A stretch of 39,824 nucleotides of DNA. Origin: a virus. The notes beneath the pieces are model-generated. The model had not been told where the DNA came from, made no database searches, and worked only from the letters and a program-made list of their open reading frames with translations. The position numbers and the translations under genes are program-made. How positions within the stretch are numbered: position 1 is the stretch's first letter; the number at the start of each line of letters is the position of its first letter. The stretch lies in IMG/VR virus record IMGVR_UViG_3300046000_010979, positions 1 through 39,824 of that record. One strand, 5' to 3'. Positions 1 to 39,824 of the stretch are shown piece by piece.

Positions 1-129
1 GGGCCGCCTCGGCGCGCCGTGTTCCATTCTTATATACCATAACCATTCCCAGAATTTATTCCAATGCCTCCAGTCGCTGATACCCTAATGGCCGAGCAAT
101 ACGGCGTCCCTGTCTCTCTGATCACCACC
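1..129. repeat. Left copy of terminal overlap (genome circularises)
   Basis: Bases 5-129 are identical to 39700-39824; bases 1-4 also match apart from one C/T difference at position 4. The repeat covers the leader and the first codons of the first gene. An exact overlap of 125 bases at the two contig ends is what a circular or terminally redundant phage genome gives on assembly. A true short direct terminal repeat would look the same. Confidence 0.93.
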
Positions 130-555
130 CACCGCGAGCAGGTGCTCAAGGAGGGCACGCACTGGCAGCGGGATGGGAAGCGCATCCTTTGGCTGGCCGC
201 GGGCCTCTCTGCCATCGAGGAGCTGGTGGCTGGGCTAGACCCTGAAAAAAAAGACGGGGGGGCGCCCGTGGTGGCCTCGGCGGCGGTGCCCTCCCCACCA
301 CCGCCCCCGGATCCTCCGGAGCCCGTGGCGGCACCGGAGCGGCGCAAGGCGATGGCCCGCGTCTACCTGAAGCACCCCAACCCCTGCTGGGTGAAGTGCC
401 ACATCCCCACCGAGCCGGATGCCGGCACCTTCGACGTCCGCATCCGCAACTCCAACCTCCTCGGCCCCAAGGCCCAGATCCCCGTCGAGCAGCAGCCGGA
501 CGGCACCTGGGTCTGCGTCCACCCTCACTACACCCCCAAGCCTTACCGCGCATGA
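64..555 (+). CDS. Putative phage DNA-binding protein, function unknown
   Basis: 163 residues. The first 60 residues look like a small helix-turn-helix or winged fold of a type common at the start of phage replication regions (pattern LITTHREQVLKEGTHW, then an AGLSAIEEL helix). A proline- and alanine-rich linker (about 65-105) leads to a C-terminal part with KHPNPCWVKC and VRIRNSNLLGPKAQI, which recalls a family of phage proteins of unknown function. The stop overlaps the next start in ATGA, so it is translationally coupled to the initiator-like gene. ATG 88 is an alternative start. The gene spans the contig join: its first 66 bases occur again at 39759-39824. A DNA-binding or regulatory role is inferred. 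Confidence 0.8.
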   Translation: MPPVADTLMAEQYGVPVSLITTHREQVLKEGTHWQRDGKRILWLAAGLSAIEELVAGLDPEKKDGGAPVVASAAVPSPPPPPDPPEPVAAPERRKAMARVYLKHPNPCWVKCHIPTEPDAGTFDVRIRNSNLLGPKAQIPVEQQPDGTWVCVHPHYTPKPYRA

Positions 556-1529
556 TCATTCAATCCGATTTCCTGACCCACTGGAAGGTCCACGCCCTCT
601 CCGGCATCATCGGCCGGGCGGAAGCCCTCACCGCTTTGCTGGCGCTCTGGGGCCACTGCCAGAACTCCCGGACTTATGTCTTTGAGTTCACCCTGCCCAT
701 GCTGGCGGGGATCTGCCAATACCAAGGCAACGCCGCCACCCTGCACCAGGCCATGCTCGACTGCCGGCTGCTCGACCCCCTCGAAGACGGCAAGTATGAG
801 GTCCACGGCTGGGCCGAAAAAAACGCCAGCTATGTCTCCTGCTGGGCCAACGGAGCCAAGGGTGGAACCAAAAAAAACCCATCGGCTACCCCAAACGCAT
901 CACAGGGCATCCCATCGGCTACCCCAAACAACCCGATGGGTAACCCATCGGCTACCCATCGGGTACCTATAGGACCCCCTTGTGAAGAGAAGGAAGAGAA
1001 GGAAGAGAATAGAAAAGAAAAGAAGGAAGGAACCGTGCCTGCCGGCCCGGCGGCTTCCATGATTTTCTGGGATCTCGCCTCCGGCTGGACAGGCTTCACC
1101 CCTGTCCTCCGTGAAAACCTCACCAAGGCATTCCCGGGCATCGATGTGGATCTGGCCTGCATGGAGACAGACCGCTGGCTGCGCGACAACCCCGGCAAGG
1201 CCGGCAAGAAAAACTGGCTGAGCTTCCTCACCAACTGGCTGAGGAGATCCTCCCCGTCTGGAGACAGTGCGGATGACAGCACTAGCCAAAATCACGCACA
1301 AAAAAATGAAGACGCGACCCGCCCGCCGTTGCACCTGGTGCGGCCGGCCCCGGCAGGGCCATGGCGTGCGGCCTTCACTGCCACCTACAGCCGCCCGGCA
1401 GACATCGACTGGGCCGCCCTGCCTCCCGCCATCCAGCGCGAGATCAAGGACATCCTCGCCGCCGCAGATCCCCTGCAGCTGGCGGCATGGATGGCCCTCG
1501 AAAAAAATGAAAAGAGGGCCGCCGTATGA
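552..1529 (+). CDS. Replication initiator-like protein carrying the putative origin
   Basis: 325 residues. The N-terminal 100 residues (MIIQSDFLTHW..., short helices) resemble the winged-helix replisome-organiser proteins (DnaD/gpO type) that phages encode just upstream of a helicase. Residues 110-140 are three 11-residue repeats, each beginning PSAT, encoded by the iteron DNA. A run of Glu/Lys (about 145-160) follows, encoded by a purine-rich tract. The C-terminal half contains a WLRDNPGKAGKKNWLSFLTNWL segment like those that recruit helicase in primosome proteins. It overlaps both neighbours by 4 bases (ATGA at 552 and at 1526). The initiator role is inferred from position, repeats and helicase neighbour; no single diagnostic motif proves it. 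Confidence 0.75.
   Translation: MIIQSDFLTHWKVHALSGIIGRAEALTALLALWGHCQNSRTYVFEFTLPMLAGICQYQGNAATLHQAMLDCRLLDPLEDGKYEVHGWAEKNASYVSCWANGAKGGTKKNPSATPNASQGIPSATPNNPMGNPSATHRVPIGPPCEEKEEKEENRKEKKEGTVPAGPAASMIFWDLASGWTGFTPVLRENLTKAFPGIDVDLACMETDRWLRDNPGKAGKKNWLSFLTNWLRRSSPSGDSADDSTSQNHAQKNEDATRPPLHLVRPAPAGPWRAAFTATYSRPADIDWAALPPAIQREIKDILAAADPLQLAAWMALEKNEKRAAV
878..1032. other. Putative replication origin: iterons plus purine-rich tract inside the initiator gene
   Basis: The core CCCATCGGCTACCC occurs at 878, 911 and 944, exactly 33 bases apart. A further direct copy, CCCATCGGGTACC, starts at 955, and an inverted copy (CCCGATGGG) lies at 932-940. Downstream, 982-1032 is an almost pure purine strand rich in GAAGGAAGA and AAAAG. 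Iterons followed by an asymmetric, easily opened tract inside an initiator gene is the layout of the lambda origin in gene O. The repeats are also in frame as 11-residue protein repeats, so protein selection could explain part of the pattern. Confidence 0.6.
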
Positions 1530-3028
1530 GCCAGGAGCCCCTGAAAATCCCCCACCAGCCGGAGTCGGAGCTGGCGCTGCTGGCCTGCCTGCTGATGGAC
1601 CCGCCGCGCATGGATGGCATCACCGCCCGCGTCAGCGAGGACTGGTTCTACTCCGGCACCCACAAGCAGCTCTGGCAATGCCTGCACCACTTCCACACCA
1701 CGGGCGCCGCCTTCGATCCGCTGGCCATCATCGCATGGGCCAAGGCAAATGCTGACGAGGCCGTGCGGAAAAATGTGCCGTCCATCGAAAAACGGTGCGC
1801 CGAGCTGGTCAGCTACGTGCCCAGCACCACCAACTTCGACACCTACTTCGGCGTGGTGGAGGACGCAGCGATGCGCCGCCGGCTCATGCGCATGGGCCGG
1901 GCCCTGCACCATGCGGCCAACGACACCAGCCAGCCGTGGAAGGCCGCCATGGACGAGGCCGAGGCCAGCCTCTACGGCCTGCGCGAGATCCAGAGCATCA
2001 AGGGCAGCCGCCCGGTGCGCGAGGTCCTGAATGAGGTGGTGGACGCCTTCGAGATCCGGCACCAGCGCCGCGGAGATGCCACCATGGGCGTGCCCACCGG
2101 CTTCGCCGACATCGACCGGATGATCAACGGATTCCAAGGCGGCCAGCTCATCACCATCGGCGCGCGTCCGGCCATGGGAAAGACGGCCATCTTGTGGAAT
2201 TTCATCGAGGGCATGACCATCGACCACCCCTATCCGGCGCCCGGCTGCTTCTACTCGCTGGAAATGCGGGACAGCGAGATCGTGGAGCGTGGCGTCCTTG
2301 GGCGGGCCGCGGTGAATTTCTCCAAGGGGCGCACCGGGATGTTTTCCGCCGGCGATTTCGCCCAGATCGGGCAGCAGGTGAAGGAGATCGGGAACAGCCC
2401 CCTCTACCTCTTCGACGGCTACAACATGACGATCGGCGATATGTGCGCGCAGATCCGCAGCGACGTCCGCCGGTGGGGCATCAAATACGCCGCCATCGAC
2501 TACGGCCAGCTGCTCAAGGCCAGCAGCAAACGGGCGCAAAAGGAGAAGCGCCTCGAGGTCGAGGAAACGTGGGAACTGCTGAAAGGCGTGGCCAAGGCCC
2601 TCGACATCCCCATCATCCTGCTGGCGCAGTGCGGCCGCGGCGCGGATGACAACCCCAGCCGCCCGCCCCAGCTCAAGGACCTGCAGGAATCCAGCGCCAT
2701 CGAGAAGTTTTCCGACATCGTGGCCTTCATCCACCGGACCAGCTATTACATCCCCTGGCCCCGGGTGAAGGAGGACTCGAAAGACGAATGGGAGACCAAG
2801 GCCAAGGACTGGGAAAAGGAAACCGGTCGCAGCTTCCCGGTAGGTGAGGACGACGACCGCACCGCCGGCCAGCGGATGTACGATTCTTGGGCGCAATTTA
2901 TCATCGCCAAGCAGCGGAACGGCGCGGTGGGGCCGGTGGACCTCATCTTCCACGCACACCGGGCCCGGTTCTCCGGCCGCACCGGCAAGATATTCTCCAA
3001 CAACCCAGCAGAACGCCAACACCACTAA
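1526..3028 (+). CDS. dnaB-like: DnaB-family replicative DNA helicase
   Basis: 500 residues. Ring helicase that unwinds DNA at the replication fork. An N-terminal DnaB-like helical domain (about 10-150; SELALLACLLMD, with TGAAFDPLAI) is followed by a RecA-type motor. Walker A is GARPAMGKT (212-220), Walker B is AAIDYGQLL (322-330), and the late arginine-finger motif region is DLQESSAIEKFSDIV (385-399). Length and order fit a full DnaB with an insertion after about 410 (charged, Lys/Glu rich). The start overlaps the initiator stop in ATGA, so the two are coupled. The primase is a separate gene at 9169, so helicase and primase are split here, unlike the fused T7 gp4. Confidence 0.95.
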   Translation: MSQEPLKIPHQPESELALLACLLMDPPRMDGITARVSEDWFYSGTHKQLWQCLHHFHTTGAAFDPLAIIAWAKANADEAVRKNVPSIEKRCAELVSYVPSTTNFDTYFGVVEDAAMRRRLMRMGRALHHAANDTSQPWKAAMDEAEASLYGLREIQSIKGSRPVREVLNEVVDAFEIRHQRRGDATMGVPTGFADIDRMINGFQGGQLITIGARPAMGKTAILWNFIEGMTIDHPYPAPGCFYSLEMRDSEIVERGVLGRAAVNFSKGRTGMFSAGDFAQIGQQVKEIGNSPLYLFDGYNMTIGDMCAQIRSDVRRWGIKYAAIDYGQLLKASSKRAQKEKRLEVEETWELLKGVAKALDIPIILLAQCGRGADDNPSRPPQLKDLQESSAIEKFSDIVAFIHRTSYYIPWPRVKEDSKDEWETKAKDWEKETGRSFPVGEDDDRTAGQRMYDSWAQFIIAKQRNGAVGPVDLIFHAHRARFSGRTGKIFSNNPAERQHH

Positions 3029-3032
3029 CCTT

Positions 3033-3320
3033 ATGAAATGTGACTGCCCTGAATGCCTCGGATCTGGCCAGATCCCGTGCCCCGAATGCGCCGGCGATGG
3101 CGATGTGAACATCCCTATCGAGCGCATCAAGCTGGATCCGGACGCCGCGCATTACCTTGCGCTGCTGGCGGTCCAACAAGACGCCGACCGAGTGATCCGG
3201 CAGAGCGCCGAGCTGGCCAACCTCAAGCCGCACCGCGCCGAGAGTTACGCGCGGCAGACGGCCGCCTGCCTCGCCATCCTCGATCACGAGGCCCAAACCA
3301 TCAAATCCACTCCCGCCTGA
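3033..3320 (+). CDS. Small DnaJ-type zinc-finger protein
   Basis: 95 residues. The N-terminus has two CxxCxGxG-like knuckles, CPECLGSG (5-12) and CPECAGDG (16-23), as in the zinc-binding region of DnaJ, so it probably binds one zinc ion. The rest is helical and alanine-rich with no recognised motif. It begins 4 bases after the helicase stop (leader CACTAACCTT, no Shine-Dalgarno). A role with the replication proteins is inferred only from position. Confidence 0.8.
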   Translation: MKCDCPECLGSGQIPCPECAGDGDVNIPIERIKLDPDAAHYLALLAVQQDADRVIRQSAELANLKPHRAESYARQTAACLAILDHEAQTIKSTPA

Positions 3321-3321
3321 C

Positions 3322-3810
3322 ATGACCGCTCCCCGCTCCTTCAGCTACCGCGTCCTCCCGGCCCGCCCACCCAAGCCGCCGGTCGTCCCCTATCGGGACC
3401 TCACCGGCCTGCGGTTTGGGAATCTGGTGGTGCTTGGCTTCCTCTACTGCCGGGATAAAAAAGCCTGGTGGAACTGCGTCTGCGACTGCGGCGGCAAGTG
3501 CAACCAAGTGGTGGTCCGCGGGGACAAGCTGACCTGCGGGCAGACCCGGTGCTGCTCCTGCCGGATGGCCTATCCCACAGCCCCGAAAAATCCGCCCATC
3601 AAGGCGCGCCTCGGCACCACGCAGGACGGCGGCATGGTGCTTTCCGCCCCTCATGCCCCGCCCCCCCGCCGCGTCTACACCCCAGAGGAGCTGGCCGCCG
3701 CAGAGCTACTGAGCGCCCGCCAGATGCTGGAGCGCCGGGCGCCCCTCTCTGAAATCGCCGCTTACCTCGGCTGCGATATCGCCACCGCCAAACAACGCCT
3801 CGCTGCATAG
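3322..3810 (+). CDS. Zinc-finger protein with C-terminal helix-turn-helix
   Basis: 162 residues. Residues 26-80 follow a pattern seen at the front of many phage AP2/HNH-type DNA-binding proteins: DLTGLRFGNLVVLGF, a CVCDCGG cluster (Cys 52, 54, 56, 60) and a second cluster (Cys 72, 77, 78, 80). Residues 130-162 look like a helix-turn-helix (PLSEIAAYLGCDIATAKQRL). No HNH nuclease residues are visible, so this is probably a DNA-binding regulator or an endonuclease remnant. It starts 1 base after the preceding stop. Confidence 0.75.
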   Translation: MTAPRSFSYRVLPARPPKPPVVPYRDLTGLRFGNLVVLGFLYCRDKKAWWNCVCDCGGKCNQVVVRGDKLTCGQTRCCSCRMAYPTAPKNPPIKARLGTTQDGGMVLSAPHAPPPRRVYTPEELAAAELLSARQMLERRAPLSEIAAYLGCDIATAKQRLAA

Positions 3811-3819
3811 CCCTCCCTT

Positions 3820-4023
3820 ATGACCATCATCACCAAAAAAATCACCGTCCACTCCGACGACGGAGACCGCGACTATCCCGGCACCCTCGATATCTGCATG
3901 GACGCCACCCAAATGGATTGCCCCGTCACCTTCTACTCAGACGAGAAACCCGTTTTCTCCCTGGCCGCCGCCGAAATCCCCGCATTCTGCGACGCCCTCC
4001 GCGCCATAAATTTCTCCGCCTGA
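3820..4023 (+). CDS. Small conserved-looking protein, unknown function
   Basis: 67 residues, acidic, probably mixed alpha/beta (alternating hydrophobic strands in MTIITKKITVHSDDGD and VTFYSDEKPVFSL). No motif recognised. The start follows a C-rich leader (CCCTCCCTT) and lies between two functional genes on the same strand with short spacers, which supports it being real. It ends 8 bases before the large terminase start. Confidence 0.6.
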   Translation: MTIITKKITVHSDDGDRDYPGTLDICMDATQMDCPVTFYSDEKPVFSLAAAEIPAFCDALRAINFSA

Positions 4024-4031
4024 TCTCTGCC

Positions 4032-5933
4032 ATGGATTCCCTGCAACTCGCCGTAGACGCCCAGCCGGAGCACCCGGTGTATCCTGCCCTCACCCGGGAG
4101 CAGCTCGAGGCCTTGCCGCCGGCCATGGTGCTGTCTTTGCTCGAGGGGCGGTCCCGCCAGATCAGGCAAGAAAAGGACGACCCTTACCGCTACGGATTTG
4201 AGCCGGAGTTCTGGGACACCATGGACTGGGCGGTGGCGGGCCGGCGGGCGGAGCGGCCGGGGCAGGTGCTGGAAGTGCTCATCCTTGGCGGCAACCGCGC
4301 GGCCAAAACGGAGTTTGCCGCCAAACGCATGATTCAGGGGATCGTGGGGAATCAGGAGTGGGAATGCCTGATGCTGCACGCCGACGAGCCTGCCAGCCGC
4401 GCCGTCCAGCAAAAGCGCAGCTGGAAATACCTGCCGCCGGAGTGGAAGCCCAGCAGCGGGAAGGCCAAGAAGACCATCACCACCAAGCTGAACTACAATG
4501 AATTGTCAGGATTCACCGAGAACGCCTTCGCGCTGAGCAATTCCTCGCACGGCAGGTTCAAGTTCTACTCTGCGGACGTCACCAGCCTCGAGGGCATGGA
4601 GTTTGATAGTGCGTGGAGCGATGAGCTGATCCCGCTCAACTGGGTGGATGCCGTGGAGTTCCGGCTACTGACCCGGGCGGAGCGCACCCGTCGGCTGGCC
4701 CTGCAGCTGGTGCCCCTGCTGCGCGCCAAGGAGGCGGACCCGTCGATGAAGTTCCCGCGGGAGCTACTGGCCGGGCTCTACCAGGGCGTGCATCTCATAA
4801 CATTTACCCCCATCCTTGGATTCACGCCCACCTGCGGGCGGTTCCTCACCGGCGCCCGCACCGTGCGGGATGTGGAGGCGGAGCTGCTGCCCTACACCGC
4901 GCCGGATGGGACGGTGGGATTCCGGCGGGTGCCGCGCCTGCAGATCGGCAAAGAGGGGCACCGGCTGATCGGCTACTTCCACACCTACGACAACAAATAC
5001 GGCGGGAACTGGGAAGGCATGAAGGCCAAGCTGGCCCACGCCACCGAGCGGAAGATCAAGGAGCGCGCCTACGGGGTGCCGGAGGCGGCGTTCGATACCC
5101 GATTCCCCATGTTCGGCCCGGCCAGCCATGTCAGGGCGGAGAATTTCACGCCACAGGTGGCCACGTGGTATCAGATCGTGGACCCCTGCCCGGGGAGGAA
5201 TTTCTCCATGATCTGGGTGGCGGTGAATGCGCTAGGGGAAAGTTTCATTGCCCGGGAGTGGCCGCAGGAGGACGACTACATCCCCGGCATCGGCAGCCCC
5301 GGGCCGTGGTCCGTGCCTAGTACCGGCACCCGGAAGGACGGGGACCGGGGGCCGGCGCAAAAGCCCTTCGGGTTTGGCATCAAATCCTACAAACGCGAGA
5401 TCGCCCGGGTGGAGCGGGAGCTTTACCGCCTGCTGCACCCTGGCGAATCTGCCGCCAGCCGGAAGCGCATCACCGTCTTCAAGCGCATCATGGATAGCCG
5501 CGGCGGCGCCGCCCCCACCCTCGCCCACGAAAGCCCCAAGACCCTGATCGACCTCTTCGCCGAGACGGACGCCGACGACCAAGAGGACGAGGAATACTTC
5601 TTCGACCCGTCCAGCAAATCCCTCACCGGAGAGGGCGGGAACGGCGGGATCATGGACGGGGTGGAGATGGTCAACGACTTGTTATTCTACGACGAGACCA
5701 CCGCCACCCTCGACGCCAGCGGCGAGCGCATGACCTTCGCCGGCACAGCCCCCCGGCTCTACGTCTGCCTGCGCTGCACCAACACCATCAACGCCCTCGC
5801 CACGTGGACCGGAGCGGACGGCCAGAAGGGTGCCTGCAAGGACTTTGCCGATCTCCCCCGCTACTTCGCCCAGTGCGGCCCGGAATATTTCCCCGAAACC
5901 AACGGCCGCCCGCGGGGCGGCGGCACATTTTAG
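4032..5933 (+). CDS. terL: Terminase large subunit (DNA packaging motor)
   Basis: 633 residues. Packages phage DNA into the prohead: an N-terminal ATPase and a C-terminal RNase H-like nuclease. The Walker A variant is LGGNRAAKT (85-93) and Walker B is FDSAWSDE (191-198) ending in the catalytic Glu. The nuclease half begins near 380 with QIVDPCPGRNF (Asp 384) and has a late acidic residue in GIMDGVEMVNDLL (Asp 542), positions typical of the metal ligands. The start chosen is ATG 4032, just after the upstream gene's stop; the frame stays open further upstream but would overlap that gene. The C-terminal CLRCTN..GACKDF stretch is an extra Cys-containing tail. Confidence 0.92.
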   Translation: MDSLQLAVDAQPEHPVYPALTREQLEALPPAMVLSLLEGRSRQIRQEKDDPYRYGFEPEFWDTMDWAVAGRRAERPGQVLEVLILGGNRAAKTEFAAKRMIQGIVGNQEWECLMLHADEPASRAVQQKRSWKYLPPEWKPSSGKAKKTITTKLNYNELSGFTENAFALSNSSHGRFKFYSADVTSLEGMEFDSAWSDELIPLNWVDAVEFRLLTRAERTRRLALQLVPLLRAKEADPSMKFPRELLAGLYQGVHLITFTPILGFTPTCGRFLTGARTVRDVEAELLPYTAPDGTVGFRRVPRLQIGKEGHRLIGYFHTYDNKYGGNWEGMKAKLAHATERKIKERAYGVPEAAFDTRFPMFGPASHVRAENFTPQVATWYQIVDPCPGRNFSMIWVAVNALGESFIAREWPQEDDYIPGIGSPGPWSVPSTGTRKDGDRGPAQKPFGFGIKSYKREIARVERELYRLLHPGESAASRKRITVFKRIMDSRGGAAPTLAHESPKTLIDLFAETDADDQEDEEYFFDPSSKSLTGEGGNGGIMDGVEMVNDLLFYDETTATLDASGERMTFAGTAPRLYVCLRCTNTINALATWTGADGQKGACKDFADLPRYFAQCGPEYFPETNGRPRGGGTF

Positions 5934-5935
5934 GG

Positions 5936-6005
5936 AAGAAGTCAGTGATCAGAAATCAGAAGTCAGTCAACCAACCGACCGCCAACCGCCAACTGCCAAC
6001 CGTAT
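5936..6005. repeat. Heptamer repeat spacer between terL and next gene
   Basis: Directly after the terL stop there are degenerate TCAG-containing heptamers (AGTCAGTGATCAGAAATCAG and so on, about 5940-5974), then CCAACCG-type heptamers (about 5975-6000) leading into a C-rich leader before ATG 6015. It is the same kind of spacer seen at other gene boundaries in this genome. Confidence 0.75.
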
Positions 6006-6014
6006 TTCCCCACC

Positions 6015-6218
6015 ATGCCCCCGCCCACCAAACTTCTGACCCGTTCCGCCGCGCTGGCATTCCTTGCGGACTATGGTATCAAGCCGACGACTTTTGATAA
6101 GTGGCGTGTAACCCAGGACCTCCGCCCCGTCCGCCTGCCCGGCCACCGCTGGGAGCACTACCGGCCTGCCGACCTCCACCGGCTGGCCAACCCACCCAAC
6201 CCCACCAACACGCCCTGA
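6015..6218 (+). CDS. Small winged-helix (excisionase/MerR-like) protein
   Basis: 67 residues. The pattern LLTRSAALAFLADYGIKPTT, then FDKWR, a basic wing (PVRLPGHRWEHY) and a closing helix RPADLHRLA match the small winged-helix fold of excisionases and of lambda Nu1-type small terminases. It sits between terL and portal, 1 base from the portal start, so a packaging role (small terminase) is possible, although small terminases usually precede terL. A regulatory role is the alternative. Confidence 0.65.
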   Translation: MPPPTKLLTRSAALAFLADYGIKPTTFDKWRVTQDLRPVRLPGHRWEHYRPADLHRLANPPNPTNTP

Positions 6219-6219
6219 C

Positions 6220-8466
6220 ATGAAAGACGATACCCTGACCCACCTCGACCCCCGCGCCACGCCCAACCCCGCGCACCTGATCGATCAGGTGGAACACGCC
6301 CTGCTCACGGCCAACACCCTCGGATTCTTTGATAGGATGCAGTCCGCGCATGAGACGCGGGACTGCCTGTGGGCTAACAAATCCCGCGACGGCCGCAAGC
6401 AGGAATCCGAGGACCACAAGACCCCGGCCTTCCCGTGGGACGGGGCGCCGGACACGGAGAGCCGACTGGTGGACGAGACCATCAATGAATTCACCGACCT
6501 CAGCATGGTGGCGCAGAGCCTGGCCAATTTCCAACTGTCCCCCCGCAGCCTGACGGCGCCGGATGACACCGGCCGCACCGCGGCGATGTGGAAGCAGGTC
6601 CATGCCTACTACCTCGAGCAATTCCTGCCGGAGCAGGAAGACCAGGCGGGGCAGTTCATCGACACCGCCATGGAGCTGGGGCATAGCATCATGCGGGTTT
6701 CCTGGCATGAGACCAAGACCCTGCAGAAACGGACCATCGGGGTGGAGCAGGTCATGCAGATGTTCCTCGAGGCCGCCACGCTGGAAGTGATGGCGCAGCT
6801 GGCGCCCGGGGAGATGGTGAATCCACAGACCGGCCAGCCAGAGATGACCCCGGAGCTGCAGGCCATGCTGGCGCAGGAGACCGCCAAGCGGACCCGCTCC
6901 ATGCTGGACGACCCCGCCAACCGCGGGCAACTCAAGGAGGCGGTGCTGGCGATGGATCCTGACATGACCCCGGAGGAAGCCACCCGCGTGGCCACCAGCC
7001 TGCAACGCGGCAAGCCAGCCCTGTACTACGCCACCGTCATTGACGAGGCCCGCCCGACCTGGCGCGCGCTGAAACCCTGGGTCCATGTGTGGTATCCGCC
7101 GGAAACGGAGGACATCACCGCCGCCCCGTGGGTGTGTGAGGCGCTGTGGATGGATGAGGTGACGATGCGCACCATGGCCGAGAGCGAGGGATGGGATGCG
7201 GAATGGGTGGAGCAGGTGCTGCGCCGCCCCGGCCGCAGCATGACCGGCGGCGTGCAGCTGCCGCACTGGGTGATGGGGACGCTGGATGTGGGGATCGGCG
7301 TGAAGGACGACATCATTGACGGCAGCAGCGACACCAAAATGTTCCAAGTGACCATCATGCACTACCGGGCGATCAGCAAAGCCGGGGTGCCGGTGCTGTA
7401 CCGCACCATCCTGCATGGCGCCATCAAGGACAGCTACGGCCTGCACGAGTGCTGCCCATGGGCGCACGGGAAGATGCCCTACGTGCAGCTGAAGCTGCAG
7501 CGGAAGGGCACCCTGCTCAGCTGCCGCGGCATCGCCGAGATCGGCACCGCGCCGCAGCTGGAGATCAAGCTGCAGCGGGACTGCCGCGGCGCCCAAGTGC
7601 AGCTGCGAGCCGCGCCTCCCCTGCAGGAGCCGTGCAACCAGCTGGCCGGCACCACCGCGGTGCGGCCCGGGGAGCGCCTGCCGCTGAAGCGCGCCGGCGT
7701 GGCGGGGGAGTTCCGGTTTCTCGATATCCCGGCCATCGGCAGCGAGTCTGTGGAGATGGAAAACACCACGGTGCAGCGGTGGAACGAGTTCTGGGGGCGC
7801 GGGAATACGGTGGACCCTGACATCCGCCGGGTCCGCCGCCAGGCCATGGTGGATCGGGTGCTCACCGCCATGGCGGAGGTGCATCGCCTGACGTTCAAGC
7901 TGATTCAGGAATTCACCGACGACATCGAGGCCAGCACCATCGCCGGGAAGCCGGTGCAGCTGAGCATCACCCGGGAGGAGATCCAAGGGCAGTTCAACCT
8001 CTCGCTGAAATACGACGTCTCCGACCTCGACCTGGAATACACCGGCAAGGTGATCCAGTTCATCAGTTCCATGCTGGTGCCGCTGGATGTGAATGGAATC
8101 ATCGACCGGAATGAGCTAGTGGCCTTCGCGGCGCGGAAGTTCTCCCCTGACCTGGCCGACCGCATCGTGCGCAATGCCGCGGATGTGCAGCTGAGCGAGA
8201 TCGAGGATGAGCAGGGCGCCATCGCCAAGATGGCCGCCGGCGTGGAGCCGCCATTTAAGGAAGGCAAGAACGCCGCGCTGCGCGCGCAGGTGCTGCGGGA
8301 GAGCGTGGAGAAATCCCCGCGCCTCGCCCAGATGCTGCAGGAAGACCCTGACGTTATGGGGGCAATTTATGAAAACCGGCTGAAGCAATACGACTTCGCG
8401 GTGGAGCAGCAGCAGAACGCGCAGATCGGCCGGGTGGGCGGCAAGCCGTTGCTCGAAACCCCCTAA
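6220..8466 (+). CDS. Portal protein
   Basis: 748 residues. Forms the dodecameric ring through which DNA enters and leaves the head. The order and content fit large podovirus portals: an N-terminal acidic part with TPAFPWDGAPDTESRLVDE (about 68-86), a wing region containing ATVIDEARPTWRALKPWVHV (about 271-290) followed by YPPETEDI, and a long helical C-terminus with a glutamine-rich barrel-like end (EQQQNAQIGRVGG). A large helical insert with glutamate and proline (about 185-265) is present. It directly follows the small winged-helix gene and precedes the scaffold and capsid genes by about 2 kb. Confidence 0.9.
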   Translation: MKDDTLTHLDPRATPNPAHLIDQVEHALLTANTLGFFDRMQSAHETRDCLWANKSRDGRKQESEDHKTPAFPWDGAPDTESRLVDETINEFTDLSMVAQSLANFQLSPRSLTAPDDTGRTAAMWKQVHAYYLEQFLPEQEDQAGQFIDTAMELGHSIMRVSWHETKTLQKRTIGVEQVMQMFLEAATLEVMAQLAPGEMVNPQTGQPEMTPELQAMLAQETAKRTRSMLDDPANRGQLKEAVLAMDPDMTPEEATRVATSLQRGKPALYYATVIDEARPTWRALKPWVHVWYPPETEDITAAPWVCEALWMDEVTMRTMAESEGWDAEWVEQVLRRPGRSMTGGVQLPHWVMGTLDVGIGVKDDIIDGSSDTKMFQVTIMHYRAISKAGVPVLYRTILHGAIKDSYGLHECCPWAHGKMPYVQLKLQRKGTLLSCRGIAEIGTAPQLEIKLQRDCRGAQVQLRAAPPLQEPCNQLAGTTAVRPGERLPLKRAGVAGEFRFLDIPAIGSESVEMENTTVQRWNEFWGRGNTVDPDIRRVRRQAMVDRVLTAMAEVHRLTFKLIQEFTDDIEASTIAGKPVQLSITREEIQGQFNLSLKYDVSDLDLEYTGKVIQFISSMLVPLDVNGIIDRNELVAFAARKFSPDLADRIVRNAADVQLSEIEDEQGAIAKMAAGVEPPFKEGKNAALRAQVLRESVEKSPRLAQMLQEDPDVMGAIYENRLKQYDFAVEQQQNAQIGRVGGKPLLETP

Positions 8467-8480
8467 ACCATTGCCAAAGC

Positions 8481-8588
8481 GGTCAGGAGGCAGAGGTCAG
8501 AAGTCAGTCCCAAACCACTGCTCCGATTCTCTGCCTTCCGGCCGCTACCCTCTGACCACTGACATCTAACCTCTGACCTCTTCCCCCT
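8481..8588. repeat. Intergenic heptamer element, copy A
   Basis: This spacer after the portal stop starts with GGTCAGA-type heptamers and ends with their reverse complement (CTGACCACTGACATC, CTCTGACCTCTT) just before ATG 8589, so it can fold back on itself. Bases 8481-8533 match 15143-15195 at 48 of 53 positions without gaps. Confidence 0.8.
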
Positions 8589-8849
8589 ATGACCGTCGAA
8601 TCCTATCTTCGCACCGCCGGCCCGCAGCTGGCCCCCGCCGAAATCAAATCCGTGCTGCGCGGCCAGCAAGACCGCCCGCAAATCAAGGCGGTGCTCGAGC
8701 TGCTGGTGCAACACATCGCCACCCAGCAGGGCGGCAGCATCGCGCACCCCGCCGCTCACGAGAGCCCCGAGGAACGCCACTACCACGCCGGCGCCGTCGC
8801 CTCCGCCGAGGACTTCCTCGCGGCCCTCGGGGAATACCTTGGAACCTAA
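8589..8849 (+). CDS. Small protein of unknown function
   Basis: 86 residues. The first 50 residues are helical and amphipathic (QLAPAEIKSVLRGQQDRPQI, then KAVLELLVQHIATQQGG), followed by a His-rich stretch (AHESPEERHYHAG) and a closing helix. No family recognised. It starts after the C-rich leader CTCTTCCCCCT at the end of the heptamer element. Its place between portal and scaffold suggests a head-assembly accessory, but nothing in the sequence shows that. Confidence 0.6.
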   Translation: MTVESYLRTAGPQLAPAEIKSVLRGQQDRPQIKAVLELLVQHIATQQGGSIAHPAAHESPEERHYHAGAVASAEDFLAALGEYLGT

Positions 8850-8863
8850 AACCACATCATACC

Positions 8864-9151
8864 GTGAGCGAAACCCCAAGAACTAACGAACGTGAGGCAA
8901 GGTCCAAAGGGCTGCATGACGCATGGGCCTTCTCCCTCTGCCGACAACTCGAGCGCGAACTTAACGAGGCCACGGAGCGCCTCACCCGCGACGAATACCG
9001 CATGATGGCCGGCGAACTGATCGCCGCCATCCGGATAAATAGCCTGCGGGGAACCTTCGCCGCCAGCACCCACGCCGAGATCGAGGAATGGCTCAAACCA
9101 TGGGTCGCCCGGCTAGCCCAGCCCGTCGCCCCTCTCAACCCTCAACTCTAA
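8864..9151 (+). CDS. Small coiled-coil-like phage protein (ETPRT family type)
   Basis: 95 residues from a GTG start (MSETPRTNEREARSK). The N-terminal SETPRT motif followed by RQLERELNEATERL is a recurrent signature of small phage proteins of unknown role. The last residues (APLNPQL) and the stop codon are encoded by the CTCAACC heptamer array, so the repeat has supplied or replaced the natural C-terminus. The GTG start is chosen because it gives the expected N-terminal motif. Confidence 0.65.
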   Translation: MSETPRTNEREARSKGLHDAWAFSLCRQLERELNEATERLTRDEYRMMAGELIAAIRINSLRGTFAASTHAEIEEWLKPWVARLAQPVAPLNPQL

Positions 9152-9168
9152 ACTCTCAACCTCCCCCC
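9129..9168. repeat. CTCAACC/CTCAACT heptamer array and C-rich leader
   Basis: Four tandem heptamers (CTCAACC, CTCAACT, CTAAACT, CTCAACC) followed by CTCCCCCC and the primase ATG at 9169. The first half is still inside the previous coding region and includes its stop codon. The same heptamers recur in frame at 25682-25711. Confidence 0.8.
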
Positions 9169-10266
9169 ATGGACCTGATCCAACTCACCGCCGAGGCCAA
9201 GGAGCGGCTGACGATTCCCGATATCTGGCGGCGCCTCGCCCTGCCGGGGGAGCCGCGGGACCATGGGGTTTGCAAATCTCCGTTCCGGGAGGACCGGAGC
9301 GGGGCCAGCTTTAGCATCTTCAAGGCGGGCCGGATGTTCAAGGACCATGCGGAAGGGGACGCGCAGCAGGGGGACGCGGTGTGCTTCCTAGAGCTGGCGA
9401 CCGGCTGCGACCGGGCACAGGCCATGCGCACGCTGGTGGAGATGGCGGGCCTCGGCGGTCAGCTGGCGCACCGGGGGGAGGGGCGCAGCGCCGTGGTGCC
9501 GGTGAAGGTGGAGCCGCGGCCGGCGCTGCCAGACCGGGGGACCGGCTGGGGATTCCGCCGCCTGCCGGAACTGCCGGAGGTGCTGCCGGTGACGGTGGAG
9601 CGCATCGAGGCGCTGGCCAGTCAGCGTGGGCTGGCGCCGTGGGCGGTGCTGGCGGCCACGGAGCAGGGCCTGCTGTCCTTTGTCAGGAAATGGGGCAGGG
9701 ACTGTTGGATGGTGGCAGACGCCACCGCCTGCAATGCACAGGTGCGCCGGCTGGATGGCGAGCCGTGGCAGGTGAATGGCCAATCGCTGAAGGGCCTGAC
9801 CTTGCCGGACAGCTGGGCGGCGTGGCCGCTGGGGTGTGCGGGAAAGCGGTCAGAAGTCAGCGGTCAGAAGTCAGACGGGGTGCTGCTGGTGGAGGGGGCG
9901 CCGGATTTACTGGCGGCGGTGCAGTGGCTGGAGGAGACGGGGCAGGCGGAGACCTACCTCCCGGTGGCCATGCTGGGGGCGGGGCAGCCGATCCAAGGGA
10001 GTGCGCTGTGCCATTTTGTGGGGCGGCAGGTGCGCATCATGGAACAGCGGGATCCGGCAAAAACCCGCCGGGATGGCACCACCTACTACCCCGGACAGGA
10101 TGCGGCGCGGAAGTGGCAGGACCAGCTGACCGGCGTGGCCGCCAGCTGCCGGATCCTGCACCTGCCGGAGGCGATGCCGGGGAAGGATCTCAATGACTAT
10201 CTGAAATGGGAGGGGCGGCAGGCGGGTGATCTCCCGTCAAAGTTGGCAGATGTTGGCGGAAGTTGA
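9169..10266 (+). CDS. DNA primase (TOPRIM), stand-alone
   Basis: 365 residues. Makes RNA primers for replication. The N-terminus has the primase-like pattern C35-KSPFREDRS with SFSIF and QQGDAVCFLE (66-75), but only His32, Cys35 and His60 could bind zinc, so the CHC2-type finger is degenerate. The TOPRIM core has VLLVEGAPDLLAAVQWL (238-254) with the catalytic Glu 242 and the later PGKDLNDYL motif near the C-terminus. Residues 226-236 are encoded by a heptamer repeat inserted in frame just before the TOPRIM motif. ATG 9169 is chosen because it follows the C-rich leader. It lies 6 kb from the helicase, among head genes. Confidence 0.87.
   Translation: MDLIQLTAEAKERLTIPDIWRRLALPGEPRDHGVCKSPFREDRSGASFSIFKAGRMFKDHAEGDAQQGDAVCFLELATGCDRAQAMRTLVEMAGLGGQLAHRGEGRSAVVPVKVEPRPALPDRGTGWGFRRLPELPEVLPVTVERIEALASQRGLAPWAVLAATEQGLLSFVRKWGRDCWMVADATACNAQVRRLDGEPWQVNGQSLKGLTLPDSWAAWPLGCAGKRSEVSGQKSDGVLLVEGAPDLLAAVQWLEETGQAETYLPVAMLGAGQPIQGSALCHFVGRQVRIMEQRDPAKTRRDGTTYYPGQDAARKWQDQLTGVAASCRILHLPEAMPGKDLNDYLKWEGRQAGDLPSKLADVGGS
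9845..9876. repeat. Heptamer repeat inserted in frame within the primase gene
   Basis: AAGCGGTCAGAAGTCAGCGG and the following CAGAAGTCAG are four tandem TCAG heptamers, identical in kind to the intergenic arrays (compare 19781-19810). They encode KRSEVSGQKSD, a polar linker between the primase N-domain and the TOPRIM strand. Confidence 0.85.
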
Positions 10267-10370
10267 CGGAAGTTGGCAGAGGTCAGAGAGGCGGGACCTA
10301 GACAGGATGCAGCCCGCATGGGAGAGGGCGGGCGCCGGGCATGGTGCCCGTGATCCTATCTGAATCTCTT
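10241..10370. other. Spacer with AGTTGGC heptamers and a hairpin before the scaffold gene
   Basis: The end of the primase gene and the start of the spacer carry AGTTGGC/AGTTGAC heptamers and one GGTCAGA unit (10241-10288). A perfect six-base stem CGGGCA/TGCCCG with a three-base loop sits at 10336-10350, 20 bases before ATG 10371. There is no T-run after it, so it is not a typical terminator; it could be a leader structure. Confidence 0.45.
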
Positions 10371-11504
10371 ATGGCTGTACTTCTCTCCCCGTCTGCCACG
10401 GGAACACCACCCACCGGCGCGCCCGCGGCCGGCGGATCTGATGCGGCTGCATCCCTGACCCCGGAGCTGATGAGCGTCGATGACGTTTTTCTGGCCGATA
10501 TGGCAGGCGAGTCAGCCGAGGCGAATGCGGGCAACGAAGCCGACCCTGACGCCCCTGATCCGACCGACGACGACGACGCCACCTCTGATGAGGACGGCGA
10601 AGAAGCCACGGATGAGGCACCCAGCACAGAGGAGGAATCCGACGCAGACCATAACGACGACCCCACCGAGGGCCCGAAAGCCAAGGCCGGCACCCCGGCC
10701 GCGGTGCTCCAAGCCCTGCAGGACGCCAAGATCCCACATGGCCTGATCAAGCGGATCGACAAGGCATTCACCCACAGCCGTACCTACCGCGAGGAAGCGG
10801 AAGCGCTGCGCGCTGATCTGGCCAATGCCCCGGAGCCGATCACCCTGGCCCCCACCGCGACGCACCCACTCAGTGATGTGCAGACCGCCGAGCAACTGGA
10901 GGACCGCCGGAAGGCGGCCGACTTCTGGCTGGACTGGTGTGGGGACAACCCGGACGGTGGCACCGTAGGCACGGGCCGCGATGCCCGGGAGCTGACGCAT
11001 GAGGAAGTGAGGAGCCAACGGAGATGGGCCAGCACCGTGCTGAAGTCCATCCCGGAGCGCCAGCACTACCTCGCCATCCGTCAGGCCAGCCGCGCCGCCG
11101 CCCAGAAGTCCCTGCCGGAGATGTTCCGGAAGGATGCCCCGGAATACGTGGCCGCCCAGGCGCTGATCAAAGGCACCCCGGAACTGGTGAACCAACCCGA
11201 CTATGAGCAGACCCTCGCCGATACGGTGCGAGGTTTGAAATACCGGGTGATGCAAAACCAAGGCTACACCATCGCCCTGATCCCCCCGTCGTCGAAGAAA
11301 AAGACTGCTGCGAATTCCGCCCCTGAGCCGACTGCGGCCAGCAAGGCTTCCCCGAAACCCCGGCCCACCGCCCCGCCCCACTCCAGGCCCTCTCCCTCCC
11401 CTACCGGCGGCAAGCCGGACCTCGCCGCGCTGTATGCGAAGGCGAGCACCTCCGGGAATGAAGCGGATCTGGACCGACTGCTGGCGGCGGAGATGGCCGG
11501 ATAA
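10371..11504 (+). CDS. Putative scaffolding protein
   Basis: 377 residues. Scaffold proteins guide capsid assembly and are removed later. Residues 40-110 are extremely acidic (runs of D and E, for example DPTDDDDATSDEDGEEATDE), residues 120-270 are charged and helical, and the C-terminus has a basic Pro/Ser-rich linker (SKASPKPRPTAPPHSRPSPS) followed by a short helix (LAALYAKASTSGNEADLDRL). This composition, the length and the place between portal and major capsid protein fit a podovirus scaffold. ATG 10371 follows the leader TGAATCTCTT; ATG 10341 in frame is possible but sits inside the hairpin. Confidence 0.72.
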   Translation: MAVLLSPSATGTPPTGAPAAGGSDAAASLTPELMSVDDVFLADMAGESAEANAGNEADPDAPDPTDDDDATSDEDGEEATDEAPSTEEESDADHNDDPTEGPKAKAGTPAAVLQALQDAKIPHGLIKRIDKAFTHSRTYREEAEALRADLANAPEPITLAPTATHPLSDVQTAEQLEDRRKAADFWLDWCGDNPDGGTVGTGRDARELTHEEVRSQRRWASTVLKSIPERQHYLAIRQASRAAAQKSLPEMFRKDAPEYVAAQALIKGTPELVNQPDYEQTLADTVRGLKYRVMQNQGYTIALIPPSSKKKTAANSAPEPTAASKASPKPRPTAPPHSRPSPSPTGGKPDLAALYAKASTSGNEADLDRLLAAEMAG

Positions 11505-11539
11505 CGGATCACACCCCACGCCCCTGACCTCTTAAAAAT

Positions 11540-12580
11540 ATGCCCTCCCTCCTCGACCACCAAACCAGCCAGACCGCGACCGGCCTGCGCATCCGCGACG
11601 TCCGCAAATCCTTCATCCTGATCGATGCCGAGCACAACCCTGTCACCTCCATGGCGGCCAAGGGGGAAGCTCCTATCTCGTCCTTGATCGAGTGGCAGCT
11701 GCGCCGCGTGCCCACCAGCTCCTCCGTCGCCGGCATCATGGACGGCGCCGCCGTGCTCGATGCGGATCTGCAGAACTTTGAAGACCGGAAGACCATGCTG
11801 CAAGGCCGCACCATGAAGATCCGCGAGGCGATCGGCATTGGCGACATCGCCGAGACCAACGTCCAACAATACGCCATGGACGGCGCCAGCCTCTTTGCCG
11901 AGGCCACCAAATTCGCCCTGCAGCAACTGCGCAGCCGCATGGAAACAGTGACCGTGGGCACGCAGGACTCTGTGGCGCAGTCCGGCACCGTGGCCTCCAG
12001 TCCCGTGCCATTCGTCTCCCGCGGGCTTTCCCACTGGAAGGGCAAGGCCGCTTCCGGAGACTTGCCTATCACCGACAGCTGGGCCCGCACCCCGGCCGCC
12101 AGCATCTTCACCACCGCGCTGAACACGGACACGGAAACCGTGATCACGGAAGCCAACGTGCGCGCCGTCCTCCGCAGCATCTTCACCGTCACCAAGAAGC
12201 GGAGCCGGAACCTGATGCTGTTCTGCACCCTGGCTTTCCAGGAACAGTTCAACAACTTCTTGACCACCGGGGCCGTGAGCTCCACCACCGCGCCCCTCCG
12301 CCGGTTCTCCGGTGATGCCTCCACCAGCAATATCACACTGGATGTGCAGACCTACACCGGCCCCGGCGGGAACGTCACCTTGATCCCTCACCTCAGCCTG
12401 CCGGCCAAGGTCTTCGGGCTCCTCCTCGACATGGATTACGTGAAGCTGCGCATGGCCCGGAATGCCCGGTTCGTCCCCCTCACCGAGGACGGCAGCGGCC
12501 CACGTGGTTTTGCCGACGCCATCTTCGCGGTGGCCGACGAGAACCCCACCACCGGCGGGAAGTTCATCCAAGCCACCTAA
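11540..12580 (+). CDS. Major capsid protein
   Basis: 346 residues. The sequence fits an HK97-fold major capsid protein of the DUF5309 / SU10 type: an N-terminal arm (MPSLLDHQTSQTATG), an E-loop-like region with polar repeats, a helix-rich spine (FAEATKFALQQLRSRMETVT) and a strongly beta-stranded C-terminal part (ITLDVQTYTGPGGNVTLIPH, then VFGLLLDMDYVKLRMARNA). It follows the scaffold gene and precedes head-tail genes, the standard order. The family assignment is from pattern recognition and not from an alignment. Confidence 0.85.
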   Translation: MPSLLDHQTSQTATGLRIRDVRKSFILIDAEHNPVTSMAAKGEAPISSLIEWQLRRVPTSSSVAGIMDGAAVLDADLQNFEDRKTMLQGRTMKIREAIGIGDIAETNVQQYAMDGASLFAEATKFALQQLRSRMETVTVGTQDSVAQSGTVASSPVPFVSRGLSHWKGKAASGDLPITDSWARTPAASIFTTALNTDTETVITEANVRAVLRSIFTVTKKRSRNLMLFCTLAFQEQFNNFLTTGAVSSTTAPLRRFSGDASTSNITLDVQTYTGPGGNVTLIPHLSLPAKVFGLLLDMDYVKLRMARNARFVPLTEDGSGPRGFADAIFAVADENPTTGGKFIQAT

Positions 12581-12593
12581 CCGAACCCTGACC

Positions 12594-13073
12594 ATGTTTG
12601 CAGTCACCTCTGGCGCGGCCTTGATGGAAGAGTCTGATGGACTCGATCTGACGGGCCGTGCCCAGAGAGTGACGGACGTGGGATACAGCGTGGACGACCA
12701 GATCCACGATGCCGTGCTGGGCATGAGCGACGAGCAGCAGTACCGCTTCCTGCAGTCCATCCAGCGGGAGGCGGACTGCCGGCGGGTGCTGGCGCACGCC
12801 CAGTCCCTCCGGATCGGAGAGGCCAATAGCCGTCTGGAATTCGCCGCCAGTGAAGAATTAGACGGCCTGCGCTTTGAAAGCTCCATGCCGCTGACGGTCT
12901 TCCATGACTGGTTTGCCAAAGGGGAGGCAGAGCTGGGAGGGAACCCCTGGATGGACGAGACCTTCCGCAAGGAATTCCTGCGCGACAACCCGCAGTGCGC
13001 GGTGAAGGAGACGAGCCAAAACATCGTGGTGACCAACGCCTGGGACTACTCCAACCGGAAGGAGGCGGCGTGA
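12594..13073 (+). CDS. Head-tail region protein, unknown function
   Basis: 159 residues, acidic, mostly helical (DEQQYRFLQSIQREADCRRV and similar). No recognised motif. It lies between the major capsid gene (13-base gap) and the tail adaptor, whose GTG start overlaps its stop (GTGA), so it is translationally coupled to a virion gene. It could be a head-completion or adaptor protein. ATG 12594 is used; reading further upstream would enter the capsid gene. Confidence 0.7.
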   Translation: MFAVTSGAALMEESDGLDLTGRAQRVTDVGYSVDDQIHDAVLGMSDEQQYRFLQSIQREADCRRVLAHAQSLRIGEANSRLEFAASEELDGLRFESSMPLTVFHDWFAKGEAELGGNPWMDETFRKEFLRDNPQCAVKETSQNIVVTNAWDYSNRKEAA

Positions 13074-14248
13074 GCAATACCCTGACCACCGCTCCGGTGC
13101 GCCCCTTCCAGCGGGTGCTGGAAAGCCTGGCCACCCGCATGGGGTGGGACCCGGCGCGCATCCAGGCCAACCAAAGCGCGGCCCTGACCGCCTATCTGAA
13201 CACCGCCATGCAGACGGTGTGGAATTTTTACGAGTGGCCGGAGATCATGCGGAGTGAGCTGCTGCCGGCCACCGGCGGGGTGATCCCGTGGCAGGCCGGT
13301 CGCGTCCCCACCGCGGAAGTGAGCAATAATGGCAACCTGCTGGTCAATCTGCTGGACTGGTCGCAGGGCGGCGCGCTCTTCACCTTTGCGGCGCCGGCTG
13401 GGGCGAACTTCAGCGTAAATGCCGCCAATGCGGTGGACGGGGGAGTAGGCTTCTACCAAACCGTGGAAGGACTGACCGCCGGAGCCACCTACCGGCTCAA
13501 GCTGGTGCTGGAAAACTGCGAGGTGGGCACCCGCGCCATCACCCTGTGGGCGGAGAATGATACGACCGAAATCTTCCGGGAAGACTACTACCAAGCCGAC
13601 TTCACCAATGGAGCCAAAACCGTGGAGGTGGACCTGCAAGCGGGCGCGGGCGGCGAGATCTGGATGCACCTGTCCGTCTATTCCCCCGGGGCCAACATTG
13701 TGACCGGCCGCATCTCTCAGTTTACCCTGCACGCCACGGCGCCGGGACCGACGATCGACATGGTGGCCGGCGTCTACACCACCAATCCCCTGACCACGGA
13801 CGAGCCGGTGCCCATGCCCTACCACCTCGGGCCCGGCTGTATTTACCTTACCGGCACCGCCCGGGATGCCACGGAGGCGTGGGTCTACTACCGGCCGGGG
13901 TGCCCCTCTTACACGGCCACGGCATACTCCGCCGCCACCACCTACCAGAACGGCGGGCTCAATGAGCTGGCCTTCAGCGGCAGCACCGGCCATGTCTACC
14001 GCGCGCAGTCATCGGTGCCCTTTACCAATATCCCGGTGACCAATCCGGCCTACTGGCTGGTGCAGGGCGTGCCGGAGCGGTTCGCCGAGGCGCTGGTGCA
14101 GCTGGCCCGCGCGGAGGCTCTGGAGGAGCAGGACCAATTCGCCAAAGGTCTGCGCGCCCGGGCCACCGGACTGGACTTCCTGGAGAACGCCATGCTGACC
14201 CACTACCGGCAGAGCGGCCAGACGCGGAACTACCGCCACGCTGCCTGA
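13070..14248 (+). CDS. Head-to-tail adaptor (tail tubular protein A-like) with inserted beta domain
   Basis: 392 residues, GTG start overlapping the previous stop. The N-terminal helices (RVLESLATRMGWDPARIQAN, TAYLNTAMQTVWNFYEWPEI) and the C-terminal helices (ALVQLARAEALEEQDQFAKG, then a long helix ending RNYRHAA) are typical of podovirus tail adaptors that join portal and nozzle. Between them, about residues 88-235 form a beta-rich domain with a carbohydrate-binding-module-like pattern (GLTAGATYRLKLVLENCEVG, IWMHLSVYSPGANIVTGRIS). Such an insert could stick out of the tail and bind host glycans. Function of the insert is inferred. Confidence 0.78.
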   Translation: MSNTLTTAPVRPFQRVLESLATRMGWDPARIQANQSAALTAYLNTAMQTVWNFYEWPEIMRSELLPATGGVIPWQAGRVPTAEVSNNGNLLVNLLDWSQGGALFTFAAPAGANFSVNAANAVDGGVGFYQTVEGLTAGATYRLKLVLENCEVGTRAITLWAENDTTEIFREDYYQADFTNGAKTVEVDLQAGAGGEIWMHLSVYSPGANIVTGRISQFTLHATAPGPTIDMVAGVYTTNPLTTDEPVPMPYHLGPGCIYLTGTARDATEAWVYYRPGCPSYTATAYSAATTYQNGGLNELAFSGSTGHVYRAQSSVPFTNIPVTNPAYWLVQGVPERFAEALVQLARAEALEEQDQFAKGLRARATGLDFLENAMLTHYRQSGQTRNYRHAA

Positions 14249-14267
14249 CTTTACCATCCACCCCCCC

Positions 14268-14513
14268 ATGGAAATAGCCGACCCGATCATCCTCGCCTCC
14301 ATCGGCTCCCTCACAGGCGCCATCGTCCTGCTCTTCCGGAGATCCGAGAAGTGTCTGGATGCCCGGCAGGAGCAGGCCATCCGGATCGATGCCCTAGAGC
14401 GCGCCATCTACGGGTGCCCGGTGAAAACCTGTCCCAACAAACCCGCATGGAAAGCGGCAGAAGCCCACCTGCCGCCACGCCTGCCCGGCACCCTCCAACA
14501 ACCCGCGCCATGA
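14268..14513 (+). CDS. Small membrane protein, lysis-cluster candidate
   Basis: 81 residues with one N-terminal transmembrane segment (IILASIGSLTGAIVLLF, about 7-23) and a charged cytoplasmic-type tail containing two cysteines (CPVKTCPNKP). No family name fits securely. It starts after a run of seven C and its stop overlaps the following holin-like gene in ATGA. It may be a holin partner, an antiholin or the inner-membrane partner of the lipoprotein at 14690. Confidence 0.65.
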   Translation: MEIADPIILASIGSLTGAIVLLFRRSEKCLDARQEQAIRIDALERAIYGCPVKTCPNKPAWKAAEAHLPPRLPGTLQQPAP

Positions 14514-14680
14514 ACTCCCCTAAAACCACCACCCTTGGCATCCTCGGGATCACTACGCTGCTGGCCAATGTGGCCCTGCAACTGCTGGACGGCAACGCCC
14601 TGACGAATCCGGACTGGGGCATCGTGATGCCGGCGGTGCTGGCTGCGCTGAGCGGCATCTTCTCCCGGGACGATAAATAA
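14510..14680 (+). CDS. Holin-like small membrane protein
   Basis: 56 residues with two hydrophobic segments (LGILGITTLLANVALQLL and IVMPAVLAALSGIF) joined by a short polar loop with NALTNPDWG, and a charged end (SRDDK). Two short transmembrane segments, a small size and coupling to another membrane gene fit a phage holin, which makes holes in the inner membrane at lysis. The same pattern also occurs in small phage membrane proteins of unknown role, so the call is by context. Confidence 0.65.
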   Translation: MNSPKTTTLGILGITTLLANVALQLLDGNALTNPDWGIVMPAVLAALSGIFSRDDK

Positions 14681-14689
14681 CCTGCCACC

Positions 14690-14944
14690 ATGAAAGTCCT
14701 CACCCGCTTCCTGTTATGCGCTGTCCTCGCTGCCGCGCTGCCGTCCTGCCTCACCGTGACCGCCGAGATGGCTTTGCCGGGCAGAGGGAACGACGGCGGT
14801 TTATCCGGCAAAATTGGCGGCAGCTGGTCCTGGCCCTTGCCGCGGCCAACCACGCCCGAGCCGCCGCTACCGGCGCAGGACGAGGCCGCCGCCATCCTCT
14901 CCGCCGCCTTTGGCAAAGAACCCGTGCCCACTCTCTGGCCCTGA
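14690..14944 (+). CDS. Lipoprotein, candidate outer-membrane spanin (Rz1-like)
   Basis: 84 residues. A basic N-terminus, hydrophobic stretch and lipobox (MKVLTRFLLCAVLAAALPSC, Cys 20) predict a type II signal peptide and lipid anchoring. The mature part is proline-rich (WPLPRPTTPEPPLPAQ), as in lambda Rz1, and ends in a short helix. Together with the neighbouring small membrane proteins it fits a spanin that fuses the membranes at lysis in a diderm host. Its stop overlaps the next start (TGATG). Confidence 0.65.
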   Translation: MKVLTRFLLCAVLAAALPSCLTVTAEMALPGRGNDGGLSGKIGGSWSWPLPRPTTPEPPLPAQDEAAAILSAAFGKEPVPTLWP

Positions 14945-15183
14945 TGACCATGGACACCGACACCCTCCGCTGGCGGGACCACGGCTGGCTGATCCTCGCC
15001 GCCCTGCTGGCCCTCGCTGGGCTGGCCGGCCACGTGGCCACCCGCCCCGCCACCGTGCCGGATCCGACCCGCAGCCGATACCATGACGCCAGTCTGGATC
15101 TGCAGACCGCCCCGGTGACGACCACGCAGGAATATTACCAGAGGTCAGAAGGCAGAGATCAGAAGTCAGTCCCAGAGCACTGA
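14944..15183 (+). CDS. Small single-pass membrane protein, repeat-derived C-terminus
   Basis: 79 residues with one transmembrane segment (GWLILAALLALAGLAGHVA, about 14-32) and a polar periplasmic tail. It could be an inner-membrane spanin, but the tail is short and shows no coiled coil. The last 13 residues (RSEGRDQKSVPEH) are encoded by the GGTCAGA heptamer element copy B. ATG 14944 overlaps the preceding stop; ATG 14950 is an in-frame alternative. Confidence 0.6.
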   Translation: MTMDTDTLRWRDHGWLILAALLALAGLAGHVATRPATVPDPTRSRYHDASLDLQTAPVTTTQEYYQRSEGRDQKSVPEH

Positions 15184-15240
15184 TCCGATTCTCTGACCGC
15201 TGACCTCTGACCGCCGACATCCTCCCCCTGACCTCTTTCC
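15143..15240. repeat. Intergenic heptamer element, copy B
   Basis: Bases 15143-15195 match 8481-8533 at 48 of 53 positions. As in copy A, TCAG heptamers on one side face CTGACC heptamers on the other (15196-15234), followed by a C/T-rich leader before ATG 15262. Here the left half is inside the upstream reading frame. Confidence 0.8.
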
Positions 15241-15261
15241 CCCAACCCCTTCCCCAAACTT

Positions 15262-15519
15262 ATGCCTTTCTTCACTCTCACTGGCGGCAACAACGACAAG
15301 ATCCCCGGCCGCGCCGGCCGCAAGGCCCTTGTGGTGTGCATGAAAGCCGCAGGCACGGCGGTGTATGCCGGGGAAAGCCCCATCGCCACGGATGATGGCA
15401 TCCCATTCACCGTGGGCGTGCCGGTTTCCTTTGTCAGTCCGGACAACAAGTTCTTCGCCCAGCCCCTCGCGGTGAAAGGCAGCCCCAGCACCGTGCTGAC
15501 CTACACGGAGTTCATGTGA
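15262..15519 (+). CDS. Small beta-rich virion-like protein, unknown function
   Basis: 85 residues, mostly short strands and turns (MPFFTLTGGNNDKIPGRAGR; FTVGVPVSFVSPDNKFFAQP). There is no signal peptide and no recognised motif. Composition resembles small decoration or tail-associated proteins. It follows the leader CCTTCCCCAAACTT and precedes another tiny gene on the same strand. Confidence 0.6.
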   Translation: MPFFTLTGGNNDKIPGRAGRKALVVCMKAAGTAVYAGESPIATDDGIPFTVGVPVSFVSPDNKFFAQPLAVKGSPSTVLTYTEFM

Positions 15520-15542
15520 CCCCCTGACCGAGACGCCCCCTG

Positions 15543-15722
15543 ATGACCCTCATCCTCCACGCCGACGCCCCCTACACCCTCTCCGCCGGGGCCCAGATCA
15601 TCACGCCGCCTGCTGCCACCGTCTCCCCTCCGCCTCCCCCGCCCCCCTCCGGCGGCCCCATCCAATACAATGGAGTGGGACTGATCTACAACGCAATCAC
15701 AATCACCTACAACCAAAGCTAA
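15543..15722 (+). CDS. Tiny proline-rich protein, possible fibre accessory
   Basis: 59 residues. Starts MTLILHADAPYTLSAGAQII, then a poly-proline stretch (SPPPPPPPSGGP) and a beta-type end (IQYNGVGLIYNAITITYNQS). No family recognised. It starts 23 bases after the previous stop and ends 4 bases before the tail-fibre start, so it fits the gene spacing well. The strand-proline-strand design would suit a linker or a chaperone-like accessory of the fibre, which is a guess. Confidence 0.5.
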   Translation: MTLILHADAPYTLSAGAQIITPPAATVSPPPPPPPSGGPIQYNGVGLIYNAITITYNQS

Positions 15723-15726
15723 CTTT

Positions 15727-16833
15727 ATGGCAATCGACCTTGGAGACGACCCCTACGGCACAGAGCCCAGCCCTGCTGAAAAACTGCAAATCCGCACCGC
15801 CATCGGCGTGGGGACGACTGATTCGCCGACGTTCCTGGCCCAATCCCTGACCGGCCAATCGCTGACCGGGACGCAGGCGACTAGTCTGGTTGACATGGCA
15901 GCGACATGGAACACGACCGGCACGCCAAGCGCATTGAAGCTGAACGTCACCGACACGGCAAGTAACGCGGCGAGTAAACTGATGGACTTGCAGGTTGGCG
16001 GGGTGAGTAAGTTTGACGTAAGCAAAGCCGGGGTCGTAAAAATCAACAACGGTGGGACGTTGACTTGGGCTAGTGCTGATTCTTTAGTGTTTGGATCAAC
16101 TTCTGGGTATCAAAGGGTTTTGTCGTATTCTCTTTATGCGTCAAATTTACTGGCTGGAATGGGAGATGTAGCGGGGCAAGGCGGGTGCCAGCTTTATCTT
16201 GGAAGTGGATCTGGATTGGGTTGGGCTAGTGGAACTACTATTGGCACAGGAATTGACACCATGATTTTCCGTGACGGAGCCGCCGGAATCCTAGCCCAGC
16301 GGAACGGGACAGCAAAACAGGTCCACCGGGTCTATAACACCTTCTTGGGAACAACCGCCAATGAATGGGGTGGATTTGACTGGCTGACCACGGCTAATAC
16401 GCTGCGGATCGGGACGGAGCATGGCGGAACTGGGACGGCGCGTCCGATTGATTTTGTTGTGGGTGGGGTGGTGAAAATGTCAGTTACATCAACATCCCTT
16501 TCATTTACTGATACTATTTATCCACTTGGAAATGTCTTTGTGAGCGGATACGTCCGTGTTCCCGCAACACAACGATTTGAAATTCAGGGAAGGGCACTTA
16601 TTACAAGTCCTTCTGATGGCGTTTTAGGTTTAACTAATGGCGCATCAACCAGCTTTACCCGCCTTGAACTAGGCACTGCCAATCTTGGCATCTCGCGCGG
16701 AACCGGCGGTCCTGAAGGAGTCGTCACGGCTCTTGTCGGTAGCCTTTACCTCCGCACAGACGGTGGCGCAGCAACCACGCTTTACGTCAAAGAATCCTCG
16801 CCAACTCCAAACACCGGCTGGGTCGCCAAATAA
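15727..16833 (+). CDS. Tail fibre / receptor-binding protein
   Basis: 368 residues. The N-terminus (MAIDLGDDPYGTEPSPAEKL) resembles virion-attachment ends of phage fibres. The remainder is repeated beta-structure with many Gly, Thr and Ser and phrases common in trimeric phage fibres (KLMDLQVGGVSKFDVSKAG, TLRIGTEHGGTGTARPIDFV). The end SLYLRTDGGAATTLYVKES and NTGWVAK is a typical fibre C-terminus. About 16040-16680 is clearly poorer in GC than the flanks and uses different codons, as expected for an exchanged host-range module. It probably binds the cell surface. Confidence 0.82.
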   Translation: MAIDLGDDPYGTEPSPAEKLQIRTAIGVGTTDSPTFLAQSLTGQSLTGTQATSLVDMAATWNTTGTPSALKLNVTDTASNAASKLMDLQVGGVSKFDVSKAGVVKINNGGTLTWASADSLVFGSTSGYQRVLSYSLYASNLLAGMGDVAGQGGCQLYLGSGSGLGWASGTTIGTGIDTMIFRDGAAGILAQRNGTAKQVHRVYNTFLGTTANEWGGFDWLTTANTLRIGTEHGGTGTARPIDFVVGGVVKMSVTSTSLSFTDTIYPLGNVFVSGYVRVPATQRFEIQGRALITSPSDGVLGLTNGASTSFTRLELGTANLGISRGTGGPEGVVTALVGSLYLRTDGGAATTLYVKESSPTPNTGWVAK

Positions 16834-16840
16834 CAATCTC

Positions 16841-17029
16841 ATGACCCCAACCTACAAACAAAACCTAGTCACCAGTCGTAACGCCAACCTCGCCGAGCAG
16901 CATGATCTGCGGGAGAGGCTTAAGCAGCTTGAAGGCGAAGAGACGCAGTTGAAAGGCGCAATCGCCATCCTGACTCAGATCGATCAAGCCGAGGCTGAGA
17001 AGGCCAAGGCTGAACAACCCACTACCTAA
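16841..17029 (+). CDS. Small coiled-coil protein
   Basis: 62 residues, almost entirely one charged helix with heptad spacing (NLAEQHDLRERLKQLEGEET, then QLKGAIAILTQIDQAEAEKA). Located 8 bases after the fibre gene. It may be a fibre assembly helper or structural accessory; no family recognised. Confidence 0.6.
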   Translation: MTPTYKQNLVTSRNANLAEQHDLRERLKQLEGEETQLKGAIAILTQIDQAEAEKAKAEQPTT

Positions 17030-17035
17030 TAACAT

Positions 17036-17413
17036 ATGGCCGACATCACCATCCCCTTATCGTCTCCCGCTGAACGGCCCGCCGTCCCCAGCAAGGAATT
17101 TGCCAGCGCTTACATCATGGACTTGGCGGTGAGCGCCCGGTCCATGGGTCCCCAAGACACCATCTACGTCGAATACGTCCCCTACGACAAAACGACCGAA
17201 GACCGCCTCCTCTCAGACCGCCGGGAAATCCGCTTGCCGCTCTGGGAAGCCGTTCAAGAAATCCCCGAGGTCGCCACCGCCTACGCCGCCATCGCCGCTG
17301 CTATCCCGGCTCTGGTGGCTTACCAAGACGAGAAGAACAAGCCGGTGGAGCCTGAGCCGGTGGTTCCTGCTGAGCCTGAGCCTGAGCCTGAGCCGGTGGT
17401 TCCTGCGGAATAA
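17036..17413 (+). CDS. Unknown protein with repetitive Pro-Glu-Val tail
   Basis: 125 residues. An alpha/beta N-terminal part (DTIYVEYVPYDKTTEDRLLS) is followed by a helix rich in Ala and a low-complexity tail made of PEPVVPAE repeats (about 104-125), encoded by GAGCCTGAGCC-type DNA repeats likely to vary in number. No motif recognised. Context places it in the tail/lysis region. Confidence 0.6.
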   Translation: MADITIPLSSPAERPAVPSKEFASAYIMDLAVSARSMGPQDTIYVEYVPYDKTTEDRLLSDRREIRLPLWEAVQEIPEVATAYAAIAAAIPALVAYQDEKNKPVEPEPVVPAEPEPEPEPVVPAE

Positions 17414-17417
17414 CCTT

Positions 17418-17966
17418 ATGCCTGCCATCCCCTTCCTCCCTCCGGCCCGGCCTCGTTTGACGCTGGCGCTGGCCTTGTCCCGCGTGGCGGTGCCGGTGGA
17501 TCTGGGGGAGGTGACGGTGCTGGGATTCCGCGGGTACTATCACGTGGACGAGGACGACAATGAGCGCGGCAAATACGACGACGCGGTGGCGATCGTGGGG
17601 CCGGAGCATTGGAGCACCTACAATTTCAATGCGGACCCGAGCGCCCACCGGAAAGGCATCGCCACCCTGACGGCGGGGGACTGGCGGTACAAGCCGGGGA
17701 TCCATGGGCTGAGCAAGCCCAAGGCGCAGCAGTATGCCGCCTTTGTCCAGGCCGGGCCGGTGCAGGTGCGGCGGGACCAAGGGGCGACGGAATCCGGCTA
17801 CTTCGGGATTAACATCCACCGCGGCGGCAACACCGGCACCAGTAGCCTGGGCTGCCAGACGGTGCCGCCGGCGCAGTGGGACGCCTTCCGCAGCACCCTG
17901 CTGGACCAGCTGCGCCGCGCCGGGCAGAAGACCTTCCGCTACCTCCTCACCGACAAGCCCACCTGA
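17418..17966 (+). CDS. YkuD-like (L,D-transpeptidase fold) enzyme, candidate lysis protein
   Basis: 182 residues. The end of the protein has NIHRGG (His 134) and TSSLGCQTVP (Cys 146), the His...S-x-GC arrangement of the YkuD/L,D-transpeptidase active site, followed by QWDAF. Phage proteins with this pattern probably act on peptidoglycan peptide bridges. The His-Cys spacing (12) is shorter than in classical YkuD enzymes. No other endolysin (lysozyme, amidase) is recognised in the genome, which makes this the best endolysin candidate. No signal peptide is obvious, so export would need the holin. Confidence 0.65.
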   Translation: MPAIPFLPPARPRLTLALALSRVAVPVDLGEVTVLGFRGYYHVDEDDNERGKYDDAVAIVGPEHWSTYNFNADPSAHRKGIATLTAGDWRYKPGIHGLSKPKAQQYAAFVQAGPVQVRRDQGATESGYFGINIHRGGNTGTSSLGCQTVPPAQWDAFRSTLLDQLRRAGQKTFRYLLTDKPT

Positions 17967-17968
17967 CC

Positions 17969-19771
17969 ATGCGCAGCAACCCCCTCAGCCAGGAAGACGG
18001 TCAGTTCACCGAGGAGCTGGACACGGCCTTCTACGGGATCGATAACCGGCGGGAGCCGGGCCTGCTGCGCACCACGCGCGGCTATGGCCCGAGCAACCAA
18101 GAGGTGACCAGCCCCGGCCTGCTGGCAGATGCCATGAACGTGCGGCTGGAAGACGGCAACGTGCGGCGCCGCGGCGGGGTCTTCCCGCCGGTGGACCTGA
18201 ACGCGCCGGCCTTTGGCAATCTGCTGGGCAGCGGGACGTGGCAGGACCCTGACGAGAGTGAGTGGCTGGTGGCGCTGACCGCGGACTCGACGTGGCTCAC
18301 CGCCAGTAACAGCAGCCCCCGGGAGATCCCCCTGCCAGCAGGCGTGTCCCTGACGGCGCCGCTGGAAGTGATCCAGACCTTTGACAAGCTGCTGCTGCTG
18401 CGCGGGCCGGACCACCCGCCGCTGGAATGGCAGGGAGACTACGCTCAACCCTGGCAGGTGGTGCAGCGCACCCTGGGGGAGGAGAGCCCGGCCTTCCTCG
18501 AGGCCCTGCCGCCCACGGTATGGGGAGTGGTGAGCCAGGACCGGCTCTTCTTCCCGCTGGACGGGGACACCCTGGGATGGAGTGACCTGCTGGACTACAC
18601 CCGCACCGACAGCACCCTGGCGCGGGAGCGGTTCAACCAAGGGGAGTCTGACAACATCACCGCGGCGGTGCCCTATCAAGGAAACCGCCTGATCGTCTTC
18701 AAGCAGCGGGGCATCTATTTCATGGATAACCTGACGCCCGCGATGGACGCCTACCGGGTGGACAAGCTGCCAGTGAACATCGGGTGCGTGGCCCGGCGTA
18801 CGGTGCAGGCGGTGGGCGGGGAGCTGTATTTCCTGGGGCAGGGTGGCCTGTATTCCCTGGGGCAGACGATCAATAACGGACTGCGCGGGGAGCAGGTGCC
18901 GCTTTCCTGGCCGGTGCAGGGGTGGTTCGACCGGATCCAGTGGACGCACGTGGCGGGAGCGGTGGCGGCGTTTGATAGCCTGCGGAATCTTTACCAGCTG
19001 GCGGTGCCCATGGACGGGAGCACCGTCAATAATGCCCTGCTGAGCTATGACACGGTGGCCCAGCAGTGGGTGAGCCTGGACAGGTTCGACCGGCCGACCG
19101 GCGCCGCCCTGGGCGTGCCCGGCGGAGATGTGCTGGACCCGGCGCGCCCATGGGAGATCCGCCCGCGGACGGACCTGCTGGCCGGCATCAACCACCTGCA
19201 CCTGCACCCAGTCTTCGGCCGCCCCACCATGGTGATGGCCACCGGACTGGCGCGATTCTTCGTGCTGGGGGAAGCGGAGTATGACACGGTGGCCGGGGTG
19301 CGCTACGAGCCGCTGATGCGGGTGCGCACCCGGGGCTACCTGCTAGGGACGCTGCACATCAAACAGGTACGGGAGATCACCCCCACCCTGGCCACGCAGG
19401 ACGCGGAGCTGACGCTGGTGGCCTACACGGACGGGGTGAGCGAGGCGCAGCCGCTGCTGGTGGCGCAGCGCCGCTCCCGCTTCGGCAGCGCGCTGTGGAA
19501 CCAGGCGGACTACGATCCGCAGAACCTGCTCAATGACTTCGCCCGGCCCGACCGGCAGGACTACACGTGGAAGGTGACGGACCGGCCGCAACTCTTCAGC
19601 GGCATCACCCTGGGACTGCTGCAAGACTGGCAGGAACCGTGCCCGGTGCGCGCGAGGGATTGCCGATGGCTAGCCCTGGAACTAATCTGCACCACCGGCC
19701 GCGTGACCCTGCGCGCCCTCACCGCCAGCGGCCCGCCGCCGCCCCACCGGATGCGCCCCGCCACGGGGTGA
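17969..19771 (+). CDS. Tail nozzle / tail stabilisation protein (beta-propeller type)
   Basis: 600 residues. Podovirus nozzle proteins cap the tail tube. Characteristic phrases are seen: RLIVFKQRGIYFMDN (about 232-246), NIGCVARRTVQAVGGELYFL then GQGGLYSLG (about 271-299), and a QLAVPMDGSTVNNALLSYDT blade. The N-terminus has GLLADAMNVRLEDGNVRRRG, the usual opening of this family. ATG 17969 is just after the lysis gene stop (2-base gap). After the stop lies a heptamer element. Confidence 0.82.
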   Translation: MRSNPLSQEDGQFTEELDTAFYGIDNRREPGLLRTTRGYGPSNQEVTSPGLLADAMNVRLEDGNVRRRGGVFPPVDLNAPAFGNLLGSGTWQDPDESEWLVALTADSTWLTASNSSPREIPLPAGVSLTAPLEVIQTFDKLLLLRGPDHPPLEWQGDYAQPWQVVQRTLGEESPAFLEALPPTVWGVVSQDRLFFPLDGDTLGWSDLLDYTRTDSTLARERFNQGESDNITAAVPYQGNRLIVFKQRGIYFMDNLTPAMDAYRVDKLPVNIGCVARRTVQAVGGELYFLGQGGLYSLGQTINNGLRGEQVPLSWPVQGWFDRIQWTHVAGAVAAFDSLRNLYQLAVPMDGSTVNNALLSYDTVAQQWVSLDRFDRPTGAALGVPGGDVLDPARPWEIRPRTDLLAGINHLHLHPVFGRPTMVMATGLARFFVLGEAEYDTVAGVRYEPLMRVRTRGYLLGTLHIKQVREITPTLATQDAELTLVAYTDGVSEAQPLLVAQRRSRFGSALWNQADYDPQNLLNDFARPDRQDYTWKVTDRPQLFSGITLGLLQDWQEPCPVRARDCRWLALELICTTGRVTLRALTASGPPPPHRMRPATG

Positions 19772-19780
19772 TGGGGGAAG

Positions 19781-19899
19781 CGGTCAGAAGTCAGAGGTCA
19801 GAAGTCAGATACCCATCCTTAACGCCAAGAATGAACAACCATACTACCCGCAGCAGCTGACCGCTGACCGCTGACATCTTTTCCCTTTCCCCAACCCTC
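19781..19899. repeat. Intergenic heptamer element, inverted arms
   Basis: GGTCAGAAGTCAGAGGTCAG (19782-19801) plus one more unit forms the left arm; GCTGACCGCTGACCGCTGAC (19856-19875) forms the right arm, followed by a C/T-rich leader (TTTTCCCTTTCCCCAACCCTC) before ATG 19900. The arms are reverse-complementary, so a hairpin in the mRNA between the two genes is possible. Confidence 0.8.
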
Positions 19900-21594
19900 A
19901 TGCCTTCCCCACTTTCTCTTACCGTCACGCCCGGCATCGTCGTGCCCAACTCCGGCGTCAGGATCGGCCACACGGAGCTGAATCAAATCGCCAATCCGAC
20001 TGTATCCCTGGCGGCAAGTAGCGCCATCGGCCCGGACTTTCTCGACCTGCCAGCAATCACCGCGGCTTTGGCGGATACGGTGCGCGGGCGGAACTACCTG
20101 CGCCGCAGCAACTTCTTCTGGGAGGACTGGAAACAGCCGGACGGACTGAGCTGCCCGGCCGGCGTGCTGACGGAGAATGCCCTGGAATGGTACGCGCGGC
20201 CCACCGGCGGTGCCGTAACGGTGAGCCGCAGCGAGGAGGCGCCCAATGCCAGCAGCACCTGGGGGGCCAAGCTGACCGGCAGCGCCGGGACGACCGCGGT
20301 GCAGTATGTGACGTGGGTGCCCAGCGCCATCGGCGGGGGACTGCGGGACGGGGACAAGGTCTTCTCTGTCTACGTCTATAACCCGTCCGGCACGGCCTTC
20401 CCGGCCACGCCCATCATGCTGGGATGCACCACACCCAACGAGCGGGGCACCGCCACCCTGGTGCTCTCCGGCAGCCCCACCAGCTGCACCGGCGGGGCAT
20501 GGACGCGGCTGCAACTCTACTTCCCCGGCGGTAGCTATGAATTGCAGAATGGATTCTACCTCGGCTTCAGTGTGGGGGCGTTTGGATCCGCCGCCAGCCT
20601 GACGGTGGCGCAGGCGCAGCTGGAAATAGCCACGGTGGCGTCCGCGTTCATCCGGCCGGTGCTGCCGCCGGACACCTTCGCCAACATCCCGGTGCTGACC
20701 GACGCAGAGCGCGTGTTCGGCGGCATGGTAGTGATCCGCCTAGGCAATGGCGAGCTGCGCCTGCTGCCAGCGCCGGGCAGCCTGTTGAGCCCTCCGGTGA
20801 TCGGATATAACGCCGCCGCCGGCATCCCGGAATGGATCGACCCGGACGGCAGCATCACGGTGCTGCGGTACACCGGCACGGACCAAATCTTCACGGTGCC
20901 TACGGGTGCCACCGAGATGGAAATCCACTGCTGGGGAGCGGGGGCCAGTAGCAACACCGGCCGACCCGGCGGGGTAGGTGGCTACAGCCGGGGCCGATTC
21001 CCCTGCACAGCCGGAACGCAGTTCTCGGCAATGGTGGGCGGCGCCGGATTGTTTCTATCCAACACTTCTTCCTACGGATTTGGCGGCATAGGTGGGCCGC
21101 AAGGTGGCGGCGGTGGCCTGAGCGGAGTGTTCACCGGAACCGGATCCATCGGCTTTGGGGATGCCACGCGCGCATTCCTCATCGCAGGCGGAGGCGGAGC
21201 GGTCTACTACAATTACAGCAGCGTTGGCAGCACGGCCACCGCGGGTGGAAATGGCAACGAGGCCGCCAGTGCGGGAGGCCAGCCGGACTTCCGCGGGATC
21301 GGCTCAGTGGGAGGAGCTACCTATACCGCCGGCGGCGGTGGATTACTGGGGGGCAACTTCCTGACCGCCGGGGCTTCCCCGGGACGCGCCGGCACCGGCT
21401 ATCTCCACACGACGGGAGCTGGACGACCCATCTCCACGGCGGGCGAGGTCTCTTTCCAGCCGCGCTCCGTGTCCGTGACGGTGACCAACGGACAGCGCCT
21501 GATCGTGCCGGGCAGCACCAGCACCTACTACCAAAACGAGGCCGGACAGACCGACAAACCGGGCCTGATCGTGATCGTGTGGAACCCGGCCTAA
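19900..21594 (+). CDS. Tail fibre/adhesin with glycine-rich domain
   Basis: 564 residues. Residues 1-70 look like a virion-binding start. Residues 70-250 are a beta-sandwich (carbohydrate-binding-like). From about 330 the protein has the glycine-rich phage-adhesin pattern: IFTVPTGATEMEIHCWGAGA, then Gly-rich turns up to about 500 (FGGIGGPQGGGGGLSG, IAGGGGAVYYN). Such domains form polyglycine-helix sandwiches that bind receptors, as in T4-like gp38 adhesins. It ends GLIVIVWNPA, usual for this class. Host recognition is the likely role. Confidence 0.78.
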   Translation: MPSPLSLTVTPGIVVPNSGVRIGHTELNQIANPTVSLAASSAIGPDFLDLPAITAALADTVRGRNYLRRSNFFWEDWKQPDGLSCPAGVLTENALEWYARPTGGAVTVSRSEEAPNASSTWGAKLTGSAGTTAVQYVTWVPSAIGGGLRDGDKVFSVYVYNPSGTAFPATPIMLGCTTPNERGTATLVLSGSPTSCTGGAWTRLQLYFPGGSYELQNGFYLGFSVGAFGSAASLTVAQAQLEIATVASAFIRPVLPPDTFANIPVLTDAERVFGGMVVIRLGNGELRLLPAPGSLLSPPVIGYNAAAGIPEWIDPDGSITVLRYTGTDQIFTVPTGATEMEIHCWGAGASSNTGRPGGVGGYSRGRFPCTAGTQFSAMVGGAGLFLSNTSSYGFGGIGGPQGGGGGLSGVFTGTGSIGFGDATRAFLIAGGGGAVYYNYSSVGSTATAGGNGNEAASAGGQPDFRGIGSVGGATYTAGGGGLLGGNFLTAGASPGRAGTGYLHTTGAGRPISTAGEVSFQPRSVSVTVTNGQRLIVPGSTSTYYQNEAGQTDKPGLIVIVWNPA

Positions 21595-21657
21595 TCTACC
21601 TGCTCTGGGGCCCGGAAACTTGACTGTGCCCTGAACTAACTTAACTCTACAACTACC

Positions 21658-22626
21658 ATGCCACGCGGTGCCCCTGCTCCTACCACCACCTCTGCCGCCA
21701 AACGGCCGATCGACAACAAGAAGAAGTCGAAGACGGAAGCGGCGCCCCAGATCGACCTGCTGAAGGCCGGCCGGGAAGCGCTGCAGCTGCAACGCGAGAG
21801 CGTGCCGCAGCAGCTGGCGCTGGCGCAGCAGTACGATGGACAGTTTGCCTCCAACGAGGTGGGCACGGCCAACGCGCGCGCCGCGGCAGAAATGGCCGGC
21901 ATCGCGGGACGGGGCGCGGAGTTCAACCGCACCCTGCGGGCGGCGTCCCCGGAGATAGATGCGGCCACGCGCGGCGTGGAGCGTAACCTCAGCGAGCTGG
22001 GGGCCACGGACATCGAGCGGGAGCAGCAGCGGCAGGCCCTGATGGATCTGCGCATGGGCGGCCAGCTGAGCGCAGAGGAAGGACGCAGCGCCAACCAAGC
22101 GGCCCGCGCCGCCTTCAGCGCCCGGGGCATCAGCCGGGGGAACCCCGCGGCCCTGGCAGAAGTGATGAACCGGGAGCAGTATAGCAATGCGCGCCGGGAC
22201 CAGCGCCGCAGCTATGCCAGCGCGGTGGACGGGCAATCTGTAAACCGCCGGGCCACGGACGCAAGCATCGCCAACAATGCGCAGAACACGCTGGGCAGTT
22301 TTTACGATGGGCAGCAGCGCCTATACGGACGCGGCGGCAGCGCGGTGAGCGGACAGGTGGCCGGCCCTCAGCAGGGGATGCCCTACCTGCAGACCACCGC
22401 TCAACTCAAGACGGCCAACCTGAACGCGCAGGACGCCTTCATGGCGCGCGGCCAAGAGCAGCGGCAGTTCGATGTAAACCGCGAGGATAGCTACTACTTC
22501 AGCGAGCAGAACCTGGCCAACAGCAACGCCAACGCCGCCGCCAACCGCCGCGCCAGTAACCGCAACGGACTGATGGGCGCCGCCGGCAGCGCCCTCGGGC
22601 TGGCCAGCCTCGCCTTCAAGTGGTGA
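21658..22626 (+). CDS. Internal virion protein (helical, Ala/Gln-rich)
   Basis: 322 residues. Long, polar, alanine- and glutamine-rich helices (REALQLQRESVPQQLALAQQ), many Asn in the C-terminal third and a hydrophobic glycine-rich end (NGLMGAAGSALGLASLAFKW) that could insert in a membrane. This pattern and position, directly upstream of a very large virion gene, match the small internal or ejection proteins (gp14-like) of podoviruses. A basic start (KRPIDNKKKSK) is present. Confidence 0.68.
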   Translation: MPRGAPAPTTTSAAKRPIDNKKKSKTEAAPQIDLLKAGREALQLQRESVPQQLALAQQYDGQFASNEVGTANARAAAEMAGIAGRGAEFNRTLRAASPEIDAATRGVERNLSELGATDIEREQQRQALMDLRMGGQLSAEEGRSANQAARAAFSARGISRGNPAALAEVMNREQYSNARRDQRRSYASAVDGQSVNRRATDASIANNAQNTLGSFYDGQQRLYGRGGSAVSGQVAGPQQGMPYLQTTAQLKTANLNAQDAFMARGQEQRQFDVNREDSYYFSEQNLANSNANAAANRRASNRNGLMGAAGSALGLASLAFKW

Positions 22627-22634
22627 ACCCCACG

Positions 22635-22673
22635 ACTGACCCCTGACCGCTAACCTCTGACCGCTTCCCCCAC
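22635..22673. repeat. CTGACC heptamer leader before the next gene
   Basis: CTGACCCCTGACCGCTAACC then TCTGACCGCTTCCCCCAC ends at ATG 22674. This is the right-arm type of the intergenic element, without a left arm. Confidence 0.75.
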
Positions 22674-23417
22674 ATGGCCGCCTACTCTCCCCGCACGGAT
22701 CTCCTCACCCCCAGCGTAGCCCCGGATACCGAGGGCTACGGCCCCGGCCTGACCGCCGGGATGAATAACTTCTCCCGCCTGATGGAAATGGGCATCACCA
22801 ACCAACGGCAGGACGACCGCGACCAGCTGGCGTATGAGCGGAAGACCGGGATGGTGGACCGGAGCGAAGGCCGGGCCGACCAGAAAACCCTGATGACGAA
22901 GGCGGACGAGGTGGACTTCACGGATGGGCTCTTTGATAGCATCCAGATGCAGATGCCCGACCTGATCAGCGACGAGATGAATCAGAGATACCGCGCCTCC
23001 TCTCTGCCCGGCAAGCGGGCGATAGCCATGCAGGCGCAGGCATCCTACGCGGCGGCAATGAAGTCTGAGATGGAAGCCAAGGAGCGCGCCGCAAAGGCCG
23101 CGGCGGCCACCCAATTCAACAGAGTGCCCGGATCCAATTACATAGCCAATGGCATGGGGCAAATCATCCCGCTGCCAGCAGAGAACTACGGAGTCCCCGG
23201 CACCCCAGCCACCGGCGCCAATATGTGGGAAGGGCAAGGGCCCACCTTTGATGAGCTGCCGGCGAGCCCCAGCTGGTTCACCAACCTGCCAAACCGCCCG
23301 GTAAAACCCAGCGCCCAACCCGCTCCCGCCACCGGCCTGCCGGGCTCCGCGCCTACCGCCGCCCCAAGCAGACGCGACTCAAGTGCTGCCAACTATTACA
23401 ACATGGGCCGCCCGTAA
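22674..23417 (+). CDS. Internal virion protein, unknown function
   Basis: 247 residues. The middle is helical and charged (RLMEMGITNQRQDDRDQLAY, MKSEMEAKERAAKAAAATQF); the C-terminal third is rich in Pro, Ser, Ala (PSAQPAPATGLPGSAPTAAP). No motif recognised. It lies between the helical internal protein and the giant gene on the same strand with short spacers, so a virion-internal or ejection role is likely by context. Confidence 0.65.
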   Translation: MAAYSPRTDLLTPSVAPDTEGYGPGLTAGMNNFSRLMEMGITNQRQDDRDQLAYERKTGMVDRSEGRADQKTLMTKADEVDFTDGLFDSIQMQMPDLISDEMNQRYRASSLPGKRAIAMQAQASYAAAMKSEMEAKERAAKAAAATQFNRVPGSNYIANGMGQIIPLPAENYGVPGTPATGANMWEGQGPTFDELPASPSWFTNLPNRPVKPSAQPAPATGLPGSAPTAAPSRRDSSAANYYNMGRP

Positions 23418-23432
23418 TTTTCCTTCCTCCCC

Positions 23433-26400
23433 ATGGTAACCCTCAATGATGTCCTCGGCTACGGCAACGAAACCGACCCGGCCACCGGCCAGCCCCGCGC
23501 CAATGCGCAGCAACAGGCGGAAGCCGTAAAGCTGTGGCACAAGGACACGGTGGACTACGGCCGAGCGGCCACGGCCGACCCTAAAAACCCGCTGTCGGCA
23601 GACTCCTTCTGGCAGGGCACGCTGGCGGTGGATGACGAGGTGACGGAGACGCTGGACACGCTGCGCTCCGCAGCCATGTACAACACTTCGCAGAACCTCT
23701 TCCAGGACCCGGAGGAACTAGCCAGCTTTTGGCGGGTATGGGAAAGCAGCGGGAAGGACCCGGAGAACATGGACGCGCCGGAGCGCTGGATCGAGAACGC
23801 CCGGGCGATGGATCAGATCGGGCAGGCCGCGGCCTTCCAAGCGCCGCGCTATCAATCCGGACAGATCGGAGTGGGGCCAAATATTCTGGGGCACTACCTG
23901 ATCCGCGAGAAGGAGGACGGCACGGGATATCAGTCCTTTGTCCAGAGCGCCTTCCCCACCAATCAACAGATCAAGCAGGCCGACGGCACCACCAAAACAG
24001 TGGAAGCCCTGCCGCCTCCGATCACGGTGGACCTGCCATCCCTGGAGGCAATGCGCCAGCAGGCGAATGAGCGACTGGCTGAGGCTGACCGCAAGGTAGC
24101 GCTCCACGATCAATTTAACGACACCTCCGGCGGAGGATTCATGGGGGAAGGCAATGTCGATTTCCTCGGACCCCGACTCTATGGCCAAGCCGCCGCCGCC
24201 AAATCCCGCGCTGATCTGCTGAACGGCAAGGACCTGGCCACGGCCCTGCACGTGGGGCTGGATAACAATTTAACCAGCAACGATGCCTTCCTGGACCAAC
24301 TCCCCGGCGGGGTGGCCGCATGGGCGGAACAGTTCAGCACCCGGCCGCTGGCCCAAGTGGCCCGGGGACTGGCCCAAACCACGGCCGGATTCCTCGAAAG
24401 CGGCAGCGCCCTGACGCAAGAGGGACAGGACGCGGTGGATATCGTGACGCCGGGTGCCCTGGCAAACCGTTATGAGAACTCCCTGGAGGGGAACGCGCCC
24501 ATCGCGGATCTGATCACCAGCGGGATCGAGTCATCCATCACCGTGCTGCTGCCGGGGGGACTAGCCAAGCTGGGCGGCCGCGCCATGCTGTCCACCAAGG
24601 TGGGCCGCGCGGGAGCCATGGCGAATACCATGGACGCCGGGGTCGGCGCCGCCGCCCCCGGCTTCCTCTCTGGCCGCGCCACCACTGCTGCCGTGGCAGA
24701 GAATGCGGGCTACGGCACCATGTTCGCCACCGCGGTGGGCCAATCCTATGCCGCCACCGCCCAAGAGGCGGATGCGGTGGAAGCCACCGACCCCGCCAAG
24801 GCCGCGCGCCTGCGCCGGTGGAATGGCCTGACGTCCCTGGCCAAGGGCGCCATCGAGATGGGCACAGAGAAGATCTTCCCCGGAGAAACGGCCCTGCTAA
24901 GAGGCCAGCGCATGAGCCTCGGCTCGCTCGCCATGATGCCCTTCCAAGAAGCGGTGGAGGAAGGCATCGGCGCCCTCGGGCAGAATGCCATCAGTCTCAC
25001 CACCGGCCAGACCATGGAAGATCCCGTGGAAGCCGCTCGCGGTGGATTCTTTGGCGCCGCGCCTTTTGTGGCCGCTGCGGCCCTCGCCGGGCGCTTCAGC
25101 CCCCAGCCCGCCGCCCCCGCTGACGACACGGCCCCGCCGGCAGACCCCGGCCCCGGCCCTGACGCATCCCTCTTCCCGCCCGCCAACGCCAACCCGCCGG
25201 ACTTCAGCGAGGCCCAGCCTCCGTCCCTTCTCACGGGCATTGCCCAGCGGGGCGGGCGGGTAGACCCTACCATTCAGGATTCCTCAGTGGTGCAAGTGCC
25301 GACCCGCGGGCGCAGCACCGCCTACGGCTACGCCAACGACGAGACGCCAGACCGCAACAGCAGCGATGGGATCGGCGCGTGGGTCTCCACGGCGGAGGCC
25401 GCCCGCATCCGCGCCGGCCTGCCCTCGGAGCTGCGCCTGCGCCCCGGGGACCTGGCGGTGAGCCGGGACATCGAGGCGCAATTCCGCGAGCAGGGCATCC
25501 GCCCCGGGGACCCGGTGACGCTAAACTACGCAGACGGCACCACCCACACCGGCCGGTGGATGGACCGCACGGACGGCAGCCTCGACGGCCGCTTCGACCT
25601 GTACAGCCCCGACGGCCCGCCAGCCAACGACGGCAGCCGCATCACCGGATTCACCCCCGGCGGAACGCCCGGCGCCTCCCCCCTCTCAACTCTCAACCCT
25701 CAACTCTCACCCCCCCCCATCCCCTCCACCCCGGAGGAGCTGGAAGACGGCAGCCCCAACCTGCACCCGGACGGCGTGACGCCGGACGAGGTACTGGCTT
25801 TCCAAGAAGCGCAGGACAACTACCGCGCCGCCAACCCGGAGACGGCCACCCAGCCGGAACCCCTGCGCACCCTGGCCGCCCAGCTGGACCTGGTGAGGCA
25901 GGGCAGCAAGCCGAGCATGATCTTCGAGGGCGTGACCCGCGACCAACTCCCCGCCACCATGCGACCCATCGCCGGGCGGGACAGCACCATCGACGGCGTG
26001 CAGACGCCGGGCGGGTATGTGGTCTTCAACAAGGCGGCCATCCGCCCGCTGGTAGGACTGCGCGCCGCGGACCCCTACACCAGCGTGCAGGCCGCCGCCC
26101 GCACCGCCTTCCAAAACCCCGCCACCGCCGGCCAGCTGCTGGGCTACGGCACCGCCAGCAAACCAGCCAACCCCACCAGCGGACTGGTGGCCCGAGCGGA
26201 GGATGGCACGGAAATCGTGGCGGTGGTGAACGATGACAATGACCCTGCCACTACCGGACAGATCGAGACCGCAATCAACCGGGCGGTGGCGCCGCGCCGC
26301 GCGCTGAGCGTGAGCGCCGCGGCCTTCCGCGGCAGCCCCCTCGCAGAGTTCGTGATCCAGTCCGGCGGCATCATGAGCCGCAGCACCGCCCGGCAGAGCG

Positions 26401-29400
26401 GGATGTACCGCCGCAGCCCCGGCCTGTGGAACGACGCGCCAGACCGCCTCGCCGACCCCACCCACAACGTAATCTACGGCACCACCCGGCCCGACGAAAT
26501 GGCCGAGGCCGCAGTGCGCGCCGGCCTGCTACCGCAAGGCAGCACCCAGCGGGAACTCTGGGAAGCGCTGGGCAATGAGAGCAGCGCCGCCCGCAGCATC
26601 GCCCGCGCCCAGCGGCAGGTGGAAACCGACATGGCCAACCTGGAGCGGATGGCCCGCCGGGAGGACCTGGACTTTACCCTGGCCCTGCGCGCCAAGAGCC
26701 GCCGCGACGAGCAACGCCAAGCCTCCCGGCAGACCGCCCCGCCAGTGAGCATGGCAGAGCCCCTGCCAGACCCCACCGACGATCCGGACTACGTGCCCTT
26801 CGCCCGGCCCAGTGCGCCGGCCATGCAGTTTGCCCGGGCGGGGCAGGCACCGGCACCGGCGCAGCCTTCGCCGGCCCATACGGCGCTCACCAGAAATCTG
26901 ACGGAGGACGGGTACGGCGTGACCGTGGACACCGATCCGCTGGAGGGGGGCAAGGTGCGGTCCATCGCCAAGCTCTTCCACCGGCTGCACAACGCGGCCC
27001 AGCGGATCGACTGGGCGGCCAACTGGCGCGGGAGTAAGAAGGAATTCTCCCCGGGACAGGAGGCCAAGTATCTGCGCGATGTGGCGCGGGCGGGCCAACG
27101 CACACTGGAGGTGCTGCGGGTAGCCCATGAGATGTTCCCGAAATTCCAAAGCTGGTATGAGACGCGCATCAAAATGGCGTTGGATATCTTTGAGGAACTG
27201 GACCCACAGGCGGCCAAGCCGGAGAACAACTTTGTGCTGCGGGTGCTGCTGGCCGTGACCTCCAACGGGAACAAAGTGAAGGAGCAGACGGAGGACACGT
27301 GGAAGGTGTACCAAGCATGGAAGACCACCGGAAAGCTGGCCGGCACCAAAGTGCGCGGCACCCGGGACGGGGCGATCAATAACACGCTGCAGCGGATGGA
27401 CGACATCATCGCCGTCTTTGGCTGGGCCAAGGTGGACGAACTGCTGGCCAAGAGTGGCACGGTGAAAGAACTGCGCGCGGAGCTGGTCCAGTCCTTTGGG
27501 TTTACCCAAGAGGAGGCCGTCGACATCACAGATGGCGAACTGATCGACGAGGTGGTGCCGTTTGCCCTGATTTTCGGGGCCAAGCTGGGGTCCTTCTATA
27601 ACAATCTGTCAGGGAATTTTGACACCACCACGATGGACCGGTGGTTCATGCGGACCTTTGGCCGGGCCATGGGGATGCAGCTCAAGGTGGTGGATAAGGC
27701 GGATGTGGCCAAGAAGCGCGCCCGCCTGACCAAGGCGCTGGCCGCCGCCAGCCAGGATGCGGGATCCCTCAAGGTACTAAAGGCAGCCGGGGTGCGCGGC
27801 ACCGCGCCCGCCAGCCAGAAAACCACCGTGGCCCTGGCGAAATACTTTGAGAAGAAAGCCAACCGGGAAGGGCTGAACAAGATCAGCGACGAGCTGCGCA
27901 AGGCCACCAATGACCTCTACAAGGTGGAGGATGGATTCTCCTTGATGGAGGCGCCGGAGAGCGGTGGGCACCGGCGGTTCATTCGGCTTGCAATGGAGCA
28001 GGCGCGCGTCGAATTTTCTGCAGAGACAGGCAAGCAGTGGAACGCGGCAGAACTGCAGGCGCTGCTGTGGTATTTTGAAAAATCAGTCCACGAACTTTAT
28101 GGATCAAAACAACAAGACGCCAATCCAGACTACGGAAGCGCCGCCAACGACCTCTACCGAGGACTACGAGGTGCGGACTCTGGAGCCTTTAGACCCTCAG
28201 ATGCCGTCAACGGAAGAAACATCAAGGGACAAGGCATGGGCATCATGGCAGGCCCGAATGGCCGGCCGGATAGCCCAGCAGGCCCAGCCAACCCAGCCGG
28301 AGTAAACCCGGCCCGGCCCGCGCCGGCGCCGGTGACCCGCGGCGTGTCCCCCAAGGCCGCGGAGCAGGCGCTGTCCCTGATCCGGCAATCCCTGCCGGCG
28401 GTGGCTGATGCCACCCGGATCGTGACCAACCGCGAGGCGCTGGCAGATGAGATCGGCGACTACCGGCCGCAGGACTGGGCGGACATGGGACCCGGCGGAG
28501 TGCAGGCATTCTACGATCCGCGCACCGGACAGACCACCATCTTCCTGGAGAACATCGAGGTGCGGGAGGGCGAGACGCCCATGCGCGCCGTGGCCCGCAT
28601 CATCCTGCACGAGCGGATCGCCCACGCCGGGCTGGCGGTGCTGCGGGAGAGCGACCCGGCCTTCGCCCGCCAGTGGCAACAGCTGACCGGCCAGATCCCG
28701 CAGGACCAGCTGCAGGCCATCGCCGAGCGCTACCCGGAACTGAGCGGCAACCTCGACGCCCTCGCCGAGGAATGGCTGGCCAGCCAAGTGGAAGCCCGCG
28801 CCGGGCAACTGCTCCCGTCCAACTCCCTCGCCGGGAAGATGTGGGCCGCGCTGAAGGCCGCCCTCGCCCGAGTGTTCGGCAAATTCAGCCGCAGCCAACC
28901 GCTGGACGCGGAGGTGGACCGCATGATTTACATCGCGCGGAATGCCCTAAAGACCCAGTTCGTCCCGCCCGGCCCCGGGCCGACGCTTGAGGCCATGGCC
29001 CGGCTGCATTTCCTGCGCGCCTACCACGGGACGCCGTATGAGGTGGACAAATTTATGCTGCAATATATCGGCACCGGCGAGGGAGCGCAGGCATTCGGAT
29101 GGGGCCTCTACTTTGCGGAGAACCAATCTACGGCGGAAGACTACCGCCGCAAATTGAGCAACGGTGAATATGTTCCCTTTGCCTCCATCAAGGAATATTT
29201 CAAACCGGGGAATATTGTGAACGGTTATAGCGGGTCAGACCGGGTGATTAGCTTCATGGAAGGAGATGACAAGATCCCCTGGAGCGTGACCGTTGAACGG
29301 GTAGTGCAAAGGAATGGAGAATGGGTGGCTACCGACCGACCTCGCCAACACGCAACGACTCCCAGTGTCAGAAATGTGAAAGCAGCCGGACTCAAAACAG

Positions 29401-32400
29401 AGGTCGATGGCAACCTCTACACGGTGGAAATCCTGCCGGATGAATCTGATTTTCTGGACTGGGACAAGCCGCTCAGTGAGCAGAGTGAAAAGGTAAAACA
29501 GGCGGTGCGAGCGGCGACAATCAGCATATGGAAAAATGACGTAGGCGCAGTTCAGGGAAGCCTAATATACGAGGCGTTGGGATTGGATTTGAACGGGGGC
29601 CGAGATGGATCTGCAGCTGCCCGGAAAGCCAGCGAGGCACTGCTCAAGCAAGGCATCCCCGGAATTAAATACCTAGATGGACCAAGCCGCCGTAGGGGCT
29701 CAGGCACCAGCAACTTTGTCATCTTCGACGAGGATCTGGTAAAGATACTGGAAGTGAACGGAGAAGTGAAGATGGCCCGGCCGCGCATGAACTTCGCCCG
29801 CCCCGGGCAGCGCAGCACCGTGCGCTACGCCGGCACCGGACCCTACCGGGTGCAGAACCAAGGATGGCGCGCCACCCTGACCGGCAACGCCCTGCCCAAG
29901 GAATTCACCGGCCTGCTCAACCAAGGGAAGAACGAGACCGCCGCCCTGCAGCAGGCCGCCGCCCTGATCGGGCAGGACCTGAACGTGGCCATAGCCACCC
30001 ACGCCAAGACCCATGGCCTGACGGAAGTGGATGTGCTGACCCTGGTGGACGACGCCATGGCCAACCCCACCACCCTCTACGCCATGCAGGACCGCGCCCT
30101 GCGCGAGGCCACCCGGAAGGCGCGGAACTTCCTCGACGACATGAGCGAGGCCGTGGCCACCATCACCGGCGGCCAACTGGGCAGCGCCATCATGGCGAAC
30201 CGCGGGAACTGGATGCGGCGCAGCTACGCCGCCTTTGACCCCGCCGCGGGGTGGAACTACGATGCGGTGGAGAAAGCCGCCAAGGCCAACCAATCCATCG
30301 CCGGGCAGCCCGCGGCCAAGATCCTGCAGGACGCGCGGGACTTCCTGCTGACAGAGGATCCGGCCCGCACCCCGGGGCAGATCGAGGCCATCCTGCGCAG
30401 CCTGATGGACCGCACCAACTGGGAGCGAGCCCTCACCGGCCAAGGCGTCAGCAAACCCACCGAAAGCCTGATGCGCCGCAAGGAACTGCCGGCCGCCCTG
30501 CGCGCGGTGATGGGGGAGGAACGGAACCCACTGAAACGCTATACCCTCAGCGCGGGATTCCAGGCCGCCTTCATCGCCCGGCACGAGCAGCAGGAACGCA
30601 TGGCCCAGATCGGCCTGCAGATGGGGATCTTTTCCACCGCCCGGGAAGGGGTGTACACGGAAGAGATCAGCGACGGCGCCCCCACCGCCCAAGGCCAACG
30701 CCGCAGCGGACTAGCCGGACTCTACACCACCCCGGAGATGAAGGCCGCCCTCTCCCGGGCCCAAGGCACCACCCCGGATAACCTGATCTACAAGGCCGGG
30801 GACCTCATCAAATTCCTCAGCGGCGAGGCGAAGCTGAACAAGGTGGCGCTGAGCCCTGACAGCTACATGGTGAACCTGATCGGCAACGTGATCGGACTGG
30901 TGCAGACGGGGGATCTGTTCACCCTGAGCGCCTTTGGCCGGATGGCCGAGGCCATCAAGGTGATGAACAGCGGCCGGCCGCTCGCCGCCCTGGGCACGGC
31001 CCAAGCGGTGCTGCAGGAGACGCGGCGCGCCCACCTCGCCCGCATCACCGCGGCGGGCGTGGCCGACAGCAGCTACTCCATGGCGGACCTGCAAAGCAGC
31101 CTGGATAACAAGCTGCTGCAATTCATCGAGGCGGACAACCTGTGGAACCGCGCCAGCGGCGGAGTGCGCGGCGCCGTGCTGGGGCAGGGGCTGGGCCGGA
31201 TCTTCGGAGGCACCGGCCGGGCCATCGGCGCGGTGACCGGAGCCGCCGTGGGCACTGCCCTCGGAGGGAAACGCATCGTGGATGCGCAGAAACAAATCGC
31301 CCAGTGGACCCTCGGCGCGCCCGACCGCTTCGGGAAGATCCTCGCCTTCCAGAATAACTACGCGGCGCACCTCGCCAGCGGCATGAGCGACCAAGCGGCC
31401 TTTGACCTGGCCACAGAAAAGACGTTAGATACAATGCCGGACTACAGCAAGCTGCCGGAGCTATTCAAGCAGCTCAGCCAGCTGGGTGTGATGGGCAGCT
31501 TCATCGGATTTCAAGTCGAAGTCTACCGGAATGCCTACCACAACTTCCGCTACGCCGCCAAAGAGCTGGCCAGTGGCAAGCCTGCCTTGATGGCCCTCGG
31601 CGCCCGCCGCTTGATCGGCGCCAGCACGGTGCAGGCCCTCGCCCTCGGTGGGTTCCAGGCCATCATCGCCGGGATCTTCGGGCAGGGCGCCAGCGATGAC
31701 GAGGACGAAGCGTACCGGCGGAGCCTCGCCAAACCTTACGAGAAATTTGGCAGGCTGGCCTACACCGCGCTGGATGGCGAGAAGGCCGCCTACTTCAACA
31801 CCAGCTACCTGCTGCCGCAGGTGACGATGTGGGAGATCACCCGCGCCGCCTTCTCCGGAGATAGCTTCGAGACCGCCATCGAGAACGCCCTCGTCGCCGG
31901 AAAGAATCAAATCGCCGGCGGCGGGGTCCATACCGACCCACTACTCGAGGCCCTGATGAACGCCCGCAAGGACGGCCGCCCCGTGAGCACCGAGACCGGC
32001 TACCGCCAAGGCGCCGAGCGGATCGTCTACTACCTGCGCCGCGCCCTCGAGCCCGGCGCCATCGACAAGCTGGACCGCACCGCGCGCGCCATGGACGGCC
32101 GGGACCGGAACAGCCGCACCTTCACCCTGGAAGAAGAGGGCCTGCGCCTCCTCGGCGTGCGCCAGACGACCTACAAACACACCGAGACCATCAAGAGCCG
32201 CCTGTACGAGCTGGACGGCGCCTACACCGCCGCCGCCGCCACCGCGCGCACCAGCTGGAAGGACAACGCCCCGGGCGAGCGTGCCGCAGCCATCACCCGG
32301 GCCAACACCCGCATCGCCAACATCCGCGCCGACTACGAGCAATTCACCCGGGACCTGAGCACCCTGCGCCTGCTGCCCCTCCTCCAAACGGTGAACGATA

Positions 32401-32498
32401 ACCGCAGCGCCGACGGCACCCGCCGCCCGATTCTCCCCAAGGAATTCAAACCACTGGTCGATACCCCAGACGGACCCAAGCCAATGAGCAGCAAATAA
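23433..32498 (+). CDS. Giant polyvalent virion protein (3021 aa) with metallopeptidase-like and ADP-ribosyltransferase-like domains
   Basis: 3021 residues, 23% of the genome. Order: helical N-terminal part with hydrophobic stretches near 365-385 and 535-550; Pro/Asp linker (555-765) including a heptamer-encoded LSTLNPQLS (751-759); an unnamed domain (about 1150-1560) with GNFDTTTMDRWFMRTFGR (1394-1411); a zincin-like domain with ILHERIAHAGL (His 1726, Glu 1727, His 1731; HExxxH type of phage polyvalent proteins); an ART-PolyVal-like domain (1860-2110) with AYHGTPYEV, GTGEGAQAFGWGLYFAE; then an 890-residue helical C-terminal part with SPDSYMVNLIGNVIGL and Gly-rich hydrophobic segments (near 2596 and 2733), like large polyvalent-associated domains. 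It is probably carried in the head and ejected; enzymatic targets are unknown. Confidence 0.85.
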   Translation: MVTLNDVLGYGNETDPATGQPRANAQQQAEAVKLWHKDTVDYGRAATADPKNPLSADSFWQGTLAVDDEVTETLDTLRSAAMYNTSQNLFQDPEELASFWRVWESSGKDPENMDAPERWIENARAMDQIGQAAAFQAPRYQSGQIGVGPNILGHYLIREKEDGTGYQSFVQSAFPTNQQIKQADGTTKTVEALPPPITVDLPSLEAMRQQANERLAEADRKVALHDQFNDTSGGGFMGEGNVDFLGPRLYGQAAAAKSRADLLNGKDLATALHVGLDNNLTSNDAFLDQLPGGVAAWAEQFSTRPLAQVARGLAQTTAGFLESGSALTQEGQDAVDIVTPGALANRYENSLEGNAPIADLITSGIESSITVLLPGGLAKLGGRAMLSTKVGRAGAMANTMDAGVGAAAPGFLSGRATTAAVAENAGYGTMFATAVGQSYAATAQEADAVEATDPAKAARLRRWNGLTSLAKGAIEMGTEKIFPGETALLRGQRMSLGSLAMMPFQEAVEEGIGALGQNAISLTTGQTMEDPVEAARGGFFGAAPFVAAAALAGRFSPQPAAPADDTAPPADPGPGPDASLFPPANANPPDFSEAQPPSLLTGIAQRGGRVDPTIQDSSVVQVPTRGRSTAYGYANDETPDRNSSDGIGAWVSTAEAARIRAGLPSELRLRPGDLAVSRDIEAQFREQGIRPGDPVTLNYADGTTHTGRWMDRTDGSLDGRFDLYSPDGPPANDGSRITGFTPGGTPGASPLSTLNPQLSPPPIPSTPEELEDGSPNLHPDGVTPDEVLAFQEAQDNYRAANPETATQPEPLRTLAAQLDLVRQGSKPSMIFEGVTRDQLPATMRPIAGRDSTIDGVQTPGGYVVFNKAAIRPLVGLRAADPYTSVQAAARTAFQNPATAGQLLGYGTASKPANPTSGLVARAEDGTEIVAVVNDDNDPATTGQIETAINRAVAPRRALSVSAAAFRGSPLAEFVIQSGGIMSRSTARQSGMYRRSPGLWNDAPDRLADPTHNVIYGTTRPDEMAEAAVRAGLLPQGSTQRELWEALGNESSAARSIARAQRQVETDMANLERMARREDLDFTLALRAKSRRDEQRQASRQTAPPVSMAEPLPDPTDDPDYVPFARPSAPAMQFARAGQAPAPAQPSPAHTALTRNLTEDGYGVTVDTDPLEGGKVRSIAKLFHRLHNAAQRIDWAANWRGSKKEFSPGQEAKYLRDVARAGQRTLEVLRVAHEMFPKFQSWYETRIKMALDIFEELDPQAAKPENNFVLRVLLAVTSNGNKVKEQTEDTWKVYQAWKTTGKLAGTKVRGTRDGAINNTLQRMDDIIAVFGWAKVDELLAKSGTVKELRAELVQSFGFTQEEAVDITDGELIDEVVPFALIFGAKLGSFYNNLSGNFDTTTMDRWFMRTFGRAMGMQLKVVDKADVAKKRARLTKALAAASQDAGSLKVLKAAGVRGTAPASQKTTVALAKYFEKKANREGLNKISDELRKATNDLYKVEDGFSLMEAPESGGHRRFIRLAMEQARVEFSAETGKQWNAAELQALLWYFEKSVHELYGSKQQDANPDYGSAANDLYRGLRGADSGAFRPSDAVNGRNIKGQGMGIMAGPNGRPDSPAGPANPAGVNPARPAPAPVTRGVSPKAAEQALSLIRQSLPAVADATRIVTNREALADEIGDYRPQDWADMGPGGVQAFYDPRTGQTTIFLENIEVREGETPMRAVARIILHERIAHAGLAVLRESDPAFARQWQQLTGQIPQDQLQAIAERYPELSGNLDALAEEWLASQVEARAGQLLPSNSLAGKMWAALKAALARVFGKFSRSQPLDAEVDRMIYIARNALKTQFVPPGPGPTLEAMARLHFLRAYHGTPYEVDKFMLQYIGTGEGAQAFGWGLYFAENQSTAEDYRRKLSNGEYVPFASIKEYFKPGNIVNGYSGSDRVISFMEGDDKIPWSVTVERVVQRNGEWVATDRPRQHATTPSVRNVKAAGLKTEVDGNLYTVEILPDESDFLDWDKPLSEQSEKVKQAVRAATISIWKNDVGAVQGSLIYEALGLDLNGGRDGSAAARKASEALLKQGIPGIKYLDGPSRRRGSGTSNFVIFDEDLVKILEVNGEVKMARPRMNFARPGQRSTVRYAGTGPYRVQNQGWRATLTGNALPKEFTGLLNQGKNETAALQQAAALIGQDLNVAIATHAKTHGLTEVDVLTLVDDAMANPTTLYAMQDRALREATRKARNFLDDMSEAVATITGGQLGSAIMANRGNWMRRSYAAFDPAAGWNYDAVEKAAKANQSIAGQPAAKILQDARDFLLTEDPARTPGQIEAILRSLMDRTNWERALTGQGVSKPTESLMRRKELPAALRAVMGEERNPLKRYTLSAGFQAAFIARHEQQERMAQIGLQMGIFSTAREGVYTEEISDGAPTAQGQRRSGLAGLYTTPEMKAALSRAQGTTPDNLIYKAGDLIKFLSGEAKLNKVALSPDSYMVNLIGNVIGLVQTGDLFTLSAFGRMAEAIKVMNSGRPLAALGTAQAVLQETRRAHLARITAAGVADSSYSMADLQSSLDNKLLQFIEADNLWNRASGGVRGAVLGQGLGRIFGGTGRAIGAVTGAAVGTALGGKRIVDAQKQIAQWTLGAPDRFGKILAFQNNYAAHLASGMSDQAAFDLATEKTLDTMPDYSKLPELFKQLSQLGVMGSFIGFQVEVYRNAYHNFRYAAKELASGKPALMALGARRLIGASTVQALALGGFQAIIAGIFGQGASDDEDEAYRRSLAKPYEKFGRLAYTALDGEKAAYFNTSYLLPQVTMWEITRAAFSGDSFETAIENALVAGKNQIAGGGVHTDPLLEALMNARKDGRPVSTETGYRQGAERIVYYLRRALEPGAIDKLDRTARAMDGRDRNSRTFTLEEEGLRLLGVRQTTYKHTETIKSRLYELDGAYTAAAATARTSWKDNAPGERAAAITRANTRIANIRADYEQFTRDLSTLRLLPLLQTVNDNRSADGTRRPILPKEFKPLVDTPDGPKPMSSK
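25682..25711. repeat. CTCAACC/CTCAACT heptamers in frame within the giant gene
   Basis: CTCTCAACTCTCAACCCTCA followed by ACTCTCACCC: four tandem heptamers of the type seen before the primase gene at 9129-9162. They encode LSTLNPQLS in a linker and keep the frame open. Confidence 0.8.
28099..28305 (+). CDS. Candidate overprinted ORF inside the giant gene
   Basis: 68 residues in the +1 frame relative to the giant gene: starts MDQNNKTPIQTTEAPPTTST and ends AGRIAQQAQPTQPE. In this stretch the nested frame has roughly two-thirds G or C in third positions, while the giant frame has only about half, unlike its usual strong GC3. The peptide is hydrophilic with a balanced composition. This could be a real overprinted gene or a product of unusual base composition in a spacer. 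No family recognised. Confidence 0.25.
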   Translation: MDQNNKTPIQTTEAPPTTSTEDYEVRTLEPLDPQMPSTEETSRDKAWASWQARMAGRIAQQAQPTQPE

Positions 32499-32641
32499 AT
32501 ATTTCCGCCACGGTCAAGGCAGGGATACAGGATCGATTATTAAATTCAGGGGCTTGATCCTAAACGACTTGATGGAACCAAGCGAGGACCCCTGAACCAC
32601 GAGGTAGGGGGTTTTCAGCCTGCCTCCGGTGCTTGGCTTTA

Positions 32642-32671
32642 GGCCGGTCTCTACGGGGGCTGGCCGTTTTT
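32642..32671 (+). terminator. Intrinsic terminator of the late operon
   Basis: GGCCGGTCTC (32642-32651), loop TACG, GGGGCTGGCC (32656-32665) form a ten-pair stem with three G-T wobbles, followed by GTTTTT. It lies 144 bases after the giant gene and before the integrase promoter, so it probably ends the long lytic transcript. Confidence 0.8.
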
Positions 32672-32752
32672 GTGCCTGATTTACAGGGGGTTATGAGGAA
32701 GGTGGGGGATTTTGACGGGATTTTGAGCCGGGGGGACGATAGTTGATAATAG

Positions 32753-32782
32753 TTGACAATAGCCGAGCGGCTGGGATACAAT
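32753..32782 (+). promoter_or_regulatory. Sigma70-like promoter for integrase
   Basis: TTGACA at 32753-32758 and TACAAT at 32777-32782 with an 18-base spacer; a second TACAAT follows at 32789-32794. Each TACAAT is part of a direct repeat GGGATACAAT (32773 and 32785), so a protein binding the repeat, possibly the integrase itself, could control the promoter. The integrase ATG is at 32808. Confidence 0.65.
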
Positions 32783-32807
32783 ATGGGATACAATCCTATA
32801 ACATCTT

Positions 32808-34148
32808 ATGGCAGCAGGCAATTATTTCTTGATCAGGCGGCAGCGGCAGGGGAAACCTCCGGGGGATTACCATGAGGAGTGGTATATCAGACTGAAGTTC
32901 CCAGGGAAGCCTGAAAAGCTGATGAACAGCGGATATGATATCTGCCCGAAATGCATGGCGGCGGCGGATATCGCCGGACTGCGGGAGAGGGAGAAGTGCG
33001 GGTGCAGGGTGAAGTCTGCCAAGGCGGCGCGCGGGATGCTGGAGGGGTGGAACGATGCGCGGATGATCGGCGCCTTCGAGCAGGCGCGGATGGTCAGGCA
33101 GGTGGCTACGCTGGGGGATATTTTCGCAGCCTATATGGCGGACGGGGTGCGGATTTTGAAGGACGAGAAGAGTCAGAGGCGCAATGTGCATTCGCTGCGC
33201 AGGGTGGTGGCTTTTGCGCTGGGCCTGTGGCGGGTGCATGAGGGGGGCATCGCGGGGGTGAAGCTGGGGGCGCTGGTGGCGGATGAGGGGAAGATAGCCA
33301 AGCTGCCGTCCAGCGTGCTGACGGGGGAACTGCGGGAGCAGTATTTCCGCGCGGCGCAGGGCGGGGCGCTGGATTGGAATGAGCCGCAGGAGGGGAATGT
33401 GAGCATCAATAGCACTCTGAAGCAGGGCATGGATGTTTTCTCGAAGAATGCGCTCTATCACAAGCTGAAGGGTCTGCAGTTGCCGCCGCTGGATGGATTC
33501 CTGAAGGGGCCAAAGCTGCCGGAGGAGGATAGTAAGCCGGAGCCGCTGACGGTGGGGCAATGGGAGGCGATGATGGCCGCAGTGCCGGCGCTGGACAGGG
33601 CGCACCCGGATATGGGGCTGGTGAATGCGCTGCTACGCCAGACGGGCCTGCGGAGCAGCTACGTGGAGAATGCCTGCGGGAGCTGGCTGGAAACTCACGA
33701 GGGGCGGACTTTCATGGTGATACGGAACCGGCCGGAGGAGGGGACGCCTGACGAGAAGGGGCGCTATCCGGTGCCGGCGTTCCGGAAGAAGAGGGGAACG
33801 CGGGACCAGCAGATCCCGATCGGCCCGGGACTGGCGGCGCGGCTGGCGGGTAGGACGGGATACCTAGTGCTGCCAAAGGGGACGGCGGCAGCAAGGCAGG
33901 AGCTGGTAGGCAAAGGGCACAATGGCTGGCTGAAGACGTATATCGGCGGGGCGGGGGAGCGGGGGCAGGGGAATCACCGGCTGCGGGATACGGTGGCGAG
34001 TGTGCTGTGGTCAGTGGATTGCCCGACGGCGGCGCAGGAGGCGCTGGGGCACTCCTCGGTGGATACTACGGCGAAGCACTACGGGAAGAAGATCCATGTG
34101 TGCCCGGGGATGCGGGAGGAGCTGGCTGCTTGGTTGGAGGTGAAGTAG
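32808..34148 (+). CDS. int: Tyrosine integrase
   Basis: 446 residues. Site-specific recombinase that integrates and excises the prophage. The catalytic set is visible: Arg in RQTGLRSSYVENA, His-x-x-Arg in HRLRDT (His 390, Arg 393), His in EALGHSS (His 415) and the nucleophile Tyr 425 in TAKHYGKK. Near the N-terminus is a Cys cluster ICPKC ... KCGC (Cys 46, 49, 64, 66) that could bind zinc, unusual for phage integrases. A SAM-like core-binding domain (about 100-230) precedes the catalytic domain. It has its own promoter and sits downstream of the late terminator. Confidence 0.93.
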   Translation: MAAGNYFLIRRQRQGKPPGDYHEEWYIRLKFPGKPEKLMNSGYDICPKCMAAADIAGLREREKCGCRVKSAKAARGMLEGWNDARMIGAFEQARMVRQVATLGDIFAAYMADGVRILKDEKSQRRNVHSLRRVVAFALGLWRVHEGGIAGVKLGALVADEGKIAKLPSSVLTGELREQYFRAAQGGALDWNEPQEGNVSINSTLKQGMDVFSKNALYHKLKGLQLPPLDGFLKGPKLPEEDSKPEPLTVGQWEAMMAAVPALDRAHPDMGLVNALLRQTGLRSSYVENACGSWLETHEGRTFMVIRNRPEEGTPDEKGRYPVPAFRKKRGTRDQQIPIGPGLAARLAGRTGYLVLPKGTAAARQELVGKGHNGWLKTYIGGAGERGQGNHRLRDTVASVLWSVDCPTAAQEALGHSSVDTTAKHYGKKIHVCPGMREELAAWLEVK

Positions 34149-34162
34149 GCGCCGGTCGGAGG

Positions 34163-34501
34163 TCAGGGGGTGGAGAGGATGTGCTGGAGGTAGGCGCGGC
34201 CGGCGGGGGTGAGGGTGAGGACGAGATTCCGCCGGATGAGGCCGCTGGGGGTGATGAGGTGCTGCGCTACGCTGGTGATGAGATCGGACTGGGCGAGGAC
34301 GCCGGCGCTGTAGAGGCTGGCTGGCTTTGGAATACCGGCGCGCTCCCGGATGCGGGCGAGGGATTTGCCTTTGGGCTCTTCGGCTAGGGACAGGAGGATG
34401 GCGAGGGCGTCCTGGGTGAGGCCGAGGCTGTTCCCAGGGCCGCGGAGGCAGCGGAGGGTGCGCAGGATGAGGTGAGGAGAGGCTGGGGACTCAGGGGGCA
34501 T
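34163..34501 (-). CDS. Small winged-helix (MarR-like) protein
   Basis: 112 residues. Helices LTQDALAILLSLAEEPKGKS and LARIRERAGIPKPASLYS, then RRNLVLTLTPAGRAYLQHIL, form a winged-helix pattern in which the LTPAGRAYL end is typical of MarR/PadR-like regulators. It is the last gene of a leftward operon, starting 4 bases after the tiny membrane gene. A longer upstream reading frame exists but starts inside that gene. It converges with integrase with 14 bases between stops. Confidence 0.7.
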   Translation of the reverse strand: MPPESPASPHLILRTLRCLRGPGNSLGLTQDALAILLSLAEEPKGKSLARIRERAGIPKPASLYSAGVLAQSDLITSVAQHLITPSGLIRRNLVLTLTPAGRAYLQHILSTP

Positions 34502-34505
34502 TTTG

Positions 34506-34598
34506 TTATGGGGCGAAGACGAGGAAGGAGCAGAGGAGGAAGATGACGGCGGCCACGCTGAGGACAAGACCGTGGAGGAGGATGGTGAAGTATTTCAT
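34506..34598 (-). CDS. Tiny membrane protein (30 aa)
   Basis: 30 residues: MKYFTILLHGLVLSVAAVIF then LLCSFLVFAP, essentially one transmembrane helix. It starts directly after the leader CTGACCGCTTCCCC and ends 4 bases before the next leftward start, so its placement is that of a real gene. Function unknown. Confidence 0.6.
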   Translation of the reverse strand: MKYFTILLHGLVLSVAAVIFLLCSFLVFAP

Positions 34599-34605
34599 GG
34601 GGAAG

Positions 34606-34690
34606 CGGTCAGGGGGCAGTGGTCAGAGGTCAGAGGTCAGAGGTCAGAGGTCAGAGGTCAGAGGTCAGAGGTCAGAGGTCAGAGGTCAGG
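34606..34690. repeat. Perfect (GGTCAGA)9 heptamer array
   Basis: Nine perfect tandem GGTCAGA units (34621-34683), then GGTCAGG, preceded by related units (GGTCAGGGGGCAGT). Read on the minus strand it is (TCTGACC)n. It contains the stop codon of the upstream leftward gene and ends in the C-rich leader of the tiny membrane gene. Confidence 0.95.
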
Positions 34691-34910
34691 CTTCGGGCGG
34701 AGTGGCGATCGGGAAGAAGAGTCCGCGGGTGGTGCCGCGGAGCTGCTGGCGGCGGATCTGCCGGGCCTCGAGGAGGGCGCCGAGGTGCGGGAGGATGGTG
34801 GATTCCGCCAAGCCGGTGTGGATGGCAATATCTCCGAGGGTGAGGCCGCCGGGGGCGTCAATGATGGCCTGAGTGATGGCGGCGCGGCCGGCTTTTGCGA
34901 TGGGGCTCAT
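34686..34910 (-). CDS. Small winged-helix DNA-binding protein
   Basis: 74 residues: GLTLGDIAIHTGLAESTILP, HLGALLEARQIRRQQ and a beta-wing (GTTRGLFFPI), the form of ArsR/MarR-type winged helices. Its start overlaps the stop of the upstream 41-residue gene (ATGA), and its stop lies in the first heptamer of the array. A longer frame to 34967 exists but the coupled start at 34910 is preferred. Confidence 0.7.
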   Translation of the reverse strand: MSPIAKAGRAAITQAIIDAPGGLTLGDIAIHTGLAESTILPHLGALLEARQIRRQQLRGTTRGLFFPIATPPEA

Positions 34911-35032
34911 GGGGTGCGGTGATGCGTGATGGTTGAAGGCGTGGCGGGTGCGGTGAGGGCGCGCCACGCGGCGTGGAGCCGGGTGGTGAGGCGGGCCGCC
35001 GGCGGGAGGGCGGGCAGGGTGGGGTGATTCAT
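34907..35032 (-). CDS. Tiny basic protein (41 aa)
   Basis: 41 residues, rich in Pro, Ala, Arg and His (MNHPTLPALPPAARLTTRLH ...). No motif. Support is positional: it starts right after CTGACCGCTTCCCC and its stop overlaps the next start in ATGA. Confidence 0.5.
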   Translation of the reverse strand: MNHPTLPALPPAARLTTRLHAAWRALTAPATPSTITHHRTP

Positions 35033-35068
35033 GGGGAAGCGGTCAGGGGTCAGAGGTTAGCGGTCAGA
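35033..35068. repeat. Heptamer spacer containing a stop codon and leader
   Basis: On the minus strand: CTCTGACCGCTAACCTCTGA then CCCCTGACCGCTTCCCC directly before ATG 35032. The stop codon of the upstream leftward gene is the TGA of the first heptamer. Confidence 0.85.
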
Positions 35069-35375
35069 GCTCGGGCGGGGTGGGGCATTCCATCCAGGCG
35101 ATGATGTGGCTGTCGAAGGCGTCTTCGGTTTCGGCGTTGAACCACTCGATGTGGTCGGTGAAGGGGCGCTGGGCCCCGGTCTCGCAGACGGCGGTGAAGA
35201 CGCCTTCCCCGTCTGTGGCGAGGACGATGCGGGTGGTGCTGGGGGCGAACTGGTCGGCGGGGATCCAGTCGGGCCAAGTGCCGGTGGGGGTGGCGGAGAG
35301 GAGCGCGGGGCGGCCGGCGCGGGGCAAGGTGATTTCGGTGGACGAGGGCGGCGGGGGTAAAGTAGGGTGGGACAT
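35064..35375 (-). CDS. DUF551-like small protein
   Basis: 103 residues. The pattern WIPADQFAPSTTRIVLATDG, a short strand-rich middle and the end HIIAWMECPTPPEL resemble DUF551 phage proteins (WI...LP...VLV...THWMPLPEPP). Function of that family is unknown. First gene of the leftward operon, divergent from the membrane protein at 35404 with a 28-base gap. The C-terminus and stop are encoded at the edge of a heptamer spacer. Confidence 0.65.
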   Translation of the reverse strand: MSHPTLPPPPSSTEITLPRAGRPALLSATPTGTWPDWIPADQFAPSTTRIVLATDGEGVFTAVCETGAQRPFTDHIEWFNAETEDAFDSHIIAWMECPTPPEL

Positions 35376-35403
35376 GATGATTTGTTTTGTGCTAACCTAA
35401 TCG

Positions 35404-35832
35404 ATGGAAACTGTTGTTCTTGTGTCGATCTTTGTGGGCGCTGGATTGTTTTGGTGCTGGGCGGAGAGTCATTTGAGTCACGACACCCGGGCGATTATCA
35501 AAAACCTGCTGGTGCTGGCTTTCGCTCTTTTGTTGGCGGCGGGATTGGTGGGCCAATGTTCTGACGGGCAGGAGGAGGCTCGAATGAAAACGTGGAGAGA
35601 TGGCTACGAGGCGGGGAAGGAGAGAATGCTGGAGGAGAGTCCGGAGCCGGATGAGGATGTGGAACCGAAAGGGCTGACTGATCAGGAGCGGCAGCAGCGG
35701 TGGAGCGATAGGTTCGACAACGAAGCGGCTATCCGGGAGGCGGTGACGGAGGAGGAGCGCGCCGCGGCGGTGCGCCGGGCGCAGGAAAACGAGGAGCACT
35801 GGCGCCTGCTGGAGGCGACAAGAGGCCGCTAG
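35404..35832 (+). CDS. Membrane protein with charged coiled tail
   Basis: 142 residues. Two N-terminal hydrophobic segments (VVLVSIFVGAGLFWCWA, about 4-20, and NLLVLAFALLLAAGLVG, about 34-50) then a highly charged helical tail (TDQERQQRWSDRFDNEAAIR and EEERAAAVRRAQENEEHW). No family recognised. Base composition in the first half is AT-richer than its neighbours. Expressed from the lysogeny region, so a superinfection-related role is possible but only a guess. Confidence 0.65.
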   Translation: METVVLVSIFVGAGLFWCWAESHLSHDTRAIIKNLLVLAFALLLAAGLVGQCSDGQEEARMKTWRDGYEAGKERMLEESPEPDEDVEPKGLTDQERQQRWSDRFDNEAAIREAVTEEERAAAVRRAQENEEHWRLLEATRGR

Positions 35833-35846
35833 TGGCGCGGCCGATC

Positions 35847-35861
35847 TCCGGCGGCGCCGGA
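35847..35861 (+). terminator. Weak hairpin after the membrane protein gene
   Basis: TCCGGC, loop GGC, GCCGGA: a perfect six-pair stem starting 15 bases after the stop at 35832. No run of T follows directly, so it may be a factor-dependent end or simply an mRNA-stabilising stem. Confidence 0.35.
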
Positions 35862-36238
35862 TGAGGGAAGTGGTGGTTTTCATGGCGGGGAATCGCGGCA
35901 TTTTTTAGCAGCGGCCCGCGGGATGGCAAGGATTTTTGTTTACAATTTGCAGAATGCCACAAATTGCATCGGCGCTGGCTATGAGATTCCCGGGGTCGCG
36001 CGCATTCGGAATTTTTTCCGGATCATTACAAACTTAATTGTAAATTAATTCCGGTGGGGATGAACAAGGGCCCAGCGGTCCCCGTAAAGCCACACCTTCA
36101 AAATTAAAAAAGTGCACACCTCACCTCACCTCACCTCACCTCACCTCACCTCACCTCACCTCACCTCACCTCACCTCACCTCACCTCACCTCACCTCACC
36201 TCACCTCACCTCACCTCACCTCCTCGCCTGGGTTGTTG
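35862..36238. promoter_or_regulatory. Regulatory spacer with operator-like palindromes
   Basis: No gene is seen. CAATTTG (35943-35949) and CAAATTG (35960-35966) form an inverted repeat; TGCCACAAATTGCA (35955-35968) recurs as TGCCACAACTTGCA at 37004-37017. Further on are CGGAATTTTTTCCG (36007-36020, hairpin) and TTACAA-N6-TTGTAA (36026-36043) in an AT-rich core, then the pentamer array. Probably binding sites for the phage repressor or the ribbon-helix-helix protein. Confidence 0.55.
36121..36220. repeat. (TCACC)20 pentamer array
   Basis: Twenty perfect copies of TCACC, 18 bases before the ATG of the ribbon-helix-helix gene at 36239. On the coding strand it is a pure C/T/A leader without G. 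Number of copies could vary between phages or be limited by the assembly. Confidence 0.98.
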
Positions 36239-36442
36239 ATGGTGGAGGTGCTGCTGGAGGCAGATGATTTGTTATTCCTGGATGCGGTGGCGAAGGTGCA
36301 GGGGGCGGGACGGAGTAGGGGGGAGATGGTGCAGATGGCGATACGGCATTTCCGCGCCTCCTGTGAGGCGCGGGCGGGCGGTAGTTTAAGCGGGGAAGTC
36401 GGGGCTGGTGCCTTGGGCGCGGCGAGTGAGCAGCTCGAATAG
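36239..36442 (+). CDS. Ribbon-helix-helix (Arc/CopG-like) regulator
   Basis: 67 residues. VEVLLEA strand, helix DDLLFLDAVAKVQG, then GRSRGEMVQMAIRHFRAS match the strand-helix-helix DNA-binding fold of Arc, CopG and antitoxins. The C-terminal 25 residues are low complexity and overlap the end of the leftward repressor gene by 57 bases. ATG 36239 is chosen because the strand begins right there. It lies behind the (TCACC)20 leader. Confidence 0.7.
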   Translation: MVEVLLEADDLLFLDAVAKVQGAGRSRGEMVQMAIRHFRASCEARAGGSLSGEVGAGALGAASEQLE

Positions 36443-36841
36443 CTGGCTGAGCTCGGGATCGGTGGGGAGATTGGCGCCCCAGAAGTCTAGAGCGGCGGTC
36501 TGGGCGGGGGTGAGGGTAGGGGACCAAGTGGCGACACTGTCGGTGATGGTCTCGGTATTGGGAGTAATGATGCCGTCCAAGAGATGCGGGTGGGCGTGCA
36601 GGAGGTCGCGTAGCCACGCGGCGGCGAGGGGACCAATGTCCGGGGTGGGGACGGCCTGCAGGTAGCCGATGATGTGCTCGTCCCGGATGGTGCGGTTGCC
36701 ATTGAGGTGCTGGTTGACGGTGGCGCGGTGGACGCCGGCGCGAGCCGCGAAGTCGGCTTGAGACCAGTCTTGGAGGGCCATGATCCGCAGCAACAGCTGT
36801 GCGGTGTGGGGGGTGGAAAACATTACGCTGGGCGCTTTCAT
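36386..36841 (-). CDS. HTH (XRE-type) phage repressor, CI-like
   Basis: 151 residues from ATG 36841 (MKAPSVMFSTPHTAQLLLRI). Residues 26-48 (WSQADFAARAGVHRATVNQH) are a clear helix-turn-helix. The C-terminal half lacks the Ser/Lys peptidase of LexA-type repressors, so induction would not be by RecA-stimulated self-cleavage. Its gene is divergent from the early block at 37023, and palindromic sites lie between, the usual arrangement of a lysogeny switch. ATG 36823 is an alternative start. Confidence 0.75.
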   Translation of the reverse strand: MKAPSVMFSTPHTAQLLLRIMALQDWSQADFAARAGVHRATVNQHLNGNRTIRDEHIIGYLQAVPTPDIGPLAAAWLRDLLHAHPHLLDGIITPNTETITDSVATWSPTLTPAQTAALDFWGANLPTDPELSQLFELLTRRAQGTSPDFPA

Positions 36842-37022
36842 GGGGCTTTTTGGGGTGAGGTGGATCGAGGGGAGTGTGGTGGGCGGAATAATTCCGCGCA
36901 ACGGCGGAGGAGGAGGGAACGGGTCTCGAGGCGGGCGACTGTGCTGCAATTTGTAAATTGTTGCAAATGGAGTGAAACCCTACTTGCGTTGATCATTGTG
37001 ACGTGCCACAACTTGCAGCACA
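36842..37022. promoter_or_regulatory. Lysogeny-switch region with operator-like sites
   Basis: CAATTT-GT-AAATTG (36947-36960) is a palindrome, with outer arms TGCAA (36945) and TTGCA (36961). TGCAATTTGT here is the exact reverse complement of ACAAATTGCA at 35959-35968. TGCCACAACTTGCA (37004-37017) ends 5 bases before ATG 37023, so binding there would block the early gene. Clear -35/-10 boxes were not fixed. Confidence 0.6.
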
Positions 37023-37232
37023 ATGACGGATATCATTAATAAATCAGAAACGGCCTACGCCCGGGAAACGGCACTGGGCGAGATCGAGCGGGAGGTCAGT
37101 CTGTTTGGCCGCCGGGCGAAGGCGCCGGCGGCCAAAGTGGCCTTCGCGGAACTACAGCAGGAGCTGCTGCATGTGCGCCGCCGCTGGCTGGACGCAGGGC
37201 TACTGCCAATGCCGCTGGCGATGGCCAGCTGA
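37023..37232 (+). CDS. First early-block gene, small helical protein (Cro position)
   Basis: 69 residues, helical and charged (ETALGEIEREVSLFGRRAKA, KVAFAELQQELLHVRRRWLD). No clear helix-turn-helix was identified. It is the first gene facing away from the repressor, with an operator-like site just before its ATG, so it takes the place usually held by Cro or an early regulator. Confidence 0.6.
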   Translation: MTDIINKSETAYARETALGEIEREVSLFGRRAKAPAAKVAFAELQQELLHVRRRWLDAGLLPMPLAMAS

Positions 37233-37277
37233 GGGATGCCCTCAAACACGACCCACTCAACCAACCCACTACTTGTT

Positions 37278-37589
37278 ATGTTTGATCTGCAAAATTTTCC
37301 TCTGACTCTGAAAATACTGGCCCATGCCCCGGATAGCTCGGGCGGGGAGGCTCTGCGTGAGCTGCTGTGGAGTGCTTTTAACGAGCACCGGGTGTGCCAG
37401 CTGTGGGAGTGCCTGGGGGATCTGACCCGGGAGGAGCGGGAGGAGGTGGTGCAGCTATTCCTAATGCCGGCGGGTGCCCGGGCCCGGGTGCTGCGGGTGG
37501 TGCTGGAGGAGGCAGGGGAGATGGACCGGATTGATGAGGTGGAGACGCGGACGATGGTGCGGATGGAAGAACGGAGGGCTGCGCTGTGA
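37278..37589 (+). CDS. Early protein, unknown function
   Basis: 103 residues, helical (GEALRELLWSAFNEHRVCQL, LTREEREEVVQLFLMPAGAR). No family recognised. The start chosen is ATG 37278 after ACTTGTT; ATG 37236 in frame is an alternative. Its stop overlaps the following GTG start. Confidence 0.6.
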   Translation: MFDLQNFPLTLKILAHAPDSSGGEALRELLWSAFNEHRVCQLWECLGDLTREEREEVVQLFLMPAGARARVLRVVLEEAGEMDRIDEVETRTMVRMEERRAAL

Positions 37590-38176
37590 GTCTCCCCGTG
37601 ACGATACGGCGGGGCGGGTCGTTCTCGGTGGTGATCCCATCAGATCCGGCGGTGGTGGCGGCGCGGGATGCGGCGCTGGATGCGCACTGGAAGGTGGAGG
37701 AGGAGGACTGGGAGGCGATGCGCTCGGCGCTGCCTCACCGAAACGAGGTGCGCCCGGGGATGCTGGAGCGGCAGGAGCGGCTGCAGCAGGATCGCAGCCT
37801 GGGATGGCGGACGCGGGAGGATGATCGGAATCTTTGGCCGATGACGGGGGAGCGATACCTGCGGGCGCTGATCGGGAATTTCGCGGAGCTGCGGCATCAC
37901 CTGACGGAGATGGATGCGGAGATGGCGGCGCGGCCGGAGGAGTTCCGCGGGCGGACGGGGTTTGATCTGGAGCTGTGGCGGACGTGTGCGGTGCGGATAA
38001 TGCAGCCGGATGAGTATACGCTAGTGGCTTTTATCTACTGGGTGGTGGCGCCGGATAGTGACACGGGCCGGGCGGCGCAGCGGGAGGTGCTGAAAGGGCT
38101 GATGCTGTGGAGCAACCGGAGCAGGCAGCAGTTTGGCACGTGGATGCAACATCCGTTTTTCCCTGATCTGGGCTGA
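37586..38176 (+). CDS. Early protein, unknown function
   Basis: 196 residues from GTG 37586, overlapping the previous stop (GTGA). Helical with several Trp residues (HWKVEEEDWEAMRSALPHRN; LWRTCAVRIMQPDEYTLVAF). No recognised motif. The coupling to its neighbour suggests a shared function. Confidence 0.65.
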   Translation: MSLPVTIRRGGSFSVVIPSDPAVVAARDAALDAHWKVEEEDWEAMRSALPHRNEVRPGMLERQERLQQDRSLGWRTREDDRNLWPMTGERYLRALIGNFAELRHHLTEMDAEMAARPEEFRGRTGFDLELWRTCAVRIMQPDEYTLVAFIYWVVAPDSDTGRAAQREVLKGLMLWSNRSRQQFGTWMQHPFFPDLG

Positions 38177-38213
38177 GGCGCCCGGTGGTTTTTACCCTTT
38201 TTGACTTTTTGTT

Positions 38214-38450
38214 ATGACTGATTTTGTTTCGATTTTGATCAACGCGGTGATCGGCGACGATACTCTGCTGGGTGGCCTGCTGATAGTGATGGGGCTGACC
38301 GGGCTGGCCATATGCCTGTGGGCATGGCACCTGGCGGTGCTGGGTGGCCGGCAGCTGCGGGAGCAACGGGTGCGGCAGATGCGCGAGGACTTGCTGACGG
38401 AACGGCGGATGCGGCGCCGGGAGCGGGGCCGGAATTCGTGGGGGGTCTGA
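38214..38450 (+). CDS. Small membrane protein with basic tail
   Basis: 78 residues. A hydrophobic region (TLLGGLLIVMGLTGLAICLW, about 17-36) is followed by a strongly basic helix (EQRVRQMREDLLTERRMRRR). It starts after a T-rich leader (TTTGACTTTTTGTT). Function unknown. Confidence 0.6.
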   Translation: MTDFVSILINAVIGDDTLLGGLLIVMGLTGLAICLWAWHLAVLGGRQLREQRVRQMREDLLTERRMRRRERGRNSWGV

Positions 38451-38478
38451 TTTGTTTTTCTGACGGTCTCTTTTTGTC

Positions 38479-38922
38479 ATGGCATCGCCTTCCCTGAAAC
38501 CTAAGCCCAAGCCTGCGGCTGCCGGTGCGTCGCGGCCTGCGGTGTATTCGGTGGAGGAGCTGGCGGACCTGCTGCGGGTGCGCGAGGCGATGGTGCTGGC
38601 AATGCTGGAGGGCCGGCTGTCGGTGTTCCCCGGAGCATGGCAGGAGGCGGATGGATCGGGCTGGAGGATCCCGGCCCGGGCGGTGGAGCTATACCTGCAC
38701 CGGAGGGCGGAGCCGCTGTTCACTTATCAGGAGGCGGCTGATTTTTTGGGGGTGCATAAGGTGACGGTGCAGAAGGCCGCGGCGGATTGGCTGCGGGGGG
38801 ATCTTGATGGATTTGCCACGGTGGAGCTGATGCTGCCGGGCTGTGCGCTGAAACGGAACCCGAGGATCACGCTCAGTGAGCTGATGCGCCACGTGCAGGT
38901 CAGTCGCACCGCGGCGGCCTGA
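38479..38922 (+). CDS. Tandem helix-turn-helix (excisionase-like) protein
   Basis: 147 residues with two HTH units of the HTH_17 kind: YSVEELADLLRVREAMVLAM with the wing GSGWRIPARAVELYL (23-73), and FTYQEAADFLGVHKVTVQKA (81-100). Such proteins act as excisionases, replication regulators or small-terminase-like DNA binders. The Lys/Pro-rich start (KPKPKPAAAG) is disordered. Located between early genes and the terminase/replication block. Confidence 0.7.
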   Translation: MASPSLKPKPKPAAAGASRPAVYSVEELADLLRVREAMVLAMLEGRLSVFPGAWQEADGSGWRIPARAVELYLHRRAEPLFTYQEAADFLGVHKVTVQKAAADWLRGDLDGFATVELMLPGCALKRNPRITLSELMRHVQVSRTAAA

Positions 38923-38950
38923 CGGCCCCGCCCCTCCTTTTATTTTTGCC

Positions 38951-39610
38951 ATGGAAGACCCCGCCCAGTCATTGCCAACGCCTACCCCTCCCTCCTATTT
39001 TTTGGGGCAGGGGGATGATGGGCAGAGAGAGCTGGCTTTGGAACTGGAAGGGCTGCTGGATGCGGCCGGCGGTGCGGCGCGCGGCAACTACACTGCGGAG
39101 CGATTCCGGGAGCGTGAGCCTAAGCGGTATGCCTTGATCGTGTCAGGGCTGGCGCAGGGGTATTCCAAGCAGGCGCTGGCCCGGGCGATTGGGGTGGCGT
39201 GGGAAACGGTGAGGGCGGTGGAGAAGGTGGAGGCCTCGAAGTCCATACTAGAGGAGAAAAAAGGATTTGCTGATGGGCTGGCCGATGTGATCGAGCTGGG
39301 CATCGATGGCCTAAAGGTGAAGGCCCGGGACGGGAAGCTGAGCGCGCTGGATGTGGCGGTGCTGACCGACAAGTTCCTCGTCCTGCGGGGTGAGGCGTCG
39401 TCGATCGTCGAGAGCCGCGGAGAGGATCCGGCGGTGGCAGCCTACCGGGAGTTCATGCGGCAGATGGGTCTGCAGGCGGCGGATGTTTTTGCAAAGGGCG
39501 GCGCGGCCGCCGCGGTGCGGGTGGTGGGCGGTGAGGTGGTCGAGATCGAGGGGGCAGGTGGTTTGCAGCCACTCGCTCAAGGTGCGGAAACCCCTGTAAA
39601 TCAAGCATGA
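38951..39610 (+). CDS. HTH protein, candidate small terminase subunit
   Basis: 219 residues. An HTH segment QGYSKQALARAIGVAWETVR (69-88) is followed by a long central helix pair (GFADGLADVIELGIDGLKVK, LSALDVAVLTDKFLVLRGEA) and a loose C-terminus. N-terminal HTH plus oligomerising helical hairpin is the plan of many small terminases and of related phage regulators. It is on the same strand as terL but 4 kb upstream across the join, so the assignment is tentative. Confidence 0.6.
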   Translation: MEDPAQSLPTPTPPSYFLGQGDDGQRELALELEGLLDAAGGAARGNYTAERFREREPKRYALIVSGLAQGYSKQALARAIGVAWETVRAVEKVEASKSILEEKKGFADGLADVIELGIDGLKVKARDGKLSALDVAVLTDKFLVLRGEASSIVESRGEDPAVAAYREFMRQMGLQAADVFAKGGAAAAVRVVGGEVVEIEGAGGLQPLAQGAETPVNQA

Positions 39611-39783
39611 AGGCCTGCTGTATCCCTGTTCGTTGCCTCTGCGGGCGGCCGGTGCCGGTGGGCGGCCGGTCGTTTGGCGGTGCGGTGGGGGGGGGGGGTC
39701 GCCTCGGCGCGCCGTGTTCCATTCTTATATACCATAACCATTCCCAGAATTTATTCCAATGCCTCCAGTCGCTGATACCCTAA
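39607..39783 (+). CDS. Possible tiny Cys-containing ORF across the poly-G tract
   Basis: ATG 39607 overlaps the previous stop (ATGA). It encodes MKACCIPVRCLCGRPVPVGG and then crosses twelve G (39687-39698). As read, the frame ends at 39783, overlapping the next gene by 25 bases. One additional G would end it at 39735-39737, 21 bases before that gene. The Cys pattern recalls short zinc-binding phage proteins, but the reading is uncertain. Confidence 0.2.
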   Translation: MKACCIPVRCLCGRPVPVGGRSFGGAVGGGGRLGAPCSILIYHNHSQNLFQCLQSLIP

Positions 39784-39824
39784 TGGCCGAGCAATACGGC
39801 GTCCCTGTCTCTCTGATCACCACC
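39700..39824. repeat. Right copy of terminal overlap, with partial copy of the first gene
   Basis: Exact copy of bases 5-129. From 39759 it repeats the start of the first gene (22 codons, cut by the contig end). It should be removed when circularising. Confidence 0.93.

Follow-up and report, generated by a model that had tools for sequence, protein, structure and literature searches.

Degenerate heptamer arrays at the gene junctions of a phage are probably copies of a spreading repeat with fixed arm polarity

Many spacers of this phage are built of degenerate 7-base units that run from the end of one gene into the start of the next, which raises the question of whether the repeats serve gene expression or merely settle between genes; a sequence-only reading had offered, from their consistent orientation, either a role in translation or in the processing of mRNA, or a spreading repeat that is tolerated in spacers alone. 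The window, that is, the whole 39,824-nucleotide stretch analysed, holds 11 lag-7 arrays, whereas 100 dinucleotide shuffles averaged 0.1 (maximum 2), and 0-3 arrays were found at the control periods 5, 6 and 8-13 (at most three at nearly all controls). Likewise, CTGA/CTAA arrays of period 7 numbered 11 in the window versus 0.08 in shuffles, with 0-1 at other periods except for 2 at the harmonic period 14. C-rich spacers might mimic such repeats, but shuffles and control periods refute chance or a low-complexity artefact so clearly that it can practically be dismissed: the period-7 arrays are real and beyond chance. They cluster in non-coding DNA, which makes up 7.6% of the window.

Eight of the nine spacers described as heptamer-built do contain such arrays (5936-6011, 8467-8588, 9129-9168, 15138-15261, 19772-19899 and 22635-22673, with 34599-34689 and 35036-35069 on the minus strand), while the one at 10241 is mainly of period 10. 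The units observed are CTGACC(G/T/A), CTGAC(A/T)T, CTAACCT, CTCAACY and CCAACNG, and at eight junctions, on both strands, forward units of the types CTGACCN, CTAACCN, CTCAACN and CCAACNG lead into an ATG. At 8 of 8 of these sites the CTGA-strand units and a C-rich tail (TTCCCC/TCCCCC) precede the ATG on the coding strand, the ATG lying within about 50 nt of the forward arm and mostly within 6 nt of the tail; this part of the earlier description thus stood, apart from 10241, which is without a forward arm. TCAG units following the stop were observed at the paired sites 5936, 8481, 15143 and 19781 only; at 15143 the upstream ORF runs through the TCAG arm and stops later, and 9129, 34606 and 35033 lack such an arm altogether.

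The paired elements, all on the plus strand, fill their junctions. The spacer at 5936-6014, which separates the stop of a terminase-like gene (5933) from the ATG at 6015, carries a reverse arm AGTCAGTGATCAGAAATCAGAAGTCAG followed by CCAACCG/CCAACTG units and TTTCCCC, with its lag-7 array at 5971-6005. Between a portal-like ORF (stop 8466) and the ATG at 8589, the element 8467-8588 shows the order GGTCAG arm, loop, CTGACC/CTAACC arm and CTTCCCC. The element at 15138-15261 precedes the ATG at 15262, and the ORF upstream (stop 15183) crosses its TCAG arm and ends in the loop; that at 19772-19899 extends from a gene end at 19771 to the ATG at 19900 and ends GGGGGAAG...CTTTTCCC. Forward-only arrays were found on both strands: on the plus strand, a CTCAACY array with CTCCCCCC at 9129-9168, ahead of the ATG at 9169 and containing the TAA stop (9149-9151) of the upstream ORF 8864-9151, and CTGACCC/CTGACCG/CTAACCT/CTGACCG-CTTCCCC at 22627-22673, between a stop at 22626 and the ATG at 22674; on the minus strand, about 11 units, mostly CTGACCT, at 34599-34689, whose CTTCCCC end meets the ATG at 34598 and whose first unit holds the stop (34686) of the upstream minus-strand gene, and CTGACCG/CTAACCT/CTGACCC/CTGACCG-CTTCCCC at 35033-35069, at the ATG at 35032 and with the upstream minus-strand gene's stop (35064) inside it. 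The CTGA strand carries TGA or TAA stops in all three frames and thus often serves as the upstream gene's stop codon, which falls within the element at 9129, 15143, 34606 and 35033.

Conversely, the TCAG direction is stop-free; arrays inside ORFs are read in a stop-free direction. Three further plus-strand arrays sit within reading frames or overrun their ends: a reverse arm GGGAAAGCGGTCAGAAGTCAGCGGTCAGAAGTCAG at 9838-9877 within the toprim-primase-like ORF 9169-10266, translated as KRSEVSGQKS directly before the Toprim match (residue 240); a CTCAACY array at 25673-25715 within the 3021-aa ORF 23433-32498; and, at 10236-10290, a period-10 GTTGGCNGAA repeat with GGTCAGAG that overruns the primase ORF end (10266). 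A search for primase homologues in which the internal array might be seen as an insertion returned none. Two reverse units GGTCGGAGGTCAGGGG were also present on the plus strand at about 34155-34170, past the integrase stop (34148) and with convergent genes on either side. This pair of units and the arrays at 9838-9877 and 25673-25715 had escaped the sequence-only reading.

The arms of paired elements form inverted pairs of fixed polarity, TCAG..loop..CTGA, which look identical from either strand. Genome-wide in 20 Verrucomicrobiota genomes, 106 pattern matches had this polarity and 7 the opposite, the latter being about the reversed-pattern background; viral contigs gave 6 versus 0, and fetched loci 32:0, some of these pairs overlapping. 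The strict polarity was found in Verrucomicrobiota, cyanobacterial and planctomycete loci as well as in phages. A strict paired pattern gave 0 matches of either polarity in 388 genomes, an uninformative result since it demands CTGACC in both arms. Given the fixed arm polarity, a consistent orientation is automatic at paired sites, where orientation belongs to the repeat and not to the gene. Function by orientation, as proposed, was dropped, since the paired elements are symmetric and their ends adjoin stops too.

The position of the forward arms could nevertheless mark a translation element, in which the CTGA array and its C-rich tail would act as an unstructured, stop-rich leader shielding the start from ribosomes that arrive from upstream and as a pyrimidine-rich site (e.g. 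for ribosomal protein S1) without a Shine-Dalgarno sequence. Consistent with this, all eight window forward arms approach an ATG and hold stops in every frame, and where a single arm lies no more than 25 bp ahead of a start it is CTGA-type in 4 of 4 cases in the window and in 9 of 10 in bacteria, a bias to which gene calling, done outside the window by a simple script, may contribute; the same positional bias is reported for TAACTGA repeats (MacGregor 2015, PMC4679880). However, the elements equally adjoin stops and occupy spacers between convergent genes: the outer ends of Verrucomicrobiota elements lie a median of 5 bp from stops (15/16 within 25 bp) versus a median of 56 bp from starts, and same-direction Verrucomicrobiota spacers showed no significant orientation preference (15:8, p = 0.21). 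The C-rich cap is likewise found at arm ends that face stops. Almost all starts of the window phage lack a Shine-Dalgarno sequence, with or without an array. Phage L042 has a purine-rich, Shine-Dalgarno-like tract separating each array from its start, and at L041:8205 GAGGAG occupies this position, so that the array is no substitute there. Distant relatives, moreover, mostly do without arrays. A translation element is thus judged unlikely.

The complementary arms also suggested stop-to-start hairpins, and the paired elements might on this account be RNA structures acting between genes in the processing or stabilisation of mRNA or as bidirectional terminators, a palindrome being identical on both strands. 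Folding was convincingly better than in shuffles at only three of the eight ATG-leading junctions (z = -3.8 at 8481, -4.0 at 15143 and -4.7 at 19781). The spacer at 5936 folded no better than shuffles (z = +0.3), the forward-only arrays at 9129 (z = +1.25), 22635 (z = +1.3) and 35033 (z = +0.7) were unstructured, and 34595-34695, also a forward-only array, reached z = -4.5 but only -9.2 kcal/mol. Four forward-only arrays have no partner arm, and when arms were exchanged between loci the real pairs paired no better than the swapped ones (p = 0.13, 1.0, 0.93 and 0.50): the arms are not co-adapted for pairing, which speaks against a hairpin function. A search of the curated Rfam models gave no match at the gathering threshold, and a terminator-like scan stayed at background level, its sites including none of the three strong hairpins, which argues against intrinsic terminators. 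Dedicated RNA hairpins are accordingly very improbable.

Several observations point instead to a spreading repeat. Whole elements have been copied: within the window, 8467-8588 and 15138-15244 are homologous, with 80% identity over 111 bp, and phage L042 carries copies at two junctions with 96% identity over 130 bp. Verrucomicrobiota genomes are enriched at period 7 (26, 25 and 13 arrays versus 0-1 at other periods), and their heptamers come in genome-specific flavours, mostly CTGACCG in G003, CTGACCA in G004 and G005 and CTGACCT in G006, the arrays of G003-G005 having been sampled by a CTGACC pattern. Where G005 carries an element, the spacer of G549 is about 80 bp shorter and the element absent, with flanks too diverged to place the junctions (about 73% DNA identity at best among relatives). 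A second candidate empty site, G004 versus G558, was set aside because its flanks were too diverged. Neither a transposase nor a target-site duplication nor an exact junction came to light, and the relatives are too diverged for insertion boundaries to be fixed.

The distant relatives of the window phage are prophages in the Verrucomicrobiota sample (24-32% protein identity), and a search for close phage relatives gave one viral contig at 24% and one phage record at 25% identity; no IMG/VR relative of the scaffold-like gene was found. The window phage is probably temperate; the best match of its integrase, 33% over part of the protein, does not allow a host to be assigned. Distant prophages sharing the TerL-portal-scaffold-MCP order mostly have no arrays, the exception being the G221 prophage, whose GAACNTN heptamers are of a flavour present elsewhere in the G221 genome. 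The loop core was abandoned as a tracer, its lone viral match, in L076, being a chance match without arrays.

The arrays might also have grown in place, without movement, if the polymerase slipped by 7 bases at a stop-start junction, for instance CTGACC-ATG. Heptanucleotides are reported to be the commonest long simple repeats, with slippage given as their cause (Mrazek 2007, as described in PMC4679880), and lone CTGA units do occur at several start sites. With the repeats so described the window arrays share the 7-bp unit and slippage-type length variation, but their units are degenerate, their arms form inverted pairs and their loops are copied, which is more than simple slippage would give. 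Growth in place would leave the homologous loops at two junctions, the fixed-polarity inverted pairs and the common C-rich cap unexplained, and we regard it as improbable.

Among known systems, cyanobacterial STRRs are degenerate heptanucleotide arrays in spacers; the earlier comparison with them was apt in this respect and in the period, while the unit sequences differ and the window is a phage with distant prophage relatives in the Verrucomicrobiota sample. The closer published precedent is the TAACTGA (= CTGATAA) heptamer of marine Beggiatoaceae, some Cyanobacteria and Bacteroidetes, which forms mostly exact direct repeats with one inverted case, in BOGUAY (MacGregor 2015, PMC4679880). Both are tandem 7-bp CTGA-containing units in intergenic DNA, with forward copies shortly before starts that lack a Shine-Dalgarno sequence (8/8 forward arms in the window), reverse copies in ORFs, forward stops in all frames and a patchy distribution across phyla. 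TAACTGA repeats consist of that heptamer itself, related heptamers being rare; the window units, in contrast, are degenerate in their last three bases and differ further in their fixed-polarity inverted pairs, C-rich cap and presence in phage spacers. The repeat is therefore related in kind to TAACTGA repeats, its presence in phages and its fixed polarity being new. REP/GTAG palindromes and REPINs, known from the PVC superphylum, are likewise short palindromic intergenic repeats able to provide the stop codon of flanking ORFs (PMC3733652, PMC3116915); the window elements have heptamer-built arms, variable ends of the GGGGAAG/CTTCCCC type instead of a GTAG/CGTC tag, and no associated tyrosine transposase identified.

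Compared with a MITE, which has terminal inverted repeats with conserved ends, the elements have inverted arms of fixed polarity; TCCCC stands in the 18 nt beyond the outer side of 19 of 79 arms and beyond the inner side of 2 of 79, and the ends vary. The elements could conceivably belong to a class of miniature mobile palindromes that spans phyla, with CTGANNN arms that always point outward (TCAG..loop..CTGA) and CTTCCCC caps, moving within and between bacteria and phages by an undescribed mechanism of which the polarity would be the signature; this broader proposal is tentative and rather doubtful.

In combination, these results indicate that the arrays are probably copies of a short, spreading, degenerate-heptamer repeat, mostly tolerated rather than kept as a dedicated translation signal. 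Of the two earlier readings, the spreading repeat is thus better supported than a role in translation or in the processing of mRNA, which is weakened by the fixed polarity, stop-adjoining ends, absence of arm co-adaptation and array-free relatives; the restriction to spacers did not hold, arrays being present in ORFs as well. In its full form, an inverted pair, the repeat would run from a GGGGAAG-type end through NGGTCAG units, a loop of 10-80 bp and CTGACCN units to a CTTCCCC-type end; half copies are common. Such repeats, in genome-specific flavours, are spread over the genomes of Verrucomicrobiota and of other bacteria, and the window phage would share or have acquired them. Copies may arrive at new junctions as wholes, when heptamer arms recombine or serve for template switching, or through a transposition-like step, after which arm length would drift by 7-base slippage. 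Near-neutral copies would survive where they do least harm, in spacers that tolerate them and in ORFs that tolerate the TCAG direction because it is free of stops, and their ATG-proximal position would follow because the element fills short spacers and the starts of this phage generally lack a Shine-Dalgarno sequence. Plain neutrality accounts only in part for the ATG that follows 8 of 8 window forward arms and for the 9:1 excess of CTGA over TCAG arms among bacterial single arms near starts.

In earlier descriptions, bacterial heptamer repeats are direct repeats whose origin is unknown, and the guesses offered are slippage, horizontal transfer or regulation. A search of the literature for the exact repeat strings returned unrelated papers only. 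The near-invariant inverted polarity (106:7), the copied loops and the invasion of several phages limit the models of how such repeats originate and travel, and they caution that a position before an ATG does not by itself establish a translation signal. The movement of the repeat could conveniently be observed in phages, where spacers are short and turnover is fast.

The IMG/VR virus record (39,824 bp, 65% GC) encodes a major head protein and a DnaB helicase, and it also carries an integrase, which makes the phage probably temperate; further ORFs match terminase-like and portal-like genes of distant prophages. A lag-7 scan of the window returned 11 arrays, where dinucleotide shuffles averaged 0.1, and only lag 14, a harmonic of 7, exceeded 3 arrays among the other lags. 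CTGA/CTAA units of period 7 likewise gave 11 arrays (0.08 in shuffles). The array coordinates of the sequence-only reading were correct, except at 10241, which is mostly a period-10 repeat. TCAG-type and forward arms share four spacers (5936, 8467, 15138 and 19772), while the forward arm stands alone in four (9129, 22627 and, on the minus strand, 34599 and 35033). Two further arrays lie within reading frames. One, at 9838-9877, sits just ahead of where the primase-like protein matches Toprim; the other, at 25673-25715, falls in a 3021-aa ORF. This ORF (23433-32498) occupies a quarter of the record, and a stretch of it matches a Phage C75C1 protein at 22% identity. A simple repeat of another kind, the pentamer CTCAC in about 20 head-to-tail copies, fills non-coding positions 36117-36222 near the lysogeny-type region. 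As CTGA/CTAA-type forward units contain TGA or TAA, three units place stops in all frames; the upstream ORF stops inside the array at 9129, 15143, 34606 and 35033. A C-rich run precedes the ATG at 8 of the 8 ATG-proximal sites of the window.

The arms showed a near-invariant polarity. Pairs ≤150 bp apart in the fetched loci, some of which overlap, took the order TCAG..CTGA 32 times and the order CTGA..TCAG not once, and mirror-image patterns in viral contigs gave 6 sites versus 0. Across 20 Verrucomicrobiota genomes, 106 matches, overlapping ones included, stood against 7 of opposite polarity, a number also close to the background of a reversed control pattern; by inspection, the matches listed comprise at least 45 distinct sites versus 3. 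An inverted pair of this polarity reads identically on either strand, so a spacer with both arms shows "TCAG after the stop, CTGA before the start" automatically. At paired sites, the consistent orientation of arms to genes follows from the palindromic polarity itself.

RNA folding of the window arrays gave convincing folds only at 8481, 15143 and 19781, and none at 5936 or at three forward-only arrays; 34595-34695 folds weakly (-9.2 kcal/mol). When arms were swapped between Verrucomicrobiota loci, the duplexes equalled the true pairs in stability (p = 0.13, 1.0, 0.93 and 0.50); selection therefore does not visibly maintain arm pairing.

Elements are shared between junctions. Homology of 8467-8588 and 15138-15244 extends through both arms and the loop (80% over 111 bp). 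Two junctions of L042, a phage contig by its head-protease and terminase matches, share 130 bp at 96% with differing flanks, and a purine-rich tract adjoins the start. The contig L041, phage by its tape-measure protein, has spacers in the stop-element-start layout of the window, one with GAGGAG before the ATG; its other spacers are packed with different short palindromes. Such palindromes fill L041:9581-9647, 12351-12401 and 13050-13100 and L042:4932-5145; several of them, such as GTAGGGGCAGGTTCTAAACCTGCCC, start with GTAG and recall GTAG-type REPs.

Exact pattern matching, with one genome taken per species, turned up 36 loci, many inside heptamer arrays and some single chance matches, in Verrucomicrobiota, Planctomycetota, Cyanobacteria, Omnitrophota, Hydrogenedentota and others. 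The third variable base of the unit differs by genome, each having its own flavour. Period-7 CTGA arrays numbered 26, 25 and 13 in samples of the Verrucomicrobiota genomes G003, G005 and G004, picked via the CTGACC pattern, versus 0-1 at other periods; stretches of about 400 kb, taken mostly as whole contig runs, held 10 in G370 and 3 in G002. In G002, an AT-richer CTCAAAT/CTTAAAT flavour runs straight into CCC-ATG (L113:12841-12916), suggesting that the C-rich end is common to several flavours. The IMG/VR contigs L247 and L249 are extremely dense in lag-7 arrays (19 in 10 kb and 13 in 14 kb), with only 0-2 at lags 6 and 8.

One element is present in G005 and absent from its relative G549 (about 73% identity). 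Prophages with the TerL-portal-scaffold-MCP gene order (24-32% identity) lack heptamer arrays, except that of G221, where GAACNTN heptamers, a flavour found elsewhere in this genome too, occupy the corresponding TerL-portal spacer and also lie between two separated TerL matches. The latter are split by about 200 bp dense with short repeats (L223:12680-12920), comprising CACGGATTACACGGAT, heptamers and ATTAGG hexamers; the terminase gene is possibly split here.

Among unpaired arms, those ≤25 bp upstream of starts were CTGA in 9 cases and TCAG in 1, resembling the finding of MacGregor (PMC4679880). Gene calling may be a partial source of this residual bias, since TCAG arrays, which lack stops, tend to be merged into the ORF when they precede a start. 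For 56 intergenic arms from six genomes, outward arm ends lay closer to stops (median 5 bp) than to starts (median 56 bp), and in same-direction spacers the outward neighbour was a start in 15 cases and a stop in 8 (p = 0.21). Shine-Dalgarno sequences are absent from almost all starts of this phage, with or without an array. A start-linked function may exist but is not required. What best fits the evidence is a spreading repeat that is largely tolerated and whose palindromic polarity is intrinsic; it would move by recombination or a transposition-like step, slippage presumably driving changes in array length.
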